Shown here piece after piece: positions 1-64,000 of a stretch of DNA of 64,000 nucleotides. Under the pieces are notes generated by a model that had not been told where the DNA came from, made no database searches, and was given only the letters and a program-made list of their open reading frames with translations. Made by a program: the position numbers and the translations under genes. The DNA comes from Styela clava (taxonomy: Eukaryota > Chordata > Ascidiacea > Stolidobranchia > Styelidae): the NCBI RefSeq assembly GCF_964204865.1, contig NC_135250.1:23241395-23305394 (forward strand), written 5' to 3'. Each line of letters starts with the position of its first letter. Positions within the stretch are counted from its first letter, which is position 1.

Positions 1-1
1 T

Positions 2-958
2 AGAAGATTTCTCGTTGAAAATGAACCATTGATATTTGAATCTATGCAGTCTCTTCGTTCACTGACTTTATCAATACTGGACAGCCATCCTGAGAATATC
101 AGTTCAAAAGATTTCGATTTAACAGAGAATGAACAGCTTGTTGTTTTTGATCAAACTTCTCAAAGAATGCATTGTCATGATATTGATGCTAAAACATGGA
201 CACCAATGCAAACCATAGATCAAGCAATTATACAGAATACATTACATTCTGCTGTAGTGATTGAATCTTACATTTATGTGATTTGTAGAAATGGATCGTT
301 TTATAGACTTGAATATGCTGAATCAAATGCAAAGTGGGAACAAATGACAAATACAAATCTTCAGTGGGCATGCGTAGTTGCACTTGATGGTTTTGTTCAT
401 GGTATTGAATATCAGAATTACTCAAATGTTTTGGAAAGATATGATCCATCAAATAATAGATGGACCAGACTAACAAACAAATCATTGATTCTAGCTTTTG
501 AATCTTTGGTGGCTGCTGATGGAAAGGTGTTTTGTATTGCAGGATATTCTAATCAGATAGGTCGAGCAACAAACCAAGTTGAGATTTATGATCCTGTCAC
601 ATCAACTTGGTCAATGGATAATGGATCATTGAATGAAGCAAGATATCAAGCTTCTGCAACTGCTACAGAGGAAGGAATATATGTTGTGGGAGGTTATGAT
701 AATAATAGAGGTTCAACTCTCACTACTGTTGAATTTCGTTCATCTGTAACTAATACCTGGATGATGTTGAAACCAATGAAAAATGCAAGACAATTTTTCA
801 GTAGTTGTGTGATTGATAAGAAGGTTTATGTCATTGGTGGAAATGGAAATCCTGCAAATATAGAGGAATATGATCCTGAAACAGAAGAATGGAGAATCAT
901 TGAAACAATACAAGGAAAAGATAATTTTCCACGAGCAACTGTTGCACTATCTATATAA
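2..958 (+). CDS. K1: BTB-BACK-Kelch (KLHL-like) gene, 3' portion only
   Basis: The window opens inside the gene, at the end of the BACK domain (RRFLVENEPLIFES), with codons in frame from base 2. The visible part runs through the whole C-terminal Kelch propeller to a TAA at 956-958. Kelch hallmarks are present: the paired glycines of FCIAGYS, VVGGYD and VIGGNG, each followed by a Tyr (IYDP, EYDPETEEW) and a Trp. It is co-linear with the intact 543-aa copies, so about 230 N-terminal residues lie upstream. Copy-specific residues include Arg in ICRNG, Ala-Phe after SLIL, Tyr-Gln after NEAR and Gln-Phe-Phe after KNAR. KLHL proteins are usually substrate adaptors of Cullin-3 ubiquitin ligases; that role is inferred from family membership. 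No lesion is visible in this part. The ATG at base 29 is an internal Met, not the start. Confidence 0.88.
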   Translation, partial: RRFLVENEPLIFESMQSLRSLTLSILDSHPENISSKDFDLTENEQLVVFDQTSQRMHCHDIDAKTWTPMQTIDQAIIQNTLHSAVVIESYIYVICRNGSFYRLEYAESNAKWEQMTNTNLQWACVVALDGFVHGIEYQNYSNVLERYDPSNNRWTRLTNKSLILAFESLVAADGKVFCIAGYSNQIGRATNQVEIYDPVTSTWSMDNGSLNEARYQASATATEEGIYVVGGYDNNRGSTLTTVEFRSSVTNTWMMLKPMKNARQFFSSCVIDKKVYVIGGNGNPANIEEYDPETEEWRIIETIQGKDNFPRATVALSI

Positions 959-2711
959 CATTGATTGCTCTTATACTTGAACAAATATGGTTCTCATATT
1001 CTTGATGAAAATACTTATCATTCTTTCTAATTTGATCTCAAATTAATTTCCTCTGCAGAATGATGTACCGGTAAATTATTGAATTAGTTATCTGTGTGTG
1101 GTAATATATCGAATGAATAATTTCTTTGACAACATTGAATATTGTTTTTCAATCCATTTATCTTAAGAACGAATGTACAGTATGTTTAAAGATACAGCTT
1201 CAATAATTTGTTTTTCATAATATAGCCAATATCAATACTGATAATTTGATTGCTCGGTTAGTTAATCATTACCTATTTTACTTGGAAGTGATAGTGAAAA
1301 TTTCTTTCATATTGTTGGTGTTGATTTTTTATTGTTTTTTTGTTTGTTTTATCATTGCATTTATCATGTTCAACAATTTAATCTCTAATTCTTGAAAATT
1401 TATCATTTTTCAATATTTTATTCAATTTTGTGGTATATCAGATTACAGGGGATTACCCCATATTATTTTTTATGGTTGGTATGGTATGGGTTGTTATCAT
1501 ATCTCTCTCATTACCTTGCATTGACTGTTTATGATGTGACCTATCTGATTTTAGTTCTATACATGAATTCAAGTTTTTCATCTTTATGATCCAGCGGAGG
1601 TTATTTATATTAAAAGCTCATTCCTTCGAGATCACTGTATTTTTCAATTATTATCATTCCACTGCTTTTTTGATATAAAAGTTCGAAGATATGCATGCGT
1701 TAATTATTATTCATGCTTTTTATTCTTTGAGTAACTGACCAAAAAAATTGTGTTTTTGTAAATGAAATATTTAGGTTAGTGGCATACCATCATCTGTATA
1801 ACGTCATAACAGACTTGGTGTGGCCTTCTAGGTTGAGAACAATTATTCAACTTCTGATACTTCTATTCTGAAAATGATGATAATTTTGAGAAAATTTCAT
1901 TTCCGTGAATTTCTTTGCATCTAGTGAGCTATGAAATATAATCATTAATTATTGATTTCAATTACTGATTATCAGACAATAAGTTCTGTAATAAAGGAAA
2001 TATGATTTTATTGAATATCCTCAAAAATTTGTTATTGTAGTATATTAATATTGACTAATTCACTGAACTTGATAAAATATACTGTGATAGTGAAATTGTT
2101 ATTACGTTATGTATAAAAGGTAATAGGAGGAAATATAAATTTTCATCTTGATGCTTTCAGTTAATATTCTGACAAATTCCTACTGGCATTATTCATGTAA
2201 TTTTTCAGGGTTGTAATTTGCAATATTGATATCATAATTAGATCAGCTGGGAAAGAAATTAAATATTATCTCATGGTCGCGGAGTTCCTGCTTGTCTTCA
2301 TAACATGCTTGATTCGTCACTCAACAATTTTCCAAAAGATTGTTGAAGATGATTTGATGCATATTTTTGATAAAGTTTTACGCAGACAACACATGTCATT
2401 ATTGTTTAGCATAAAGTGGAATTGATATCAGGCTGTGAAGTTGGCGGTTTAATAAACTCATTTTGATATTTGCTTAAAACAGCTGTATTTCAAATGTCCT
2501 CGAGTTGGATTCAAAATAGATTAATGGCTTGAACTTAAATTTTTTCATATCTAGAACAACAGTAGATAATCGAATTGTGAGAAAGTTTAAAAAGTGGAGT
2601 AGTTTTTAATTTTGATGGTGTCATCGCACACAAAAACTAAATACTAAAAAGCCAGCAGAAATATTTGAAATAAATGAAAGTGATAGACTTTTAGCGAAAA
2701 ATACAATCGTT
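959..2711. repeat. Duplicated 3' flank of K1 (type 1)
   Basis: Non-coding, AT-rich spacer. It is clearly homologous, with small indels, to the DNA after K2 (9452-10990), after K6 (53436-56230) and to an orphan copy at 26600-29760. Shared landmarks include TTTTTTATGGTTGG, the CATACCATCATCTGTATAACG stretch and the CTGTAATAAAGGAAATATG stretch. It belongs to the tandem duplication unit. No gene was recognised in it. Confidence 0.8.
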
Positions 2712-3318
2712 AAAAAATCGTTCAGAGTGGAGAGCGATAGCTTATTGCCCTTAACCTACGTTCGCTATTAATTTCAATGACCAGACCGTTTTATCTTTTC
2801 CTCTTTATTATGTACATTATATAGATGTAATAGTTTGTTTGTATTCCTCATAAGACTCTATCAATTTTTCGTAAGTGTCTCCTAAATTGCATTTGCTGTA
2901 AATATTTTCGATTTACTGTTTGCCTTATATTGCTTTTAGTTGCATATTCCGCCAAACTTGCCCTTCCTATATTTTTCTGTGCTTTTATCTTGCTTTTCTC
3001 GCGTTTTTATTAGTTGTTGGTAATTATTCCGTGAAAGTTACATTTTCTGTTTTACTGTGCCATAATCGCATACATTTCGAATGTCGCTGTAATTGTATCA
3101 GTTGTGACTTATTCCTAGGATTTATTCATTTTATCCCTCATTTAATTATGTTTATTCTAACCTGTAGCGCTGTAGGTGTCGCTGCTTGAAGACCTTCTCA
3201 GGTCCCTCGCGACTCCGGTCACGCAAAAACATGATTAGTACTGTAATTTATTCATTGTGTCACTTTATGTTTGAACGTGTTTTTTTGTGATGACAAAATA
3301 AACGATTGATTGATTGAT
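2712..3318 (+). mobile_element. 5'-truncated LINE 3' end (CR1/L2/RTE-like tail)
   Basis: This 600-bp block interrupts the type 1 flank. The homologous spot after K2 (about 11004) runs straight from AATCTTTAA into CCACTGG. The block ends in AATAAAC followed by three to four GATT units, a short-repeat tail typical of CR1/L2/RTE-type LINEs rather than a poly-A tail. The short ORF inside shows no recognisable reverse-transcriptase motif. Clade assignment is inferred from the tail only. Confidence 0.5.
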
Positions 3319-3677
3319 TAACCACTGGAAATTTCAAAGCAATTCCTCCAGTAGGTAATGAGGAAAGATATTTTCTCACAACAACATATTAACAAAACGA
3401 TTCATATGTACACTTCATGACCAATTGGAATCTAGAAGATCGGGATATTATATTTTAATTAATATTTTTGGTGATCTGTCATTGTCGAGCAATCGTGATC
3501 ACACTAGATGGTATCCAAGAGTTACTCAATCCCGCTCAATCCAACACCAGATAGTTAGGGTATTCCCCGTTTCAGGAAGGTGCTGTGTTGTGGGATATAC
3601 AACACCGTGCATTTTGTTTCGGCATTCTGGATATACCGGTATAAGTTTATTTTCATTCATCAATGAACTAGGTATAT
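3319..3677. repeat. Module P, left part, first copy
   Basis: Duplicated spacer sequence also found at 11005-11390, 29760-30019, 32871-32975 and 58928-59251. It includes the TCATGTCCAATTAGAATC region, a stretch reading GGTATTCCCCGTTTC and the TTGTTTCGGCATTCTGGA block. The LINE fragment at 3678-4681 splits it. No gene is seen. Confidence 0.7.
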
Positions 3678-4681
3678 ATATTCAATATAGGTCAACAACT
3701 AAGTGTTCACTATAATTTACCTGTAAATAATAGTGTATATCATTTTATTCAACCTAATAAGCATTATAAATGTATTCTAGAGTTCATAAGAGTGCATAAT
3801 ATCACTATAAATGATGTTAGGCTGGGGCATCATAGAACTTTATATGATAAAATTGTTGATACATTGAAATGTGAAAGAATTGTATTTCTAAACAATGGGG
3901 ATATTCGAACAGCATGTTTGAATATTCATAATAAAATTCTAGCTAATCATGTAAAAACTTTTAACTACAAATTATTGTGGAATATTTTACCGCTTAAAAC
4001 AATGTCAAGAATTAGATATATTGCTGGGGATGACCTATGTGTATTTTGTGACAAAGAAGCTGAATTTATAACACTTTATTCTGGAATTGCTCATTTGTGA
4101 AACAATTGTATGATTATGTTTTTTCTATTATCATGAAAATAACTAACAGTGGCAACTTAATAAATTATGAAACATGTATATTATTAGATTTAAGACAATA
4201 ATTATGTACATTTGACCAATATAGAAAAAAATGCTATTATTTTATTGATATGTACTGCAAGATATAAAATTTGGTTGCAAAGAAATGCAGTGATTTTTGA
4301 AAATGTAATGCCAAGAGTGAATAATGTAGTCAATACTATAAGAAATTCAATAAGGTGTAGGAGGAATATAGAACGACTGAGAAATTTACCTAATTATTGT
4401 GAAGAACTTGATTTATTATGCAAATATATATAAATATGACTAGAAGTGTTTATCGTAATGAAGTGGAACTAATTCTTAAAATTTTATTTTTCATGCATTA
4501 ATTAAAATAATGGTAAATGACATCATGGAACATATAATAGATGATAACAACAAATGGGAGTTACAACGGATATGCTACAATACGGATACAAATGATCAAT
4601 ATTTATTATGGAATTTATACTGTCTCATCTGTATGTAATGATTTATATTATTATTTTATCTATAAAAGAAAAAAAAAAAAA
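3678..4681 (+). mobile_element. 5'-truncated L1/Tx1-like LINE with poly-A tail and 16-bp TSD
   Basis: The insert is flanked by the direct repeat AATGAACTAGGTATAT at 3662-3677 and 4682-4697. It ends in an A-rich tail (about 4666-4681), as expected from target-primed reverse transcription. The same locus is uninterrupted at about 11373-11390 and 32956-32972. Internal frames (3792-4100, 4212-4433) encode the post-RT tail of a non-LTR retrotransposon ORF2, with a CVFCDKEAE zinc-binding motif and an ILPLKTMSRIRYI stretch like the tail of the element at 59252-60790. Frames are broken, so it is inactive. Confidence 0.8.
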
Positions 4682-5270
4682 AATGAACTAGGTATATGTG
4701 TGAATGCGATATTGAAGAGACTTTATGTCATTAATTTTTGGGGTCTTACTACTAACTTAATACCGTACAACGCGAAACACCGCAAAGAGCGCAAAACAGA
4801 GGGAAACAGCGCATAACAGAGGAAAATAGCGTGAAACAGAAGGAAACCAGCGCCAGTCAGGAGACCCAGTTATAACCGCCTCATGACGGCTCCTGCCACA
4901 AAAGAACAACGGCACCTCTCGTCATGGTTTTATGGCGCTATTTCCGGTATTTTTACGAGGTTATGTAGCGGATTCTAGGTCATCGTGCGAAATTTAATGT
5001 ACTTTTTTTTTTTATCTAACTCTAACCCTAAAGCTAAATCAATTAAAACTGTATCCATATGAAAAATGTTCAAAATTGCGTTACTCAAAATGTGTCACGA
5101 GCAGGAGCAGACCTGTCATTACAGCCTACATGCCTCGGTTTGTATTTTTAATTTGCTGCCGTGTTACCCCAACTCAAAAAAAAATAAAAAATATGTGCCC
5201 CAACTCATTGCAAATTTTTTATCCTGCTTTGCGCTGTTTTCCTCTGTTGCGCGATGTGTTCAATAAGTAG
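4682..5270. repeat. Module P, continuation (GCG/AAACAG-rich arm and core)
   Basis: The sequence resumes after the LINE. From about 4747 it contains an arm of degenerate GCGCAAAACAGAGGAAA words. The complementary words TTTTGCGCTGTTTTCCTCTG appear near 5225-5250, so the module is bounded by inverted arms. The core (4880-4960) holds a CTCCTGCCAC...CATGGTTTTATGG motif related to the ends of the Zisupton-like element at 34410. Paralogous copies are at 11436-11937 and 33019-34010. No coding capacity was seen. Confidence 0.65.
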
Positions 5271-6261
5271 TAGGGATGGGACGAGTTCGGCATTACAGAG
5301 ATTTGACGAATCCGAGTAATAGGTCAAGGACTCGAATCTGCCGAGTCCTTGATGTCAATGGAAAAGCAGAAAAACGTGTTTCTGACCATGCTACAGCATC
5401 GTGCGCTCACAAACATACGTCGTAGCTCATATTTTTTGCCTAATGGTTCCGCAGATAGCTGTTGAATCATTTTGAATATATATTTTTCTTTTTTTTGGCG
5501 GCCATAATACAATCATAAACGTGGGTCAATGTGCGCCTTGGCTGTGAACTGGATTTCCAGCCCACATTGCGTCAATTCTGGGCGGCTATTCAGAAATTCT
5601 TACATGTCAATATGAAAAATAAAAAGCTTTCGACTACAATGCTTTCCCATAATTCCAGATATTTCTAGCCGTAAATTTACTATGTCATGTGCGCATATGG
5701 TAGAGAAATGCCACTAGTCGTCAATACAATATGGTACATCTGCTTGCAATTTAGTAGTTCATGTAAACGTTCTAAAACTCTACATGCTTTTCGTTGCTTT
5801 TTTGGCGAAAGGATTGCACGCAATAAACTTGATTTTAAAGAGGTATTGATGAGATTCCACATTGGGTTGATCCAGAGCATGTTTCATATTTACGCGAATC
5901 AAAAAACCCAAAAATATTGCAATAACACATAATTTATTGTGTATCACATGTATACCAAAAAGGATAGATAGTTTGGAGGCGACTGGCGCAACATCATTGT
6001 TATGAGCGATCAATAGTTTTTAACTTGCGTTATATTATCTGGATATCTGTCGTCGTTTTATTAGGAGTGTCCATAATGCACACGAAGGATATTGTTACAG
6101 ATCTAACATTGAATTTTAACTAGTTAAGGTATGTAGTGGGATTTATAGAGGCAAAAGTACAAACATATGCGTAAATTAGTAAAAACAGAATTGATTATCG
6201 ACAAAAAATGCCTGGATTCGACTCGAATCCGAGTCCGGATCCGAATCCCGGCCTATCTCCA
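5271..6261. mobile_element. hAT-like MITE, about 1 kb, nested in module P (copy 1)
   Basis: The ends are inverted: TAGGGATGGGACGAG at the left, and at the right GGCCTATCTCCA, which reads as TGGAGATAGGCC on the other strand. Flanks are ATAAGTAG (5263-5270) and GTAAGTAG (6262-6269), an 8-bp target duplication with one difference. The paralogous spot at 33990-34006 has a single GTAAGTAG and no insert. CGAATCCGAGTCC-type palindromic words occur near both ends. ORFs inside are short and unrecognised. Confidence 0.72.
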
Positions 6262-7360
6262 GTAAGTAGTAAGACCGTTCATTTTTGGAATGTCAATGGG
6301 CTGTTGATTGGCAATGGTGTTGCATAGAATATAATCAAAATACTATTTCAGCAAATGAATCACAATAGTATGCGAAAAATCAAAAATTTGGGAATATCGA
6401 AATTCAGTAAAATATGATGAAATAGTTAAAAGTAGAAGTACTATGCATTCAATTTTCAAATGTTAACTGATAGAAATTTTAAATTTATGGAAAACAAGTG
6501 AAAGAAATGATTTAATTAAACTGTTTAATTTGGGGCAACTTATACTAAATCGACAGTAAAATCTTTATACGAATTAGAGGTAGGATTGGGCCGAAAATTC
6601 CGGCCCGACCCAGGCCCGTGGGTATTAAACCCGACCCAAGCCCGACTAATTAACTGGATTTGCAGGCCCGAAGCAAACCCGAACGTTCCCATTTTATTCA
6701 GTTCATCGAATTGTCATTGCAAGAGTTGATGAAGCAACTTCTGTTTTTTTGCAAACCACGGTCTTTCGTGGCCAAAACACGGTCGAAATGCGTCATTTAA
6801 AAAGAGTCACCGATAGAGAAGCCTGACCCAAACGTAAAGATTGACATTTCAGGCTTGACCAGCCCCGAATTACGGGTTGACTCAGGCTTCAGATCTTAGC
6901 TTTAATATGAAAATTCAGTTTGGCATTGGAATTTATTTGGCGAGAAAAAAAAAAGTCATAGTCAAGTTGATTTTTTCCAACCTGTAATAAATTCAACAGA
7001 TATAAATGCGAAAGAGTAAAAAATATAATTTTACTGGCAGACTGGGAAGTGAAGTCGCGGGGAGATTTGTTGGTGGGCCTGTTATCCAACTAAACCTAAT
7101 TGAAATTATGATAATCTGTAGTGGGCTGGACATTGGAAGACTGGAGAAAAATGATAATAGAGAACAGGTTTAGACAGGATAATGATGAAATGAATTCCAT
7201 TAAACATTAGTTGTTTAACATGCCAATATGGAGTATGATACCGGTACTCAAATATGAAATAACAGAATTAGAATGAAACATATACTATCATAAGCTAGCA
7301 TTTGGATAGGCGCATTATACTGCAATATATATGAATAATTAGATAATAAAACTATGTTGG
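6262..7360. repeat. 5' spacer of K2 with a GGGCC/GACCC-rich repeat
   Basis: Non-coding spacer paralogous to 12976-14460. Between about 6586 and 6897 lies a GC-rich block with repeated GGCCCGACCC and CCCGACCCAAGCCCG words at its left and loosely complementary words at its right. It is probably an old MITE, and its partner is at about 13704-13999. No gene was recognised. Confidence 0.5.
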
Positions 7361-7749
7361 AGTATCAGTTCAGGTTTTTAGGCTTCGAAACATCTCGAGA
7401 ACAAACCAAATTAAACTAATATTATTACATGATACCGGTACTTGCATTTTACACTCCACAAGAGATTTGTATTTTCAGACATTTGGACCTGATAGGTGTA
7501 TTTGATGTTCGTGGTACAGCAACGTTTATCTGTTATGTCGCCAATTCAACAGTTGGTTAAACAAATGTTAAGTTTTTCTGTTTTGCTCAGTTGAAGCAAT
7601 TCTGGTATATTTAAGATGGTCTGGATCATGCAGTTGTGCTTGGTGATGAAACATTTTTTTTTGAATATTGAGGTTTATTTTTGATTGACTGTTATGTCTA
7701 ATTACGGTAATTACCGTATCTTTAAATTATTTATTTTTTTCTATTGTTT
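7361..7749 (+). repeat. Type A 5' leader of K2
   Basis: A conserved block that lies 5' of K2, K3 (14461-16379, interrupted by a hAT) and K5 (48302-48681) but not of K4, K6 or K7. In K3 and K5 it happens to be open for 68 codons, but the K2 copy has a TAA in that frame (about 7415). It is therefore treated as promoter or intron sequence, not a conserved peptide. It may contain the promoter and first non-coding exon; this is inferred. Confidence 0.55.
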
Positions 7750-7817
7750 AAGGTCTTTTCAATAATAGTAGTAGTATCATAAAATTCTTTATAAAATCAA
7801 ACCAAGTCATCTCAAAA
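7735..7817 (+). promoter_or_regulatory. K2 leader: pyrimidine tract + AG, TATAAAA, Kozak
   Basis: A T-rich tract ends in TTGTTTAAG|GTC (AG at 7751-7752), shaped like a 3' splice site 66 nt before the ATG. A TATAAAA word lies at 7790-7796. The start context CTCAAAAATGG has A at -3 and G at +4. The AG could accept a 5'-UTR exon or a trans-spliced leader. Alternatively the TATA word could serve a promoter immediately upstream. The two readings cannot be separated by sequence alone. Confidence 0.45.
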
Positions 7818-9451
7818 ATGGAAGAAAAAATCAATACAGATTCTAAAGAACATGCTGTTGAAATTTTACAACAATTAAATGAATATCGTAAAACTGGACG
7901 TCATTGTGATTTCATGATCAAAGCTGGATCTGAGGAACTTCCTGTTCATAAGAATATTGTGTCGGCAAGTTCCGATTATTTTAAAGCAATGTTATCTCAT
8001 GAAAATGTTGAAACAAAATCTGGTGTCGTTGAAATAAAGGAATTTGATGAAGTTTGTGTTAAAAAATGTGTTGATTTCATTTACACTGGAAGTGCTTATG
8101 TTGCCAAAGAAAAACGTGAAACACTCATGGGTGTTGCTCACATGATGCAGCTGCAAAGACTTTGTGATAGTATCGCAATATTTCTGGAAGATGATCTTGA
8201 TCCTAGATCGTTTTTTCAAACTAAAAATATTGCGAATAGGTACAACTGTAAACAACTTGAGGAAAAATGCAATCAGTTTGCATTGCAACGTTTTGAAGAA
8301 ATTGCCCAGTCTGATGAGTTTATGGATCTTGATGAAAAATTTATTTCATTTTTGATGGAATCGAAGGAAACAAAAGCAAGGGAAGAAGGGAAATGTAAGA
8401 TTTGTTAGCATGGACCAAACATGATATTGATGAAAGAAAGGAATGTTTTCTTAGTTTGGTGATGAAATTCCAGTTGACAAAAATGACTTTGTCATATAGA
8501 AGATTTCTTGTTGAAAATGAGCCACTGTTATATGAATCTATGCAGTCAATTCGTTCAATGACTTTATCAATCTTGGACAGCAATGGGAATGCCGGTTCAA
8601 AAGATTTCAATTTAATTCAGAATCAACAGCTGGTTGTTTTTGATCAGACTTCCAAAAGAATGCATTGTCATGATGTTGATGATAAAACATGGACACCAAT
8701 GCAAACCATAGATCAAGCAATTATACAGAATACATTATATTCTGCTGTAGTGATGGAATCTTACATTTCTGTAATTTGTGAAAATGGATTGTTTTATAGA
8801 CTTGAATATGCTGAATCAAATGCAAAGTGGGAACAAATGACAAATCCAAATCTTCAGTATGCATGTGTAGTTGCACTAAATGGTTTTGTTTATGGTATTG
8901 AGTATCAGATTTACTCAAACATTATGGAAAGATATGATCCATCAAATAATAGATGGACCAGACTAACGAACAAATCATTGATTCTGGTCCATGAATCTTT
9001 GGTATCTGCAGATGAAAAGGTGTTTTGTATTGCAGGATATTCTAATCAGCAATGTCGAGCAACAAACCAAGTTGAGATTTATGATTCTGTCACATCAACT
9101 TGGTCAATGGATAATAGATCATTGAATGAAGTAAGATATACTGCTTCTGCAACTGCTACAGATGAAGGAATATATGTTATGGGAGGTTATAATGTTAATG
9201 GGAGTACAGTTCTGAATACTGCTGAATTTCGTTCATCTGTAACTAAAACCTGGACGATGTTGAAACCAATGAAAAATGCAAGGCAATGGTGCAGTAGTTG
9301 TGTGATTGATGTCAAAGTTTATGTCATTGGTGGAAATGGAAATCCTGCAAATATAGAGGAATATGATCCAGAAACAAAAGAATGGAAAATCATTGAAACA
9401 ATGCAAGGAAAAAATATAATTCCATTGGCAACTATTGCAATATCTATCTAA
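7818..9451 (+). pseudogene. K2: BTB-BACK-Kelch gene with one 1-base frameshift
   Basis: It starts with MEEKINTDSKEHAVEILQQL like its sisters. The BTB domain (about residues 25-130) and first half of BACK read cleanly to base 8399. There the sister codons AAG-ATG-TTG-TTA have become AAG-ATT-TGT-TAG, a one-base loss that ends the frame at 8406-8408. From about 8402 the remaining BACK and full Kelch propeller stay open in the shifted frame to a TAA at 9449-9451. A single lesion in an otherwise well-preserved ORF means a very young pseudogene or an assembly error. Copy-specific face residues include Glu in ICENG, Val-His after SLIL, Tyr-Thr after NEVR and Gln-Trp-Cys after KNAR. If translated as is, it would give an isolated BTB protein of 196 aa. 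Confidence 0.85.
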
Positions 9452-11435
9452 CATCGATTACTCTCATACTTGGACATATATAGTTCTCATATTCTTAATG
9501 AAATTAATTATCAGTCTTTTTAATTATCGCTCAAATTGAATATCCTTGTCTTTTTGCAGAATAATGAAACTATTAAATTATTCATTAGTGTGTGGTAATA
9601 TATAGAATGAATAATTCCTTTGACAAAAAGTTTTGTTTGATTATTTTTCTTCTATATATTTAGCTTAATAAGAACGAATTTACAGAATGTTTTAAGATAT
9701 AGCTTAAATATTTTCTCTTTACAGATAGCCATTATCAATATTGATAATTCGATTGCTTGGTTAAGTGACAAGTGAAAATTAATTTCACATTGGTACTGTT
9801 GATTTATCATTATTTTTTTTATATCATTGCATTTATTATGATCAACAATTTATTCTCTAATTCATGAAAATGTATCATTTTCCAATATTTCATTCATTTT
9901 TGAGATATGTCAGATTACAGGCGCTTACCCCATATTATTTTTTATGGTTGGTATGGTATGGGTTGTAATCATATCTTTCTCGTTAACTCACATGAATTGT
10001 TTATGATGGGGCCTTTCTGATTTTATACATACACTGTATTTTTTAAATATTATAATTTCAATGCTTTTTTGATATAACTAGTTTGAAGATATGCCTTTTA
10101 AATGTGTTAAATATTATTCATGCTTTTTATTTTTTAAGTACGGTAACTGATCAAAAAATGGTGATTTTGTAAATGAAATATTTAAGTTTATGCCCCTGTT
10201 GCACAAATTGGTTTCTGTCCATCCAATATCAAATTTTTGCAAATCTATTATTACAAATAAAAGAAAATACAAAACTTTTGGGTTTAGGAAGAGTAGTGTT
10301 AATTCAACCATGCCTTAGTAATGACCTCACTGCTGATCACTGTTGTCCAATGCATTATTAGTATTTTGTATCTTTTTGAGGTGAGGCTCATTTCATACCA
10401 TCATCTGTATAACGTCATAACAGACTTGTTGTGGCTTTCTAGGTTGAGAACAATTATTCAACTTCTGATATTTCTATTCTGAAAATGATGATAATTTTGA
10501 GAAAATTTTATTTTCGTGAATTTCTTTGCATCTAGTGAGCCATGAAATATAATCATTGATTATTGATTTCAATTCCTGATTAACAGACAATAAGTTCTGT
10601 AATAAAGGAAATATGATTTTATTGAATATTCTTCGAGATTTTATTATTGTAGTATATTAATATTGACTAATTCACTGAACTTGATAAAATATACTGTGTT
10701 AGTGAAATTGTTATTGCTTTATGTATATAAGGTACTAGAAGGAAATATAAATTTTCATTTTGATGCTTGTGGTCAATCTTCTGATAAATTCTTACTGGCA
10801 TTATTTATGTAATTTTTCACAGCTGTAATTTGCAATATTGATATCACAATTAGATCAGCTGAGAAAGAAATTAAGTATTCTCTGATGGTCACGAAGTTCC
10901 TACCAGTCTTTATAACATTGCACACAAAAACTAAATACTAAAGAGCCAGCAGAAATTTTTGAAATAAATGAAAGTGATAGCCTTCTAGCGAAAAGTACAA
11001 TCTTTAACCACTGGAAATATCAAAGCAATTTCTTCAGTAGGTAATAAGGAAAGATATTTTTTCACAACGACAACAAAATAATAACAAAACGATCCATATG
11101 TACACTTCATGTCCAATTAGAATCTAGAAGATCGGGAACTTATATTTTAATTAATTAATATTTTTGGTGATCTGTCATTTTCGAACTATAGAGGGTTAAC
11201 ATCCTCTGTGGTCGAACAATCGGGATCACAGCCATGAGCCACCACCAGATGGTTAGGGTATTCCCCGTTTCACGGACAACAGGCAGGAAGGTGTTGTGTT
11301 GTGGGAAATACAACAGGGTGCATTTTGTTTCGGCATTCTGGACATACCGTATAAGTTCATTTTTATTCATCAATGAACCAGGTATATGTGTGAATGCAAT
11401 ATTGAAGAGACTTTATGTCATTAATTTTTGGGGTC
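9452..11435. repeat. Type 1 3' flank of K2, then module P left part
   Basis: Paralogous to the spacer after K1 but shorter, because it lacks the LINE insertions seen at 2712-3318 and 3678-4681. It supplies the empty sites for both. The type 1 flank runs to about 10990 and module P begins after it. No gene was recognised; the ORFs are short and not shared in frame with the paralogous copies. Confidence 0.75.
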
Positions 11436-11937
11436 TTACTACTTACTGAATACCGTACAACGCGAAACACCGTTAAGAGCGCATAACTGAGGAAAATAGC
11501 GAGAAGCAGAAGGAAACCAGCGCAAAACAGGAGACGTACCGTAGTTATTTCCACCTCATGATGGCTCCTGCCACGAAAGAACAACGGCGCCTCTCGCCAT
11601 GGTTTCATGGCGCTATTTCCGGTATTTTTTCAAGGTTATGTAGCGGATTCTAGGTCATCATGCGAAATTTTATTTACTTTTTTTTTTTATCTAACCCTAA
11701 CCCCAAAGCTAAATCAATTAAAACTGTATATATATGGAAAATGTTCTAAATTGCATTACCCAAAATGTGTCACTAGCAGGGGCAGCCCTGCCATTACAAC
11801 CTACATGCCTTGGTTTGTGTTTTCAATTTGCTGCTGTGGTAACCCAACTCAAAAAAATATGTGCCCCAACTCATTGCAAATTTATTTTCTGTTTTGCGCG
11901 CTGTTTTCCTCTGTTGCGCGATGTATTCAATAAGTAG
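11436..11937. repeat. Module P core, second copy
   Basis: Same structure as 4747-5270, with CGCGAAACACCG and CAGAAGGAAACCAGCGC words at the left and TTTGCGCGCTGTTTTCC near the right. In between (about 11555-11635) is the CTCCTGCCACGAA...CGCCATGGTTTCATGG motif. The nested MITE follows immediately. Confidence 0.65.
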
Positions 11938-12975
11938 TAGGGATGGGACGAGTCCGGCATTACATAGATTCGACGAAACCGAGGAATAGGTCAAGGACTC
12001 GAATCGAATCTGCCGAATCCGTGATGTCATAATGGAAAAGCAGAAAAACGTGTTTCTGACCATGCTACAGCATCGTGCGCTCACAAACTTACGTCGTAGC
12101 TCATATTTTTTGCCTAATGGTTCCGCAGATAGCTGTTGAATCATTTTAAATATATATTTTTTCTCTTTTTTGGCAGCCATAATACAAACGTAAATGTGGG
12201 TCAATGTGCGCCTTGGCTGTGAACTGGATTTCCAGCCCACCACCTCGCGTCAATTCTGGGCGGCTATTCAGAAATTTTTACATGATGTCAATATGAAAAA
12301 AAAAAAGCTTTCGACTACAATGCTTTCCCATAATTCCAGATATTTCTAGCTGTAAATTTACTATGTCATGTGCGCATATGGTAGAGAAATGCCACTAGTC
12401 GTCAATACAATATGGTACATCTGCTTGCAATTTAGTACTTCAAGTAAACGTTCTAAAACTCTCCATGCTTTTCGTTGCTTTTTTAGCGAAAGGATTGCAC
12501 GCAATAAACTTAATTTAAAAGAGGTATTGATGAGATTCCACATTGGGTTGATCCAGAGCATGTTTCATATTTACGTGAATCAAAAACCCAAAAATATTGC
12601 AATAACACATATTTTATTGTGTACCACATGTATACCAAAAAGAATAGAAAGTTTGAAGGCGAATGGCGCAACATCTTTGTCATAAGCGATCAATAGTTTT
12701 TAACTTGCGTTATATTATCTGGATATCTGTCGTCGTTTTATTAGGAGTGTTTATAATGCACACGAGGGATATTGTTACAGATCTAACCTTGAATTTTAAC
12801 TAGTTAAGTTATGTAGTGGGATTTATAGAGGCAAAAGTACAAACATAGGCGTAAATTAGTAAAAACAGAATTGATTATGGACTTGGTAAAAATGACGTGG
12901 ACTCGAAACCGAATCAGAGTCCAAAAAATGCCTGGATTCGACTCGAATCCGAGTCCGAATCCCGGCCTATCCCTA
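11938..12975. mobile_element. hAT-like MITE nested in module P (copy 2)
   Basis: Second copy of the 1-kb element at 5271-6261, at the orthologous position of the duplicated unit. The left end is TAGGGATGGGACGAG. The right end GGCCTATCCCTA gives the better inverted match TAGGGATAGGCC. The flank after it is GTAAGTAG (12976-12983). Being in the same site in two units, it inserted before those units were duplicated. Confidence 0.72.
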
Positions 12976-14460
12976 GTAAGTAGTAAGACCGTTCATTTTT
13001 GGAATGTCAATGGGCTGTTGATTTCTGGTAATGGTGTTGCATAGAAAATAATCAAAATACTATTTTAGCAAATGAATTGCCAATCACAATAGTATGCGAA
13101 AAATCAACAATTTGTGAATATCGAAATTTAGTAAAATATGGATATAATAGTTAAAAGTAGAAGTACTATGCGTTTAATTTTCAAATGTTAACTGATAGAA
13201 ATTTAAATTTATTGAAAACAAGTGAAAGAAATGATTTATTATTGTATGAACACATGGATGATCTCATACATAGATCAATCATGATGTGACATTTTTTATG
13301 CAACACCAGCTTTGATGAATATATGGGAGGATTCAAATGTCCAAATTTATGCATCATTTTGATTTAATTCATAGATAGATAGTGAATAGAAAAGTGCCAA
13401 AACACCACTTCGTTGTCTGATTTTCTATCTAAATTAACTACCGTAAATCGATCAATTATTGGTAAACATATATAAAATGTGTGCACGAATTGGATGACAA
13501 CTGTATGATAATATGGATTAACTTATTTTCAATTGACATATATTATATTATATATGATACAAAACTCCGGTGATGGTATGGTTTTATATTTTAATTGTTA
13601 CATATAATATTTGAACTTGTGGGGAATGTGTTTGAAATTATAAAACTGTTTAATTTGGGGCAACTTATACTTATTCGACACTAAAATCTCTATACGAAAT
13701 AGAGGTAAGATTGGGCCAAAAATTTCGGCCCGACCCAAGCCCGACTAATTAACTGGATTTGCAGGCCTGAAGCAAACCGAAAGTTCCTATTTTATTTAGG
13801 AGTTAATCGAATTGTCGTTGCAAGAGTTCATGAGGCAACTTCTGTTTTTTTGCAAACATTGGTCTCTCATGGCCAAAACAGGGCCGAAATGCCTCATTAA
13901 AAAAAGTCAGTGATAGAGAAGCCCGACCCAAACGTAAGGATTGATATTTCAGGCCTGACCAGTCCCGAATTTCGGGTTGGCTTAGGCTTCAGATCTTAGC
14001 TTTAATATGAAAATTCAGTTTGGCGTTGGAATTTTTGGCGAGAAAAAAAATGTCATAGTCAAGTTGATTTTTTACAACCGGTAATATATTCAACAGACAC
14101 AAATGCAAAAAACATGCGAAAGAGTAAAGAATATTATTCTACTGGCAGACTGGGAAGTGAAGTCGCGGGGAGATTTGATGGTGGGCCTGTTATCCAACTA
14201 AACCTAATTGAAATTATGATCATCTGTAGTGGGCTGGACATTGGAAGACTGGAGAAAAAAGATGATAAAGATCAGGTTTAGACAGGCTAACGACGGAATG
14301 AATTCCATTAAACATTCGTTGTTTAACATGCCCATATAGAGTATGATACCAGTACTCATATATGAAATAACAGAATTAGAATGAAACATATACTATCATA
14401 AGCTAGCATTTGGATAGGCGCATTATACTGCAATATATATGAATAAATAGAAAATAAAAC
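12976..14460. repeat. 5' spacer of K3, containing the empty site of the Zisupton-like element
   Basis: Paralogous to 34007-34409 plus 47560-48301. At 13406-13413 it holds a single CACTTCGT where the other copy has a 13-kb insert bounded by two CACTTTGT. It also has the GGCCCGACCC-rich repeat (about 13704-13999). No gene is seen. Confidence 0.75.
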
Positions 14461-14734
14461 TATGTTGGAGTGTCAGTTCAGGTTTTTAGGCTTCGAAACA
14501 TCTCGAGAACAAACCAAATTAAACTATTATTATTACATGATACCGGTACTTGCATTTTACACTCCACAAGAGAATTGTATTTTCAGACATATGGACTTGA
14601 TAGGTGTATTTGATGTTCTTGGTACAGCAACGTTTATCTGTTATGTTGCCAATTCAACAGTTGGTTGAACAAATTTTAAGTTTTTCTGTTTTGCTCAGTT
14701 CGAGCAATTCTGGTATATTTAGGATGGTCTAGAT
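14461..14734 (+). repeat. Type A 5' leader of K3, first part
   Basis: Conserved with 7361-7620 and 48302-48555. A 68-codon open frame (14462-14668) is not conserved in the K2 copy. The hAT insertion at 14735 interrupts the leader. Confidence 0.55.
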
Positions 14735-15049
14735 CAGGGGTGGGCAAATTACGGCCCGCGGGCCGGAACCGGCCCACCTGTGCCCGCTGAAATTATGACC
14801 ATAGTTTTTAGGAATATAAATATTCGTTGAAAATATCGATGATATAAATTGAAACTGATCGTCGGCTAAAGTAAATATCGTATTTCATCTCGTATTATAA
14901 GCACCTGAATATGATGTGCAAAAATCATCCATCTGAATCATTTGAGTCATTGAAAAAACTTAAGCTCCTGATATATCAGCATTTGGGCAAATTTTTTTGT
15001 GCGTTTGTGAACGCCCCAACATATGTTCTTTCCTTTTGTCTAATCTAGT

Positions 15050-15858
15050 ACAACGATTCTCAAAGTAGGGGCAAAAGAGAATAAAAACGGAGCGACAGGG
15101 GGCAATTGCGCATTCTCGGTGAGTGAAATTAATTTAAAAACACCGATTGTTTTCCTGACGTGGGTATTTAAGCCGAGAGCATCGAAATTATGTCGGTTAA
15201 CTAAGTTATCTTGAAATTTTCAATCGGAAACTATTGCTTAGTCCAGCGGTTCCAAAACATTTTGTTTGTGCGGCGCCAGTTTACTGCATTAGAGTTATAA
15301 AGCTTTTACTTTATCGTATTAAATTGTACTGAGACTTTGGGATTTTGCAAACGGTGATATCCTAAAATTATCTTAAACTAAAATTCAGATTGTAGTATTT
15401 CAGAATAGTGAAATTTCCATTTATTGTAACTAGGCGCAACGGCGATTCACGTTGAAAATAATTGAATTAATATCGCGAGACAATTTTAATGCTCTTATCG
15501 GCCATGAACTGTTTATTTTACGCAACAGAAAATCATCGTCGGTGACAAAGTCGGCAATTATAATGAATGTCGTAAGCGCGACGACTCGTTTCCCCTGTGA
15601 ATGTACTGAAAATATAGTAACCGCAATCTGACATTTTTGACGAAGTATAATTGTTGATTCTTTCATTTCTAACATCATATTTGATGGTAATAATGATGAT
15701 GATTTTAGATTGTACCTGACTAAAATTCCTCCATCTCATTAATATTTCTTAATTGATTCGCAATAAATTTGTTTGTAACTTGATGTTTTGTTGTAGTTTT
15801 TGGGGGCGATGATGACGTTAAAAGTACAGTATGGGGCAAAAAAAGTTCGAGAACCACT
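15050..15858. mobile_element. Probable nested hAT-like element
   Basis: The left end reads CAACGATTCTCAAAGTAGGG. The right end, on the other strand, reads CAGTGGTTCTCGAAC, an imperfect inverted match typical of hAT ends. The flanks TCTAGTAC and TCCAGTAC could be an 8-bp duplication with one change. A second hAT-like left end (CAGCGGTTCCAAAAC, 15244) lies inside, so the true left boundary is uncertain. Confidence 0.4.
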
Positions 15859-15905
15859 GTCCAGTACATGATTTACAGTACTTGAATTATTCTGTCTGTA
15901 CTCAT

Positions 15906-16115
15906 GACATTTTCCATGTTCTTTCAACGCTAATATTTCAATGTTATTTACTATATCCCCTGCTGCAAATACCTGATGCTTTACATCACTTAAACTCGAT
16001 TAGTGAAACGGACATTTTCCATGTTCTTTCAACGCTAATATTTCAATGTTATTTACTATATCCCCTGCTGCAAATACCTGATGCTTTACATCACTTAAAC
16101 TCGATTAGTGAAACG
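15906..16115. repeat. Exact 2 x 105-bp tandem duplication inside the hAT
   Basis: Two adjacent copies, 15906-16010 and 16011-16115, both starting GACATTTTCCATGTTC and ending TTAGTGAAACG. No difference between them was seen, so the duplication is recent or an assembly artefact. The period is a multiple of three, so the small ORF across it stays open, but nothing suggests it is coding. Confidence 0.85.
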
Positions 16116-16265
16116 GAAAGGCGATTGACTAATGACTGATAGACTTGCGAGTTGCGAATTTGCAAATAAACCGTTTTTAATCATATTGAGTTTTGATCAT
16201 CCGGCCCAGTAATCCAGTCTATTATCCGCATCCGGCCCCCTCAGAAAAGTAATTGCCCACCCCTG

Positions 16266-16446
16266 GTCTAGATCATGCAGTTGTACTTGGTGATGGAAAC
16301 TTTTTTTTGTAATTACTTTGACTGTAATGTCTCATTAATTTACTGTATCTTTAAATTAATTATTTTTTCCCATTGTTTAAGGTCTTTTTAATACTAGTAG
16401 TAGTATCGTAAAATTCTTTATAAAATCAAACCAAGTCATCTCAGAA
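16266..16446 (+). promoter_or_regulatory. K3 leader: conserved AG acceptor-like site and TATAAAA
   Basis: Downstream of the hAT, the leader resumes with a T-rich tract ending CATTGTTTAAG|GTC (AG at 16380-16381). A TATAAAA word and the CTCAGAAATGG start context follow. The arrangement and spacing match K2 and K5. Confidence 0.45.
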
Positions 16447-18078
16447 ATGGAAGAAAAAATCAATACAGATTCTAAAGAACATGCTGTTGAAATTTTACAA
16501 CAATTAAATGAATATCGTAAAACTGGATGTCATTGTGATTTCATGATCAAAGCTGGATCTGAGGAACTGCCTGTTCATAAGAATATTGTGTCGGCAAGTT
16601 CCAATTATTTTAAAGCAATGTTATCTCATGAAAATGTTGAAACAAAATCTGGTGTTGTTGAAATAAAGGAATTTGATGGAGTTTGTGTTAAAAAATGTGT
16701 TGATTTCATTTACACTGGGGATGCTTATGTTGCCAAAGAAAAACGTGAAACACTCATGGATGTCGCTCACATGATGCAGCTGCAAAGACTTTGTGATAGT
16801 ATTGCAATTTTGCTGGAAGATGATCTTGATCCTAAATCGTTTTTTCAAACTAAAAAAATTGCGAATAGGTACAACTGTAAACAACTTGAGGAAAAATGCA
16901 ATCAATTTGCATTGCAACGTTTTAGGGAAATTGCCAAGTCTGATGAGTTTATGGATCTTGATAAAAAATTTATTTCATTTCTGATGGAATCAAAGGAAAC
17001 AAAAGCAAAGGAAGAAGTGAAATGTAAGATGTTGTTAGCATGGACCAAACACGACATCGGAGAAAGAAAAGAATGTTTTCTTAGTTTGGTGATGAAATTT
17101 CAGTTGACAAAAATGACTTTGTCATATAGAAAATTTCTTGTGGAAAATGAACCACTGTTATTTGAATCTGCAAAATGTCTTCGATTATTGACTTTGTCAG
17201 TTTTTGACAGTCATGGAGATATCAGTTCAAAAGATGTCAATTTGACAGAGAATAAACAGCTTGTTGTTTTTGATCAAACTTCTCAAAGAATGCATTCTCA
17301 TGATATTGATGATAAAACATGGAAACCAATGCAAACCATAGATCAAGCAATTATACAGAATACATTATATTCTGCTGTAGTGATGGAATCTTACATTTAT
17401 GTGATTTGTGAAAATGGATCGTTTTATAGACTTGAATATGCTGAATCAAATGCAAAGTGGGAACAAATGACAAATGTAAGTCTTCAGTATGCATGTGTTG
17501 TTGCACTTGCTGGTTTTGTTTATGGTATGGAGTATCAGAGTTACTCAAACAATATGGAAAGATATGATCCATCAAATAATAGATGGACCAGACTAACAAA
17601 CAAATCATTGATTCTATATGGAGAATCTTTGGTGGCTGCTGATGGAAAGGTGTTTTGTATTGCAGGATATTCTAATCAGCAATGTCGAGCAACAAACCAA
17701 GTTGAGATTTATGATCCTGTCACATCAACTTGGTCAATGGATAATAGATCATTGAATGAAGTAAGATATTGTGCTACTGCAACAGCAACAGAGGAAGGAA
17801 TATATGTTATGGGAGGTTATAATATTAATAGTAATACTACTAATAGTGTTGAATTTCGTTCATCTGCAACTAAAACCTGGATGATATTAGAACCAATGAG
17901 AATTGCCAGATATAACTTCGGTAGTTGTGTGATTGATGACATGGTTTATTCCATTGGTGGAAATGGAAATCCTGCAAATATAGAGGAATATGATCCTGAA
18001 ACAAAAGAATGGAAAATTATTGAAACCATTCAAGGAAAAAATGTAACTCCACTGGCTACCGTTGCATTTTTTATGTAA
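16447..18078 (+). CDS. K3: intact BTB-BACK-Kelch protein, 543 aa
   Basis: Reference copy for the array, uninterrupted and intron-less. Approximate layout: BTB/POZ residues 25-130 (DFMIKAG...VHKNIVSASS...CVDFIYTGDAYV); BACK 135-240 (QLEEKCNQFAL...MLLAWTKHDI...LVENEPLLFES); Kelch propeller 270-540 with paired-glycine or equivalent strands at about 319-324, 405-408, 453-458 and 501-505. KLHL proteins usually dimerise through BTB, bind Cullin-3 through BTB/BACK and present substrates on the propeller; this role is from family knowledge. Length is near the usual 550-650 aa. The face residues are unusual among its sisters: Glu322, Tyr391-Gly392, Tyr441-Cys442 and Tyr489-Asn490-Phe491. It also has Cys at residue 28, where the sisters have Arg. 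The start is chosen by conservation and an A(-3)/G(+4) context. AATAAA lies at 18163-18168. Confidence 0.93.
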   Translation: MEEKINTDSKEHAVEILQQLNEYRKTGCHCDFMIKAGSEELPVHKNIVSASSNYFKAMLSHENVETKSGVVEIKEFDGVCVKKCVDFIYTGDAYVAKEKRETLMDVAHMMQLQRLCDSIAILLEDDLDPKSFFQTKKIANRYNCKQLEEKCNQFALQRFREIAKSDEFMDLDKKFISFLMESKETKAKEEVKCKMLLAWTKHDIGERKECFLSLVMKFQLTKMTLSYRKFLVENEPLLFESAKCLRLLTLSVFDSHGDISSKDVNLTENKQLVVFDQTSQRMHSHDIDDKTWKPMQTIDQAIIQNTLYSAVVMESYIYVICENGSFYRLEYAESNAKWEQMTNVSLQYACVVALAGFVYGMEYQSYSNNMERYDPSNNRWTRLTNKSLILYGESLVAADGKVFCIAGYSNQQCRATNQVEIYDPVTSTWSMDNRSLNEVRYCATATATEEGIYVMGGYNINSNTTNSVEFRSSATKTWMILEPMRIARYNFGSCVIDDMVYSIGGNGNPANIEEYDPETKEWKIIETIQGKNVTPLATVAFFM

Positions 18079-19354
18079 AATTGACTGTTCTTATCAGTTG
18101 TTATACCTTTGTGGCATCATTTATTCCTATTATTCATCAACTAAAATTGAGTAGTAGTAAAAATAAACCTCTGTTGTTGATTTGATCATGAAATTTCTAT
18201 TTCAGCGCATTTCACTATTTATCGAGCATAACCATGGCCAAGAAATTTGACTTCGAAGAGTTGATTTAAATTCATTATGCTTGAAGTAGTATCTATCTAA
18301 TTTTCTATTGAATTTTTTTTACCGAATAGTTCACTATTTCGAATACATTCGAAATTATTATTTTCGAATATGAAATTTCGAATACATGCAAAAATGAATT
18401 TAAGTAAAAAAGCATATTTTAGGGCAGGAAGGAATCTGCATACAATAAACAATGGAATAACTGTTATCTACAACCTGTCTATTTACCAGACATTTCATGT
18501 CCACCGATTGCCTGATATTTTACGAAAATACGAATCAAAAATTGATAATAATCGGGCAGTTTACTACACATTTTATGTCCGCAGATTGCCACGTTTTTTT
18601 TAGAGTATAGTAATTCCTTCTGTTTTCCAGTAAGTACGAAACTTCGAATCAAAAATTAATTATAATCGGGCAGTTTTACACACATTTTAAGTCCGCAGAC
18701 TGTCCGTATTTTACAATAGTAATGCTTTTATTTTTTCGCAAGTAGGAAAATGAGAATCAAAGATTAGGTATAATTGGGCAGTTCACCACACATTTTATGT
18801 CTCCAGATTGCCGTGATATTTTAATATACGATAGCAATGCTTTTATTTTTTCGTAAGTCAACGCAACCACGGTTTATGTTGAACAGAATTAAATTAATAC
18901 GGCAAGGCCTTTTAATTGCTGGTATCTAAATATTTTGCGCAACAGAAAATCATCCTAGTAAAAAAGATGATACTTTTAACTATCATTATCAAAATCGGTT
19001 CCAAAAAACTATATTTTCTAATAACTCCAAATGACTAATTTATCGGGTATTGTAACAATTGTGGCTTTGAATAATTTTAAATTTTCGACGTGAAGGTAAT
19101 AAATGTATAAATTAGCGGCAATGCCAATCGTGCAACAGTATGAGGCACACGCTCGCACAGAAGATCACAATCAAATAAAGTGCCGGTCCTACTTCATCGT
19201 GATTACAATACGATTTCACTTAGAAGCGAAACACCTCGCTAATGGCGAAACGTGGCTACTATTCAGAATTATTGGAAAATCAGCCAAAAAGGTATTCGAA
19301 TACTTTGATATTCGAATGTTTTCGAATATTCAATTCATTTTGGACAACCCTGTC
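18079..19354. repeat. K3 3' flank with degenerate ~110-bp repeats and a hAT-like end
   Basis: This flank is unlike those of the other copies. At 18470-18860 a motif of about 110 bp recurs three to four times, recognisable by CGGGCAGTTTACTACAC and TTATGTCCGCAGATTGCC variants near 18553, 18667 and 18776. The interval is rich in TTCGAATA words and closes with TTTTGGACAACCCTG (to 19354), which on the other strand is a hAT-like CAGGGTTGTCCAAAA end. No matching left end was found, so the element is probably old or truncated. No gene is seen. Confidence 0.45.
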
Positions 19355-20065
19355 CTACATCTTCGATTTCATTTCTACATAGCATTTATTTTAACTGTCA
19401 TTATTTGATTCATGGTGTTTAAATCATTGTGTTATCTAGATTCTAGAGTCATGATCGTAATTTTTTATGTTGAACCTATCAGATTATTTCTTCACTCAAT
19501 TCTGAAATTTTGTGTCACAGATAGTAAGGTTTGTGTCAGCAGCGGTAACTCCCACTTTATTTTATTGCTTATGTGCATTAGCTTTTGATAAAGTCTTCTT
19601 AAGGTGATTATGAATATCTAAGATTAAAATAGGTAAAATAAAGAAGGCAATAATTGCAACCTGTTTTTATTATGTGTTTTTGATAACTGTAACTGTTCAA
19701 TTTGTAATTTTTTTTATATCTACTGCTTATGATAAAGATACATCAGTTTAAAATATCCAACATATATATATATTCTTGTTATGTCTGCTAAGATTAATAA
19801 ATTTAAAAGCACAAGGTGTTAAAAATTGTTGAAGTTTGGTTGCTAAAATGTTTAGAATAAACAAGAATTACAATTTTTCATTTTACTCGAATTTAATCTG
19901 TGTTATATAAGTTTGCCTTCTGATTTTAAAGTATTTTACCTTACAACTCCCTATAATATTATCAATTTAATTTTTTTCTCACAGATAACAAATGGTATAT
20001 TTTTGATAACATAGTTATTATCATCATGAGATGAGCTGAAAATGAAATCAACAATTCCTTACAAA
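19355..20065. other. Intergenic, nothing recognised
   Basis: AT-rich spacer with no convincing ORF, RNA gene or terminal repeats. Confidence 0.5.
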
Positions 20066-20790
20066 TGGCTTCATCGAATTTTGATATTCAAGGAACTTGT
20101 AAAAGTTTAACTCAAGTCATTGAAACCTGTGGTGTTAATTCACTCGGAAATATTTTTCAAAAAAAGATATTTTTATCAACAAAACACGATGAGACGATTC
20201 CTGTGACTGGATGGAGCAATGTTCCAACTTATAAATAGAATACAAATACATGGAGTGCAAGTTGAAGGACCAGATATGGTGGCTCTTGGAGATTTTCACT
20301 CAGATCTCATGTATTATCCTCAAAGATTAACCACAGAACCACATTCTGTGTTGTAAGCAACGATTCTGGTTCTATTGGACCGGACAAGAAGAAGGATAAG
20401 CAAAATCTGAATTATGCCTTGAAGAAGTTCTGTGATATTTTTGAGTTACCATTACCCAAACTTGATATCGTTTCAAGAAAATCACCTGGACATGGCAGTG
20501 ATATAGCAGATTATGAATTAGATGAAAATGGAAAAATGAGTTTGTCACCAAGTGGTCGTTTTCAGCTTCAAAACAAATTGAAAAAATTCCCAATTTTGCC
20601 AAATGGAGATGCTTATCTTCTTCCTATTTGTAGTTTTGAAAATGCTTTTTCGGTTCGTTTCTTACACAAACTTTCATCAAAATTCAATGGCAAATACCAA
20701 CATAAAATTGGAGAATTATGCAAGAAGAATGATATCTTGGGAAAAGTCTGTAGAATATTATTTGTACAACCGACGAATTCCCTGCACTGA
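20066..20790 (+). pseudogene. Decayed ORF of unknown family
   Basis: From ATG at 20066 one frame runs to TGA at 20788-20790 (about 241 codons) with two internal stops, a TAG at about 20236 and a TGA at about 20264. A second frame (about 20208-20356) also reads like protein (LDGAMFQLINRI, EGPDMVALGDFHSDL). The likeliest history is a real coding sequence with two compensating frameshifts. The last 124 codons are fully open (KKFCDIFELPLPKLDIV, SPSGRFQLQNKLKKFPILP). No introns are evident, so it may be a processed copy. I do not recognise the family. It lies between K3 and K4 and shares nothing with the Kelch genes. Confidence 0.4.
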
Positions 20791-21085
20791 AACATGGTTT
20801 TCATCCTAAGCCTCATCTATCTTTGAGGTTCATTGCTCATTACAGAAATATATTCTACATTTTCATGTTATATGCTCTGTCGTTATTTTTTAGGTTCAAT
20901 TTTGTATATGCATTGATTTACATTGTTTTTCTACTTGTCATCATAATATTCTTCAGAGCTTTGTTCAGTGAAGATTGATATTTTCCCTTTGATATGCATT
21001 TCCCTCCCTCCAGGTTCAATAGTTGACAAAATATATAAGACCGTTGCATTTGCTGAATCTTTTAATTTGCATATAAGAATAATAG
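20791..21085. other. Short spacer, nothing recognised
   Basis: AT-rich, with no ORF or repeat end that I can support. Confidence 0.4.
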
Positions 21086-21423
21086 GATAGGATTTACATA
21101 CTTATCCCGGGGGAGAGGAAAGCCGATAAGACGGCTTATCCATATGGCGAACCACGGCCTTTGTCTGGTTACCATTCCAAGTCGGGTATGGAATTAGTTA
21201 TACTGTATTATTTATTTTCGGAAGCATGGACTTGGTGGTGGAGGAAGCCGTAACCGACCAGCGGTTACATGAACCACCCAACGACGGCGAGGAGTCCAGC
21301 AATCCTCTCGCACATAACCATCCCTGCATGGGATTCGAACCTGGGAACCCACGCAGAGTAATTAGAGGTGCGGTGGCGAGCGTATTCCTAACGCTTAGTC
21401 CGTTGAGCCACACCGCCGCGCCA
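21086..21423 (-). mobile_element. tRNA-derived SINE
   Basis: Read on the minus strand, the head carries an A box (GTGGCTCAACGG, complement of 21400-21411) and a B box (GGTTCGAATCC, complement of 21331-21341). Their wide spacing fits a class II (Leu/Ser-like) tRNA ancestor. It is not a functional tRNA: the body continues for about 240 nt past the B box, through GGTGGTTCATGTAACC and CTCTCCCCCGGGATAAG, to a tail at about 21086. A short TAGGATTTACATA piece like its tail recurs near 48259. The body is far more GC-rich than its surroundings. Confidence 0.8.
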
Positions 21424-23095
21424 TAAAAATCAACTAAAGCTGTGGTGTGGAGTCTGGAAATTTTACACATTTCTTCAAACTCTTTAATTAATTAAGAAAA
21501 AACTATAAATGTTTTAATATGCATACTTTATTTACCGGTAAGTGTTGAGTATGCTAACATGATTTCTAGTTTCCTGGGCAAAGTTCCGACCTTGATTATC
21601 TGTTTTGAAAGTCTGAAATTTTGACTCCGAGGAATTTGAAGTGAACACCTTGAATCCATTATTAATAGACACATAGCAAACTCAGACAACACACCCCTAG
21701 TTTTGAGTTCAATTTTTTAGGTTTTTTTGATTGTGGGAATAGTAAGAGTTTGATCAACCACGCTTTTGTATCATCTTGCTACCCAAAATACATCTCTTAC
21801 AACAATAAGCTACTCCTGTTTGACAAAAAACAGTTTAGTCACATGAATATGTTGTGAGCTTGTGAATGGATTTCTAAACAATTTATGTTGAGTTTTCAGT
21901 ATAGTTTGCTGACCTTTCATCGAAATCATTTTCTGTTGGTAAATACATGATTTTCTGCCTAATACTGCCAAGATTTTCTGCAGATGTATAATTGCAGAAA
22001 TGATTTTCTAAAGTCATAGATCAGTCATATCTTCTTTTATATTGTTTGTATTTCCATGATCAATATTGTTGGTTTATAATGTTTTTATATAAATTTTGTA
22101 TTTCGCTAAAGACTGATAATCAATAGTGTTTAGCAGTAATTGAGAGAATCACAAGTGAAATACCCCTGCCTTTCGCCATATAGGTAGCACAGCACATGTA
22201 AACAATACAAGGTTAAAGCAGATTTAATAATTATTCAACATAACCCTGTGTCAAAATGCCATACCTATACAACTTCAACCACACTGCAAGTTGTTCCCCC
22301 TTGTTAATAGTAGAGGATATGGTATTGTGGTTTGATTAGACTCCATTGGATCACATGTATTTATTATATCAAGACAGATCATTACTCTTCTCTTATAATG
22401 GCAAAATAAAAATTGTTCCAAATCTAACCCATTTTCTATATTACATGACCACCACCAGTGGTTTTTGTTGATTATAATTATACATTTAGATACATAATAT
22501 TTTCATAAACAATTTTTTTAGGTGCAAATTCATATTTTAATATTACAAAACATTTAAACTCCTCCAAGTTTTCTAAAATTTCTGTAAAACGTCAAATTGC
22601 TAATAAATGTCATGTCATATTGGGTACCGGTATATGTGTTCTTTCCAAGTGGCAATATATCACATGTTATGTTTTGTATATAAGTTACCTAAGTGATTTT
22701 TTTGTGCAATGTCATCTGGTTGTTCTGTAAGCTGTATTTTTACTGTACCGGCTCATTGCACTGCTCATTGCATTGTAAAAGTTCATTTTTGTTCAGCGAT
22801 TTCTTGACCGAAGAAATATACATGGCCTATCTTTCAAACTGACATTTTATCTACAAACTCCATAACTGAGAGTTGTAAGGTTATGTACTGTCACATCTTG
22901 ACATTGACCTTTGTGACACAAATTAAGCAGTCAATAGCTTCGCCATTGTGGTTGTGTACTTATTGCATTTCTTCTCGTTAGAGTTTAATTTTTTTGTTGT
23001 AATCATTGTTTTATGAAGCAATTAACCTAAATGAGTCCTTCCTTTTTCTCTCCAGAGGTTTATATGTGATGGACCGTAAAGTCTTTAGTTTAATT
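21424..23095. other. 5' spacer of K4, nothing recognised
   Basis: Non-coding AT-rich sequence. The last few hundred bases (GTTTTATGAAGCA and following) resemble the leaders of K6 and K7 (type B). No ORF of note and no terminal repeats were found. Confidence 0.5.
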
Positions 23096-23177
23096 ATTGT
23101 TTCTCTTTTTAAGGTATTATTATTATTAGTGGTATAATCATAAGCAGTACTTTAAATTATCGGACAAAGTCTCAGAA
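23096..23177 (+). promoter_or_regulatory. K4 leader (type B) with AG acceptor-like site
   Basis: The pyrimidine-rich TTTCTCTTTTTAAG|GTATT ends with AG at 23112-23113. It is followed by a TATTATTATTAGTGGTATAA stretch shared with K6 and K7 but not with K2, K3 or K5. The TATA-like word is altered here (TTTAAATTATC). Start context is CTCAGAAATGG. Confidence 0.45.
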
Positions 23178-24809
23178 ATGGAAGAAAAAATCAATACAGA
23201 TTCTAAAGAACATGCTGTTGAAATTTTACAACAATTAAATGAATATCGTAAAACTGGACGACATTGTGATTTCATGATCAAAGCTGGATCTGAGGAACTT
23301 CCCGTTCATAAGAATATTGTGTCGGCAAGTTCCGATTATTTTAAAGCAATGTTATCTCATGAAAATGTTGAAACAAAATCTGATGTCGTTGAAATAAAGG
23401 AATTTGATGAAGTTTGTGTTAAAAAATGTGTTGATTTCATTTACACTGGGGATGCTTATGTTGCCAAAGAAAAACGTGAAACACTCATGGGTGTTGCTCA
23501 CATGATGCAACTGCAAAGACTTTGTGATAGTATTGCAATTTTTCTGGAAGATGATCTTGATCCTAGATCGTTTTTTCAAACTAAAAAAATTGCGAATAGG
23601 TACAACTGTAAACAACTTGAGGAAAAATGCAATCAATTTGCATTGAAACGTTTTAAAGAAATTGCCCAGTCTGCTGAGTTTATGGATCTTGATGAAAAAT
23701 TTATTTCATTTTTGATGGAATCAAATGAAACAAAAGCAAAGGAAGAAGGGAAATGTAAGATGTTGTTAGCATGGACCAAACATGATATTGATGAAAGAAA
23801 GGAATGTTTTCTTAGTTTGGTGATGAAATTTCAGTTGACAAAAATGACTTTGTCATATAGAAGATTTCTTGTTGAAAATGAACCATTGTTATTTGAATCT
23901 ATGCAGTCTATCCAGTCACTGACTTTGTCAATATTAGACAGTCATGGGGATATCAGCTCAAAAGATTTTAATTTTAATTTAACAAAGAATAAACAGCTTG
24001 TTGTTTTTGATCAAACTTCTCAAAGAATGCATTCACATGATGTTGATGATGAAACATGGACACCAATGCAAACCATAGATCAAGCAATTATACAGAATAC
24101 ATTACATTCTGCTGTAGTGATTGAATCTTACATTTATGTGATTTGTGGAAATGGATCGTTTTATAGACTTGAATATGCTGAATCAAATGCAAAGTGGGAA
24201 CAAATAACAAATACAAATCTTCAGTATGCTTGTGTAGTTGCACTCGATGGTTTTGTTTATGGTATTGAGTATCAGAGGCACTCAAACATTATGGAAAGAT
24301 ATGATCCATCAAATAATAGATGGACCAGACTAACAAACAAATCATTGATTCTAGCTTGGGAATCTTTGGTGGCTGCTGATGGAAAGGTGTTTTGTATTGC
24401 AGGACAATCTAATCAGCAATATCAAGCTACAAACCAAGTTGAGATTTATGATCCTGTCACATCAACTTGGTCAATGGATAATAGATCATTGAATGAAGCA
24501 AGATTTAAAGCTTCTGCAACTGCTTCAGAGGAAGGAATATATATTATTGGAGGTTTTAATGTTGGAACTCTCACTACTGCTGAATTTCGTTCATCTGTAA
24601 CTAAAACCTGGATGATGTTGAAACCAATGAAAAATGCAAGACAATATTTCAGTAGTTGTGTGATTGATGGGAAAGTTTATGTCATTGGTGGAAATGGAAA
24701 TTCTGCTAATATAGAAGAATATGATCCCGGAACAAAAGAATGGAAAATCATCGAAACTATACAAGGAAAATATATTTTTTCGAGATTAACTGTTGCAATA
24801 TCTATATAA
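23178..24809 (+). CDS. K4: intact BTB-BACK-Kelch protein, 543 aa
   Basis: Uninterrupted single-exon ORF with the same layout as K3 (BTB 25-130, BACK 135-240, propeller 270-540). There is a small insertion (NFNL) before the first blade and a shorter loop after IIGGF (NVGTLTT) that restores the length. BTB and BACK differ from the sisters at only scattered residues, for example SDVVEIKEF for SGVVEIKEF and SAEFMDL for SDEFMDL. The propeller face is distinctive: Gly in ICGNG, Arg-His in EYQRHSN, Ala-Trp after SLIL, Phe-Lys after NEAR, and FCIAGQS where the others have FCIAGYS. It is presumed to be a Cullin-3 adaptor by family. A possible poly-A signal AATAAA lies at 24986-24991. Confidence 0.93.
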   Translation: MEEKINTDSKEHAVEILQQLNEYRKTGRHCDFMIKAGSEELPVHKNIVSASSDYFKAMLSHENVETKSDVVEIKEFDEVCVKKCVDFIYTGDAYVAKEKRETLMGVAHMMQLQRLCDSIAIFLEDDLDPRSFFQTKKIANRYNCKQLEEKCNQFALKRFKEIAQSAEFMDLDEKFISFLMESNETKAKEEGKCKMLLAWTKHDIDERKECFLSLVMKFQLTKMTLSYRRFLVENEPLLFESMQSIQSLTLSILDSHGDISSKDFNFNLTKNKQLVVFDQTSQRMHSHDVDDETWTPMQTIDQAIIQNTLHSAVVIESYIYVICGNGSFYRLEYAESNAKWEQITNTNLQYACVVALDGFVYGIEYQRHSNIMERYDPSNNRWTRLTNKSLILAWESLVAADGKVFCIAGQSNQQYQATNQVEIYDPVTSTWSMDNRSLNEARFKASATASEEGIYIIGGFNVGTLTTAEFRSSVTKTWMMLKPMKNARQYFSSCVIDGKVYVIGGNGNSANIEEYDPGTKEWKIIETIQGKYIFSRLTVAISI

Positions 24810-26599
24810 CATTGATATCTATTATTCCTCAACAAATATGGCTCTCATATGCTTACTGAAAATCCCTGCCGTAAATTGATAACCTGATTTTGTGTGTTAT
24901 AATACTATTACTCAACCACATAATTTCAATTTATGAAATATTTTTTTCATTGTGTATTCTTGTTTTTTATTATAGTTGGCTTTGGAATAAATTTATGTTT
25001 CAATATGAATCTAACTAGTTTTTGATTAATAATTTGATTGCCTTACTGCTTAAATATTACTTAATGTTAGTAGGAACTTGTTATTCAGAAAGTGTTAATG
25101 GTTTTCCATTCTCCCTATTTTATTATATTATTGAATTAATAATGATCAAGAGTTTAATTATGATTTTTTGACATTTTTTAATATTTCATTCAATTTTGTG
25201 ACATGCCATAATGGTGGTGTTGACCTCGTTCAATTTTTATTTATGTTCTACGGTTTCATAATTTGAAATTCTTTCATTCACAATACCTAAATTGTTTTTG
25301 AAAAATTCTATTTGATCCAAGTTTAACACAACAATTCAAGTTTTTCAATTGTTGATCAGGAAGGGTTAATAATAAATAATCTTTTCCTTTAGTGAAAATC
25401 ACCGTATTTTTTAAATTACGGTATTGCTTTTGTTTCACTGCGTTCTTGATATAATTAGTTCCAAAAATATGCATTTTTTATATGTGCTAATTAATTTTGA
25501 TGCTTTTTTTAAGAAATACGGTAACTGTTCAATAGATTCGTCATTATGAATTATATTATTCATGCCAGTGGCTATGAAGCTTTTTATTACATGGCCCTGT
25601 TGCACAAATCGGTTTCTGTCCATCCAATATCAAATTTTTGCAAAGTTGAAATTGCATACAGATTAATATTTATTCAACCTTGCCTTAGTAATAACCTTAC
25701 GGTTGATCAATTCATTAATTTTAGTATTATTAAAGAAGGGTTCATTTCATATCATCATATGTATAAAGAGATAAGAGATATGTTATGGTATTTTTCAAAC
25801 AAAGATTTATCTTCTGATAATTATATTATGGAAATATTCTAATGGTATTTCTGGTTTTTAATGGATTTTCATGGACAATGGACATGTTTAAAACTAACTT
25901 GGATGTACGTATTTTTGTAGTTATTAGAGGAATGTTTAAAATTTGACTGTAGAATTTGTTCCAGTCTATAACATACCAATTTGTAATATAATATTCAAAA
26001 AACTATTTGTTCAGACTCACATTAGCCCTAGAATAAATCAAATATGGTTTAAAATATGTTCAAGTTTATTCAATGTAATTTTGAGACATTTTTTTAAATT
26101 TTCCTGCGACTGACTTGCCTTGGAATATTCATCGACGGTTGTGATTATTCATTGATGTAAATTTGTAATTAACAGAAACTAAGTTCTGTAATAAAGGAAA
26201 TATGATCTGGATGAATATACATGTTGAACAATTGAATAAACTTGATGAAATGCATTAGCGAAATTTGTCATTGATATAAAAATTTTTAAATGCCTGCAGT
26301 TGATCTTTTGACGAAATCTTACTGGCATTATTTATGTAATTTTGCACTGGAGTAATTTATAATGTTGATATCATTGGATTAGCTGAGAAATAAATGAAAT
26401 TGTTTAACAGCTTACAGTTGGGTGGAAGTTTTTTAAAACCCCAGTGAGAAAATTTCAGAAGCGGAGTAGTTTCAGCTTGTGATAAAAAAAACAGATATCA
26501 TCCTGTAACGTAAAAATGTGAATCATGCTTCAATATTTTTATTCAGGCGTTCACCAAACAGTAATTAAAATAAAAGCCAATACCTACAACACTCACCGT
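24810..26599. repeat. Type 2 3' flank of K4
   Basis: Homologous to the 3' flank of K5 (50387-51550); shared stretches include ACTGAAAATCCCTG near the gene end and TTTGTTCCAGTCTATAACA further out. It differs from the flank after K1, K2 and K6. No gene is seen. At about 26600 it switches abruptly to type 1 flank sequence. Confidence 0.65.
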
Positions 26600-27518
26600 A
26601 TTTATATTAAATGCTCATTCCTTCGAAATCAATGTATTTTTTAATTATTATCATTTCACTGCTTTTTTGATATAACTAATTCAAAAATATGCCCTTTTAT
26701 TAAATACGTTAATTATTATTCATGCTTTTTATTCTTTAAGTAACTGACCAAAAAATTGTGTTTTTGTAAATGAATATTTATGTTAGTGACAATAAAATTT
26801 TATTACGTGTTCCCTATTGCAAAAATTGGCTTCTGTCCATCCAATATCAAATTTTTGCATGTATCTATGATTACAAACAAAAGTAAATACAAAACTTTTA
26901 GGTTTAGGAAGAGTAGTGTTATTTCAAACATGTCTCAATAATGACTGCTTAACGCTGTTGTCCAATGCATTATTAGTATTTTGTATTTTTGAGGTAAGGC
27001 TCATTTCATACCATCATCTGTATAATGTCATATTAGACTTGTTGTGGCCTTCTAGGCTGAAAACAATTATTCAACTTATAATATTTCTATCCTGAAAATG
27101 ATCATGAGTATGAGAAATTTCCAGTTCATGAATTTCTTTGCAACCAATGAGGCCTGAAATATTATCATTTTTTATTGATTCCAATTCTTGATTAACAGAC
27201 AATAAGTTCTGTAATAAAGGAAATATGATTTTATTGAATATTCTCGAAAATTTTATTATTGTAGTATATTCATATTGACTAGTTCACTGAACTTGATAAA
27301 ATATACTGTGTTAGTGAAATTGTTATTGCGTTATGTATAAGAGGTACTATAAGGAAATATAAATTTTCATTTTGATGCTTGTAGTTAATATTCTCAAAAA
27401 TTCTCACTGGTATTATTTATGCAATTTTTCACAGCTGTAATTTGCAATATTGATATCATAATTAGATCAGCTGAGAAAGAAATTAAATATTCTCTGATAG
27501 TCGTAAAGTTACTGTCAG
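26600..27518. repeat. Orphan type 1 3' flank (ghost of a lost Kelch unit), part 1
   Basis: The sequence aligns with the K1 3' flank from about base 1603 onward (TTTATATTAAATGCTCATTCC, then GCTTTTTTGATATAA), but no Kelch gene precedes it. About the first 640 bp of flank and the gene are missing, and type 2 flank of K4 adjoins directly. The flank continues, after two hAT insertions, at 29356. Confidence 0.6.
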
Positions 27519-27526
27519 CCTTAAAA

Positions 27527-28840
27527 CAGCGTTTTCCAACCTTTTTTGGTCGCGGACTATTTTCTCACCGGCGAAAGCCTTTGCGGGCTCAACGTGGGTT
27601 TATTGCAAATGTACTCTGCGTGAAGGAGTAATAAAACCAAACAGAACAGAATTTTAACGAATTTCAAAATCGGAAATTCGCGCAATTGCGCGTTTGTTGA
27701 TAGAGCCAACTTTTTCATTGTATGAATGGCCTTTTCTGTCGCATAATATTCAATCCATGACAACGACAAGAATATAAAATGTCTTTCTATTTTAATTTAG
27801 TTGTGTTAAGGTCACTCGCGGTTGCGTCGACTTATGACAAGATGAAAGCGCTACTTCTCTAATGCCACGGCAATCTGCGAACATAATAATGTGAGAATAT
27901 ATTGCCTGATCATATTTAGTTTTGATACATATTATTTGCGATCTTGCAAATTTGTTATCCCTATTAGAAAAATCCTACTATCTGCTATAAATTTCCAGAA
28001 AGTACAAATTGATTTAGTATTTATTAAAAATATAATTAAAAGTATTTTAGTAAATAAAAAATCGCCTTTCTTTAATATTAATTTAATTGTGATAATTTTA
28101 ATCTGCGGTTGTTGTGTTGACGAAATGGAAGCAATACTACTCAGAAAATATCATGACAATCCGTGGACACAAAAATGCGTGGTAAAGTGCCCGATTATAT
28201 GTTGTTTTGATTCGTATTTTTGTGAATTTGACAAATCTGAGCTGTTTGTATAACACTTACAGCGCTCCAGTACTGTGCGTACCAATGTGAAGGCAGTAAA
28301 GCAAAGAATTCCAAGTGAAAATGCCCTGATTCGGATACTACAGTAGCACCCGAAATTTTGCGATTTGCAATGTCTAAAAAAGCGTTTTTAATCGGTCGAG
28401 GACCATCATATAACTTAACCTATGGTGTTTTCCGTTTTATTTTTAGTACTGTGTATTGCCGCTTTTCAATTTAGAAAATTTAGGTTGCTACCATTGACAC
28501 CTACCAGAAAAAAAAAATTCTTCAATCGTTTGATTAAGCGACGCGCAAGTGGCCTGTCGCGTCACCTGTTACCAAATTTTCGAATAGTAAATTGCTTTCT
28601 AATAGTTGAATATTCGAATATATGCCCAGCCCTACTCAGTACCCAGAATTATTGACTCGATTAATGGTACAGTATAACTGTATATGAATAAATTTTCTCC
28701 TCATATTTTATGTAAATTGTAACCTAAATCGTAACCTTGCTAATGGTCAAGTTTCGCAGAAACGTTTGCGGCCCGCATTGAATTTCTGGCTCGTTGCTGA
28801 CTCATTCCAACGCTCCGCGGACTCGGGTTGGGAAACACTG
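27527..28840. mobile_element. hAT-like element, 1314 bp
   Basis: The left end is CAGCGTTTTCCAACC and the right end, on the other strand, is CAGTGTTTCCCAACCC. Flanks are CCTTAAAA (27519-27526) and CTTTAAAA (28841-28848), an 8-bp duplication with one difference. No transposase was recognised; ORFs inside are AT-rich noise. Near 28610-28640 a second hAT-like end (AATATATGCCCAGCCCTA) suggests a further nested remnant. Confidence 0.75.
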
Positions 28841-28848
28841 CTTTAAAA

Positions 28849-29347
28849 CAGGGGTGTGCAAAGTGCAAATTGTGCGACCCGCGGAGAAGTGCTAATTTTG
28901 AATAGTGCCAGCGGAATGAGTTTTTAATTTTTTAAAATTCGGTTCCCTTTGTGTGGCAAAGCTCATATCCGAGTCCAATTTATTATCTATGCATAAGGCG
29001 TTACAATTTCGGCTCAACATATTTTTTCAAAGTGGGCCTTTTAAAACAGCTTGAAAGAAAACGACTTGGAAATGGATATCAAATGCCTAGCACTTACATT
29101 AAAGCAAATTTGGATAAAGGTAGTCGGAAAAATAATCCAGCAGCAAATTTCTCACTCAATTTGTTTGAATTGAATAAAAGTTTTCAAACATTTTTGCGTT
29201 TCAACTTATCATTTTCTGCAAGGACCTCCAATAATGCCATGAGATCAATAACAAAACGACACTGTTCTGTGTCTGCAACTAATAGAGAGCCTATGTTAAA
29301 TGAAGGTGCGGCCCGCGGTTTTGGCCCGCCTACGTTGCACACCCCTG
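28849..29347. mobile_element. hAT MITE, 499 bp, in the same target as its neighbour
   Basis: The ends are CAGGGGTGTGCAAAGTGC and, on the other strand at the right, CAGGGGTGTGCAACG. The target duplication CTTTAAAA is perfect (28841-28848 and 29348-29355). It abuts the previous hAT with only that 8-bp word between them. GGCCCGC-rich subterminal words are typical of this hAT group. Confidence 0.85.
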
Positions 29348-29355
29348 CTTTAAAA

Positions 29356-30011
29356 CATGCTTGAATCGGCACTCGACAATTTCCCAAAAGATTGTTGAAG
29401 ATGATTTGATGCATATTTTTGATAAAGATCTACACAGACAACACATGTCATTATTGTTTGGCAAAAAGTGGAATTGATATCAGACTGTGGAGTTGGCAGT
29501 TTAGTAAACTCATTTTGATATTGGCTAGAAACGACTATTTCAAATGTCTTTGAGTTGGATTCAAAATAGATTAATGGCCTAAAGTTTTATAGAAAGTTTT
29601 TTTTATACCTAGAACACCAGTAGATTCTGGAATTGTGAGAAAGTTTTAAAAAGTGGAGTAGTTTTTAATTTTGATGTTGTCATCGCACACAAATACTAAA
29701 AAGCCAACAGAATTTTTTGAAATCAATGAAAGAAATAGACTTTTAGCGAAAAATACAATCTTTAACCACTGGAAATTTCAAAGCGATTCCTCCAATAGGT
29801 AATGAGGAAAGATATTTTTTCACAAGAACATAATAACAAAACAATCCATATGTACACTTCATGTCCAATTAGAATCTAGAAGATCGGGGAATTATATTTT
29901 TGGTGATCTGACATTGTCGAGCAATCGTGATCACACTGGATGGTATCCAAGAGTCACTCAATCCAACACCAGATAGTTGGGGTATTCCCCGTTTCACGGA
30001 CAACAGGCAGG
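29356..30011. repeat. Orphan type 1 flank, part 2, then module P left part
   Basis: Resumes the K1-like flank (CATGCTTGAATCGGCACTC and on) and passes into module P (ATTGTCGAGCAATCG..., CCCGTTTCACGGACAAC). The 2.85-kb element splits module P at 30020. Confidence 0.65.
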
Positions 30012-30052
30012 AAGCTGTTCAACAGGGGTGATAACTTTTTTGTGGCTTTGGA

Positions 30053-30193
30053 GCCAGGCCACACAAAAGGGGCCAGGCCACGGAGAAAATGGGGCCAGGC
30101 CACAGAGAAAATGGGGCCAGGCCACGGACAAATTGGGGCCAGGCCACGGAGAAAATGGGGCCAGGCCTCAGAATATTTGGGGCCAGGCCAGCG
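30053..30193 (+). repeat. 22-bp minisatellite, left end
   Basis: About six units of GGGGCCAGGCCACGGAGAAAAT with a few changes (CACAGAGAAAAT, CACGGACAAATT, CTCAGAATATTT). It is strikingly GC-rich against its surroundings and is inverted at 32741-32845. ORFs across it are artefacts of the repeat. Confidence 0.85.
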
Positions 30194-31497
30194 CAATGGT
30201 AATGTTAAGACATCCGTATTTGTTTAGTTATATTTTTGTTTATAAGTAATGTGGAAACTGGTAATGTTAAGACATGTACGGTACTTGTACAATTGAACCG
30301 TATCGTATGTTACAACCAGGGAAAATGCTGTATTCGAACATTTACTCATTACAAATGTAGAAGTATAAGTTTATTTCGACTCCATAATCAGCAATAGACG
30401 ATAAAATAATAGATAAAAACAAATGATAAAGTAACTGATTATAGAATCGGGAAAGCAAACAAAACCTCAAGTAAAGTTTGAAGCCTACATATTTCAGATG
30501 GAAAGGTATTGATAAAAGAAGTAGTACGTGTTCGCTCACCCAATGTATTACTTATGTGAGGGGGTATATTGCGAGCGATACATTATTGTAGTGTTTCTAC
30601 TGGTCACCGTATCTATACATTTATATTCCTCACCGCATTCATTGTCTTTTTACTGTAGCCTATATGTTAAAAAAAACTCAGTGAAATAAGTTATATTTAT
30701 TGCTTGTTGCATACCTTTTTGTGATTGTTAATTTTTTTTAGCGAATATGTGTTGTTATTTAATTATTTTCATACAATACATGGGTAATAGATCAGTGAAT
30801 AATTCCACCAGTGACTCAAATGCTATTATTAAATGAAGTCCGTACTGATAAATTGTGTAGTTCTACCTGTATTGCATAGGCAATTGACAGGGGTTTACAC
30901 GCTAAGATGTTTTAGATTTGTAATACAAATTGCAGGCACAACATATCGGTAGCTGGTATACGCTATCACAACCACTAGTATCCCAATACTCAACATGCAA
31001 AAAAGACTACTCTTCTCCGTTATACATTATCCCTAACAGAAAAGATCCATGCATACCAGTTGATTAACTGTTTCATTTATTGAAAAATATGCAAAAAAAA
31101 ATTGCAAACACCAGATTGGCAGGATTCCAACATACTCTTTTTTTAATTCCCCAAAAAGTGAAACAAATCTTATGGTACTATTGTTGTAAAGTAACTTAAC
31201 CATCATTACAAACCTGTTATATGAAATAAAAACTATGACTATTCCACTTCCGACAACATTCAGACATTGTGTCCCCGAATCACCTCGCTGTATGAATCCA
31301 CTTTTTAAACTGCACTTCCCGGCAACAAATTTCAAAGTATTTACTTTTCAGACAGTCAAACATGATTTCATACTATTATGGTTACCTGTAACTTGAAGAT
31401 CTTTACTAACCTGTTGAAAACCATGAGAAAAAAAAAATACAAAATCATCTCCATAACAGAAATCAAGTATGGCTCCATATACAGATATACCATGTTT

Positions 31498-31566
31498 CCC
31501 CAAAAATAAGACTGGGTCTCATTTCAATTTTCTTCCGAAAAATAACACTAGGGCTTATTTTCGGGG
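31498..31566. repeat. Small inverted-repeat block CCCCAAAAATAAG/CTTATTTTCGGGG
   Basis: CCCCAAAAATAAG (31498-31510) faces CTTATTTTCGGGG (31554-31566) about 43 bp apart. It may be the end of an old inserted element or a stem. Function is unknown. Confidence 0.4.
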
Positions 31567-31690
31567 GATATCTTATATTTTTATTTATTAAAAAAACAAA
31601 CTTAAAAAGTAGAGAATTACGAGATTTTCAAATATACAAACTATGAACCTATATATATTATAACCTATATATGAACCTCGGTTAAATGTG

Positions 31691-32735
31691 TAAGACTAAT
31701 CCACACCTCATAACAGAATTTGAGTGTGGCTCCATATTTCTGAACTGCTCAAGTCTGTGGCTCCATTTTCTATCCTGTATTTCCAGGCAATAAATTCTCG
31801 GTTAAATGTGATTCAAGCGTATTCTTTTCACTAATAAGGTTTGCCTGTACCTTCAAGATCATTACTAACCTGTTAAACACACATAAAATAAGACTAATCC
31901 ACTTCTCAAAACGAATTTGAGTGTGGCTCTATATTACTGAACTGCTCTAGTCTGTGGCTCCATTTTCTATCCTGTATTTCCAGGCAATAAATTCTCGGTA
32001 AAATGCGATTCAAGCATATTCTTTTCACTAATAAGGTTTGTCTGTACCTTCAAGATCATCACTAACCTGTTAAACACACAAAAAATAAGACTAATCCACT
32101 TCTCAAAACGAATTTGAGTGTGGCTCCATATTACTGAACTGCTCTAGTCTGTGGCTCCATTTTCTATCCTGTATTTCCAGGCAATAAATTCTCGGTTAAA
32201 TGTGATTCAAGCGTATTCTTTTCACTAATTAGGTTTGCCTGTACCTTCAAGATCATCACTAACCTGTTAAACACACAAATAATAAGACTAATCCACATCT
32301 CAAAACGAATTTGAGTGTGGCTCTATATTACTGAACTGCTCTAGTCTGTGGCCCCATTTTCTATCCTGTATTTCCAGGCAGTAAATTCTCGGTTAAATGT
32401 GATTCAAGCGTAATCTTTTCACTAATTAGGTTTGCCTGTACCTTCAAGATCATCACTAACCTGTTAAACACACAAAGAATAAGACTAATCCACTTCTTAA
32501 AACGAATTTGAGTGTGGCTCTATATTACTGAACTGCTCTAGTCTGTGGCTCCATTTTCTATCCAGTATTTCCAGGCAATAAATTCTCGGTTAAATGTGAT
32601 TCAAGCGTATTATTTTCACTAATAAGGTTTGTCTGTACTTTCAAGATCATTACTAACCCGTTGAACACACAAAAAATAGGACTAATCCACTTTTCATACC
32701 AGAATTTGAGTGTGGCTCCGTATTACTGCATAGCA
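31691..32735. repeat. 197-bp tandem satellite, about 5.3 copies
   Basis: The landmark TAAGACTAATCCAC (variant TAGGACTAATCCAC in the last copy) recurs at 31691, 31889, 32086, 32283, 32480 and 32677, a period of 197-198. Units contain GAATTTGAGTGTGGCTC, TCTGTGGCTCCATTTTC and TTCTCGGTTAAATGTG and are highly similar. They show no coding pattern. The repeat is far too long for a CRISPR unit and has no spacer structure. Confidence 0.92.
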
Positions 32736-32740
32736 CCATG

Positions 32741-32845
32741 GCCTGGCCTGGCCCCGATTTCTCCGTGGCCCGGCCTCAATTTCTCCGTGGCCTGGCCCGA
32801 ATTTCTCCGTGGCCTGGCCCCATTTCAGTGGCCTGGCCCCAAAGC
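32741..32845 (-). repeat. 22-bp minisatellite, right end (inverted)
   Basis: About four to five units of the same GGCCAGGCCACGGAGAAA word on the minus strand. It runs into the right terminal repeat (GGCCCCAAAGCCACAAAAAA). Confidence 0.83.
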
Positions 32846-32870
32846 CACAAAAAAGTGATCACTCCCTCTC

Positions 32871-33237
32871 AAGCTGTTGTGTTGTGGGAAATACAACACG
32901 GTGCATTTTGTTTCGGCATTCTGGACATACCGGTATAAGTTCATTTTTATTCATCAATGAACTAGGTATATGTGTGAATGCAATATTGAAGAGACTTTAT
33001 GTCATTAATTTTTGGTATCTTACTACTTACTGAATACTGTACAGCGCGAAACACCGCAAAACAGAGGGAAACTGCGCATAACAGAGGAAAATAGCGCAAA
33101 ACAGAAGGAAACCAGCGCAAAACAGGAGAAGCAGTTATTACCATATGACGACTCCTGCCACGAAAGAACAACGGTGCTTCTCGCCATGGTTTTATGGTGC
33201 TATTTCGGATATTTTTACAAGGTTATGTAGCGGATTC
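32871..33237. repeat. Module P, third copy, left half
   Basis: Resumes after the 2.85-kb element. This copy preserves the uninterrupted AATGAACTAGGTATAT that is duplicated around the LINE at 3678-4681. The GCGAAACACCGC/AAACAGAGGGAAAC arm runs 33019-33130 and the CTCCTGCCACGAA...CGCCATGGTTTTATGG core follows. Confidence 0.65.
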
Positions 33238-33686
33238 GGGTCTGGTATAGTTTAGTACCACATGCACTTCTAGTTGGCCTGGCTCAACAATTTTTGCATA
33301 TGTTAATCCTAACCCCAACCTGACTACGTCACCCTAAAATTACGTCATTTGGACGTCACAGCGGCGTAATAAGACCCACCAAAGTATGAGGATGGTCGTC
33401 CAAAACGCGCAGACGATCACCCGAAATCGAGCAAGCTAGTTCTCTAGTTTTTTCGTCACAAAGATCACCATAGGAGAGTGATCGTCGGCGTTAACGAGTT
33501 CGTTATCGTTGGCGCAGATGCCATTTTGGGCGATTGTAATTATACTTTGGCAAGCCATATCACGTGACGGTGACGTCCTAGTGACGTAATTTTTGGATGG
33601 CATAGTCAGGTGGGGATTAGGTATAACATATGCAAAATTCGTTATGCTACACCCACTGGAAGTACTTGTGGTACTATACTAGACCC
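33238..33686. mobile_element. 449-bp long-TIR MITE
   Basis: The perfect 8-bp duplication GCGGATTC lies at 33230-33237 and 33687-33694; the other module P copies have it once (4972-4979, 11641-11648). The ends GGGTCTGGTATAG and (other strand) GGGTCTAGTATAG open inverted repeats that can be followed for about 125 bp, through TTTTGCATATGTTA and ATTACGTCA. GGG-starting ends with an 8-bp duplication do not fit a standard hAT, so the superfamily is uncertain. No coding. Confidence 0.82.
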
Positions 33687-34409
33687 GCGGATTCTAGGTC
33701 ATCATGCGAAATTTTATCTACTTTTTTGTTATCTAACCCTAAAGCTAAATCAATTAAAACTGTATCCATATGGAAAATGTTCTAAATTGTGTTACCCAAA
33801 ATGTGTCACCAGCAGGGGAAGACCTGCCATTACAGCCTACATGCCTTGGTTTGTGTTTTTAATTTGCTGCCGTGGTACCCCAACTAAAAAAATAAATAAA
33901 TATGTGCCCCAACTTATTGCAAATTTTTTTTCTGTTTTGCGCTGTTTCCCCCTGTTTTGTGTGCTGTTCTCCTCTGCTTCGCGCTGTATTCAGTAAGTAG
34001 TAAGACCGTTTATTTTTGGAATGTCAATGGGCTGTTGCATAGAAAATAATCAAAATACTATTTTAGCATATTATGAATCGCAAAAGTATGCGAAAAATCA
34101 ACAATTTGGGAATATCGAAATTCAGTAAAAAAGGATGAAATAGTTAAAAGTAGAAGTACTATGCGTTCAATTTTTAAATGTTAACTGATAGAAATTTAAA
34201 TTTATTGAAAACAAGTGAAAGAAATGATTTATTATTGTATGAACACATGGATGATCTCATACATAGATCAATCATGATATGACATTTTTTATGCAACACC
34301 AGCTTTGATGAATATATGGGAGGATTCAAATGTCCAAATTTATGCATCATTTTGATTTAATTCATAGATAGATAGTGAATAGAAAAAAATGCCTAAACAC
34401 CCACTTTGT
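33687..34409. repeat. Module P right arm and start of the K5 5' spacer
   Basis: Contains the right inverted arm (TTTTGCGCTGTTTCCCCCTG...) ending TCAGTAAGTAGTAAGACC near 34006, the empty site for the 1-kb MITE. From 34010 it follows the K3 spacer (13000-13405) until CACTTTGT at 34402-34409. Confidence 0.65.
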
Positions 34410-34424
34410 GAGGCGCAGTTCTTA

Positions 34425-34600
34425 CCACTTCATGGCAGCTCCTGCCACGAACGTACCACGCCGTCTCTTGCCATGGTTATTAGCAAACCGTGGCAAGTGT
34501 GTATATACCGCGGCGATGGCAAAAAGTACTGCCGTTACCGCGGCAGCTTTGCCATGGTTTCAGGGCAGCTTCGGAAAATATTTACCGGTATGCCTTATTA
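34425..34600. repeat. Left subterminal repeats of the Zisupton-like element
   Basis: GGCAGCTCCTGCCACGAA, GCCATGGTT, ACCGCGGCAGC and GCCATGGTTTC words recur in both orientations, mirrored at the right end. They are probable transposase binding sites by analogy with other DNA transposons. Small ORFs here are not coding. Confidence 0.6.
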
Positions 34601-35013
34601 CCATGTATGTTGCAGTATCTGGGGTTTTTGTACTATGGATAATGGCAGGTGAGTATGGTATCAATGTGCCTCATTAGTGCGTTGCGACTTTGGTAATTTC
34701 AGTTACAGAGTCGTAAGATTTGTGAGCTGTTATCCATGCAAGCCTCTGTCTTTTAACAATCACTCTGACTTTTTGATAGCTAGATAGTCTGCCAGTACAG
34801 CAGTAGGGTAATGCCAGAATGCGGTACCGGTAATCTAGGTACCTTACTGCCCTATTTCTGTATCTCCAAATTTCTAGTATTCACGAGGTACCGTACCGTA
34901 GCCTACGATAAGTTGAATTATATTTTAATTTGGCTGTGTAGACTATGTGTACTGAAGTATCTACCAGTATCTTCATATATGTTTAGATCTTGAAACACCT
35001 TATTAAGTAATAA

Positions 35014-38000
35014 ATGGCAGATACTTATTTTAAGACAAAATCAAAAAATTTTGATGATTTGTGCATAAAAGTGAATGATTTTTACCAATGCATACTATGT
35101 ATCGGAGTATCATTTACAACACCAGGTGGATTTCAACACCACCTGAAAACTCAACATATCGAATATGCTGTTCATATCATCAATGGGGATGAAAGAGGTA
35201 TGTATACAGTATTACTGGTACAGCCTATAATTACTGAATATTTTCGTTGTGATGACTGGTCATTTTATAAGTCGGTATATCTTCAAATATTTTAGCTTTC
35301 ATTATGCCTTGTAGAAGAGATTGTATGAAGCGAGGAACAAGTGCTTTGACCAGGAGTCACTATCATTGTCCCTCCTGTGAAAAAATATTTGGACGGAGAA
35401 ATTCTATGATTGACCACAGGAGGCTTACTAAGAGTAAGGGTTAAAACTATTTTGTGGCTTATTTCTTGCAAATAGAGTACCTAGCTATAACACAGTAACT
35501 TTGGAATTTCAATGTTTTGTGTAGATTGTTTGGGTGCGATTGAAAGTGAAGAAGTCAGGGATATGGACATAGATTCTAAAAACAAAAGTTCAGAAAGTCT
35601 ATGTGAAGGTAAGCTAATGATTGAAAAGATGTTCTAATGGATATTTAGCAAGTATTAGGTATTGAGTTGGTGTCCGCTTATAGATATGAGAGCATAAATA
35701 ATTGTTTATTGTATGTCAAGAAAACTCGTGCATTGAAATTTTGTGATTTGTATCTATTTCTTTACCACTTTTACATGATTCATTTTCATTCGATATTTTT
35801 TTCACATTTTTAGACCTTGTTCGTTTACATACTTTTACTTTACAGGTACTTTCAACTTTCAATGCATACCTTGTGACAAGCGCTTTAGGCATCAGTCGTC
35901 ATTGAGGCGACATGCTCAACTTAAACACAATGCAACTCAGCTTTTACCGAGCGTATGTGTTGACACATTCAATGGAATCTATATGGTTGCTCAAAGTGGT
36001 TCTGGCCCACTTGCTCCAATTCATGTTCAAAAGCACACATTGAAACAAAAAATTATGTGCACTGATGACGACTGTATTTCAATTATCAAAGCCATTTCAA
36101 CAGTCAATCCAGGAATCCAATGTCGACATTTGGACTCTATCTCTGAATCTTCAATTTTAACGACAAACAAACTGCAACTGTCATCGCTAAACCGACTAAG
36201 GGAATTTAATATATTGAATGATTCGTCGGTTCAATGGTGCAAAAATATGAAGGAAATCAGTGAAAAGGATTGCTGCACTCTTGTAGCCCTTGTTGATTTT
36301 TCAACAATGGGTTTCGAAACAAGAACAATCTATTTTTCCGTTTACACTGAAAAAATTCAATATTTTGCACCATTGAAGAGGGTAAGAGTTTCTTTCAATA
36401 AAGATAATGGGGAATTTTCGTGCCTTTGTCCAACCTCGGGCATGAGTTCGACATGTTACCATGAGGCTGTAGCGAAGTGGTGTTTATTGGAGCAACAACC
36501 TGAATGGATCAAGCGCCCTTCCAGGTTTATTTAAAGCATTTTTATACATAATAGGTGTATTTTCTTTTATAATGAATTATATTCTGCAGTAGTATTAGTT
36601 ATATAATCCAAAATATTCACCTCATCTTTCCTTTCTACCAGCAATCTTACTTAGTAGCATGTGTGCTTCCTTGTTTTATTGGACAGATTGGTTAAATGCC
36701 TAATTTTTTATTTCATTTTTATGTTGTAGCCCAGGGGTGGCCAACACGTTGATCGACCGGTTGATCGCCACGTTCTGAGTGGTCGATCTCGTCTGATGTT
36801 TAGAAAATTCGGTAACATATCTTGAAAAATTGCGTTTAACCAGTTTCATGCAGCGCATGTTGTGTGTTTTATAATAGAAATAATGCAGTACTGCGCACAC
36901 GCTAAATACGATATACACATATAGTCCTTGAACCCAAGCGAGGCCGACTGAACAAATTATTATGCGATATGCAACGAAAGAAAGTTTTGCCACTGCCAAA
37001 AGTAAGAAAATGAGCGTTCCGAATGTCGTGTCGCCTGAATCGAGTATTGAATATTGCCTGAACTAACGTAGGATCGTACGATAACTCTTGCGCTCTGTGG
37101 AAAGTAGTTGTCTCACTCCGGGAGTAGTGTGATAAATTTTATTCTCAACTGTAGCAGTCGCATCAGAATGCCAATTTTTCCTAATTCTAGGCGAGCTAAG
37201 AGGATATCAGGAAGTTTCAACAATCATGTAACTGTTATGGTTTGCGAATATTTATTTATTTTTTGCTATTTAGATAATACATGGATACTAAGCAAGTTTT
37301 TTTTGAGAAATTCAACACTTACGACTGAAAACTAGATTTTAGTCGATCGCGGTCGCAAGTAGGTTGGCCACCTCTGTTGTAGCCTATTCAATATTTTTTT
37401 ATAAATATTTGGATTAGGTATTTTTTAACATAGTAGAACTTGCTTTGGCAAGATGCATTTTCTGATATTTCTCATTTACAATGCTTCACATCTTTTACAG
37501 TATTTGTCATACACTGACTGATAATATGGACTATATGATGAAGTATTTTTTAACAAAAAAAAGAATTCCAGCTGAAATACCTCAGCGTCTTTTGCGTGAC
37601 ATTTCTCCTCCGCTTTTGCTGACTCCCTCTGAACAAAAATGTCTTAAGTGCAACGAGGATTTATGCATCAAGAATAAAAAACGAACAGTAGCATATGGAA
37701 TGGGCCACATTTGGAAAAGTATGAATGCTTGTCATTGTATGGTTTAAACTTCTTATTGGTATAAAATACGAATTTTGTATTTCGACCAAATAACTTTGCC
37801 TAAGTCGAAACGTTAGATAATAGCCTGTGATATTATACCCAGATATTTAAATCATGCTTCTATGTTTTATTCCTTAACAACTATTTTTACGAGTTATTAT
37901 AAATGTTTGCACAGCAACTGAATTATTCATCAAGGAATGTGCTGAATGTGGAATGGAAGTTAGATATCAAGAATATGAAGAAGGTTTTCATAATTTTGAC

Positions 38001-41000
38001 AATAGTGTTTTATTGAGTCTCAAGTTGTGTTGTTATTTACTGCGTGGACTGAAAGTGAGTTATTGATTATTGCCGTTTACTGGTCTATTATGGACAAAGC
38101 AGCTCAAAGGCGTGTGCTAAATTCACATAAATATTTGTTGTATTGCATTATTTGTTCTGGTCAAATATGGTTTGCAAGGTTATACTATAAAATACAATTT
38201 TAATTTCACTGTTTAGAATCATATCTCAATCGAGAGCAATCTAAAAATGTTGTTCATCGAAACTATTCCTTATAATAAGATCAGGAATGCGTTCTTGCAT
38301 TTTTTGGCTCTCCAAGACTATCAATACGACTTTTGTTGCTTGAAATGTGGAATATATCCAACAGTGCTGATATGTGATGGTAATTGGAAAAACACGTGCA
38401 GAAGACCAGGTAACATTAGCAACATTATTTGGCTGCGCATTTAAAACATAGCTGATGAAATATCACAAGCTGTAAATTTGGTATTTCGTTTACATACAGT
38501 TGAAGCCGTTGACAAAACCCAAAATACTTGTGACCTCATTGATGTAGACGCAACTTGGGAAAAATATCAGATGGAAATTATAGGAAGAGGATTTTATGGT
38601 CAGGAATACATTTACTTACTTGAATTATGCGTACAGATCTATCTCGTGGACAATCCGACAGTATCAATACCACGTTGTTTTGTTTAAAAACATTCAAGTG
38701 GCCTAGTTTATCATAATTATGGAAATTTGACACTAAAATTATTGATTAACTTTATTTGGTTTTTACCTAGCTTTTATTTTAAATTTTTCTTTGCTTTTGT
38801 TCACGTTTCACATGTTATTTGATAGTTTCTGTATTAGTTTATGTATCCAGTTCACTGATCTCAACCCTATGAATAACCAGGCTGTAAGGAGAATCCATGG
38901 AAAGTGGAAATAATGTACAACACAGTTGCACCTTGGATATCTCCAGAATGCCGATTTTCAAGTGAAGTCCCAAATACAGAGCATAGGAAAGGATTTATTC
39001 TTACCAAGCCAGTTGTTGAAAAGCCTCTAGCCTACTCCAAAGTCTCTCATGAAGATATTCTTCAAGCTATAAACTCTCCTCTTGTAGGCATACTTTTTTC
39101 TACCTTTTTGTCTCACAAATAGTCAAAAATGACCAAATGCCTCGATTTAAAAACAAAAATTTGACACTGCAATAATTACAATAGTTTTTGTTTTAATTTT
39201 GGTGTTTATACTGTACAGATATATATATTTTAAAACTATAGCTATATATTTAAAAACTATTATTTGAGGCAATTGCTCTTATTTTGCAGACATCTGATTC
39301 TCGTTTGATAGACTTGTGTGAAGTCTTGGGTATAAGTAGCAAAGGGAGTTCAGAAGACCTTGTTAATACTTTGAATGAGCTGGTTCTGTTTAAGGATGTA
39401 TGCCCTAAGATGTACAAAAGCATAAAACATTGCGGTGGTTGGTATTATTGTTTTATTAAAGAAATGTTTATCTTTCTTAGGTCTAATGTCAATGGTTGCA
39501 TTTTTGCTGTATTTATCTTTTCTACATTATCGCTATGATTTATTACAATGTAATACTAAAGAGGAATGAATAACTTGCTCTTATTTATATCTTGTGCAGC
39601 TGACAATGTTTTGGGATTTTGCTGCATGATCAAATGGCTTGAAAGAGATTTTCATCATTATTTTTTAGGAGGGATTGTACATTTTCGTTGCCCACATGGG
39701 ATATGCTATTATATGAAATATCTTCTAAGACAGGAAAGTGCTAGAGATTATATTGACGGAATATTGTCCCTGAAGAGACAACCTCATGCTATAATATCTG
39801 ACATTGCTTCCCAAGTGAGTTCTTTTTGGTTTAAGTCACTGTGGATATACATATTTTTAAATATTCTATATTTGATATACAAAAGTATTCACAAATAATG
39901 TGTAATTTATATAAATATTAAGGGAACTTTGATACTGTGTATTGAACTGCAGGTCCTTTCTCCTTGTTTACTTTCTACTTCGGATCCGTATGTGGTACTC
40001 CGAATATGCGCTATTCGATTAAGTTATCTCTTGTATTGTTTGAAGAAGTTAGACCATGATCTAACGAAAGCTCACAAATATACTTACTGTTTCGTTGAAA
40101 GAGATCATTTCACTTATATTAATATGTTTTGTTCATTCCTCCAACTTTGGTCAGAATACTCTTCAAACACTATTATCTGTTTTCAGGTAGCCCATCATGG
40201 CGAGGCTAGAAAAAGGGGTATTTTTGGGCCTGATAAAGGAATGCTGTTTGCATATACTGACAAAAATCTTGAATTGGAAAAACATGGCTCTCTACCACAG
40301 GTTAAACTGGATGCTCATAAAAAATACAGCCTCTGTGATAGGTTCCATACAAGATCGAAGAAAAAGACCGCAGAAAATTCTTTTCGCAACTTGAAGTACT
40401 GCTCTGATTTGAACATAAATACCAGTGTGGCAGAGCAGGAAAATGCTCACATGGCAAAAGATAGGCAAGCTTCCATCTTATTCAACCACCCCTCTTTTTT
40501 TTAATATATTTATATTGTGAAGTGAACCAGGGTATGGTGGCCTCGAAATGACAGTACAAGAGCTTCCGAAACACTGTTGTATATGTGACCTAAATCAATG
40601 CACAATATTTAGAAAACTGATGACTGAGGTTTTCGAGGAATATCTTTCAACAAACCAATTTTTTGTCCAGAGGGTTTGTTTGTTTGCTAGATGGGAAATT
40701 TCTCCAGTTCAGATACCAATTGTGGCATGTCGTATTTGACATTTTTCATACTATTCAGTGATTGGCCATTATTACACAAATGCTTCAATCGAGGATGTAT
40801 TGATAGTTTGCTTATTGAAAAGATATTGTTAATGGTAGATGGATCATATTACTATTTAACTCATGTTGTGATGTACATTGTCGATTATTTTGAGGCAATA
40901 AAGCATGACCATTTAATGTTAATAGGCAGAAAATTAATTTGATGCTATGACACGTATAAAAAAACTCAAGATAGTTGGAAATTGATATTTTACTGAGATG

Positions 41001-44000
41001 AATCGCTTGAATATTGACATGTTTTAAGAGTTCATGCTGTGCGAATATGTTCGGTAAAATGCTTTACAACCTTACTTGTAGATCTTCAGTTTGCTCTATG
41101 GACACTACCAATTTCCTTTGGCTTTCGCGAGTTAGCATTAACCTGCGTAATAAAGACATAAACTCAAGATATGAAAAAAAAATGAAGACTCAATTTGGAA
41201 ATAAAATTCGGAGGAATCATGAAGGAATTGCTATACCAGATGTTAAAGGTACATGATTTTCATGTTATTGAGTAATGTGGATATATTTTCTCACTACACA
41301 CCTCATTTTAGGTAACGTTTTGGATGGAACCAGTGGATCGGTCACAGAGGTATGCATGTATTATTAAATTTGTTTTCATGTGAATGCATAGTATTGTAAA
41401 ATAAAAGTAGAATAAGACATTTACGATTTATAAAGGTCTGCTTTTGCGGTTTCCGACAATATCATTAATCAAGTATAAAAGATATCTTTAAAATGTTAAT
41501 GGCTTTATGTTATCCCATTCTTTCGAGTTATCGTAAATGTACAAACCTGTAAATGAATTGTAGCAATTTCTTAGTTATACTATGGAATGCTTTTTTCTAA
41601 TATAAGATTTAGGAAGGAATTAAACAGAATTCTATTATATGTGTCTTATAATTCATGCTACTACCTACCTACATCGATTATATTTCCTGTGGTTTGAAAA
41701 TTTAGGAAGAATTACTCATCGACGAAGATGATGAAGCTATGAATGAGGTAGTTGCCAACCCTGAAGACAATGTGTACTCTGAAAATATAGTGAGATAATT
41801 TTTTTCTTGCTCTTACCGCTTTTGTATTATAATGCATTGTATCGAGTTTGATATGTGGAGTTATGAATTTTTTGCATGATGGTATTGATCAAATTATCTA
41901 TGCCAAGAGTCTCCAAAACGCTGCCCATGAGGCAATTTTTCGGCCTGCGTCACGGTTGAGATTTTTCCACAAAACTGAAATAGTACGATGTTCACTATGG
42001 GTGAGTTTTATCATGTTATTTGACATCAGGAGTCTGGCCTGACAAACTATAATAGGTGAAACAAACATTCCACCCTATTCCACTTTATTGCGCTCATATT
42101 TCATTGTATTGTTTTAATTAACTTGTAAATTCAAGAATTTCATTCTGCATTATTTATTATAACGAAATAAACGAGTTTCGGTCAGATAATTGTGTTCGAA
42201 GAAAGCTTCGCAAAGTTAATTTATTGTGTCATATTTTTTTCAAATTCCTACTTCCTATTAAAGCAGAGTGGAATGACTACTGGAACAGTGTCACAATATC
42301 AAGAAGATCAGACATTTTGGTAAGTATTTGCACTTGGAGGATGAGTATTCCATGTGTTTCAACGATGTAATGATTAAAATGAATATTTAACGATGCTTTA
42401 TATGGTACATTCTTCAATCTCATAATATGCTGAAGCCTTCAAAGAAGTTCATATTTCTATTAAAATGTCATCCACAATTTTCAGTCTTTCTTACTTTATC
42501 TTCATACTTATGGGTCAAACTTTTCATTGCAGTTCAGCAAAAATGAAATCAACTTCATGCAGTGATGGTGATGGTAATATTTATGACTCCGAGAATAAAG
42601 GTGGGAGTTACTTTGTTTATCGTTAAGATGTCTTGGTATGATACTTATCTCTAATTATTCATTTACATTTTTCAGATAGTTATGAATCAAGAAAATGTCT
42701 TTTTCTGCCTGCCAAATTTAATGGTAAATTTTATAATATTCATTGTATTAAATTTTTCTTTAAAATTTGATATATTTTGGTAATTGTCTGAATGATAGTT
42801 TTTTGAGCAATAGCTGATCTCCTTCTATATGACAATACTTTGATTTTATGAGGTTATTATGAGGCGTTATTATTCAATGAATGATTCAGTTTTGTTATCA
42901 GTCATAGCGTTGCAATTACGTGTTACTGATAATGCTATGCATAATATTATCTTCAGACATACAGAAATTATGGAAGTCAACTCATAGGAATAGGATTGAG
43001 TGTGTAGTTGGAGATACAAAGAAAGGGCTAGACAAGGAGTGTATGTGCCTTCTTGAGGGTGACAGCTATCTTGATGATAAAGTGAGAAAATAGAACGTGA
43101 AAATTCCTTTAAAAGTGTTCCACCCATTGTAGAGTTATGTGTGTTTAACCGTCATTGAGGCCTAGTGAGAGAAACAATCTATACATTCGCGATAAATAAA
43201 GAATTCAAATTTCATGGGGATTAGCCATAGATTAGGTTAACCATTGAACAGAAATTAATCTTTGTCTTGCAAGGAAATTCAGCAGCAGCGCTAACCCTGC
43301 CAATAGAAGTAATATACCGAGGAACATTTTGAACGAATATTTATATAAAATGATTTTTAGCTGTTAAGAACTCAGTGTGTACATAACAAAGGAACTGTAC
43401 AGCCATGTTCATAGTTTGGAAATCACTCAGATGTTATGCATGTACACAAGTACTAATTTATACAGGAGTATTACCATCAGAATGTAACCATCATTTCTAG
43501 TTTGTGTAAGATTGTTTATAAAATTGAACTTATAGTTTTTCAATAATTATTTTTATTTCAAATGCTACCAACTTTGCTGAAGATAATAGATGGAATAATT
43601 GCAGCTCTTTGTCATAAGGTATGTCTTTTAGTATTGTTCATCTCTGTATTCCATGTGGAACTGTGACATCTCCATAAATTATATTTCAGTCCGAAATTTC
43701 TTATCAGTGACTCAGTTTATTATTATGTTAATCTTTCTAAATCAACTTGTTTTTAGTGGACCAGTCATACTCAATATAGCGCTCTGTCTGCATTATATTC
43801 CACAATGTGGTTTTGGGAGGGGATTTATCGTCGAAAGTACAAAAGTTTGGTAAAATAACATGTTTATTATTTTTGATCATCGTTTATTCGCTTTCGTTAC
43901 CATCCTATTTTACATCCAGGCCAAGTTGACTATTGAAAAACCAACTATGAGTGCTGTGAACCATGGCAATCACTGGACTCTAATGGTAGGTAAATTGCTA

Positions 44001-45662
44001 GATCTTTGTTAATTTAAATGAAATTCTTTTGGAAAATTTTCTTCTCAAATGCAATTACAAAATGTTTCAATATATCACGTCAAAACAAATATGGCATATT
44101 CTGTATTGCTCTTCAAACCAGAAATTCTTCTACTCTTGTGAACAAAGTTTCATGTTTTCAGATTACAGATCCATCTCAAGGGAGTGTCACTATTTATGAC
44201 CCTGTTGGCCATGAAGAGAGTTATGCTGAAACGCTGATGGAGAATTGGAGGTTTGTGGTTTTCTGCTTGACTAAATGATTATTGGCTTGTAAACACTCAC
44301 AGATTCATTTTAAATTATCATGCCCTTATTGAGTTCAACGATAGAACATCAATGTTTTAGTCATGCATTCAAATCTCTACTAGTGTTATCTGAATTTTAA
44401 AACATCAAAAACAGATTACCGAAACTGTATGGATCGTACGAGTTTTTTGCACTGAGATTGCAAGCTAGGTATGAAAGCTCATATTAGCAAGAATATGCAG
44501 TTCTTAGAACACTTCAAAAAAAAAGTTAAGGATCTGAAATTGTTCCTATGTGTTGTGGGACTAATCAGGGCTGTTCTTTTTTTTTACGTTTTCTCCCAGG
44601 AAATTTTGGAAATACCATGGAGGTGACAAAAGAGATTGGAGACTGTTAACAAACAAGCATAGTGAACAAGAAGATGGGTTTAATTGTGGAATTTTGGTTG
44701 TGAAGGTACATCGGGTCCAATTTGTTTTTATAGTGGTATTATTAAACTGATAAGGATGCACACAGGCTCATTACGGTAGATCTTTAAATTTTCATTTATA
44801 TTTGTGAGTAAACATTTACTACTAGTAGTACTTTATATTGATACCACCACCATTCAACTGGAACCTTATTTTTAAATCATCTAATTGGTGCAAATCTATA
44901 GAAATATGAGTTGTTTTATTTTTTTACATTCTAGGCTGCCGAAGCAATCTTAACAGGTTGTACAACGGATTTCAATCATTCGACAGGCATCTGTAAAGTC
45001 TACAGAATCCATTTTGGAGACCTTCTGTTGGAAGCCACAGGTGCATTATAATTTTATTAACTAGGTCTAAGCATAAGTCATTTTTATTCAAGTGTGGAGA
45101 GCAGTGCTGGAAGTCGAGTAACAACTAGCACCATAACATCTATGCGGTCACGGATATGTTGGTAGCACACAGCTATATTTTGATGATATTTAGAACTTTC
45201 TTTTGAACATGGCTAAGTGGGTTATAAAACTCAGAGCCCAGAGCTTTAATTTGATGATATTGAAAAATGGAATGGAAAAGGAAGTTAATTAAGTATCGGA
45301 TTGAGGTCAATATTGATCGTGTATGCAAAGAAATTTTACTCATTTTTGCGGTTGGTTAGAATCTGAGGAGGAATATACATGACTATATTAGTTAGATATT
45401 TGCAATCCTACATTTGTTTTCCTTCATCTTTTAGATGTTGATGAGCTGGCACACTTTTGTGTGGGCTGTAATGGCAGGACTGCCCCTGATGGTGGCACAC
45501 TTTGGGTAAGGTCAAACATTTCCTTATGGATGCAGTTTTGATGGATAAAGTAAAGTAATAATTTTGTTGTAGGTCGAATGTGATGGATGCGAAAGGTGGT
45601 GCCACCAATATTGCGCAGATTTTGCGGGTAACGAAGAGTTTTTCTGTGAACACTGCACATAA
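35014..45662 (+). CDS. Zisupton/KDZ-type transposase: C2H2 fingers, cysteine clusters, KDZ core, Ulp1 protease, PHD
   Basis: Spliced gene. Exons traced with GT/AG borders and matching phase: 35014-35197, 35296-35433, 35525-35608, 35846-36524, 37501-37718, 37915-38054, 38217-38409, 38500-38598, 38881-39083, 39290-39437, 39600-39814 and 40187-~40464 (possible GC donor). The middle is less certain (about 41028-41248, then short acidic exons to ~43090). The 3' end is clear: 43920-43985, 44162-44250, 44600-44705, 44935-45040, 45435-45505 and 45573-45662. Domains in order: a C2H2-type finger (CILCIG...HHLKTQH), a partial one (CPSCEKIF), a canonical one (CIPCDKRF...HAQLKH), a CxC4-like cluster (CLCPTSGMSSTCYHEA), a CxC5-like cluster (CCLKCGIYP...CDGNWKNTC), the KDZ core (CPHGICYYMKYLLR, SDIASQ then HHGEARKRGIFGP), Ulp1/C48 and PHD. 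Many domain assignments rest on pattern recognition. AATAAA is at 45690-45695. No stop was met in the traced exons. Confidence 0.75.
35846..36524 (+). other. Transposase exon 4: C2H2 finger and CxC4-like cluster
   Basis: It opens with a textbook finger (C-x2-C-x12-H-x4-H) and ends with CLCPTSGMSSTCYHEA, a Cys/His cluster of the type found beside KDZ transposases and, as I recall, in vertebrate HMGXB3. The predicted donor (CCAG|GTTTAT) is weak; reading through would stop at TAA 36532-36534. The next exon begins at 37501 with compatible phase. Confidence 0.65.
36732..37376. mobile_element. hAT MITE, 645 bp, in a transposase intron
   Basis: The ends are CAGGGGTGGCCAAC and, on the other strand at the right, CAGAGGTGGCCAAC. 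The perfect 8-bp duplication TTGTAGCC lies at 36724-36731 and 37377-37384. It lies between exons 4 and 5 and so need not damage the host gene. GGTCGATC words are repeated near both ends. No transposase. Confidence 0.9.
39600..40464 (+). other. KDZ transposase core (two exons)
   Basis: 39600-39814 encodes HFRCPHGICYYMKYLLR and ends PHAIISDIASQ. 40187 onward continues VAHHGEARKRGIFGPDKG. I take the Asp of ISDIA as a catalytic RNase-H-fold acid by resemblance to KDZ/Zisupton proteins. The other acids were not pinned down. The intron 39815-40186 happens to be partly open but breaks the motif if read through. Confidence 0.6.
43920..45040 (+). other. Ulp1-type (C48) cysteine protease domain
   Basis: Four exons encode NHGNHWTLM (His), ITDPSQGSVTIYDP (Asp), SEQEDG (Gln) and FNCGILVVK (Cys), in the order and spacing of SUMO/NEDD8-protease-like C48 enzymes. 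All four catalytic positions are present. Such domains are known in several large DNA transposons; its substrate here is unknown. Confidence 0.8.
45435..45662 (+). other. C-terminal PHD finger split by an intron
   Basis: CVGC...TLW is on 45435-45505 and VECDGCERWCHQYC...CEHC on 45573-45659, then TAA. The C4-H-C3 pattern is complete once the 67-bp intron is removed. PHD fingers usually bind histone tails, so this could guide integration or regulation; that is inferred. Confidence 0.85.
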
Positions 45663-46489
45663 AACTTAAGTTTTTGTGTAATTTTCTTTAATAAAATTTA
45701 ATAACATGCACAATGTCATACTTCTTTTTTGGAATTTGAAGTTCGCTAGTTGAGGTTCCTCATCTGCCTGTAAATATTATAGAAATATTCGAGAATTGTC
45801 TTAACAAATAGTTGACATATCTAAGTGGCTTTGTCATAAAAGGATTCCAGTGTCAACAATGGAGATAGTGAGTGTGCAAGAAGCTGTAGGGGCCAACTGT
45901 AGAGCTGTGGTACGCAATCAGCTTTAAATTATTGCAACAACAAACCCTTATGTTGGGTAATTTATGAGAGCAATACCCTCTCTCTTTTTTATCGCATGCA
46001 ATCCATTTCTTGTTTTCACGGATTGCCCTCACCCGCCACTACACCCCTAAAACGAGAGAGACTGGCATGTTTTCATTTTAAGTTAAAAGTTATCTGTCTG
46101 TATTGGGAAATCAGAAACGAAGAGAAAATAATATATAATTAATGCAACTGGTTATAATTTGTCCCTGAAAAAATGGATGTAGTGCCACATTATAAAATAC
46201 TTCCATTCCCGTTTTCTTACAAAGAGTGGCTTTTTCGGGGTAAAGGAAAAATTCAAGTGGTACCGGTTCGCAGAAAGTAGAAGGTTGAGAACCCCTACTG
46301 TAGATGAATCGCCTAGCAGAGTAAATGCAATTTTAATCAAACCCAACCGACACAATTTTACTCTGGTAGTACTGCGATCTAATTTGAATCAATATGACTA
46401 AAAAAGACACAGCGCAAATGATATACAACATTATTTATTGCCAGAGGAAGTAATGGCACCTTACTTCCAACCAGCCATTACTTCCTAAC

Positions 46490-47037
46490 CAGAGTTGGAT
46501 CAATTACACTAATTCAGTTCAAATACAACTACTCCTGTACTCCCTTAAATGTTTCAATTACATTACAATTACTCCGTGCAAAAAATATCAAACTGCATTT
46601 ACAATTATAACATTTTGGTTCGTATTTACATTTTCCCCTGCTCAAGAACTGTTGGATTGCACTTGATGAAGATTAGGCTGCGAAAAGTTTCTGAACCCAA
46701 TAAATTTCTTCATGCTGTATAAAAGTTATCCGCAATTGAAAAAACTCTTTCTGACAGGGCTGTGATGAAGCCTTTTTTGAAGTTGTTACAGCCTGCCTCA
46801 GTGCTGCTCAATGATTTAAAAAACTCTGACAATGGTGCAAGAAGTGGTTCAACACATGTTTCGGAAGAGTTTGTTTGATGTTCATCCATTTTCAAAATAC
46901 TAAGATTTAGTCTAATTGAAAGTGTAATTGAGCCAGAATTTTAGCAAATTACAGTTACGATTACACAGAATGAAAATGCCTCCATTCAGTCATTACATTA
47001 CAATTACATAAAAAACTGTAAAAATGATCCAACTCTG
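46490..47037. mobile_element. hAT-like remnant, 548 bp
   Basis: The ends are CAGAGTTGGATCAATTAC and, on the other strand at the right, CAGAGTTGGATCATTTTT, with ACAATTAC words inside as in a common hAT group. The target duplication is not clean. A minus-strand frame (46710-46895; ETCVEPLLAPLSEFFKSL) may be a scrap of hAT transposase, at low confidence. Confidence 0.65.
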
Positions 47038-47159
47038 CTTTCAACTGCACCCTACCGGTACCTACTTCAAAGCAATATACACCCAAGGCTGACTTCATTT
47101 GTAACGCCAAATCATTTCCTTATTACTCTTGAATGCAAACAACACTGAATGCTAATCTC

Positions 47160-47555
47160 GCTTCTTCAGTTGATGGCAGCAACCAACTTGTCGCCGCGCT
47201 CCCCGTTATCCCGCCGTGGTAATGCGCAATTAACCACAAGGTTCCCCACTATCTTCCACTGTTCATGGCGAGAAATCTTTCGCTACCACAGGTTATTCCT
47301 ACCTGCCGTAACCGCGGCAGCTCCTGCCGTGGTTACGGCAGCTCTTGCCGTGGTTACGGCAGCGTAACTACGGTTCATGGAAGTATAATTTCACCTGCCG
47401 TGGTTTTCAATTTGCTGCCGTGGTACCCCGCCTCACGCCATTGTTTGTGGCAGCTTGAAAGTTAGCCGCCGTGGTTTGGTCATTGTGGCCATGGTTTGGA
47501 GATTCCGCCATGGTTTTGCGGCAGCTTCAGATGCCGCGAAATACTTAAAACTGCA
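47160..47555. repeat. Right subterminal repeats of the Zisupton-like element
   Basis: About ten copies of CCGTGGTT/CCATGGTT and several GGCAGCT/TGCCGTGGTTACGGCAG words, mirroring 34425-34600. It is GC-rich relative to the window. Confidence 0.65.
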
Positions 47556-47559
47556 CTTG

Positions 47560-48301
47560 CACTTTGTTGTCTGATTTTCTATCTAAATTAACTAAATCGA
47601 TCAATTATTGGTAAATATATATAAAATGTGTGCACGAATTCGATGACAACTGTATGATAATATAGATTAACTTCTTTTCAATTGACATATATTTTATTAT
47701 ATATGATACAAAACTTCAGTGATGGTATGGTTTTATATTTTAATTGTTACATATATTGTTTGAACTTGTGGGGAATGATAACTTGTGCTATCGATTGGGT
47801 TTCTACAAGATCAACTACTTTTCCGTTTTCTATGGTTTTGCGTCGGTGGATCCGTATGCATATAATGCAAGGATGCTGTAGCGAGAGTGAAGATAACTAT
47901 CCTGAGTAATTCAAAAAATAGTCTTGCTGCACACTAATGAGTTGTTTGAAATTATGAAAGTGTTCCGCTTGGCATTGGAATTTATTTGGCGAGAAAAAAA
48001 ATGTCATAGTCAAGTTGATTGTTTCCAACCGGTAATATATTCAACAGATATAAATGCAAAAAACATGCGAAAGAGTAAAGAATATAATTTAAGACAGGCT
48101 AATGACGGAATGAATTTCATTAAACATTAGTTGTTTAACATGCCCAATTTGCCCATATAGAGTATGATACCAGTACTCAAATATGAAATGAAACATATAC
48201 TATCATAAGCTAGCATTTGGATAGGCGCATTATACTGCAATATATATGAATAAATAGATAGGATTTACATATTTATAATAATTATTTATTTATAATAAAA
48301 C
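47560..48301. repeat. K5 5' spacer after the transposon
   Basis: Continues the K3-like spacer (13413-14460) beyond the insertion, lacking the GGCCCGACCC repeat. ORFs here are short and not conserved. A TAGGATTTACATA scrap (about 48259-48272) resembles the tail of the SINE at 21086. Confidence 0.6.
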
Positions 48302-48748
48302 TATGTTTAAGTTTCAGTTCAGGTTTTTAGGCTTTGATACATCTCGAGAACAAACCAATTTAAACTATTATTATTACATGATACCGGTACTTGCATTGTA
48401 CATTCCACAAGAGAATTGTATTTTCAGACATATAGACTTAATAGGTGTTTTTGATGTTCTTGGTACAGCAACGTTTATCTGTTCTGTTGCCAATTCAACA
48501 GTTGGTTGAACAAATTTTAAGTTTTTCTGTTTTGCTCAGTTCAAGCAATTCTGGTATATTTAAGATGATCTGGATCATGCAGTTGTACTTTTTTTTTGTA
48601 ATATTGAGGTTTATTTTTGATTGACTTTAATGTCTAATTAATTACCCTATCTTTAAATTAAATATCTTTTTCTATTGTTTCAGGTCTTTTCAATAATAGT
48701 AGTAGTATCATAAAATTCTTTAAAAAATCAAACCAAACCATCTCAAAA
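48302..48748 (+). promoter_or_regulatory. K5 leader (type A)
   Basis: Same block as before K2 and K3, without the hAT. The pyrimidine tract ends TCTATTGTTTCAG|GTC (AG at 48682-48683). Here CAG replaces AAG, keeping a splice-acceptor consensus, which supports the acceptor reading. The TATA-like word is TTTAAAAAATC. Start context is CTCAAAAATGG. Confidence 0.5.
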
Positions 48749-50386
48749 ATGGAAGAAAAAATCAATACAGATTCTAAAGAACATGCTGTTGAAATTTTAC
48801 AACAATTAAATGAATATCGTAAAACTGGACGTCATTGTGATTTCATGATCAAAGCTGGATCTGAGGAACTTCCTGTTCATAAGAATATTGTGTCGGCAAG
48901 TTCAGATTATTTTAAAGCGATGTTATCTCATGAAAATGTTGAAACAAAATCTGGTGTTGTTGAAATAAAGGAATTTGATGAAGTTTGTGTTAAAAAATGT
49001 GTTGATTTCATCTACACTGGGGATGCTTATGTTGCCAAAGAAAAACGTGAAACACTCATGGGTGTCGCTCACATGATGCAACTGCAAAGACTTTGTGATA
49101 GTATCACAATTTTTCTGGAAGATGATCTTGATCCTAGATCGTTTTTTCAAACTAAAAAAATTGCAAATAGGTACAACTGTAAACAACTTGAGGAAAAATG
49201 CAATCAATTTGCATTGCAGCGTTTTATAGAAATTGCCCAGTCTGATGAGTTTATGGATCTTGATGAAAAATTTATTTCATTTCTGATGGAATCAAAGGAA
49301 ACAAAAGCAAAGGAAGAAGGGAAATGTAAGATGTTGTTAGCATGGACCAAGCATGATATTGATGAAAGAAAGGAATGTTTTCTTAGTTTGGTGATGAAAT
49401 TTCAGTTGACAAAAATGACTTTGTCATATAGAAGATTTCTTGTTGAAAATGAACCATTGATATTTGAATCTATGCAGTCTATCCAGTCGCTGACTTTGTC
49501 AATATTAGACAGCCATCATGGGGATATCAGCTCAAAAGATTTTAATTTACCAAAGAATAAACAGCTTGTTGTTTTTGATCAAACTTCTCAAAGAATGCAT
49601 TCCTATGCTGTTGATGATAAAACATGGACACCAATGCAAACCATAGATCAAGCAATTATGCAGAATTCAATATATTCTGCTGTAGTGATGGAATCTTACA
49701 TTTATGTGATTTGTACAAATGGATCGTTTTATAGACTTGAATATGCTGAATCAAATGCAAAGTGGGAACAAATGGCAAATCCAAATCTTCAGAATGCATG
49801 TGCAGTTGCACTAGATGGTTTTGTTTATGGTATTGAATATGGAAATTACTCAAACATTATGGAAAGATATGATCCATCAAATAATAGATGGACCAGACTA
49901 ACAAACAAATCATTGATTCTATGTGGAGAATCTTTGTTGGCTGCTGATGGAAAGGTGTTTTGTATTGCAGGATATTCTAAGCAGCAATATCGAGCAACAA
50001 ACCAAGTTGAAATTTATGATCCCGTCACATCAACTTGGTCAATGGATAATAGATCATTGAATGAAGCAAGATATTATGCTTCTGCAACTGCTACAGAGGA
50101 AGGAATATATGTTATGGGAGGTTGTTATAATAATAGTGGTTCAACTCTCATTACTGTTGAATTTCGTTCATCTGTAACTAAAACCTGGATAATATTGAAA
50201 CCAATGAAAAATGCAAGAACACAGTTCAGTAGTTGTGTGATTGATGAGAAAGTTTATGTCATTGGTGGGAATGGAAATCCTGCAAATATAGAGGAATATG
50301 ATCCTGGAACAAAAAAATGGAAAATAATTGAAACATTACAAGAAAAAAATTTTTTTCCAAGAGCAACTGTCGCAATTTCTATATAA
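48749..50386 (+). CDS. K5: intact BTB-BACK-Kelch protein, 545 aa
   Basis: Uninterrupted single exon with the same layout as K3 (BTB 25-130, BACK 135-240, propeller about 270-542). It is two residues longer, through an extra His before GDISSK and a longer loop after VMGG (CYNNSGSTLI). BTB-BACK is almost identical to K2 and K4. Face residues differ again: Thr in ICTNG, Asn in LQNAC, Gly-Asn-Tyr in EYGNYSN, Cys-Gly after SLIL, Tyr-Tyr after NEAR, and Thr-Gln-Phe after KNAR. It is presumed to be a Cullin-3 substrate adaptor by family. It lies between the Zisupton-like element and K6, with a type 2 3' flank like K4. Confidence 0.93.
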   Translation: MEEKINTDSKEHAVEILQQLNEYRKTGRHCDFMIKAGSEELPVHKNIVSASSDYFKAMLSHENVETKSGVVEIKEFDEVCVKKCVDFIYTGDAYVAKEKRETLMGVAHMMQLQRLCDSITIFLEDDLDPRSFFQTKKIANRYNCKQLEEKCNQFALQRFIEIAQSDEFMDLDEKFISFLMESKETKAKEEGKCKMLLAWTKHDIDERKECFLSLVMKFQLTKMTLSYRRFLVENEPLIFESMQSIQSLTLSILDSHHGDISSKDFNLPKNKQLVVFDQTSQRMHSYAVDDKTWTPMQTIDQAIMQNSIYSAVVMESYIYVICTNGSFYRLEYAESNAKWEQMANPNLQNACAVALDGFVYGIEYGNYSNIMERYDPSNNRWTRLTNKSLILCGESLLAADGKVFCIAGYSKQQYRATNQVEIYDPVTSTWSMDNRSLNEARYYASATATEEGIYVMGGCYNNSGSTLITVEFRSSVTKTWIILKPMKNARTQFSSCVIDEKVYVIGGNGNPANIEEYDPGTKKWKIIETLQEKNFFPRATVAISI

Positions 50387-51720
50387 CATTGATTGCTTAC
50401 TGAAAATCCCTGTTTTTCTAATTTTTTTCAAAATTAATTTTTATCGTAAGATGATAGCCTAATTTTTGTGGGCCATAATACTCAACCAAATAATTTGAAT
50501 TTGTCGGATATTTTTTCATTCATCTTGTGTTCTAGTAATGTATTAAGATTGAATATATGTTTTGATATCAAGTTTACTTTTTCATACATACATCCAACTA
50601 GTATCTGATTGATAATTTGATTGCCTGACCGCTTACATATTATCTAATGTTATTAAGAAATAGTTTTTCATTTTACTTATTTTATTATATTATTAAATTG
50701 ATAATGATCACATTTTGAATGTATTGAAACATTTTTTTTTTCATTATTTCATTCAATTTTGTGACATTTCATAAAGTTGGTGATGACCACGTTCAATTTT
50801 AATTTATGTTCCATGCTTTCATAATTTAAAATTCTTTTATTCACACCGACTAAATTGTTGATCAAAAGGGGTTAATATTAAATAATTCTTTCCTGTAGTG
50901 AAAATCACTGTATTGTTTCAAATTATTGATTTTGTTTCCACTGCTTTCTTGATATACCGTAATTAATTTCAAAAATATGCATTTTTTAAATGTTTTGATT
51001 AATATCTCTGTTTTTCATTCATGAAATAACTGTTTAATAGATTTGTCATTGTAATATTCAGGCTAGTGGCTATGAAGTTTTTTATTACATTGCTCTTGTC
51101 GTACAAAATTGGTTTCTGTCCATTCATTATCTATTTTTTGCAAAGGTAAAATTTCGAAGATGAAAAACTTTTTCTTATCAGATTAATATTTATTCAACCT
51201 TGTCTTAGTAATAACATTACTGGTGTTCACTGTTGATCAATTCATATTTAAAGAAGGGCTTATTTCATATCACCATTTGTATAACGAGATGAGAGATATG
51301 TTATGGTATTTTTCAAGTTGACCAACAATAATTTAACTACTGATATTTATATTTCGACAATATTTTAATGGTCTTTCTGGGTTTATATGGATTTTCATGG
51401 ACAATTGAATTTCAATGACTGTATTTAATTAGTTATAAGATGTGTGTTTAAAATATGACTGTAGAATTTGTTCCAGTCTATAACACTTGTATGCTCCATA
51501 CCAATTTTGAAATATATTGTATTGAAATATAATATATTGAATAACTCGATTGTCATTATGACTTCCGAAGAGCTTTAGTTTAAGCAGTCAGTATTCGACT
51601 TCATTCACTTATTTGATCAGACATTGCCTTTCGTTATAGTTTCATTTTTTTTATTGTAAGCATTGTTTTATGAAGCAAGGTTTATTTTTGATGAACTGTA
51701 AATTTTTAATTTAATTATAA
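50387..51720. repeat. Type 2 3' flank of K5 and leader of K6
   Basis: Homologous to 24810-26000 at its left (ACTGAAAATCCCTG...). From about 51540 it is homologous to the K7 leader (GATTGTCATTATG...AGTTTAAGCAGTCA). No gene is seen. Confidence 0.6.
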
Positions 51721-51802
51721 TTTCTCTATTGTTTAAGATATAAAATAATAGTGGTATAATCATAAGCAGTACTTTATAAAATCAATCCAAGGCATCTCAG
51801 AA
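51721..51802 (+). promoter_or_regulatory. K6 leader (type B) with AG acceptor-like site
   Basis: CTCTATTGTTTAAG|ATATAA ends with AG at 51736-51737. It is followed by AGTGGTATAATCATAAGCAG and TTTATAAAATC, as in K7. Start context is CTCAGAAATGG. Confidence 0.45.
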
Positions 51803-53435
51803 ATGGAAGAAAAAATCAATACAGTAACTAAAGAACATGCTGTTGAAATTTTACAACAATTAAATGAATATCGTAAAACTGGACGTCATTGTGATTTCAT
51901 GATCAAAGCTGGATCTGAGGAAATTCCTGTTCATAAGAATATTGTGTCGGCAAGTTCCGATTATTTTAAAGCAATGTTATCTCATGAAAATGTTGGAACA
52001 AAATCTGGTGTTGTTGAAATAAAGGAATTCGATGGAGTTTGTGTTAAAAAATGTGTTGATTTTATTTACACTGGGGATGCTTATGTTGCCAAAGAAAAAC
52101 GTGAAACACTCATGGATGTCGCTCACATGATGCAACTGCAAAGAATTTGTGATAGTATCGCAATTTTTCTGGAAGATGATCTTGATCCTAGATCGTTTTT
52201 TTCAAACTAAAAAAATTGCAAATAGGTACAACTGTAAACAACTTGAGGAAAAATGCAATCAATTTGCATTGCAACATTTTAAAGAAATTGCCCAGTCTGA
52301 TGAGTTTATGGATCTAGATGAAAAATTTATTTCATTTCTGATGGAATCAAAGGAAACAAAAGCAAAGGAAGAAGTGAAATGTAAGGTGTTGTTAGCATGG
52401 ACCAGAAATGAAATTGATGAAAGAAAAGAATGTTTTCTCAGTTTGGTGATAAAATTTCAGTTGACAAAAATGACTTTGTCATATAGAAGATTTCTCGTTG
52501 AAAATGAACCATTGATACTTGAATCTGGAAAATCTCTTCAGTCATTAACTTTGTCAATTTTAGACAGTACTGGGAATTTCAGTTCAAAAGATGTCAATTT
52601 AACAGAGAATAAACAGCTTGTTGTTTTCGATCAAACTTCTAGAAGAATGCATTCTCATGATGTTGATGATAAAACATGGACACCAATGCAAACCATAGAT
52701 CAAGCAATTATACAGAATACATTATATTCTGCTGTAGTGATGGAATCTTACATTTATGTGATTTGTAAAAATGGATCGTTTTATAGACTTGAATATGCTG
52801 AATCAAATGCAAAGTGGGAACAAATGACAAATACAAATCTTCAGTGTGCATGTGCAGTTGCACTTGATGGTTTTGTTTATGGTATTGAGTATGGAAATTA
52901 GTCAAACATTATGGAAAGATATGACCCATCAAATGATAGATGGACCAGACTAACAAACAAATCATTGATCCTAGCTCTTGAATCTTTGGTGGCTGCTGAT
53001 GGAAAGGTGTTTTGTATTGCAGGATATTCTAAGCAGCAATATCGAGCAACAAACCAAGTTGAAATTTATGATCCTGTCACATCAACTTGGTCAATGGATA
53101 ATAGATCATTGAATGAAGCAAGACGTCAAGCTTCGGCAACTGCAACAGGGGAAGGAATATATGTCATGGGAGGTAAAAATGTTGATGGAAAATCTCTCAC
53201 TACTGTTGAATTTCGTTCATCTGTAACTAAAACCTGGATGATGTTGAAACCAATGAAAAATGCAAGACAATATTTCAGTAGTTGTGTGATTGATGAAAAA
53301 GTTTATGTCATTGGGGGAAATGGAAATCCTGCAAATATAGAGGAATATGATCCAGAAACAAAAGAATGGAAAATCACTGAAACAATACAAGGAAAAAATA
53401 TTTTTCTAATGGCAAGTTTTGCAATAAATATATAA
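51803..53435 (+). pseudogene. K6: BTB-BACK-Kelch pseudogene with two lesions
   Basis: Co-linear with K3 over its whole length, but broken twice. The T-run before SFFQTK has seven Ts (52196-52202) instead of six, shifting the frame so that the first ORF ends at 52210. A TAG at 52899-52901 replaces the Tyr codon after EYGN. The three open pieces (51803-52210, about 52200-52898 and 52902-53435) otherwise match the sisters at nearly every residue. The homopolymer change could be a sequencing slip, but the nonsense change is independent, so loss of function is likely and recent. Its face residues remain copy-specific (Lys in ICKNG, Cys in LQCAC, Ala-Leu after SLIL, Arg-Gln after NEAR). Confidence 0.88.
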
Positions 53436-53923
53436 CATCAATTACTATTTTATTCGTACAAATATGGCTCTCATAATCTTATTGAATATACCTATCAATT
53501 TTCCTGATTTAATTTGTTTGCAGAATTATGGAAACTTGTCATTTGTCAATCATTTGTGTGTTGATATTTAGATTGAATAATGTGTTTGACAAAAAGTTTT
53601 ATTTGATGATTTTTCTTCTATACATTTAGCTCAAGAATGAATTTACAGAATGTTTGAAGATATAGCTTGAATAATTTCTCTTTACAGATAGTCAATATCA
53701 ATATTGATAATTCATACCTATTTTATTTGGAAGTGACAAGTGAAAATTAATTTCATATTAGTAGTGTTGATTTTGTATTGATTTTTTATATCATTCCATT
53801 TAATATGGTCAACAATTTAATCTCTAATTCCTGAAAATGTATCATTTTTCAATATTTTATTCAATTTTGTGTTATGTCAGATTACAGGAGCTTTCCCTGT
53901 AATAATTTTTTATGGGTTGTTAT
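53436..53923. repeat. Type 1 3' flank of K6, part 1
   Basis: Homologous to the K1 and K2 3' flanks, interrupted at GGGTTGTTAT by the next element. Confidence 0.7.
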
Positions 53924-54910
53924 TAGGGCCCGACCGATACTGCCTTTTCAAAACCGATACCGATAGTTTTCTAAAACTTGGCCGATAAACCGATACCGAT
54001 GTTACCACACAAAAAAAGATGACTACAAGTAACAAGCAACACTCTGATAATTCTGTGTTAACTCCTGCAATGATGACAAAAAATTGCATAAAAAAATTTA
54101 GAGGTCCTTAAAATTGGGGTTTCGAAAACTGTCGCGTTGACTCTGTTGAGTGTTGACAGTTGAAATTGCACATACTCTCAATACTTTATTTACTCAATTC
54201 CTGTGAATTCAGTTTTAATAAGGCATGCAAAGCCTGTAGGTGCTATTTTAATCCCATTATCATTAGTCTCAACTCTGGAGTTTTTTTGTGTAATTTTCAG
54301 TAAAATGATTAACAACCATTAATAAGATAAAATTGTTGCCCAAGAAATTTTAAATTGAATTTAGGAAGGTCTCGAATTCGGAGCTAGGGATGACATTATT
54401 TTATGATGATCATATTGTTACTGTACAACAGCCATCAAAATGCAAGAGTACAATTATTTGTCATAGTAATAGACATATAATACGAAGTATTGCCAGCATA
54501 GGATTCCATTGAAAGCAGGTATTGCCATCGTAAGGATCTCCCAGCATGTGTTTCAGCTTCAAGTTACCTGTAACATGTTCCTATGATTACTGACTCAACA
54601 GCTTCAAATCAATTCTATTTATAGAACTAGCATTTTAAGCCGAAACTAAATTGCTTTTTTTCCCTTGTGTACTCTCTCAAAAACGTCATTATCGATAATA
54701 ACATTCCAGTTATGGCCATACATGAAATGTATAATTACACGCCACCGGGCATTAGGAGAGACACCTTTTAACAAGGGATAAAACTGCTTGCCCGATGTAA
54801 TTTTGACACTTTTGCAGTCACATGATTGGCCGGTAACTATCGGTAAAATAAGCCGATACCGATAGTTCGAAATTTATGAAAAACAAGGCCGAAATATCGG
54901 TCGGGCCCTA
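53924..54910. mobile_element. hAT-like MITE with TAGGGCCCGACCGATA ends, 987 bp
   Basis: The ends TAGGGCCCGACCGATA and TATCGGTCGGGCCCTA are perfect inverted repeats of 16 bp. Subterminal ACCGATACCGATA words occur on both sides. Flanks GTTGTTAT (53916-53923) and ATTGTTAT (54911-54918) agree at 7 of 8. The K1 flank reads GGGTTGTTATCATATC uninterrupted at about 1489-1504. No coding. Confidence 0.88.
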
Positions 54911-56232
54911 ATTGTTATCATATCTCTCTCATTAACTCACATTAATTATTTATGATGGATCCTATCTGATTTTAGTTTCATACAATAATTCAAGTTTTTG
55001 ATCTTAATGATCAGGTGGGGGTTATTTATATTAAATGCTCAATCGTTTGAAATCACTGTATTTTTTAATTATTATCAATATCATTGCTTTTTGATATAAC
55101 TAGTTTGAAGATATGCATTTTTAAATACGTTAAATATTATTCAGGCATTTTATTCTTGAAGTAACTGATCAAAATTTTGTTGTTGTTGTTGTAAATGAAA
55201 TATTTAGGTTAGTGGTAATAAAGCTTTTATTACATGACCCCTATTGCACGAATTGGTTTCTGTCCAACCAATATCAAATTTTTGCAAATCTATTATTACA
55301 AATAAAAGAAAGAACAAAACATTTAGGTTTAGGAGGAGTAGTGTTAATTCAACCATGCCTTAGTAATGACCTCACTGCTGATCACCGTTGTCCAATGCAT
55401 TATCAGTATTTTTGAGGTGAGGCTCATTTCATACCATCATCTTTGTAACGTCATAACAGACTTATTGCGGCCTTCTAGGCTGAGAACAATTATTCAACTT
55501 CTGATATTTCTATACTGAAAATGAAGATGATTTTGAGAAATCTTTGTGAATTTCTTAATGAGCCATGAAATATTATCATTATTTATTGATTTCAATTCCT
55601 GATTAACAGGCAATAAGTTCTGTAATTAAGGAAATATAATTTTATTGAATATTTTATTATTGTAGTTGTTCATATTGACTAATTCACTGAACTTGATAAC
55701 ATATACTGTGTCAGTGAAATTGTCATTGCGTTATGTATATAAGGTACTAGAAGGAAATATAAATTTTCATTTTGATGCTCGTAGTTAATCTTCTGACAAA
55801 TTCTTACTGGTATTATTTATGCAATTTTTCACAGCTGTAATTTGCAATATTGATATCATAATTAGATAATTAGAAAGAAATTAAATATTCTCTGATTATC
55901 ACGAAGTTCCTATTGATATTGGCTAGAAACGACAATATTTCAAATGTCCTTAAGTTGGATTCAAAATAGATTAATGGCTTTAACTTTTATAAAAAGTTTG
56001 GTACTCCTGAAGTATGCGCACTAAGATGTCGCATAACCTTAACCTGGTACACAACCTGAGTTCAGCATACTTCAGGAGGTCCAAAAGTTTTTCATACCTA
56101 GAACACCAGTAGATTCTGGAGTTGTGAGAAAGTTTAAAAAGGGGAGTAGTTTTTAATTTTGATGATGTCATCGCACACAAAAACTGAATCCTAAAAAGCC
56201 AACAGAAATTGTTGAAATATATGAAAGTAATA
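54911..56232. repeat. Type 1 3' flank of K6, part 2
   Basis: Continues the K1-like flank (TTATCATATCTCTCTCATTAAC and on). It includes a run of TTGTTGTTG near 55180 and the 83-bp MITE at 56000-56082. No gene is seen. Confidence 0.65.
56000..56082. mobile_element. 83-bp palindromic MITE
   Basis: The ends are GGTACTCCTGAAGTATGC and (other strand) GGACCTCCTGAAGTATGC. The 8-bp duplication AAAAGTTT lies at 55992-55999 and 56083-56090. The orphan flank near 29590 lacks it. Relatives with CACAACCTGAA and CCAAGATGGCGCACAACC words occur at about 56405-56490 and 58688-58790, inside the next element. Confidence 0.78.
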
Positions 56233-58927
56233 TAGTCCGGCAGTTAAGGGGACCTTTTTGGCCCAAGTTTGATTTCAGACATAAAGTTTTTTTTATCTGT
56301 GATTATTCATCTTGGGGTCATTGCCCATCATTTCTACATGGGTGTGGAGTTTGCAGCCTTAAGCAATTTTTTTTACGGCTCGATATTTGTATTAGTGTTT
56401 TTCGTCAAACCTGTGCATCATAATGACGCACAACCTGAATCATAACCTGTTAAAATACTATGTTCAGGTTGTGCGCAATCTTGGTGCACAAACAACGCAA
56501 GCACCAAATTTACTAGGAAATAAAATCAAAAACTTTTAGGTATTTGTTGAGCTCAGCTTTGAGTCGCGACCCATATACAGTATATGGAGATACTGTCGAA
56601 ACATACGCGTAAAATAAAGAGTACTATTTCGAAATACCCGTTTTTGTTGCAATTAACAATACAAGCCTGCTAATGCAGTCGCCAGTGGTTCAAGTGGATA
56701 TACACCCGGTGGAGAACAGTCAATTATTTGTTGGCGAGAATTGTTATGCAGCAGGATGATCACGACGACGCAATGAAAGATAATGATATCACGAGAACAA
56801 GAATGAGAAAATTGCTACATTTTATAGTACATCCCCGGGAAAGAAGTAGTTCATTCTTATGTTCGTTCCATGCCAATGCATTTCAAACTACCAAAGACTC
56901 TCAACACTTTTGCTTCTTCTCTTCTATAAAAATACATTGTTATTATATATTCGCATTTGCACCTGTTTGTTCGTGCTCCCAGATAACCGATCAGCGGCCT
57001 CCAAGGAGGACGGGGTCCCCTTTTAAGAAACCCTGTCATAAACTAAAAGAGGCGACCGTGCTTCTCTTGCCTGTTGTCATGCTGTCGGAATTCAGCAACA
57101 ACAAAAATTTCACGAAAACGGATGTTTAAATTTTATGATTTTATTAATATTCTCAACAATGAATGATATACGGGTGGTGAAATGCCAAGTTATTCCAACA
57201 ACATGATCATGTTTTGCAATTTACAACCAATATTTTGTATGTAACTTTGTTTGACAGAGCCCCAAGAGCTCTAACCTCAAATATCAAAAATGTAAGGCCA
57301 AAAAAGTCACACTACAACATTGTCAAATGTGCTGTATTTACGATATATAACAGGTTTACCAAAAAGAATTACATGAAAAATGGTGAAATAAAGATCAATT
57401 CAGCAATATCTACTTGGTGATATGTATCTGTTGATGATTTTATGTGTTTGTTTCGGAAGTTTAATAACAGAATTAATTGTGGTTGTTGGGGATGTTTTAA
57501 AAAAGGGTTGAATGGGAAAAAGTTTTCACAAAATGTCAAGGTTTGATAGTAGTAGAGAAGTAGAAAAAATACTCCCATGTTTTTTTTTCATTTGATAACC
57601 ACGCCACAGAACTTCCCCGATAAGTCTACGCAGCAATTGCGAGAGGCAGAAATGACAAGATGGGATTTCATCGCATTGCAAACTAATATTAGCAATTCTT
57701 ATATATATTCGCGCATTCCCATCTGAACAGCGTGGAAAAGAATATACCCATCTACAAACTTTAAGAACTATGTCAGATGAGCGTCATATTATCGAATATC
57801 AGTAAAGGAATAGTACAATGGGAAAAGACAAATAAGGCGGAACTTTCAGTAGTATGCAATCAAATAATCTTATTGTAGAATATATATTTAAAAACATTTC
57901 GTCACGCCAACTGTAGTTCGAAACTTTTTGTCTCTGGCTGAGCTTAGATACCAATTGGCACTTATGTAAACTGGTAAGACTGTCAGAGGCACGCGATGGA
58001 GCAGATACTAAGAGTATCCATCCCCCAGCTGTCATTTGAGTGGGTACTGCTGTTTTTATTGCATGTTACTGATCTTTTTGTATTAAAAATTTACTGGCGA
58101 CACCGATTTAAGGATGTTGGAAATCAACATGCAATATTACAAAACTTACTTTCAACACGCGGTTTGAATGAATGAAAAAGCTGAAAGTAGTATTCTTCAG
58201 AACAGCATACAAATTCTATGGAATGAAATCATACATAAAAGCTCGTCAAAAACCTATAGCTCAATAATCAAGTGGAATTTGAAGCATGTGCGCGTTACTA
58301 CGTACAACCGAAGCACGCAGGAAAATGTGTGTGATGTACTAGTATTCAAAACGTTTGACTCAACTATGTTGGCATAACAGGTGCACATCTCGGTTTTGCA
58401 TACGCATACCTTCTATCTCCACAAGGATATATTAATTTTGGCAAAGTCAATGCAGCACTGAAAGGTTGCGGTTCTTACAAATAAAAACACGTTACACATC
58501 TTCAGATATCGGTGGATGGTTTTACATGGCCTTGTTCGAAGTGAAAGACGATCTTGGCTTGTATTAGTGAAATAAACTACCATTTATTCTACTAAAATTG
58601 AATTTCTGACATTGTAAGGAGTTTCAATGTTACTATGTATGCAAAACTAAACCATGTAGTTATGAAATAATTGTTTTAACAAAAAGGCGCTCCTGAAGTA
58701 TTCGTACCAAGATGGCGCACAACCTGAACATTGTATGTTTACCAGGTTAGGGTTCAGAATGTGCGTCATCTTGGACCGAATACTTTAAATCCACCTAAAA
58801 AAATGGCTCAACATTATATACTCCACACCCACCTGGGTATCATTATATATGTCATATACATTATATCTAAACAATAAAAAAAACTTTATGTCCCAAAACA
58901 ATGTTAAGGCCCGATTCTGCCGGACTA
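56233..58927. mobile_element. 2.7-kb TIR element of uncertain superfamily
   Basis: The ends TAGTCCGGCAG and CTGCCGGACTA are inverted. Similarity continues inwards for about 150 bp (GACATAAAGTTTTTTTTAT and GGGTGTGGAGT on both sides). The flanking word is ATA (56230-56232 and 58928-58930). The uninterrupted site in the K1 flank reads AAGTGATAGACTTTTAGC at about 2679-2696. A 3-bp duplication would fit PIF/Harbinger- or CACTA-like elements. Frames inside (56728-57129, 57214-57420) show no transposase motif that I recognise. Confidence 0.7.
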
Positions 58928-59251
58928 ATAGACTTTTAGCGAAAAATACAATCTTTAACCAGTGGAAATTTCAAAGCAATTACTCCAGTAGGTAATGAGG
59001 AAATATATTTTTTCACAGCGACAACAACATATTAACAAAACGATCAATATGTACACTTCATGTCCAATTAGAAGATCGGAGAATTATATTTTTAGTGGGG
59101 TGTCATTGTCGAGCAATCGTGATCACACTGTATGGTATCCAAGAGCCACTCAATCCAACACCAGATAGTTGGGGTATTCCCCGTTTCACGGACAGCAGGC
59201 AGGATAGTGTTGTGTTGTGGGAGATAAAACACGGTGCATTTTGTTTCGGCA
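58928..59251. repeat. Module P left part, truncated by a LINE
   Basis: Follows the other module P copies through TTGTTTCGGCAT and is then replaced by LINE sequence at 59252. The remainder of module P is missing on the other side. Confidence 0.65.
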
Positions 59252-60790
59252 TAGACGGCTTAACAAAAGGATTTTACGCCAAATTTTGGAAGTCAAATAA
59301 ACCAATTCTACTTATTCTGTACCAAAGCTTTCATGATATAGGCGAAATGTCACATGATTCAGCAATAGGTGTCATAACACTTTTTATATAAAAATGGAGA
59401 CAAAGATGATTTAAAAAACTGGCGCCCAATATCCTTGTTGAATTTCGAATATAAACTTATAGCAAAATTATTGGCTAATAGATTAAGAAATGTATTACCA
59501 GAACTAATTGGACAAGATCAAACTGGATTTATTTTTGGCAGAGTAATTCATGAAAATTTTAGGGATGACATCTTTTGGGCTAACCAACAAAACTTACCTC
59601 TTATTATATTTTCAATAGATCGGGAGAAAGCATATGACATGGTCGATCGAGAACTAGTATTACGCCTTTTACGAAAATTGGGCTTTAGAGAATATTTTTT
59701 TAAAATGGATTCGAACCCTGCACCGTAACATCCGTTCGAAAATTATTACGAATGGCTACTTGTCACAAGATTACCTGTTAACAAGGGGAGTGAGACAAGG
59801 ATGCCCATTAGCACCATATTTGTGTCTGTTTATAGCTGAGCTTTTAGCAATCAATAATAAATCTGATAAAGATATTTTGGGATTCAGCAATTGTAGTGGG
59901 CAAATCGAAATTCATAAAGGGTACGCAGATGATACAACTCTGACTGTAACAAATTTGGCTTCTATCGATGAAAGTCTTAAAACATTAAAACATTTAGAAA
60001 TGGGTACGGGAATACGAATTAACAAACAAAAATGTAAAATTCTATTGTGTGGAAATGGAGTTAATTGGAATATTGGCCCAGAATACAAATGTATTGAGGT
60101 CAATAAAGATGAGATTAAAATATTGGGGGCATACTTAGGGAATAACACTAGTTCCATTGAAAAAAATTGGAACAAAGTTCTTAATAGTGTCCAAAGCATA
60201 ATAAATCTGTGGAGGGCCCGAAATCTTTCTATAATAGGAAAAATCAAACCAATTGAATAATCAAATTATTGGTCATAATATATATGTTGCAAACAAGCTA
60301 CATCTTATCCAACCTATCCCATGGAAAAAGATTTGGCAAATAAAAGTACCCAATAAGTATAACGAACTAAGCTGGAAAACCATACATACTGGGCAGCCTA
60401 CCGCAGATAAAATAAAATATGGGGTTAGGAAAGAATCGGGCATATGTGTATTATGCGATAATGTAGAGGAAACTTGTTTTCATCTCTTTTTCGATTGTGA
60501 TTGGACCCAGAATTTTTGGGGCTGGTGCAATATAGGACAATTTACTCCAGACCAAATCATAGCCAACAACATAGAAAACAAGTCTGTGTTGTTGACTGTG
60601 ATTTGTGGCAAATCAGCAATCTGGCAATACAGAAACTCTGTCAAATATGATGCTAAAATGCAGTGTAATTTAAGAGCAATTTTCAAATGTAAAATACTGG
60701 GATGTATGAGTTTGATGGACAGTGAATGCAGGAATAATATTATGCAATACCAACACAATGATGATGTATTGAATAAATCCATCATGTTAT
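59252..60790 (+). mobile_element. L1/Tx1-like LINE remnant with reverse transcriptase
   Basis: It begins inside the RT domain (DGLTKGFYAKFW), continuing after frame changes with NWRPISLLNFEYKLIAKLL. Motif A follows (SIDREKAYDMVD), then RQGCPLAPYL and the catalytic YADDTTL. The tail holds a zinc-binding CVLCDNVEETCFHLFFDC. Breaks: frames change near 59395, the sequence shifts near 59730, and a block is missing at about 60247-60253 between LSIIGKI and the tail. It is 5' truncated and dead. The 3' end probably lies beyond 60790; an A-run at 61340-61351 is a candidate. Confidence 0.85.
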
Positions 60791-61352
60791 AATATCAATT
60801 CCAAACTAATTAAAAACCAATACTCTGCAATCATTAGCCATCTCACGACTCCGGATTGTGTACCATAGTTACTAATTTTGGGTATAATTTCTACTTTTTT
60901 ATACAACGAAAAATAGGGTTACATAGACTGAAAATGTAGAGAACACCTAATGGCATGATAGGTGTTCTTCTGATTATTTGTCTAATTCTTTAAAAATTTG
61001 TTTTTCATGTTAAATGCTAATAATGTATAAACTTAAAATATATGTTGTATGGTATAATGTTTTCAATGGTCACTGGATTACATGGATACATGGATTGCCA
61101 TTTCATGAATGCGGATACAATTTAAATTGGGTTTTTAGATCAATACGGGTAAATGTATCTGAATTGTTTAATATTTGACAATATTTATCTATGTATTGTA
61201 TACTTATATGCTCTATAATATCACCTAAATTACCTGGAAAATTGAGATTCATGCAACTAAATTGGAATATTATATTTGGATAAACCAAAACTATCATTTT
61301 CATAAATCCGAATTGGCAATGGATTTAAATTTGGCAAAAAAAAAAAAGTAAG
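60791..61352 (+). other. Possible LINE 3' UTR
   Basis: AT-rich, no ORF, and ends in a run of twelve A. No target duplication matching the left flank was found, so assignment to the LINE is tentative. Confidence 0.35.
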
Positions 61353-61353
61353 G

Positions 61354-62450
61354 CAGTGGTTAGCAACCAGGGTGCCGCGGCACATTAGTGTGCCGCAGAA
61401 AGATTTTGGTGTGCCGCGACGAGATTTCATTTTCGAATTTATTTCAAGTGATTCCAATTGCCAATCACTTGAATTCCACAAGAATTATCCCATGGCTCTT
61501 GCTAACAAACAGAAACGAAAAATTTAGTAGGAGTCGTATTTCAGGTATTTGGGTATTGTTTTAATTCTAAGTTTTGCATAATGCGCGCCAACACCTTTTC
61601 GTAAAATTGAAAATGTCAAAAAAGGTAACAAATTACTCTGCGAAATTTTGTTCCAAATTCGACCAAGAAATTATTATTTGACTATTATTTATTTGACTTT
61701 GCAGGATTTTTATTCACTATTTAATACGAAAATAAAACAGATACAATAGGAGAGTAAAATCATAAGAAGGTCAACTATCGTCTTTATAAATATCCGCATC
61801 CCTGCGTCAGAAATCATAATATTGTTAGCTCAAAATTGGGACAGTTAATTTACAATCGGTGGGGAGGAAGATCAAACCCGGCGTAAAAAAAAAAATCAGA
61901 ATAAAATCCTGAATTCACTCTTTAATAGTCGTCTTTAAAATATGTCGCCCATATAAATGTATAGTTCTCCCAGGAATATAAAACCAACTGTTGAGCAAGA
62001 AGTAGTTCTTGTAAAAAGAGAGAACGGGCGGAAATAGCTCATCAACATTAGAATGCCTAGCATGTGTATAAAAAATACCCAGAAAAAATACTTGGAATAT
62101 CAAAATTGGACTAATGATGTACCGTAGATATGGGTATTGGTTGATTTTTTATGCAAATGTTAATTTTCTGGGAATGGGATCTAATCTAATCGAATTTGGA
62201 GGGAAAATAATCAAAATTTAATTCGATCAATTGGCGTAAAAAATAAATTATTATAACAAAAACATGCCTGTATCGCACATGGTTGCCATATTGTCATTTT
62301 TTCTGCCAAATTTAGCAATTTTGTTATTTTAAAGTACGTTTAGACATTTGGCGTCGGGATTTCCGTTTGATATTTTGGCATTTGTTGTAAACTTAGTTTT
62401 GCATATTACAGTGTTATTTGTCGGGTTTTAGTTGTGTATTTGAAAATATT
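61354..62450. other. hAT-like end, then unrecognised spacer
   Basis: Begins CAGTGGTTAGCAACCAGG followed by GTGCCGCGGCAC and GTGTGCCGC words, the look of a common hAT left end. No matching right end was found before K7. The rest is AT-rich with no gene that I can support. Confidence 0.4.
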
Positions 62451-62735
62451 CGAAAATTAAATAACTTAATTGTCATTATGCCTTCGGATATTCTGAGGAG
62501 CTTCAGTTTAAGCAGTCAATATTCCACATCATTCTTTTCATAGCTCCGAGATTGTGATGTGTACTTTTTTGATCAGGCATTGCCTTTAGTTATAGTTTCA
62601 TTTTTTTCTATTGTATTCATTGTTGCATAAAGCAATCTCTTTCAATTATAGTTTTTCTATTGTTTAAGGTATTATTATTAATAGTGGTATAGGCATAAGC
62701 AGTACTTTATAAAATCGAACAAAGTCATCTCAGAA
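62451..62735 (+). promoter_or_regulatory. K7 leader (type B)
   Basis: Homologous to the K6 leader. TTTCTATTGTTTAAG|GTATT has AG at 62667-62668; AGTGGTATAGGCATAAGC and TTTATAAAATC follow. Start context is CTCAGAAATGG. Confidence 0.5.
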
Positions 62736-64000
62736 ATGGAAGAAAAAATCGATACAGATTCTAAAGAACATGCTGTTGAAATTTTACAACAATTAAATGA
62801 ATATCGTAAAACTGGACGTCATTGTGATTTCATGATTAAAGCTGGATCTGAGGAACTTCCTGTTCATAAGAATATTGTGTCGGCAAGTTCCGATTATTTT
62901 AAAGCAATGTTATCTCATGAAAATGTTGAAACAAAATCTGGTGTCGTTGAAATAAAGGAATTTGATGAAGTTTGTGTTAAAAAATGTGTTGATTTCATTT
63001 ACACTGGGGATGCTTATGTTGCCAGAGATAAACGTGAAACACTCATGGGTGTCGCTCACATGATGCAGCTGCAAAGACTTTGTGATAGTATCGCAATTTT
63101 TCTGGAAAATGATCTTGATTCTAGATCGTTTTTTCAAACTAAAAAAATTGCGAATAGTTACAACTGTAAACAACTTGAAGAAAAATGCAATCAATTTGCA
63201 TTGCAACGTTTTAAAGAAATTGCCCAGTCTGATGAATTTATGGATCTTGATGAAAAATTTATTTCTTTTCTGATGGAATCAAAGGAAACAAAAGCAAAAG
63301 AAGAAGTGAAATGTAAGATGTTGTTAGCATGGACCAAACATGATATTGATGAAAGAAAAGAATGTTTTCTTAGTTTGGTGATGAAATTTCAGTTGACAAA
63401 AATGACTTTGTCATACAGAAGATTTCTTGTAGAAAATGAACCATTGATGTTTGAATCCATGCAATCTCTTCGATCACTGACTTTGTCGGTTTTTGATAGT
63501 CATGGGGATGTCAGTTCAAAAGATGTCAATTTGACAAACAATAAACAGCTTGTTGTTTTTGACCAAACTTCTCAAAGAATGCATTCTCATGATGTTGATG
63601 ATAAAACATGGACACCAATGCAAACCATAGATCAAGCAATTATACAGAATACATTATATTCTGCTGTAGTGATGGAATCTTACATTTATGTAATTTGTAT
63701 AAATGGATCGTTTTACAGACTTGAATATGCTGAATCAAATGCAAAGTGGGAACAAATGACAAATACAAATCTTCAGTGGGCATGTGCAGTTGCACTTGAT
63801 GGTTTTGTTTATAGTATTGAGCATGGAAGTTTCTCAAACATTATGGAAAGATATGATTCATCAAATAATAGATGGACCAGACTAACAAACAAATCATTGA
63901 TCCTGGCTCATGAATCTTTAGTGTCTGCTGATGGAAAGGTGTTTTGTATTGCAGGATATTCTAATCAACAAGGTCAAGCAACAAACCAAGTTGAGATTTA
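62736..64000 (+). CDS. K7: BTB-BACK-Kelch gene, 5' portion, runs off the window
   Basis: Open from ATG 62736 to the window edge with no stop, covering BTB, BACK and the propeller to about residue 421 (ATNQVEI). Length to the edge equals the sisters, so it is probably intact so far. Differences from them include MEEKIDTDSK, VARDKRE, ENDLDSRSFF and ANSYNCK in the otherwise invariant N-terminal half. Face residues are again private: Ile in ICINGS, Trp in LQWAC, Gly-Ser-Phe in EHGSFSN, and Ala-His after SLIL. Family role (Cullin-3 substrate adaptor) is inferred. Confidence 0.9.
   Translation, partial: MEEKIDTDSKEHAVEILQQLNEYRKTGRHCDFMIKAGSEELPVHKNIVSASSDYFKAMLSHENVETKSGVVEIKEFDEVCVKKCVDFIYTGDAYVARDKRETLMGVAHMMQLQRLCDSIAIFLENDLDSRSFFQTKKIANSYNCKQLEEKCNQFALQRFKEIAQSDEFMDLDEKFISFLMESKETKAKEEVKCKMLLAWTKHDIDERKECFLSLVMKFQLTKMTLSYRRFLVENEPLMFESMQSLRSLTLSVFDSHGDVSSKDVNLTNNKQLVVFDQTSQRMHSHDVDDKTWTPMQTIDQAIIQNTLYSAVVMESYIYVICINGSFYRLEYAESNAKWEQMTNTNLQWACAVALDGFVYSIEHGSFSNIMERYDSSNNRWTRLTNKSLILAHESLVSADGKVFCIAGYSNQQGQATNQVEI

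Follow-up and report, generated by a model that had tools for sequence, protein, structure and literature searches.

A Styela clava array of BTB-BACK-Kelch genes whose differences lie mainly on the propeller's predicted target-binding face

We consider it reasonably probable that an array of at least 22 genes in Styela clava has been diversified by positive selection on the binding-face loops of a Kelch propeller, and that its products serve as CUL3 ubiquitin-ligase adaptors for many foreign or non-self proteins. The concentration of diversity in particular loops, positive selection in the propeller and not in BTB+BACK, and the recurrence of the pattern in a second subfamily are among the grounds for this. 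What had been noticed from the letters is confirmed, and on firmer ground than a reading of the letters could give.

The array and its domain structure

The array occupies 286 kb (C1:23.02-23.31 Mb) and holds at least 22 intact BTB-BACK-Kelch copies, closely similar and all on the plus strand, together with broken copies. Its genes are single-frame and run in one direction. The window, which is the whole 64-kb stretch of DNA analyzed here, spans part of the array and contains seven plus-strand Kelch copies (K1 to K7). K3 (L021; 16447-18078; 543 aa), K4 (L005; 23178-24809; 543 aa; identical to P0005), and K5 (L001; 48749-50386; 545 aa; used for reference numbering) are intact BTB-BACK-Kelch genes, and K7 (L006; 62736-64000) is the 5' part of an intact 543-aa copy that continues past the window end. 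K2 (L030; 7818-9451) is broken by a single frame shift that separates its BTB-BACK part from its Kelch part, and K6 (L024; 51803-53435) carries a frame shift in BACK plus one in-frame stop, which falls on hypervariable codon 367. K1 (L023; 2-958) is represented in the window by its 3' part, residues 228-545; its genome match covers only residues 49-545 of K5 and contains a TAA. The sequence-only reading had treated K1 to K7 as one array; the seven copies are there, but they are not uniformly intact, and the array is thus a mixture of intact and broken genes. Reverse-transcriptase remnants also lie inside the window.

Lineage-specific tandem expansion accompanied by broken copies is a feature of adaptor families of the MATH-BTB/F-box type, and it is seen here as well. 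The array holds one identical pair of copies, and more arrays of this kind occur on C17, C10, and C18. Outside this genome, the best match not labeled as Styela was 28% identical (P0049) in three word-based protein searches of a database that may or may not include other Styelidae.

In K5, Pfam domains PF00651, PF07707, and PF01344 scored above cutoff in the order BTB, BACK, Kelch, which is the KLHL order. With borders that we set ourselves (127/128 and 232), the BTB region comprises residues 1-127 (48749-49129, plus strand; dN/dS of 0.16) and the BACK region residues 128-232 (49130-49444, plus strand; dN/dS of 0.21). A linker of residues 233-268 follows (49445-49552, plus strand), and then a six-bladed Kelch propeller of residues 269-545 (49553-50383, plus strand), identified by Pfam, an AF2 model, and Foldseek. 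The AF2 model has a pLDDT of 89.2 and six blades, with a pTM of 0.54 that leaves domain placement uncertain. The propeller matched that of KLHL12-DVL1 with a Foldseek TM by target length of 0.84 and that of KEAP1-Neh2 with 0.82.

Variable sites and selection on the propeller

Entropy was computed by region over 28 sequences in K5 numbering. Sites above 1 bit numbered 0 of 127 in BTB, 3 of 105 in BACK, 8 of 36 in the linker, and 47 of 277 in the propeller, so BTB and BACK are almost invariant, as had been noticed from the letters. What had gone unremarked is that this alikeness is accompanied by low synonymous divergence (dS of 0.08 and 0.15), and that the linker is divergent, with high synonymous divergence and no selection under M8.

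The propeller motifs picked out by the sequence-only reading do coincide with high-diversity positions, except for position 493, a nearly invariant Phe. Following the blade lead-ins these positions are 349 (LQ-x-AC), 392-393 (LIL-xx-ES), 442-443 (NEAR-xx-AS), and 491, 492, and 494 (after KNAR). Codons 392-393 (49922-49927), 443 (50075-50077), and 491-492 (50219-50224), all plus strand and in D-A loops, are hypervariable by entropy and selected under M8 with both 7 and 22 copies; codon 349 (49793-49795, plus strand, D-A loop) has a posterior of 0.99 with 7 copies and below 0.95 with 22. The positions after the glycines are 323 (IC-x-NG), 365-367 (EY-xxx-SN), 414-415 (after AGYSNQ), and 459-461 and 463-468 (after GG). 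Here the hypervariable codons, again plus strand and by both entropy and the 22-copy M8 fit, are 323 (49715-49717, B-C loop); those within 365-367 (49841-49849, B-C loop; 365 and 367 under M8); 409, 414, and 415 (49973-49993, a B-C loop and its strand ends); and those within 459-467 (50123-50149, B-C loop; 464, 465, and 467 under M8). To these we add codon 538 (50360-50362, plus strand), in the D-A loop that closes the propeller, which is hypervariable by entropy and under M8 with 7 and 22 copies and was missing from the earlier description. At 10 core sites, 21 of the 22 copies are mutually distinct.

Variable sites are concentrated in loops beyond chance (P = 2.7e-10). With faces assigned by loop class rather than by coordinates or distances, sites of entropy ≥1 among the 22 copies made up 32 of 99 residues in the top (B-C and D-A) loops, 1 of 39 in the bottom (A-B and C-D) loops, and 8 of 136 in strands (P = 5e-9). 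Among the 17 sites selected under M8 with 22 copies, 13 lie in B-C or D-A loops and 2 (409 and 415) belong to strands, where these border one B-C loop; the remaining two, 500 in an A-B turn on the far side and 269 at the N-terminal edge, are off the face and had not been noted before. Apart from these two, the earlier placement of the variable residues on the substrate face is borne out: they are neither scattered over the propeller nor gathered on the opposite side. KLHL substrate residues sit in the B-C and D-A loops, and any given vertebrate KLHL protein keeps these loops conserved, as described in PMC10146909; the loops that vary here are also those that grip substrate in KEAP1. On the modeled fold, array diversity is mostly concentrated on the predicted target-binding face.

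Site models (M7, M8, and M8a) were fitted with our own code and do not allow for recombination; on this basis, the propellers of the 22 intact copies gave a 2dlnL of 298.7 for M8 over M7 (P = 1e-65), with 8.8% of codons at an omega of 5.1. For BTB+BACK in the same copies, M7/M8 found no positive selection (2dlnL of 0.0), and an omega of 0.20 indicates purifying selection. Selection in the substrate domain but not in the cullin-binding part is another feature of such adaptor families, as is the placement of selected residues on the ligand face, which is seen here by loop class. The seven window copies alone gave 75.5 for the propeller (P = 4e-17; 94.9 with a star tree), and the five unbroken inside the window gave 44.7. 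By part, the seven copies gave 19.7 for blades 1-3, 43.6 for blades 4-6, 0.2 for the linker, and 0.3 for BTB+BACK. The diversifying selection proposed earlier therefore stands by M8, although the simple pairwise dN/dS at the M8 codons is just 1.38.

The same design recurs in a second Styela subfamily, which is 33-35% identical to the array copies; other subfamilies show it weakly. On its own model, the second subfamily varies at 34 of 96 top-loop, 2 of 38 bottom-loop, and 11 of 139 strand residues (P = 1.6e-8), and 26 variable positions, of 44 in each, are common to both subfamilies (P = 2e-13). The six-copy C17 array gave an M7/M8 2dlnL of 11.5 (P = 0.003), with variable sites mildly enriched on top (24/93 versus 25/172, P = 0.03). 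Three small groups had mixed patterns: A-B loop variability equaled that of B-C in P0037/38/40 and exceeded it in P0039/41, the third group being P0044/45. Among 19 IPP-type proteins from fish, used as a control, variability was higher in BTB (0.61 bit) than in the top loops (0.29 and 0.32), which still slightly exceeded the strands (0.23) and the bottom loops (0.08 and 0.18).

Proposed role and alternative explanations

Because the intact copies differ mostly on the predicted target-binding face, each likely adaptor would catch a different protein. The conserved BTB-BACK half would dock on CUL3 and dimerize, and each hypervariable face would grip its own ligand, probably a pathogen-encoded intracellular protein, which would be marked for destruction. 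Gene conversion, for which a signal is present, would hold the shared framework uniform and could also move loops from copy to copy. We infer a foreign or non-self target class, in the manner of the worm MATH-BTB and F-box adaptors; the immune, self/non-self, or genome-defense role suggested by the sequence-only reading is likewise an inference. More tentatively, the array could be an intracellular, germline-encoded, antibody-like repertoire for discriminating non-self proteins, in which a shared degradation scaffold bears a hypervariable, Tyr/Asn/Cys-rich paratope from equivalent loop positions in several blades, re-sorted by gene conversion and largely private to each individual; we regard this fuller picture as possible rather than probable.

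The private element comes from a second S. clava annotation set, taken from record labels to be a different individual, in which 2 of 18 proteins matched an array copy at ≥98% (the other 16 matched best at 60-91%) and for which, in reverse, 2 of the 22 array copies had a match at ≥97%. With so few near-identical counterparts, Kelch repertoires may be individual-specific. Plant S-locus F-box proteins are linked ligase adaptors that jointly recognize non-self partners, and a comparable haplotype-specific cluster for self-sterility or allorecognition between individuals would suit both these low counts and the linkage of the copies in one 286-kb cluster. We think it unlikely, as the additional arrays on C17, C10, and C18 do not fit a single locus, the individuals are told apart by record labels, and collapsed assembly of similar copies could create false private copies.

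Alternatively, constraint may simply be relaxed, with gene conversion homogenizing the copies everywhere but in surface loops that tolerate change, and a modeling artifact accounting for the excess over neutrality. The kelch copies do show signs of recombination (in the 22 copies, 11 of 500 permutations fell no higher than the observed value), three of the seven window copies are broken or incomplete, and pairwise dN/dS across the top loops is 0.96. This account is disfavored and improbable: M8 is preferred not only to M7 but also to M8a, by 223.8, and null simulations of the seven-copy set (n = 30) reached at most 4.2 without recombination and 11.1 with strong recombination, against 67.8 for the data under the same fit. 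Moreover, the A-B and C-D loops are surface too, yet hardly vary, and many positions are variable in both this array and the second subfamily.

Recognition of transposon or endogenous-virus proteins, in the way that KRAB zinc-finger arrays track transposons, would agree with a presumed intracellular protein, fast diversification, and the reverse-transcriptase remnants in the window; such remnants are ordinary in animal genomes, however, and no copy has been linked to a transposon protein, which makes genome defense very improbable.

A CUL3 adaptor role is likely as predicted from the domains. A phi-x-E motif in BTB is the CUL3 contact. It reads M-S-E in KLHL3 and F-S-E in KLHL11, and N-V-E in 22 of 22 array copies, so that the Glu is kept and Asn replaces the hydrophobic residue. 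Full-length K5 matched CUL3-bound KBTBD2 and KLHL22 in Foldseek with good E-values and with TM of 0.38-0.43 and rmsd of 18-24 (KBTBD2: E of 6e-30, TM of 0.38-0.39, rmsd of 23.5, with domain placement in the model uncertain); the domains are placed differently. A CUL3-independent Kelch protein that binds actin or the cytoskeleton, or a decoy with a face that keeps pace with a rapidly evolving partner in the host, would accommodate the Asn and the annotation of most named non-Styela BTB-Kelch matches as actin-binding IPP, but it is the least probable reading given the retained order of BTB and BACK and the retained motif Glu, the purifying selection on BTB+BACK, and the CUL3-bound proteins among the full-length matches (TM of ~0.4).

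Relation to known systems

Invertebrate chordates are not known to have rearranging antigen receptors, and the array may bear on how these animals achieve fine recognition inside cells. If the adaptor reading is true, a large family in the sister group of vertebrates, with a conserved degradation scaffold and one binding face diversified by strong selection, would give them a recognition system ready for use within the cell; its binding faces would also form a natural Kelch library of value for designed degraders. Sp185/333 proteins of sea urchins are unrelated to the Styela Kelch proteins and lack ligase domains. The two resemble each other as clustered, similar, fast-diversifying genes of an invertebrate deuterostome, immune in the case of Sp185/333 (PMC5103432).

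The earlier remark that no described system of this form was known is too strong, given the worm MATH-BTB/F-box, fish finTRIM, and fungal HET-E/HET-D families; a Kelch version of a diversifying ligase-adaptor family was not found among the literature matches listed. Diversifying MATH-BTB and F-box adaptors are known in Caenorhabditis and, per its title, in plants (Thomas 2006, as cited in PMC4334554). Compared with the Caenorhabditis families, the Styela substrate domain is a Kelch propeller, the host is a chordate, and the selected residues fall at equivalent places in several blades.

The teleost finTRIMs, which carry TRIM ligase domains, are likewise a chordate family that has expanded, and their selected sites fall in the loops through which the target domain binds, according to PMC2657112. 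Their B30.2 domain gave an M7/M8 2dlnL of 231.62, and that source names no ligands either. Unlike the Styela proteins, in which BTB+BACK shows no selection, they have a RING/B-box/B30.2 composition with selection also near RING (PMC2657112). In the fungal NLRs HET-D and HET-E, as here, diversification affects a propeller at its predicted interaction face; a few codons per WD40 repeat change there, serving non-self recognition, while concerted evolution keeps the repeats alike, as presented in PMC12222747. There, the repeats belong to one NLR gene and act through NLR signaling, whereas the Styela array consists of many separate genes, each encoding Kelch blades, with predicted protein degradation as the outcome. 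Finally, KEAP1, KLHL12, and other vertebrate KLHLs share the domains and fold of the array proteins and use the B-C and D-A loops for substrate; in those proteins, as described in PMC10146909 and PMC8161161, the loops are conserved inside any one KLHL, whereas among the closely similar Styela copies they are the most variable part.

Copies of the array and where they differ

The seven copies of one BTB-BACK-Kelch gene in the window (K1 to K7, all on the plus strand) belong to a larger array. The window occupies C1:23,241,395-23,305,394 and the surrounding array 23,019,491-23,305,758, with every copy on one strand. At least 22 copies are uninterrupted frames of 537 to 546 aa beginning MEEKI, and the rest, including K1, K2, and K6 of the window, are broken or partial; copy counts are lower bounds, as the best 80 of 604 candidates were scored. 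Pairs of the 22 intact copies share 83.0 to 100% protein identity (median, 86.9%). The database proteins at ~90% identity carry the label of Styela clava, an ascidian tunicate, and copies from the assembly that contains the window are identical (100%) to named S. clava proteins. Two loci ~4 kb apart (L008 and L013) encode identical proteins, which points to a very recent duplication or conversion. The stop interrupting K6 (window 52899-52901) falls exactly at hypervariable codon 367.

Differences among the copies were measured as column entropy in an alignment of 3 window copies and 27 of 36 close Styela proteins, partial or fused models being excluded; two rows repeating window copies were then removed, leaving 28 sequences. 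Mean entropy was lowest in BTB (0.10 bit) and BACK (0.20) and higher in the propeller (0.51) and linker (0.59). The near-invariance that the sequence-only reading had ascribed to BTB and BACK was borne out, with 0/127 and 3/105 sites above 1 bit, respectively, and 8/36 such sites in the linker and 47/277 in the propeller. The 22 genome copies alone gave 0, 2, 12, and 43 sites in the same order.

At the most variable sites, Tyr, Trp, Cys, His, Arg, Gly, Asn, and Gln recur, and residues 414 and 491 (numbered on K5, 545 aa) each take up to ten different amino acids. Ten core sites suffice to tell apart all complete members of the protein set (n = 25) and 21 of the 22 genome copies. Tyr makes up 22% of the residues at these core sites, and 11.5% over the 21 sites with entropy of at least 1.5 versus 5.2% elsewhere in the propeller. 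A variable face bearing Tyr would resemble antibody paratopes.

An AlphaFold2 model of K5 had a mean pLDDT of 89.2 and a pTM of 0.54, with loose placement of its two halves, and its propeller matches those of KLHL12 with the DVL1 peptide and KEAP1 with Neh2. Strands A to D were assigned by Kelch motif, with strand B ending in GG and strand D containing Trp. In the alignment, residues 442-443 and 491-492 come after the blade Arg, just as Ser-Gly does in the designed Kelch consensus; we take them to be the counterparts of KEAP1 S363/G364 and N414/R415. Propeller residues with entropy of at least 1 number 36/99 in the top (B-C and D-A) loops, 2/39 in the bottom (A-B and C-D) loops, and 8/136 in the strands (28 sequences; p = 2.7e-10). 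The 22 genome copies gave 32/99, 1/39, and 8/136 (p = 4.8e-9), so that, judged by loop class, the variable residues do appear to lie on the substrate face, as had been proposed. Excerpts of PMC10146909 place the Nrf2-binding residues of KEAP1 in the B-C and D-A loops, and those of PMC8161161 list Y334, G364, R380, N382, N414, R415, R483, S508, Q530, S555, and S602 as contacts.

Selection on codons and signs of gene conversion

The M7/M8 site-model comparison suggested alongside that proposal was run on the 22 copies. In the propeller, M8 was favored over M7 (2ΔlnL = 298.7) and over M8a (223.8), with 8.8% of codons in a selected class with an ω of 5.1; for BTB plus BACK the M8-M7 statistic was 0.0 and overall ω 0.196. 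These values come from custom code in which branch-length proportions were fixed from an HKY+G tree and posteriors were naive (NEB). Seventeen codons had a posterior of at least 0.95: 13 are in top loops, 409 and 415 are at the ends of strands adjoining a B-C loop, and 500 (an A-B turn) and 269 (the N-terminal edge) lie off the face. With the seven window copies, the second residue after the blade lead-in was selected in five blades (349, 393, 443, 492, and 538), and with 22 copies all of these except 349 exceed 0.95. Simple pairwise dN/dS ratios were lower: 1.38 for the M8 codons, 0.96 for top loops, 0.62 for bottom loops, 0.37 for strands, 0.21 for BACK, and 0.16 for BTB. Chance or an alignment artefact is ruled out by the loop test together with the codon models.

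Neighboring informative sites were more compatible than shuffled ones in the window copies (p = 0.005, 0.013, and 0/1000). In the Kelch part of the 22 copies, 11/500 permutations were at or below the observed value; BTB plus BACK gave no signal (114/500). This signal calls for caution in reading the site models, and recombination is also a possible means of loop shuffling. The seven-copy selection signal persisted on a star tree, after restriction to the five copies unbroken within the window, and in separate analyses of the two propeller halves, each on its own tree. Null simulations, made for the seven-copy set, reached a maximum of 4.2 (n = 30), and nulls with labels permuted every 20 codons a maximum of 11.1 (n = 30), versus 67.8 when the same short fit was applied to the data; other fits of the data gave 77.7 and 75.5, and the Nelder-Mead optimizer may stop short, as 1 of the 30 recombining-null fits ended at -25.7. 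Purely relaxed constraint is disfavored by the M8 fit to the 22 copies and by these recombining nulls for seven.

Synonymous divergence is uneven as well (dS of 0.08 in BTB and 0.69 in the linker), which would fit uneven homogenization. The jump is found at the K5 linker (window 49445-49552, codons 233 to 268) and at the same place in other copies, at ~0.69 versus 0.08 to 0.20 in most neighboring parts. M8 detects no selection in this region, and the jump may mark where a gene-conversion tract ends.

Other families and apparent differences in repertoire

A second Styela subfamily (P0046-P0048 and P0096-P0104), 33 to 35% identical to the array proteins over the whole length, shows a similar distribution on its own model (pLDDT, 87.8): entropy reached at least 1 at 34/96 top-loop, 2/38 bottom-loop, and 11/139 strand positions, in columns holding at least 5 of the 12 sequences. 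Of 270 positions compared, 44 are variable in each family and 26 in both (p = 2.3e-13), although the per-position rank correlation is modest (0.31 over all positions). Evidence for this subfamily comes from annotated proteins rather than from frames read in the genome. In a genome search with P0047, the only near-identical matches were a pair of 76-residue segments on C13 (95% and 92%).

Six copies drawn from a third array (C17), among them two near-identical pairs, gave p = 0.003, with one selected site in a D-A loop and another in a B-C loop, and their variable sites are only mildly enriched on top (columns with at least 4 of 6 sequences). The small groups P0037/38/40, P0039/41, and P0044/45 have a weaker or mixed pattern. 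In 19 fish IPP-type proteins, hand-picked among database matches as a control for ordinary drift in Kelch proteins, variability was highest in BTB (0.61), followed by the top loops (0.29 and 0.32), strands (0.23), and bottom loops (0.08 and 0.18). The top loops of this control exceed the remainder of its propeller by little, and on this basis a pattern common to any Kelch family was rejected. More groups of single-frame BTB-Kelch genes, ~31 to 37% identical to K5, lie at C17:4.43-4.77 Mb, C10:2.67-2.76 Mb, and C18:3.12-3.15 Mb, among which the analysis covered the six C17 copies.

The protein records of the array family fall by label into two sets of 18, one naming a 32.7-Mb contig and the other with UniRef or nr accessions only, which we infer to represent two assemblies. 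In the first, 15/18 match a genome copy at 99% or more, with the remaining three, all gene models, at 90 to 95%. In the second, 2/18 (P0007 and P0025) match at 98% or more and the other 16 at 60 to 91%; conversely, 2/22 array copies reach 97% in that set. The comparison covers 30 loci and the window, with a protein database clustered at 90% identity, in which some counterparts may hide behind a representative. These differences suggest that individuals may carry largely private sets of copies. The mismatch could be increased by collapse of similar copies during assembly, incomplete gene models, cryptic lineages, the database clustering at 90%, or copies beyond the 30 loci. Excerpts of PMC12222747 describe a comparable repeat domain for which long reads permitted reconstruction and Illumina assemblies did not.

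Possible function, precedents, and other features of the window

From what is known of the family, BTB and BACK would dimerize and bind CUL3, and the B-C/D-A face of the propeller would grip a target that is then ubiquitinated; only half of the CUL3 motif is preserved. A race against many changing ligands would be expected to leave the scaffold conserved and the binding face under strong selection, and foreign proteins have been proposed as such ligands for comparable worm and fish families. Ubiquitin-ligase adaptors that diversify in the substrate domain are already known, going by excerpts of PMC4334554 citing Thomas 2006. The portion of PMC2657112 on finTRIMs supplies a precedent of the same kind, whose targets had likewise not been identified, and that of PMC12222747 describes the hypervariable propeller faces of HET-E/HET-D. 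Among the matches listed from open-licence PMC papers, there was neither a chordate Kelch version whose face draws on equivalent positions in several blades nor a paper on Styela Kelch genes.

ARAGORN found no tRNA in the window. Downstream of K3 lies a fragment of an SMPD4-type gene (window 20266-20790; PF14724, E = 5e-18), and the annotated protein P0026, which joins a Kelch copy to a PF14724 domain, is probably a gene-model fusion. At window 59658-60792, the remnant of a LINE-like element has its reverse transcriptase and zf-RVT domains spread over two frames that overlap, and a tandem repeat outside genes occupies window 31691-32728 (direct self-match of 94% at an offset of ~198 bases). 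The open frame at window 35779-36534 has as its sole Pfam match a weak C2H2 finger below the cut-off; by eye, its Cys/His pattern is SWIM-like.
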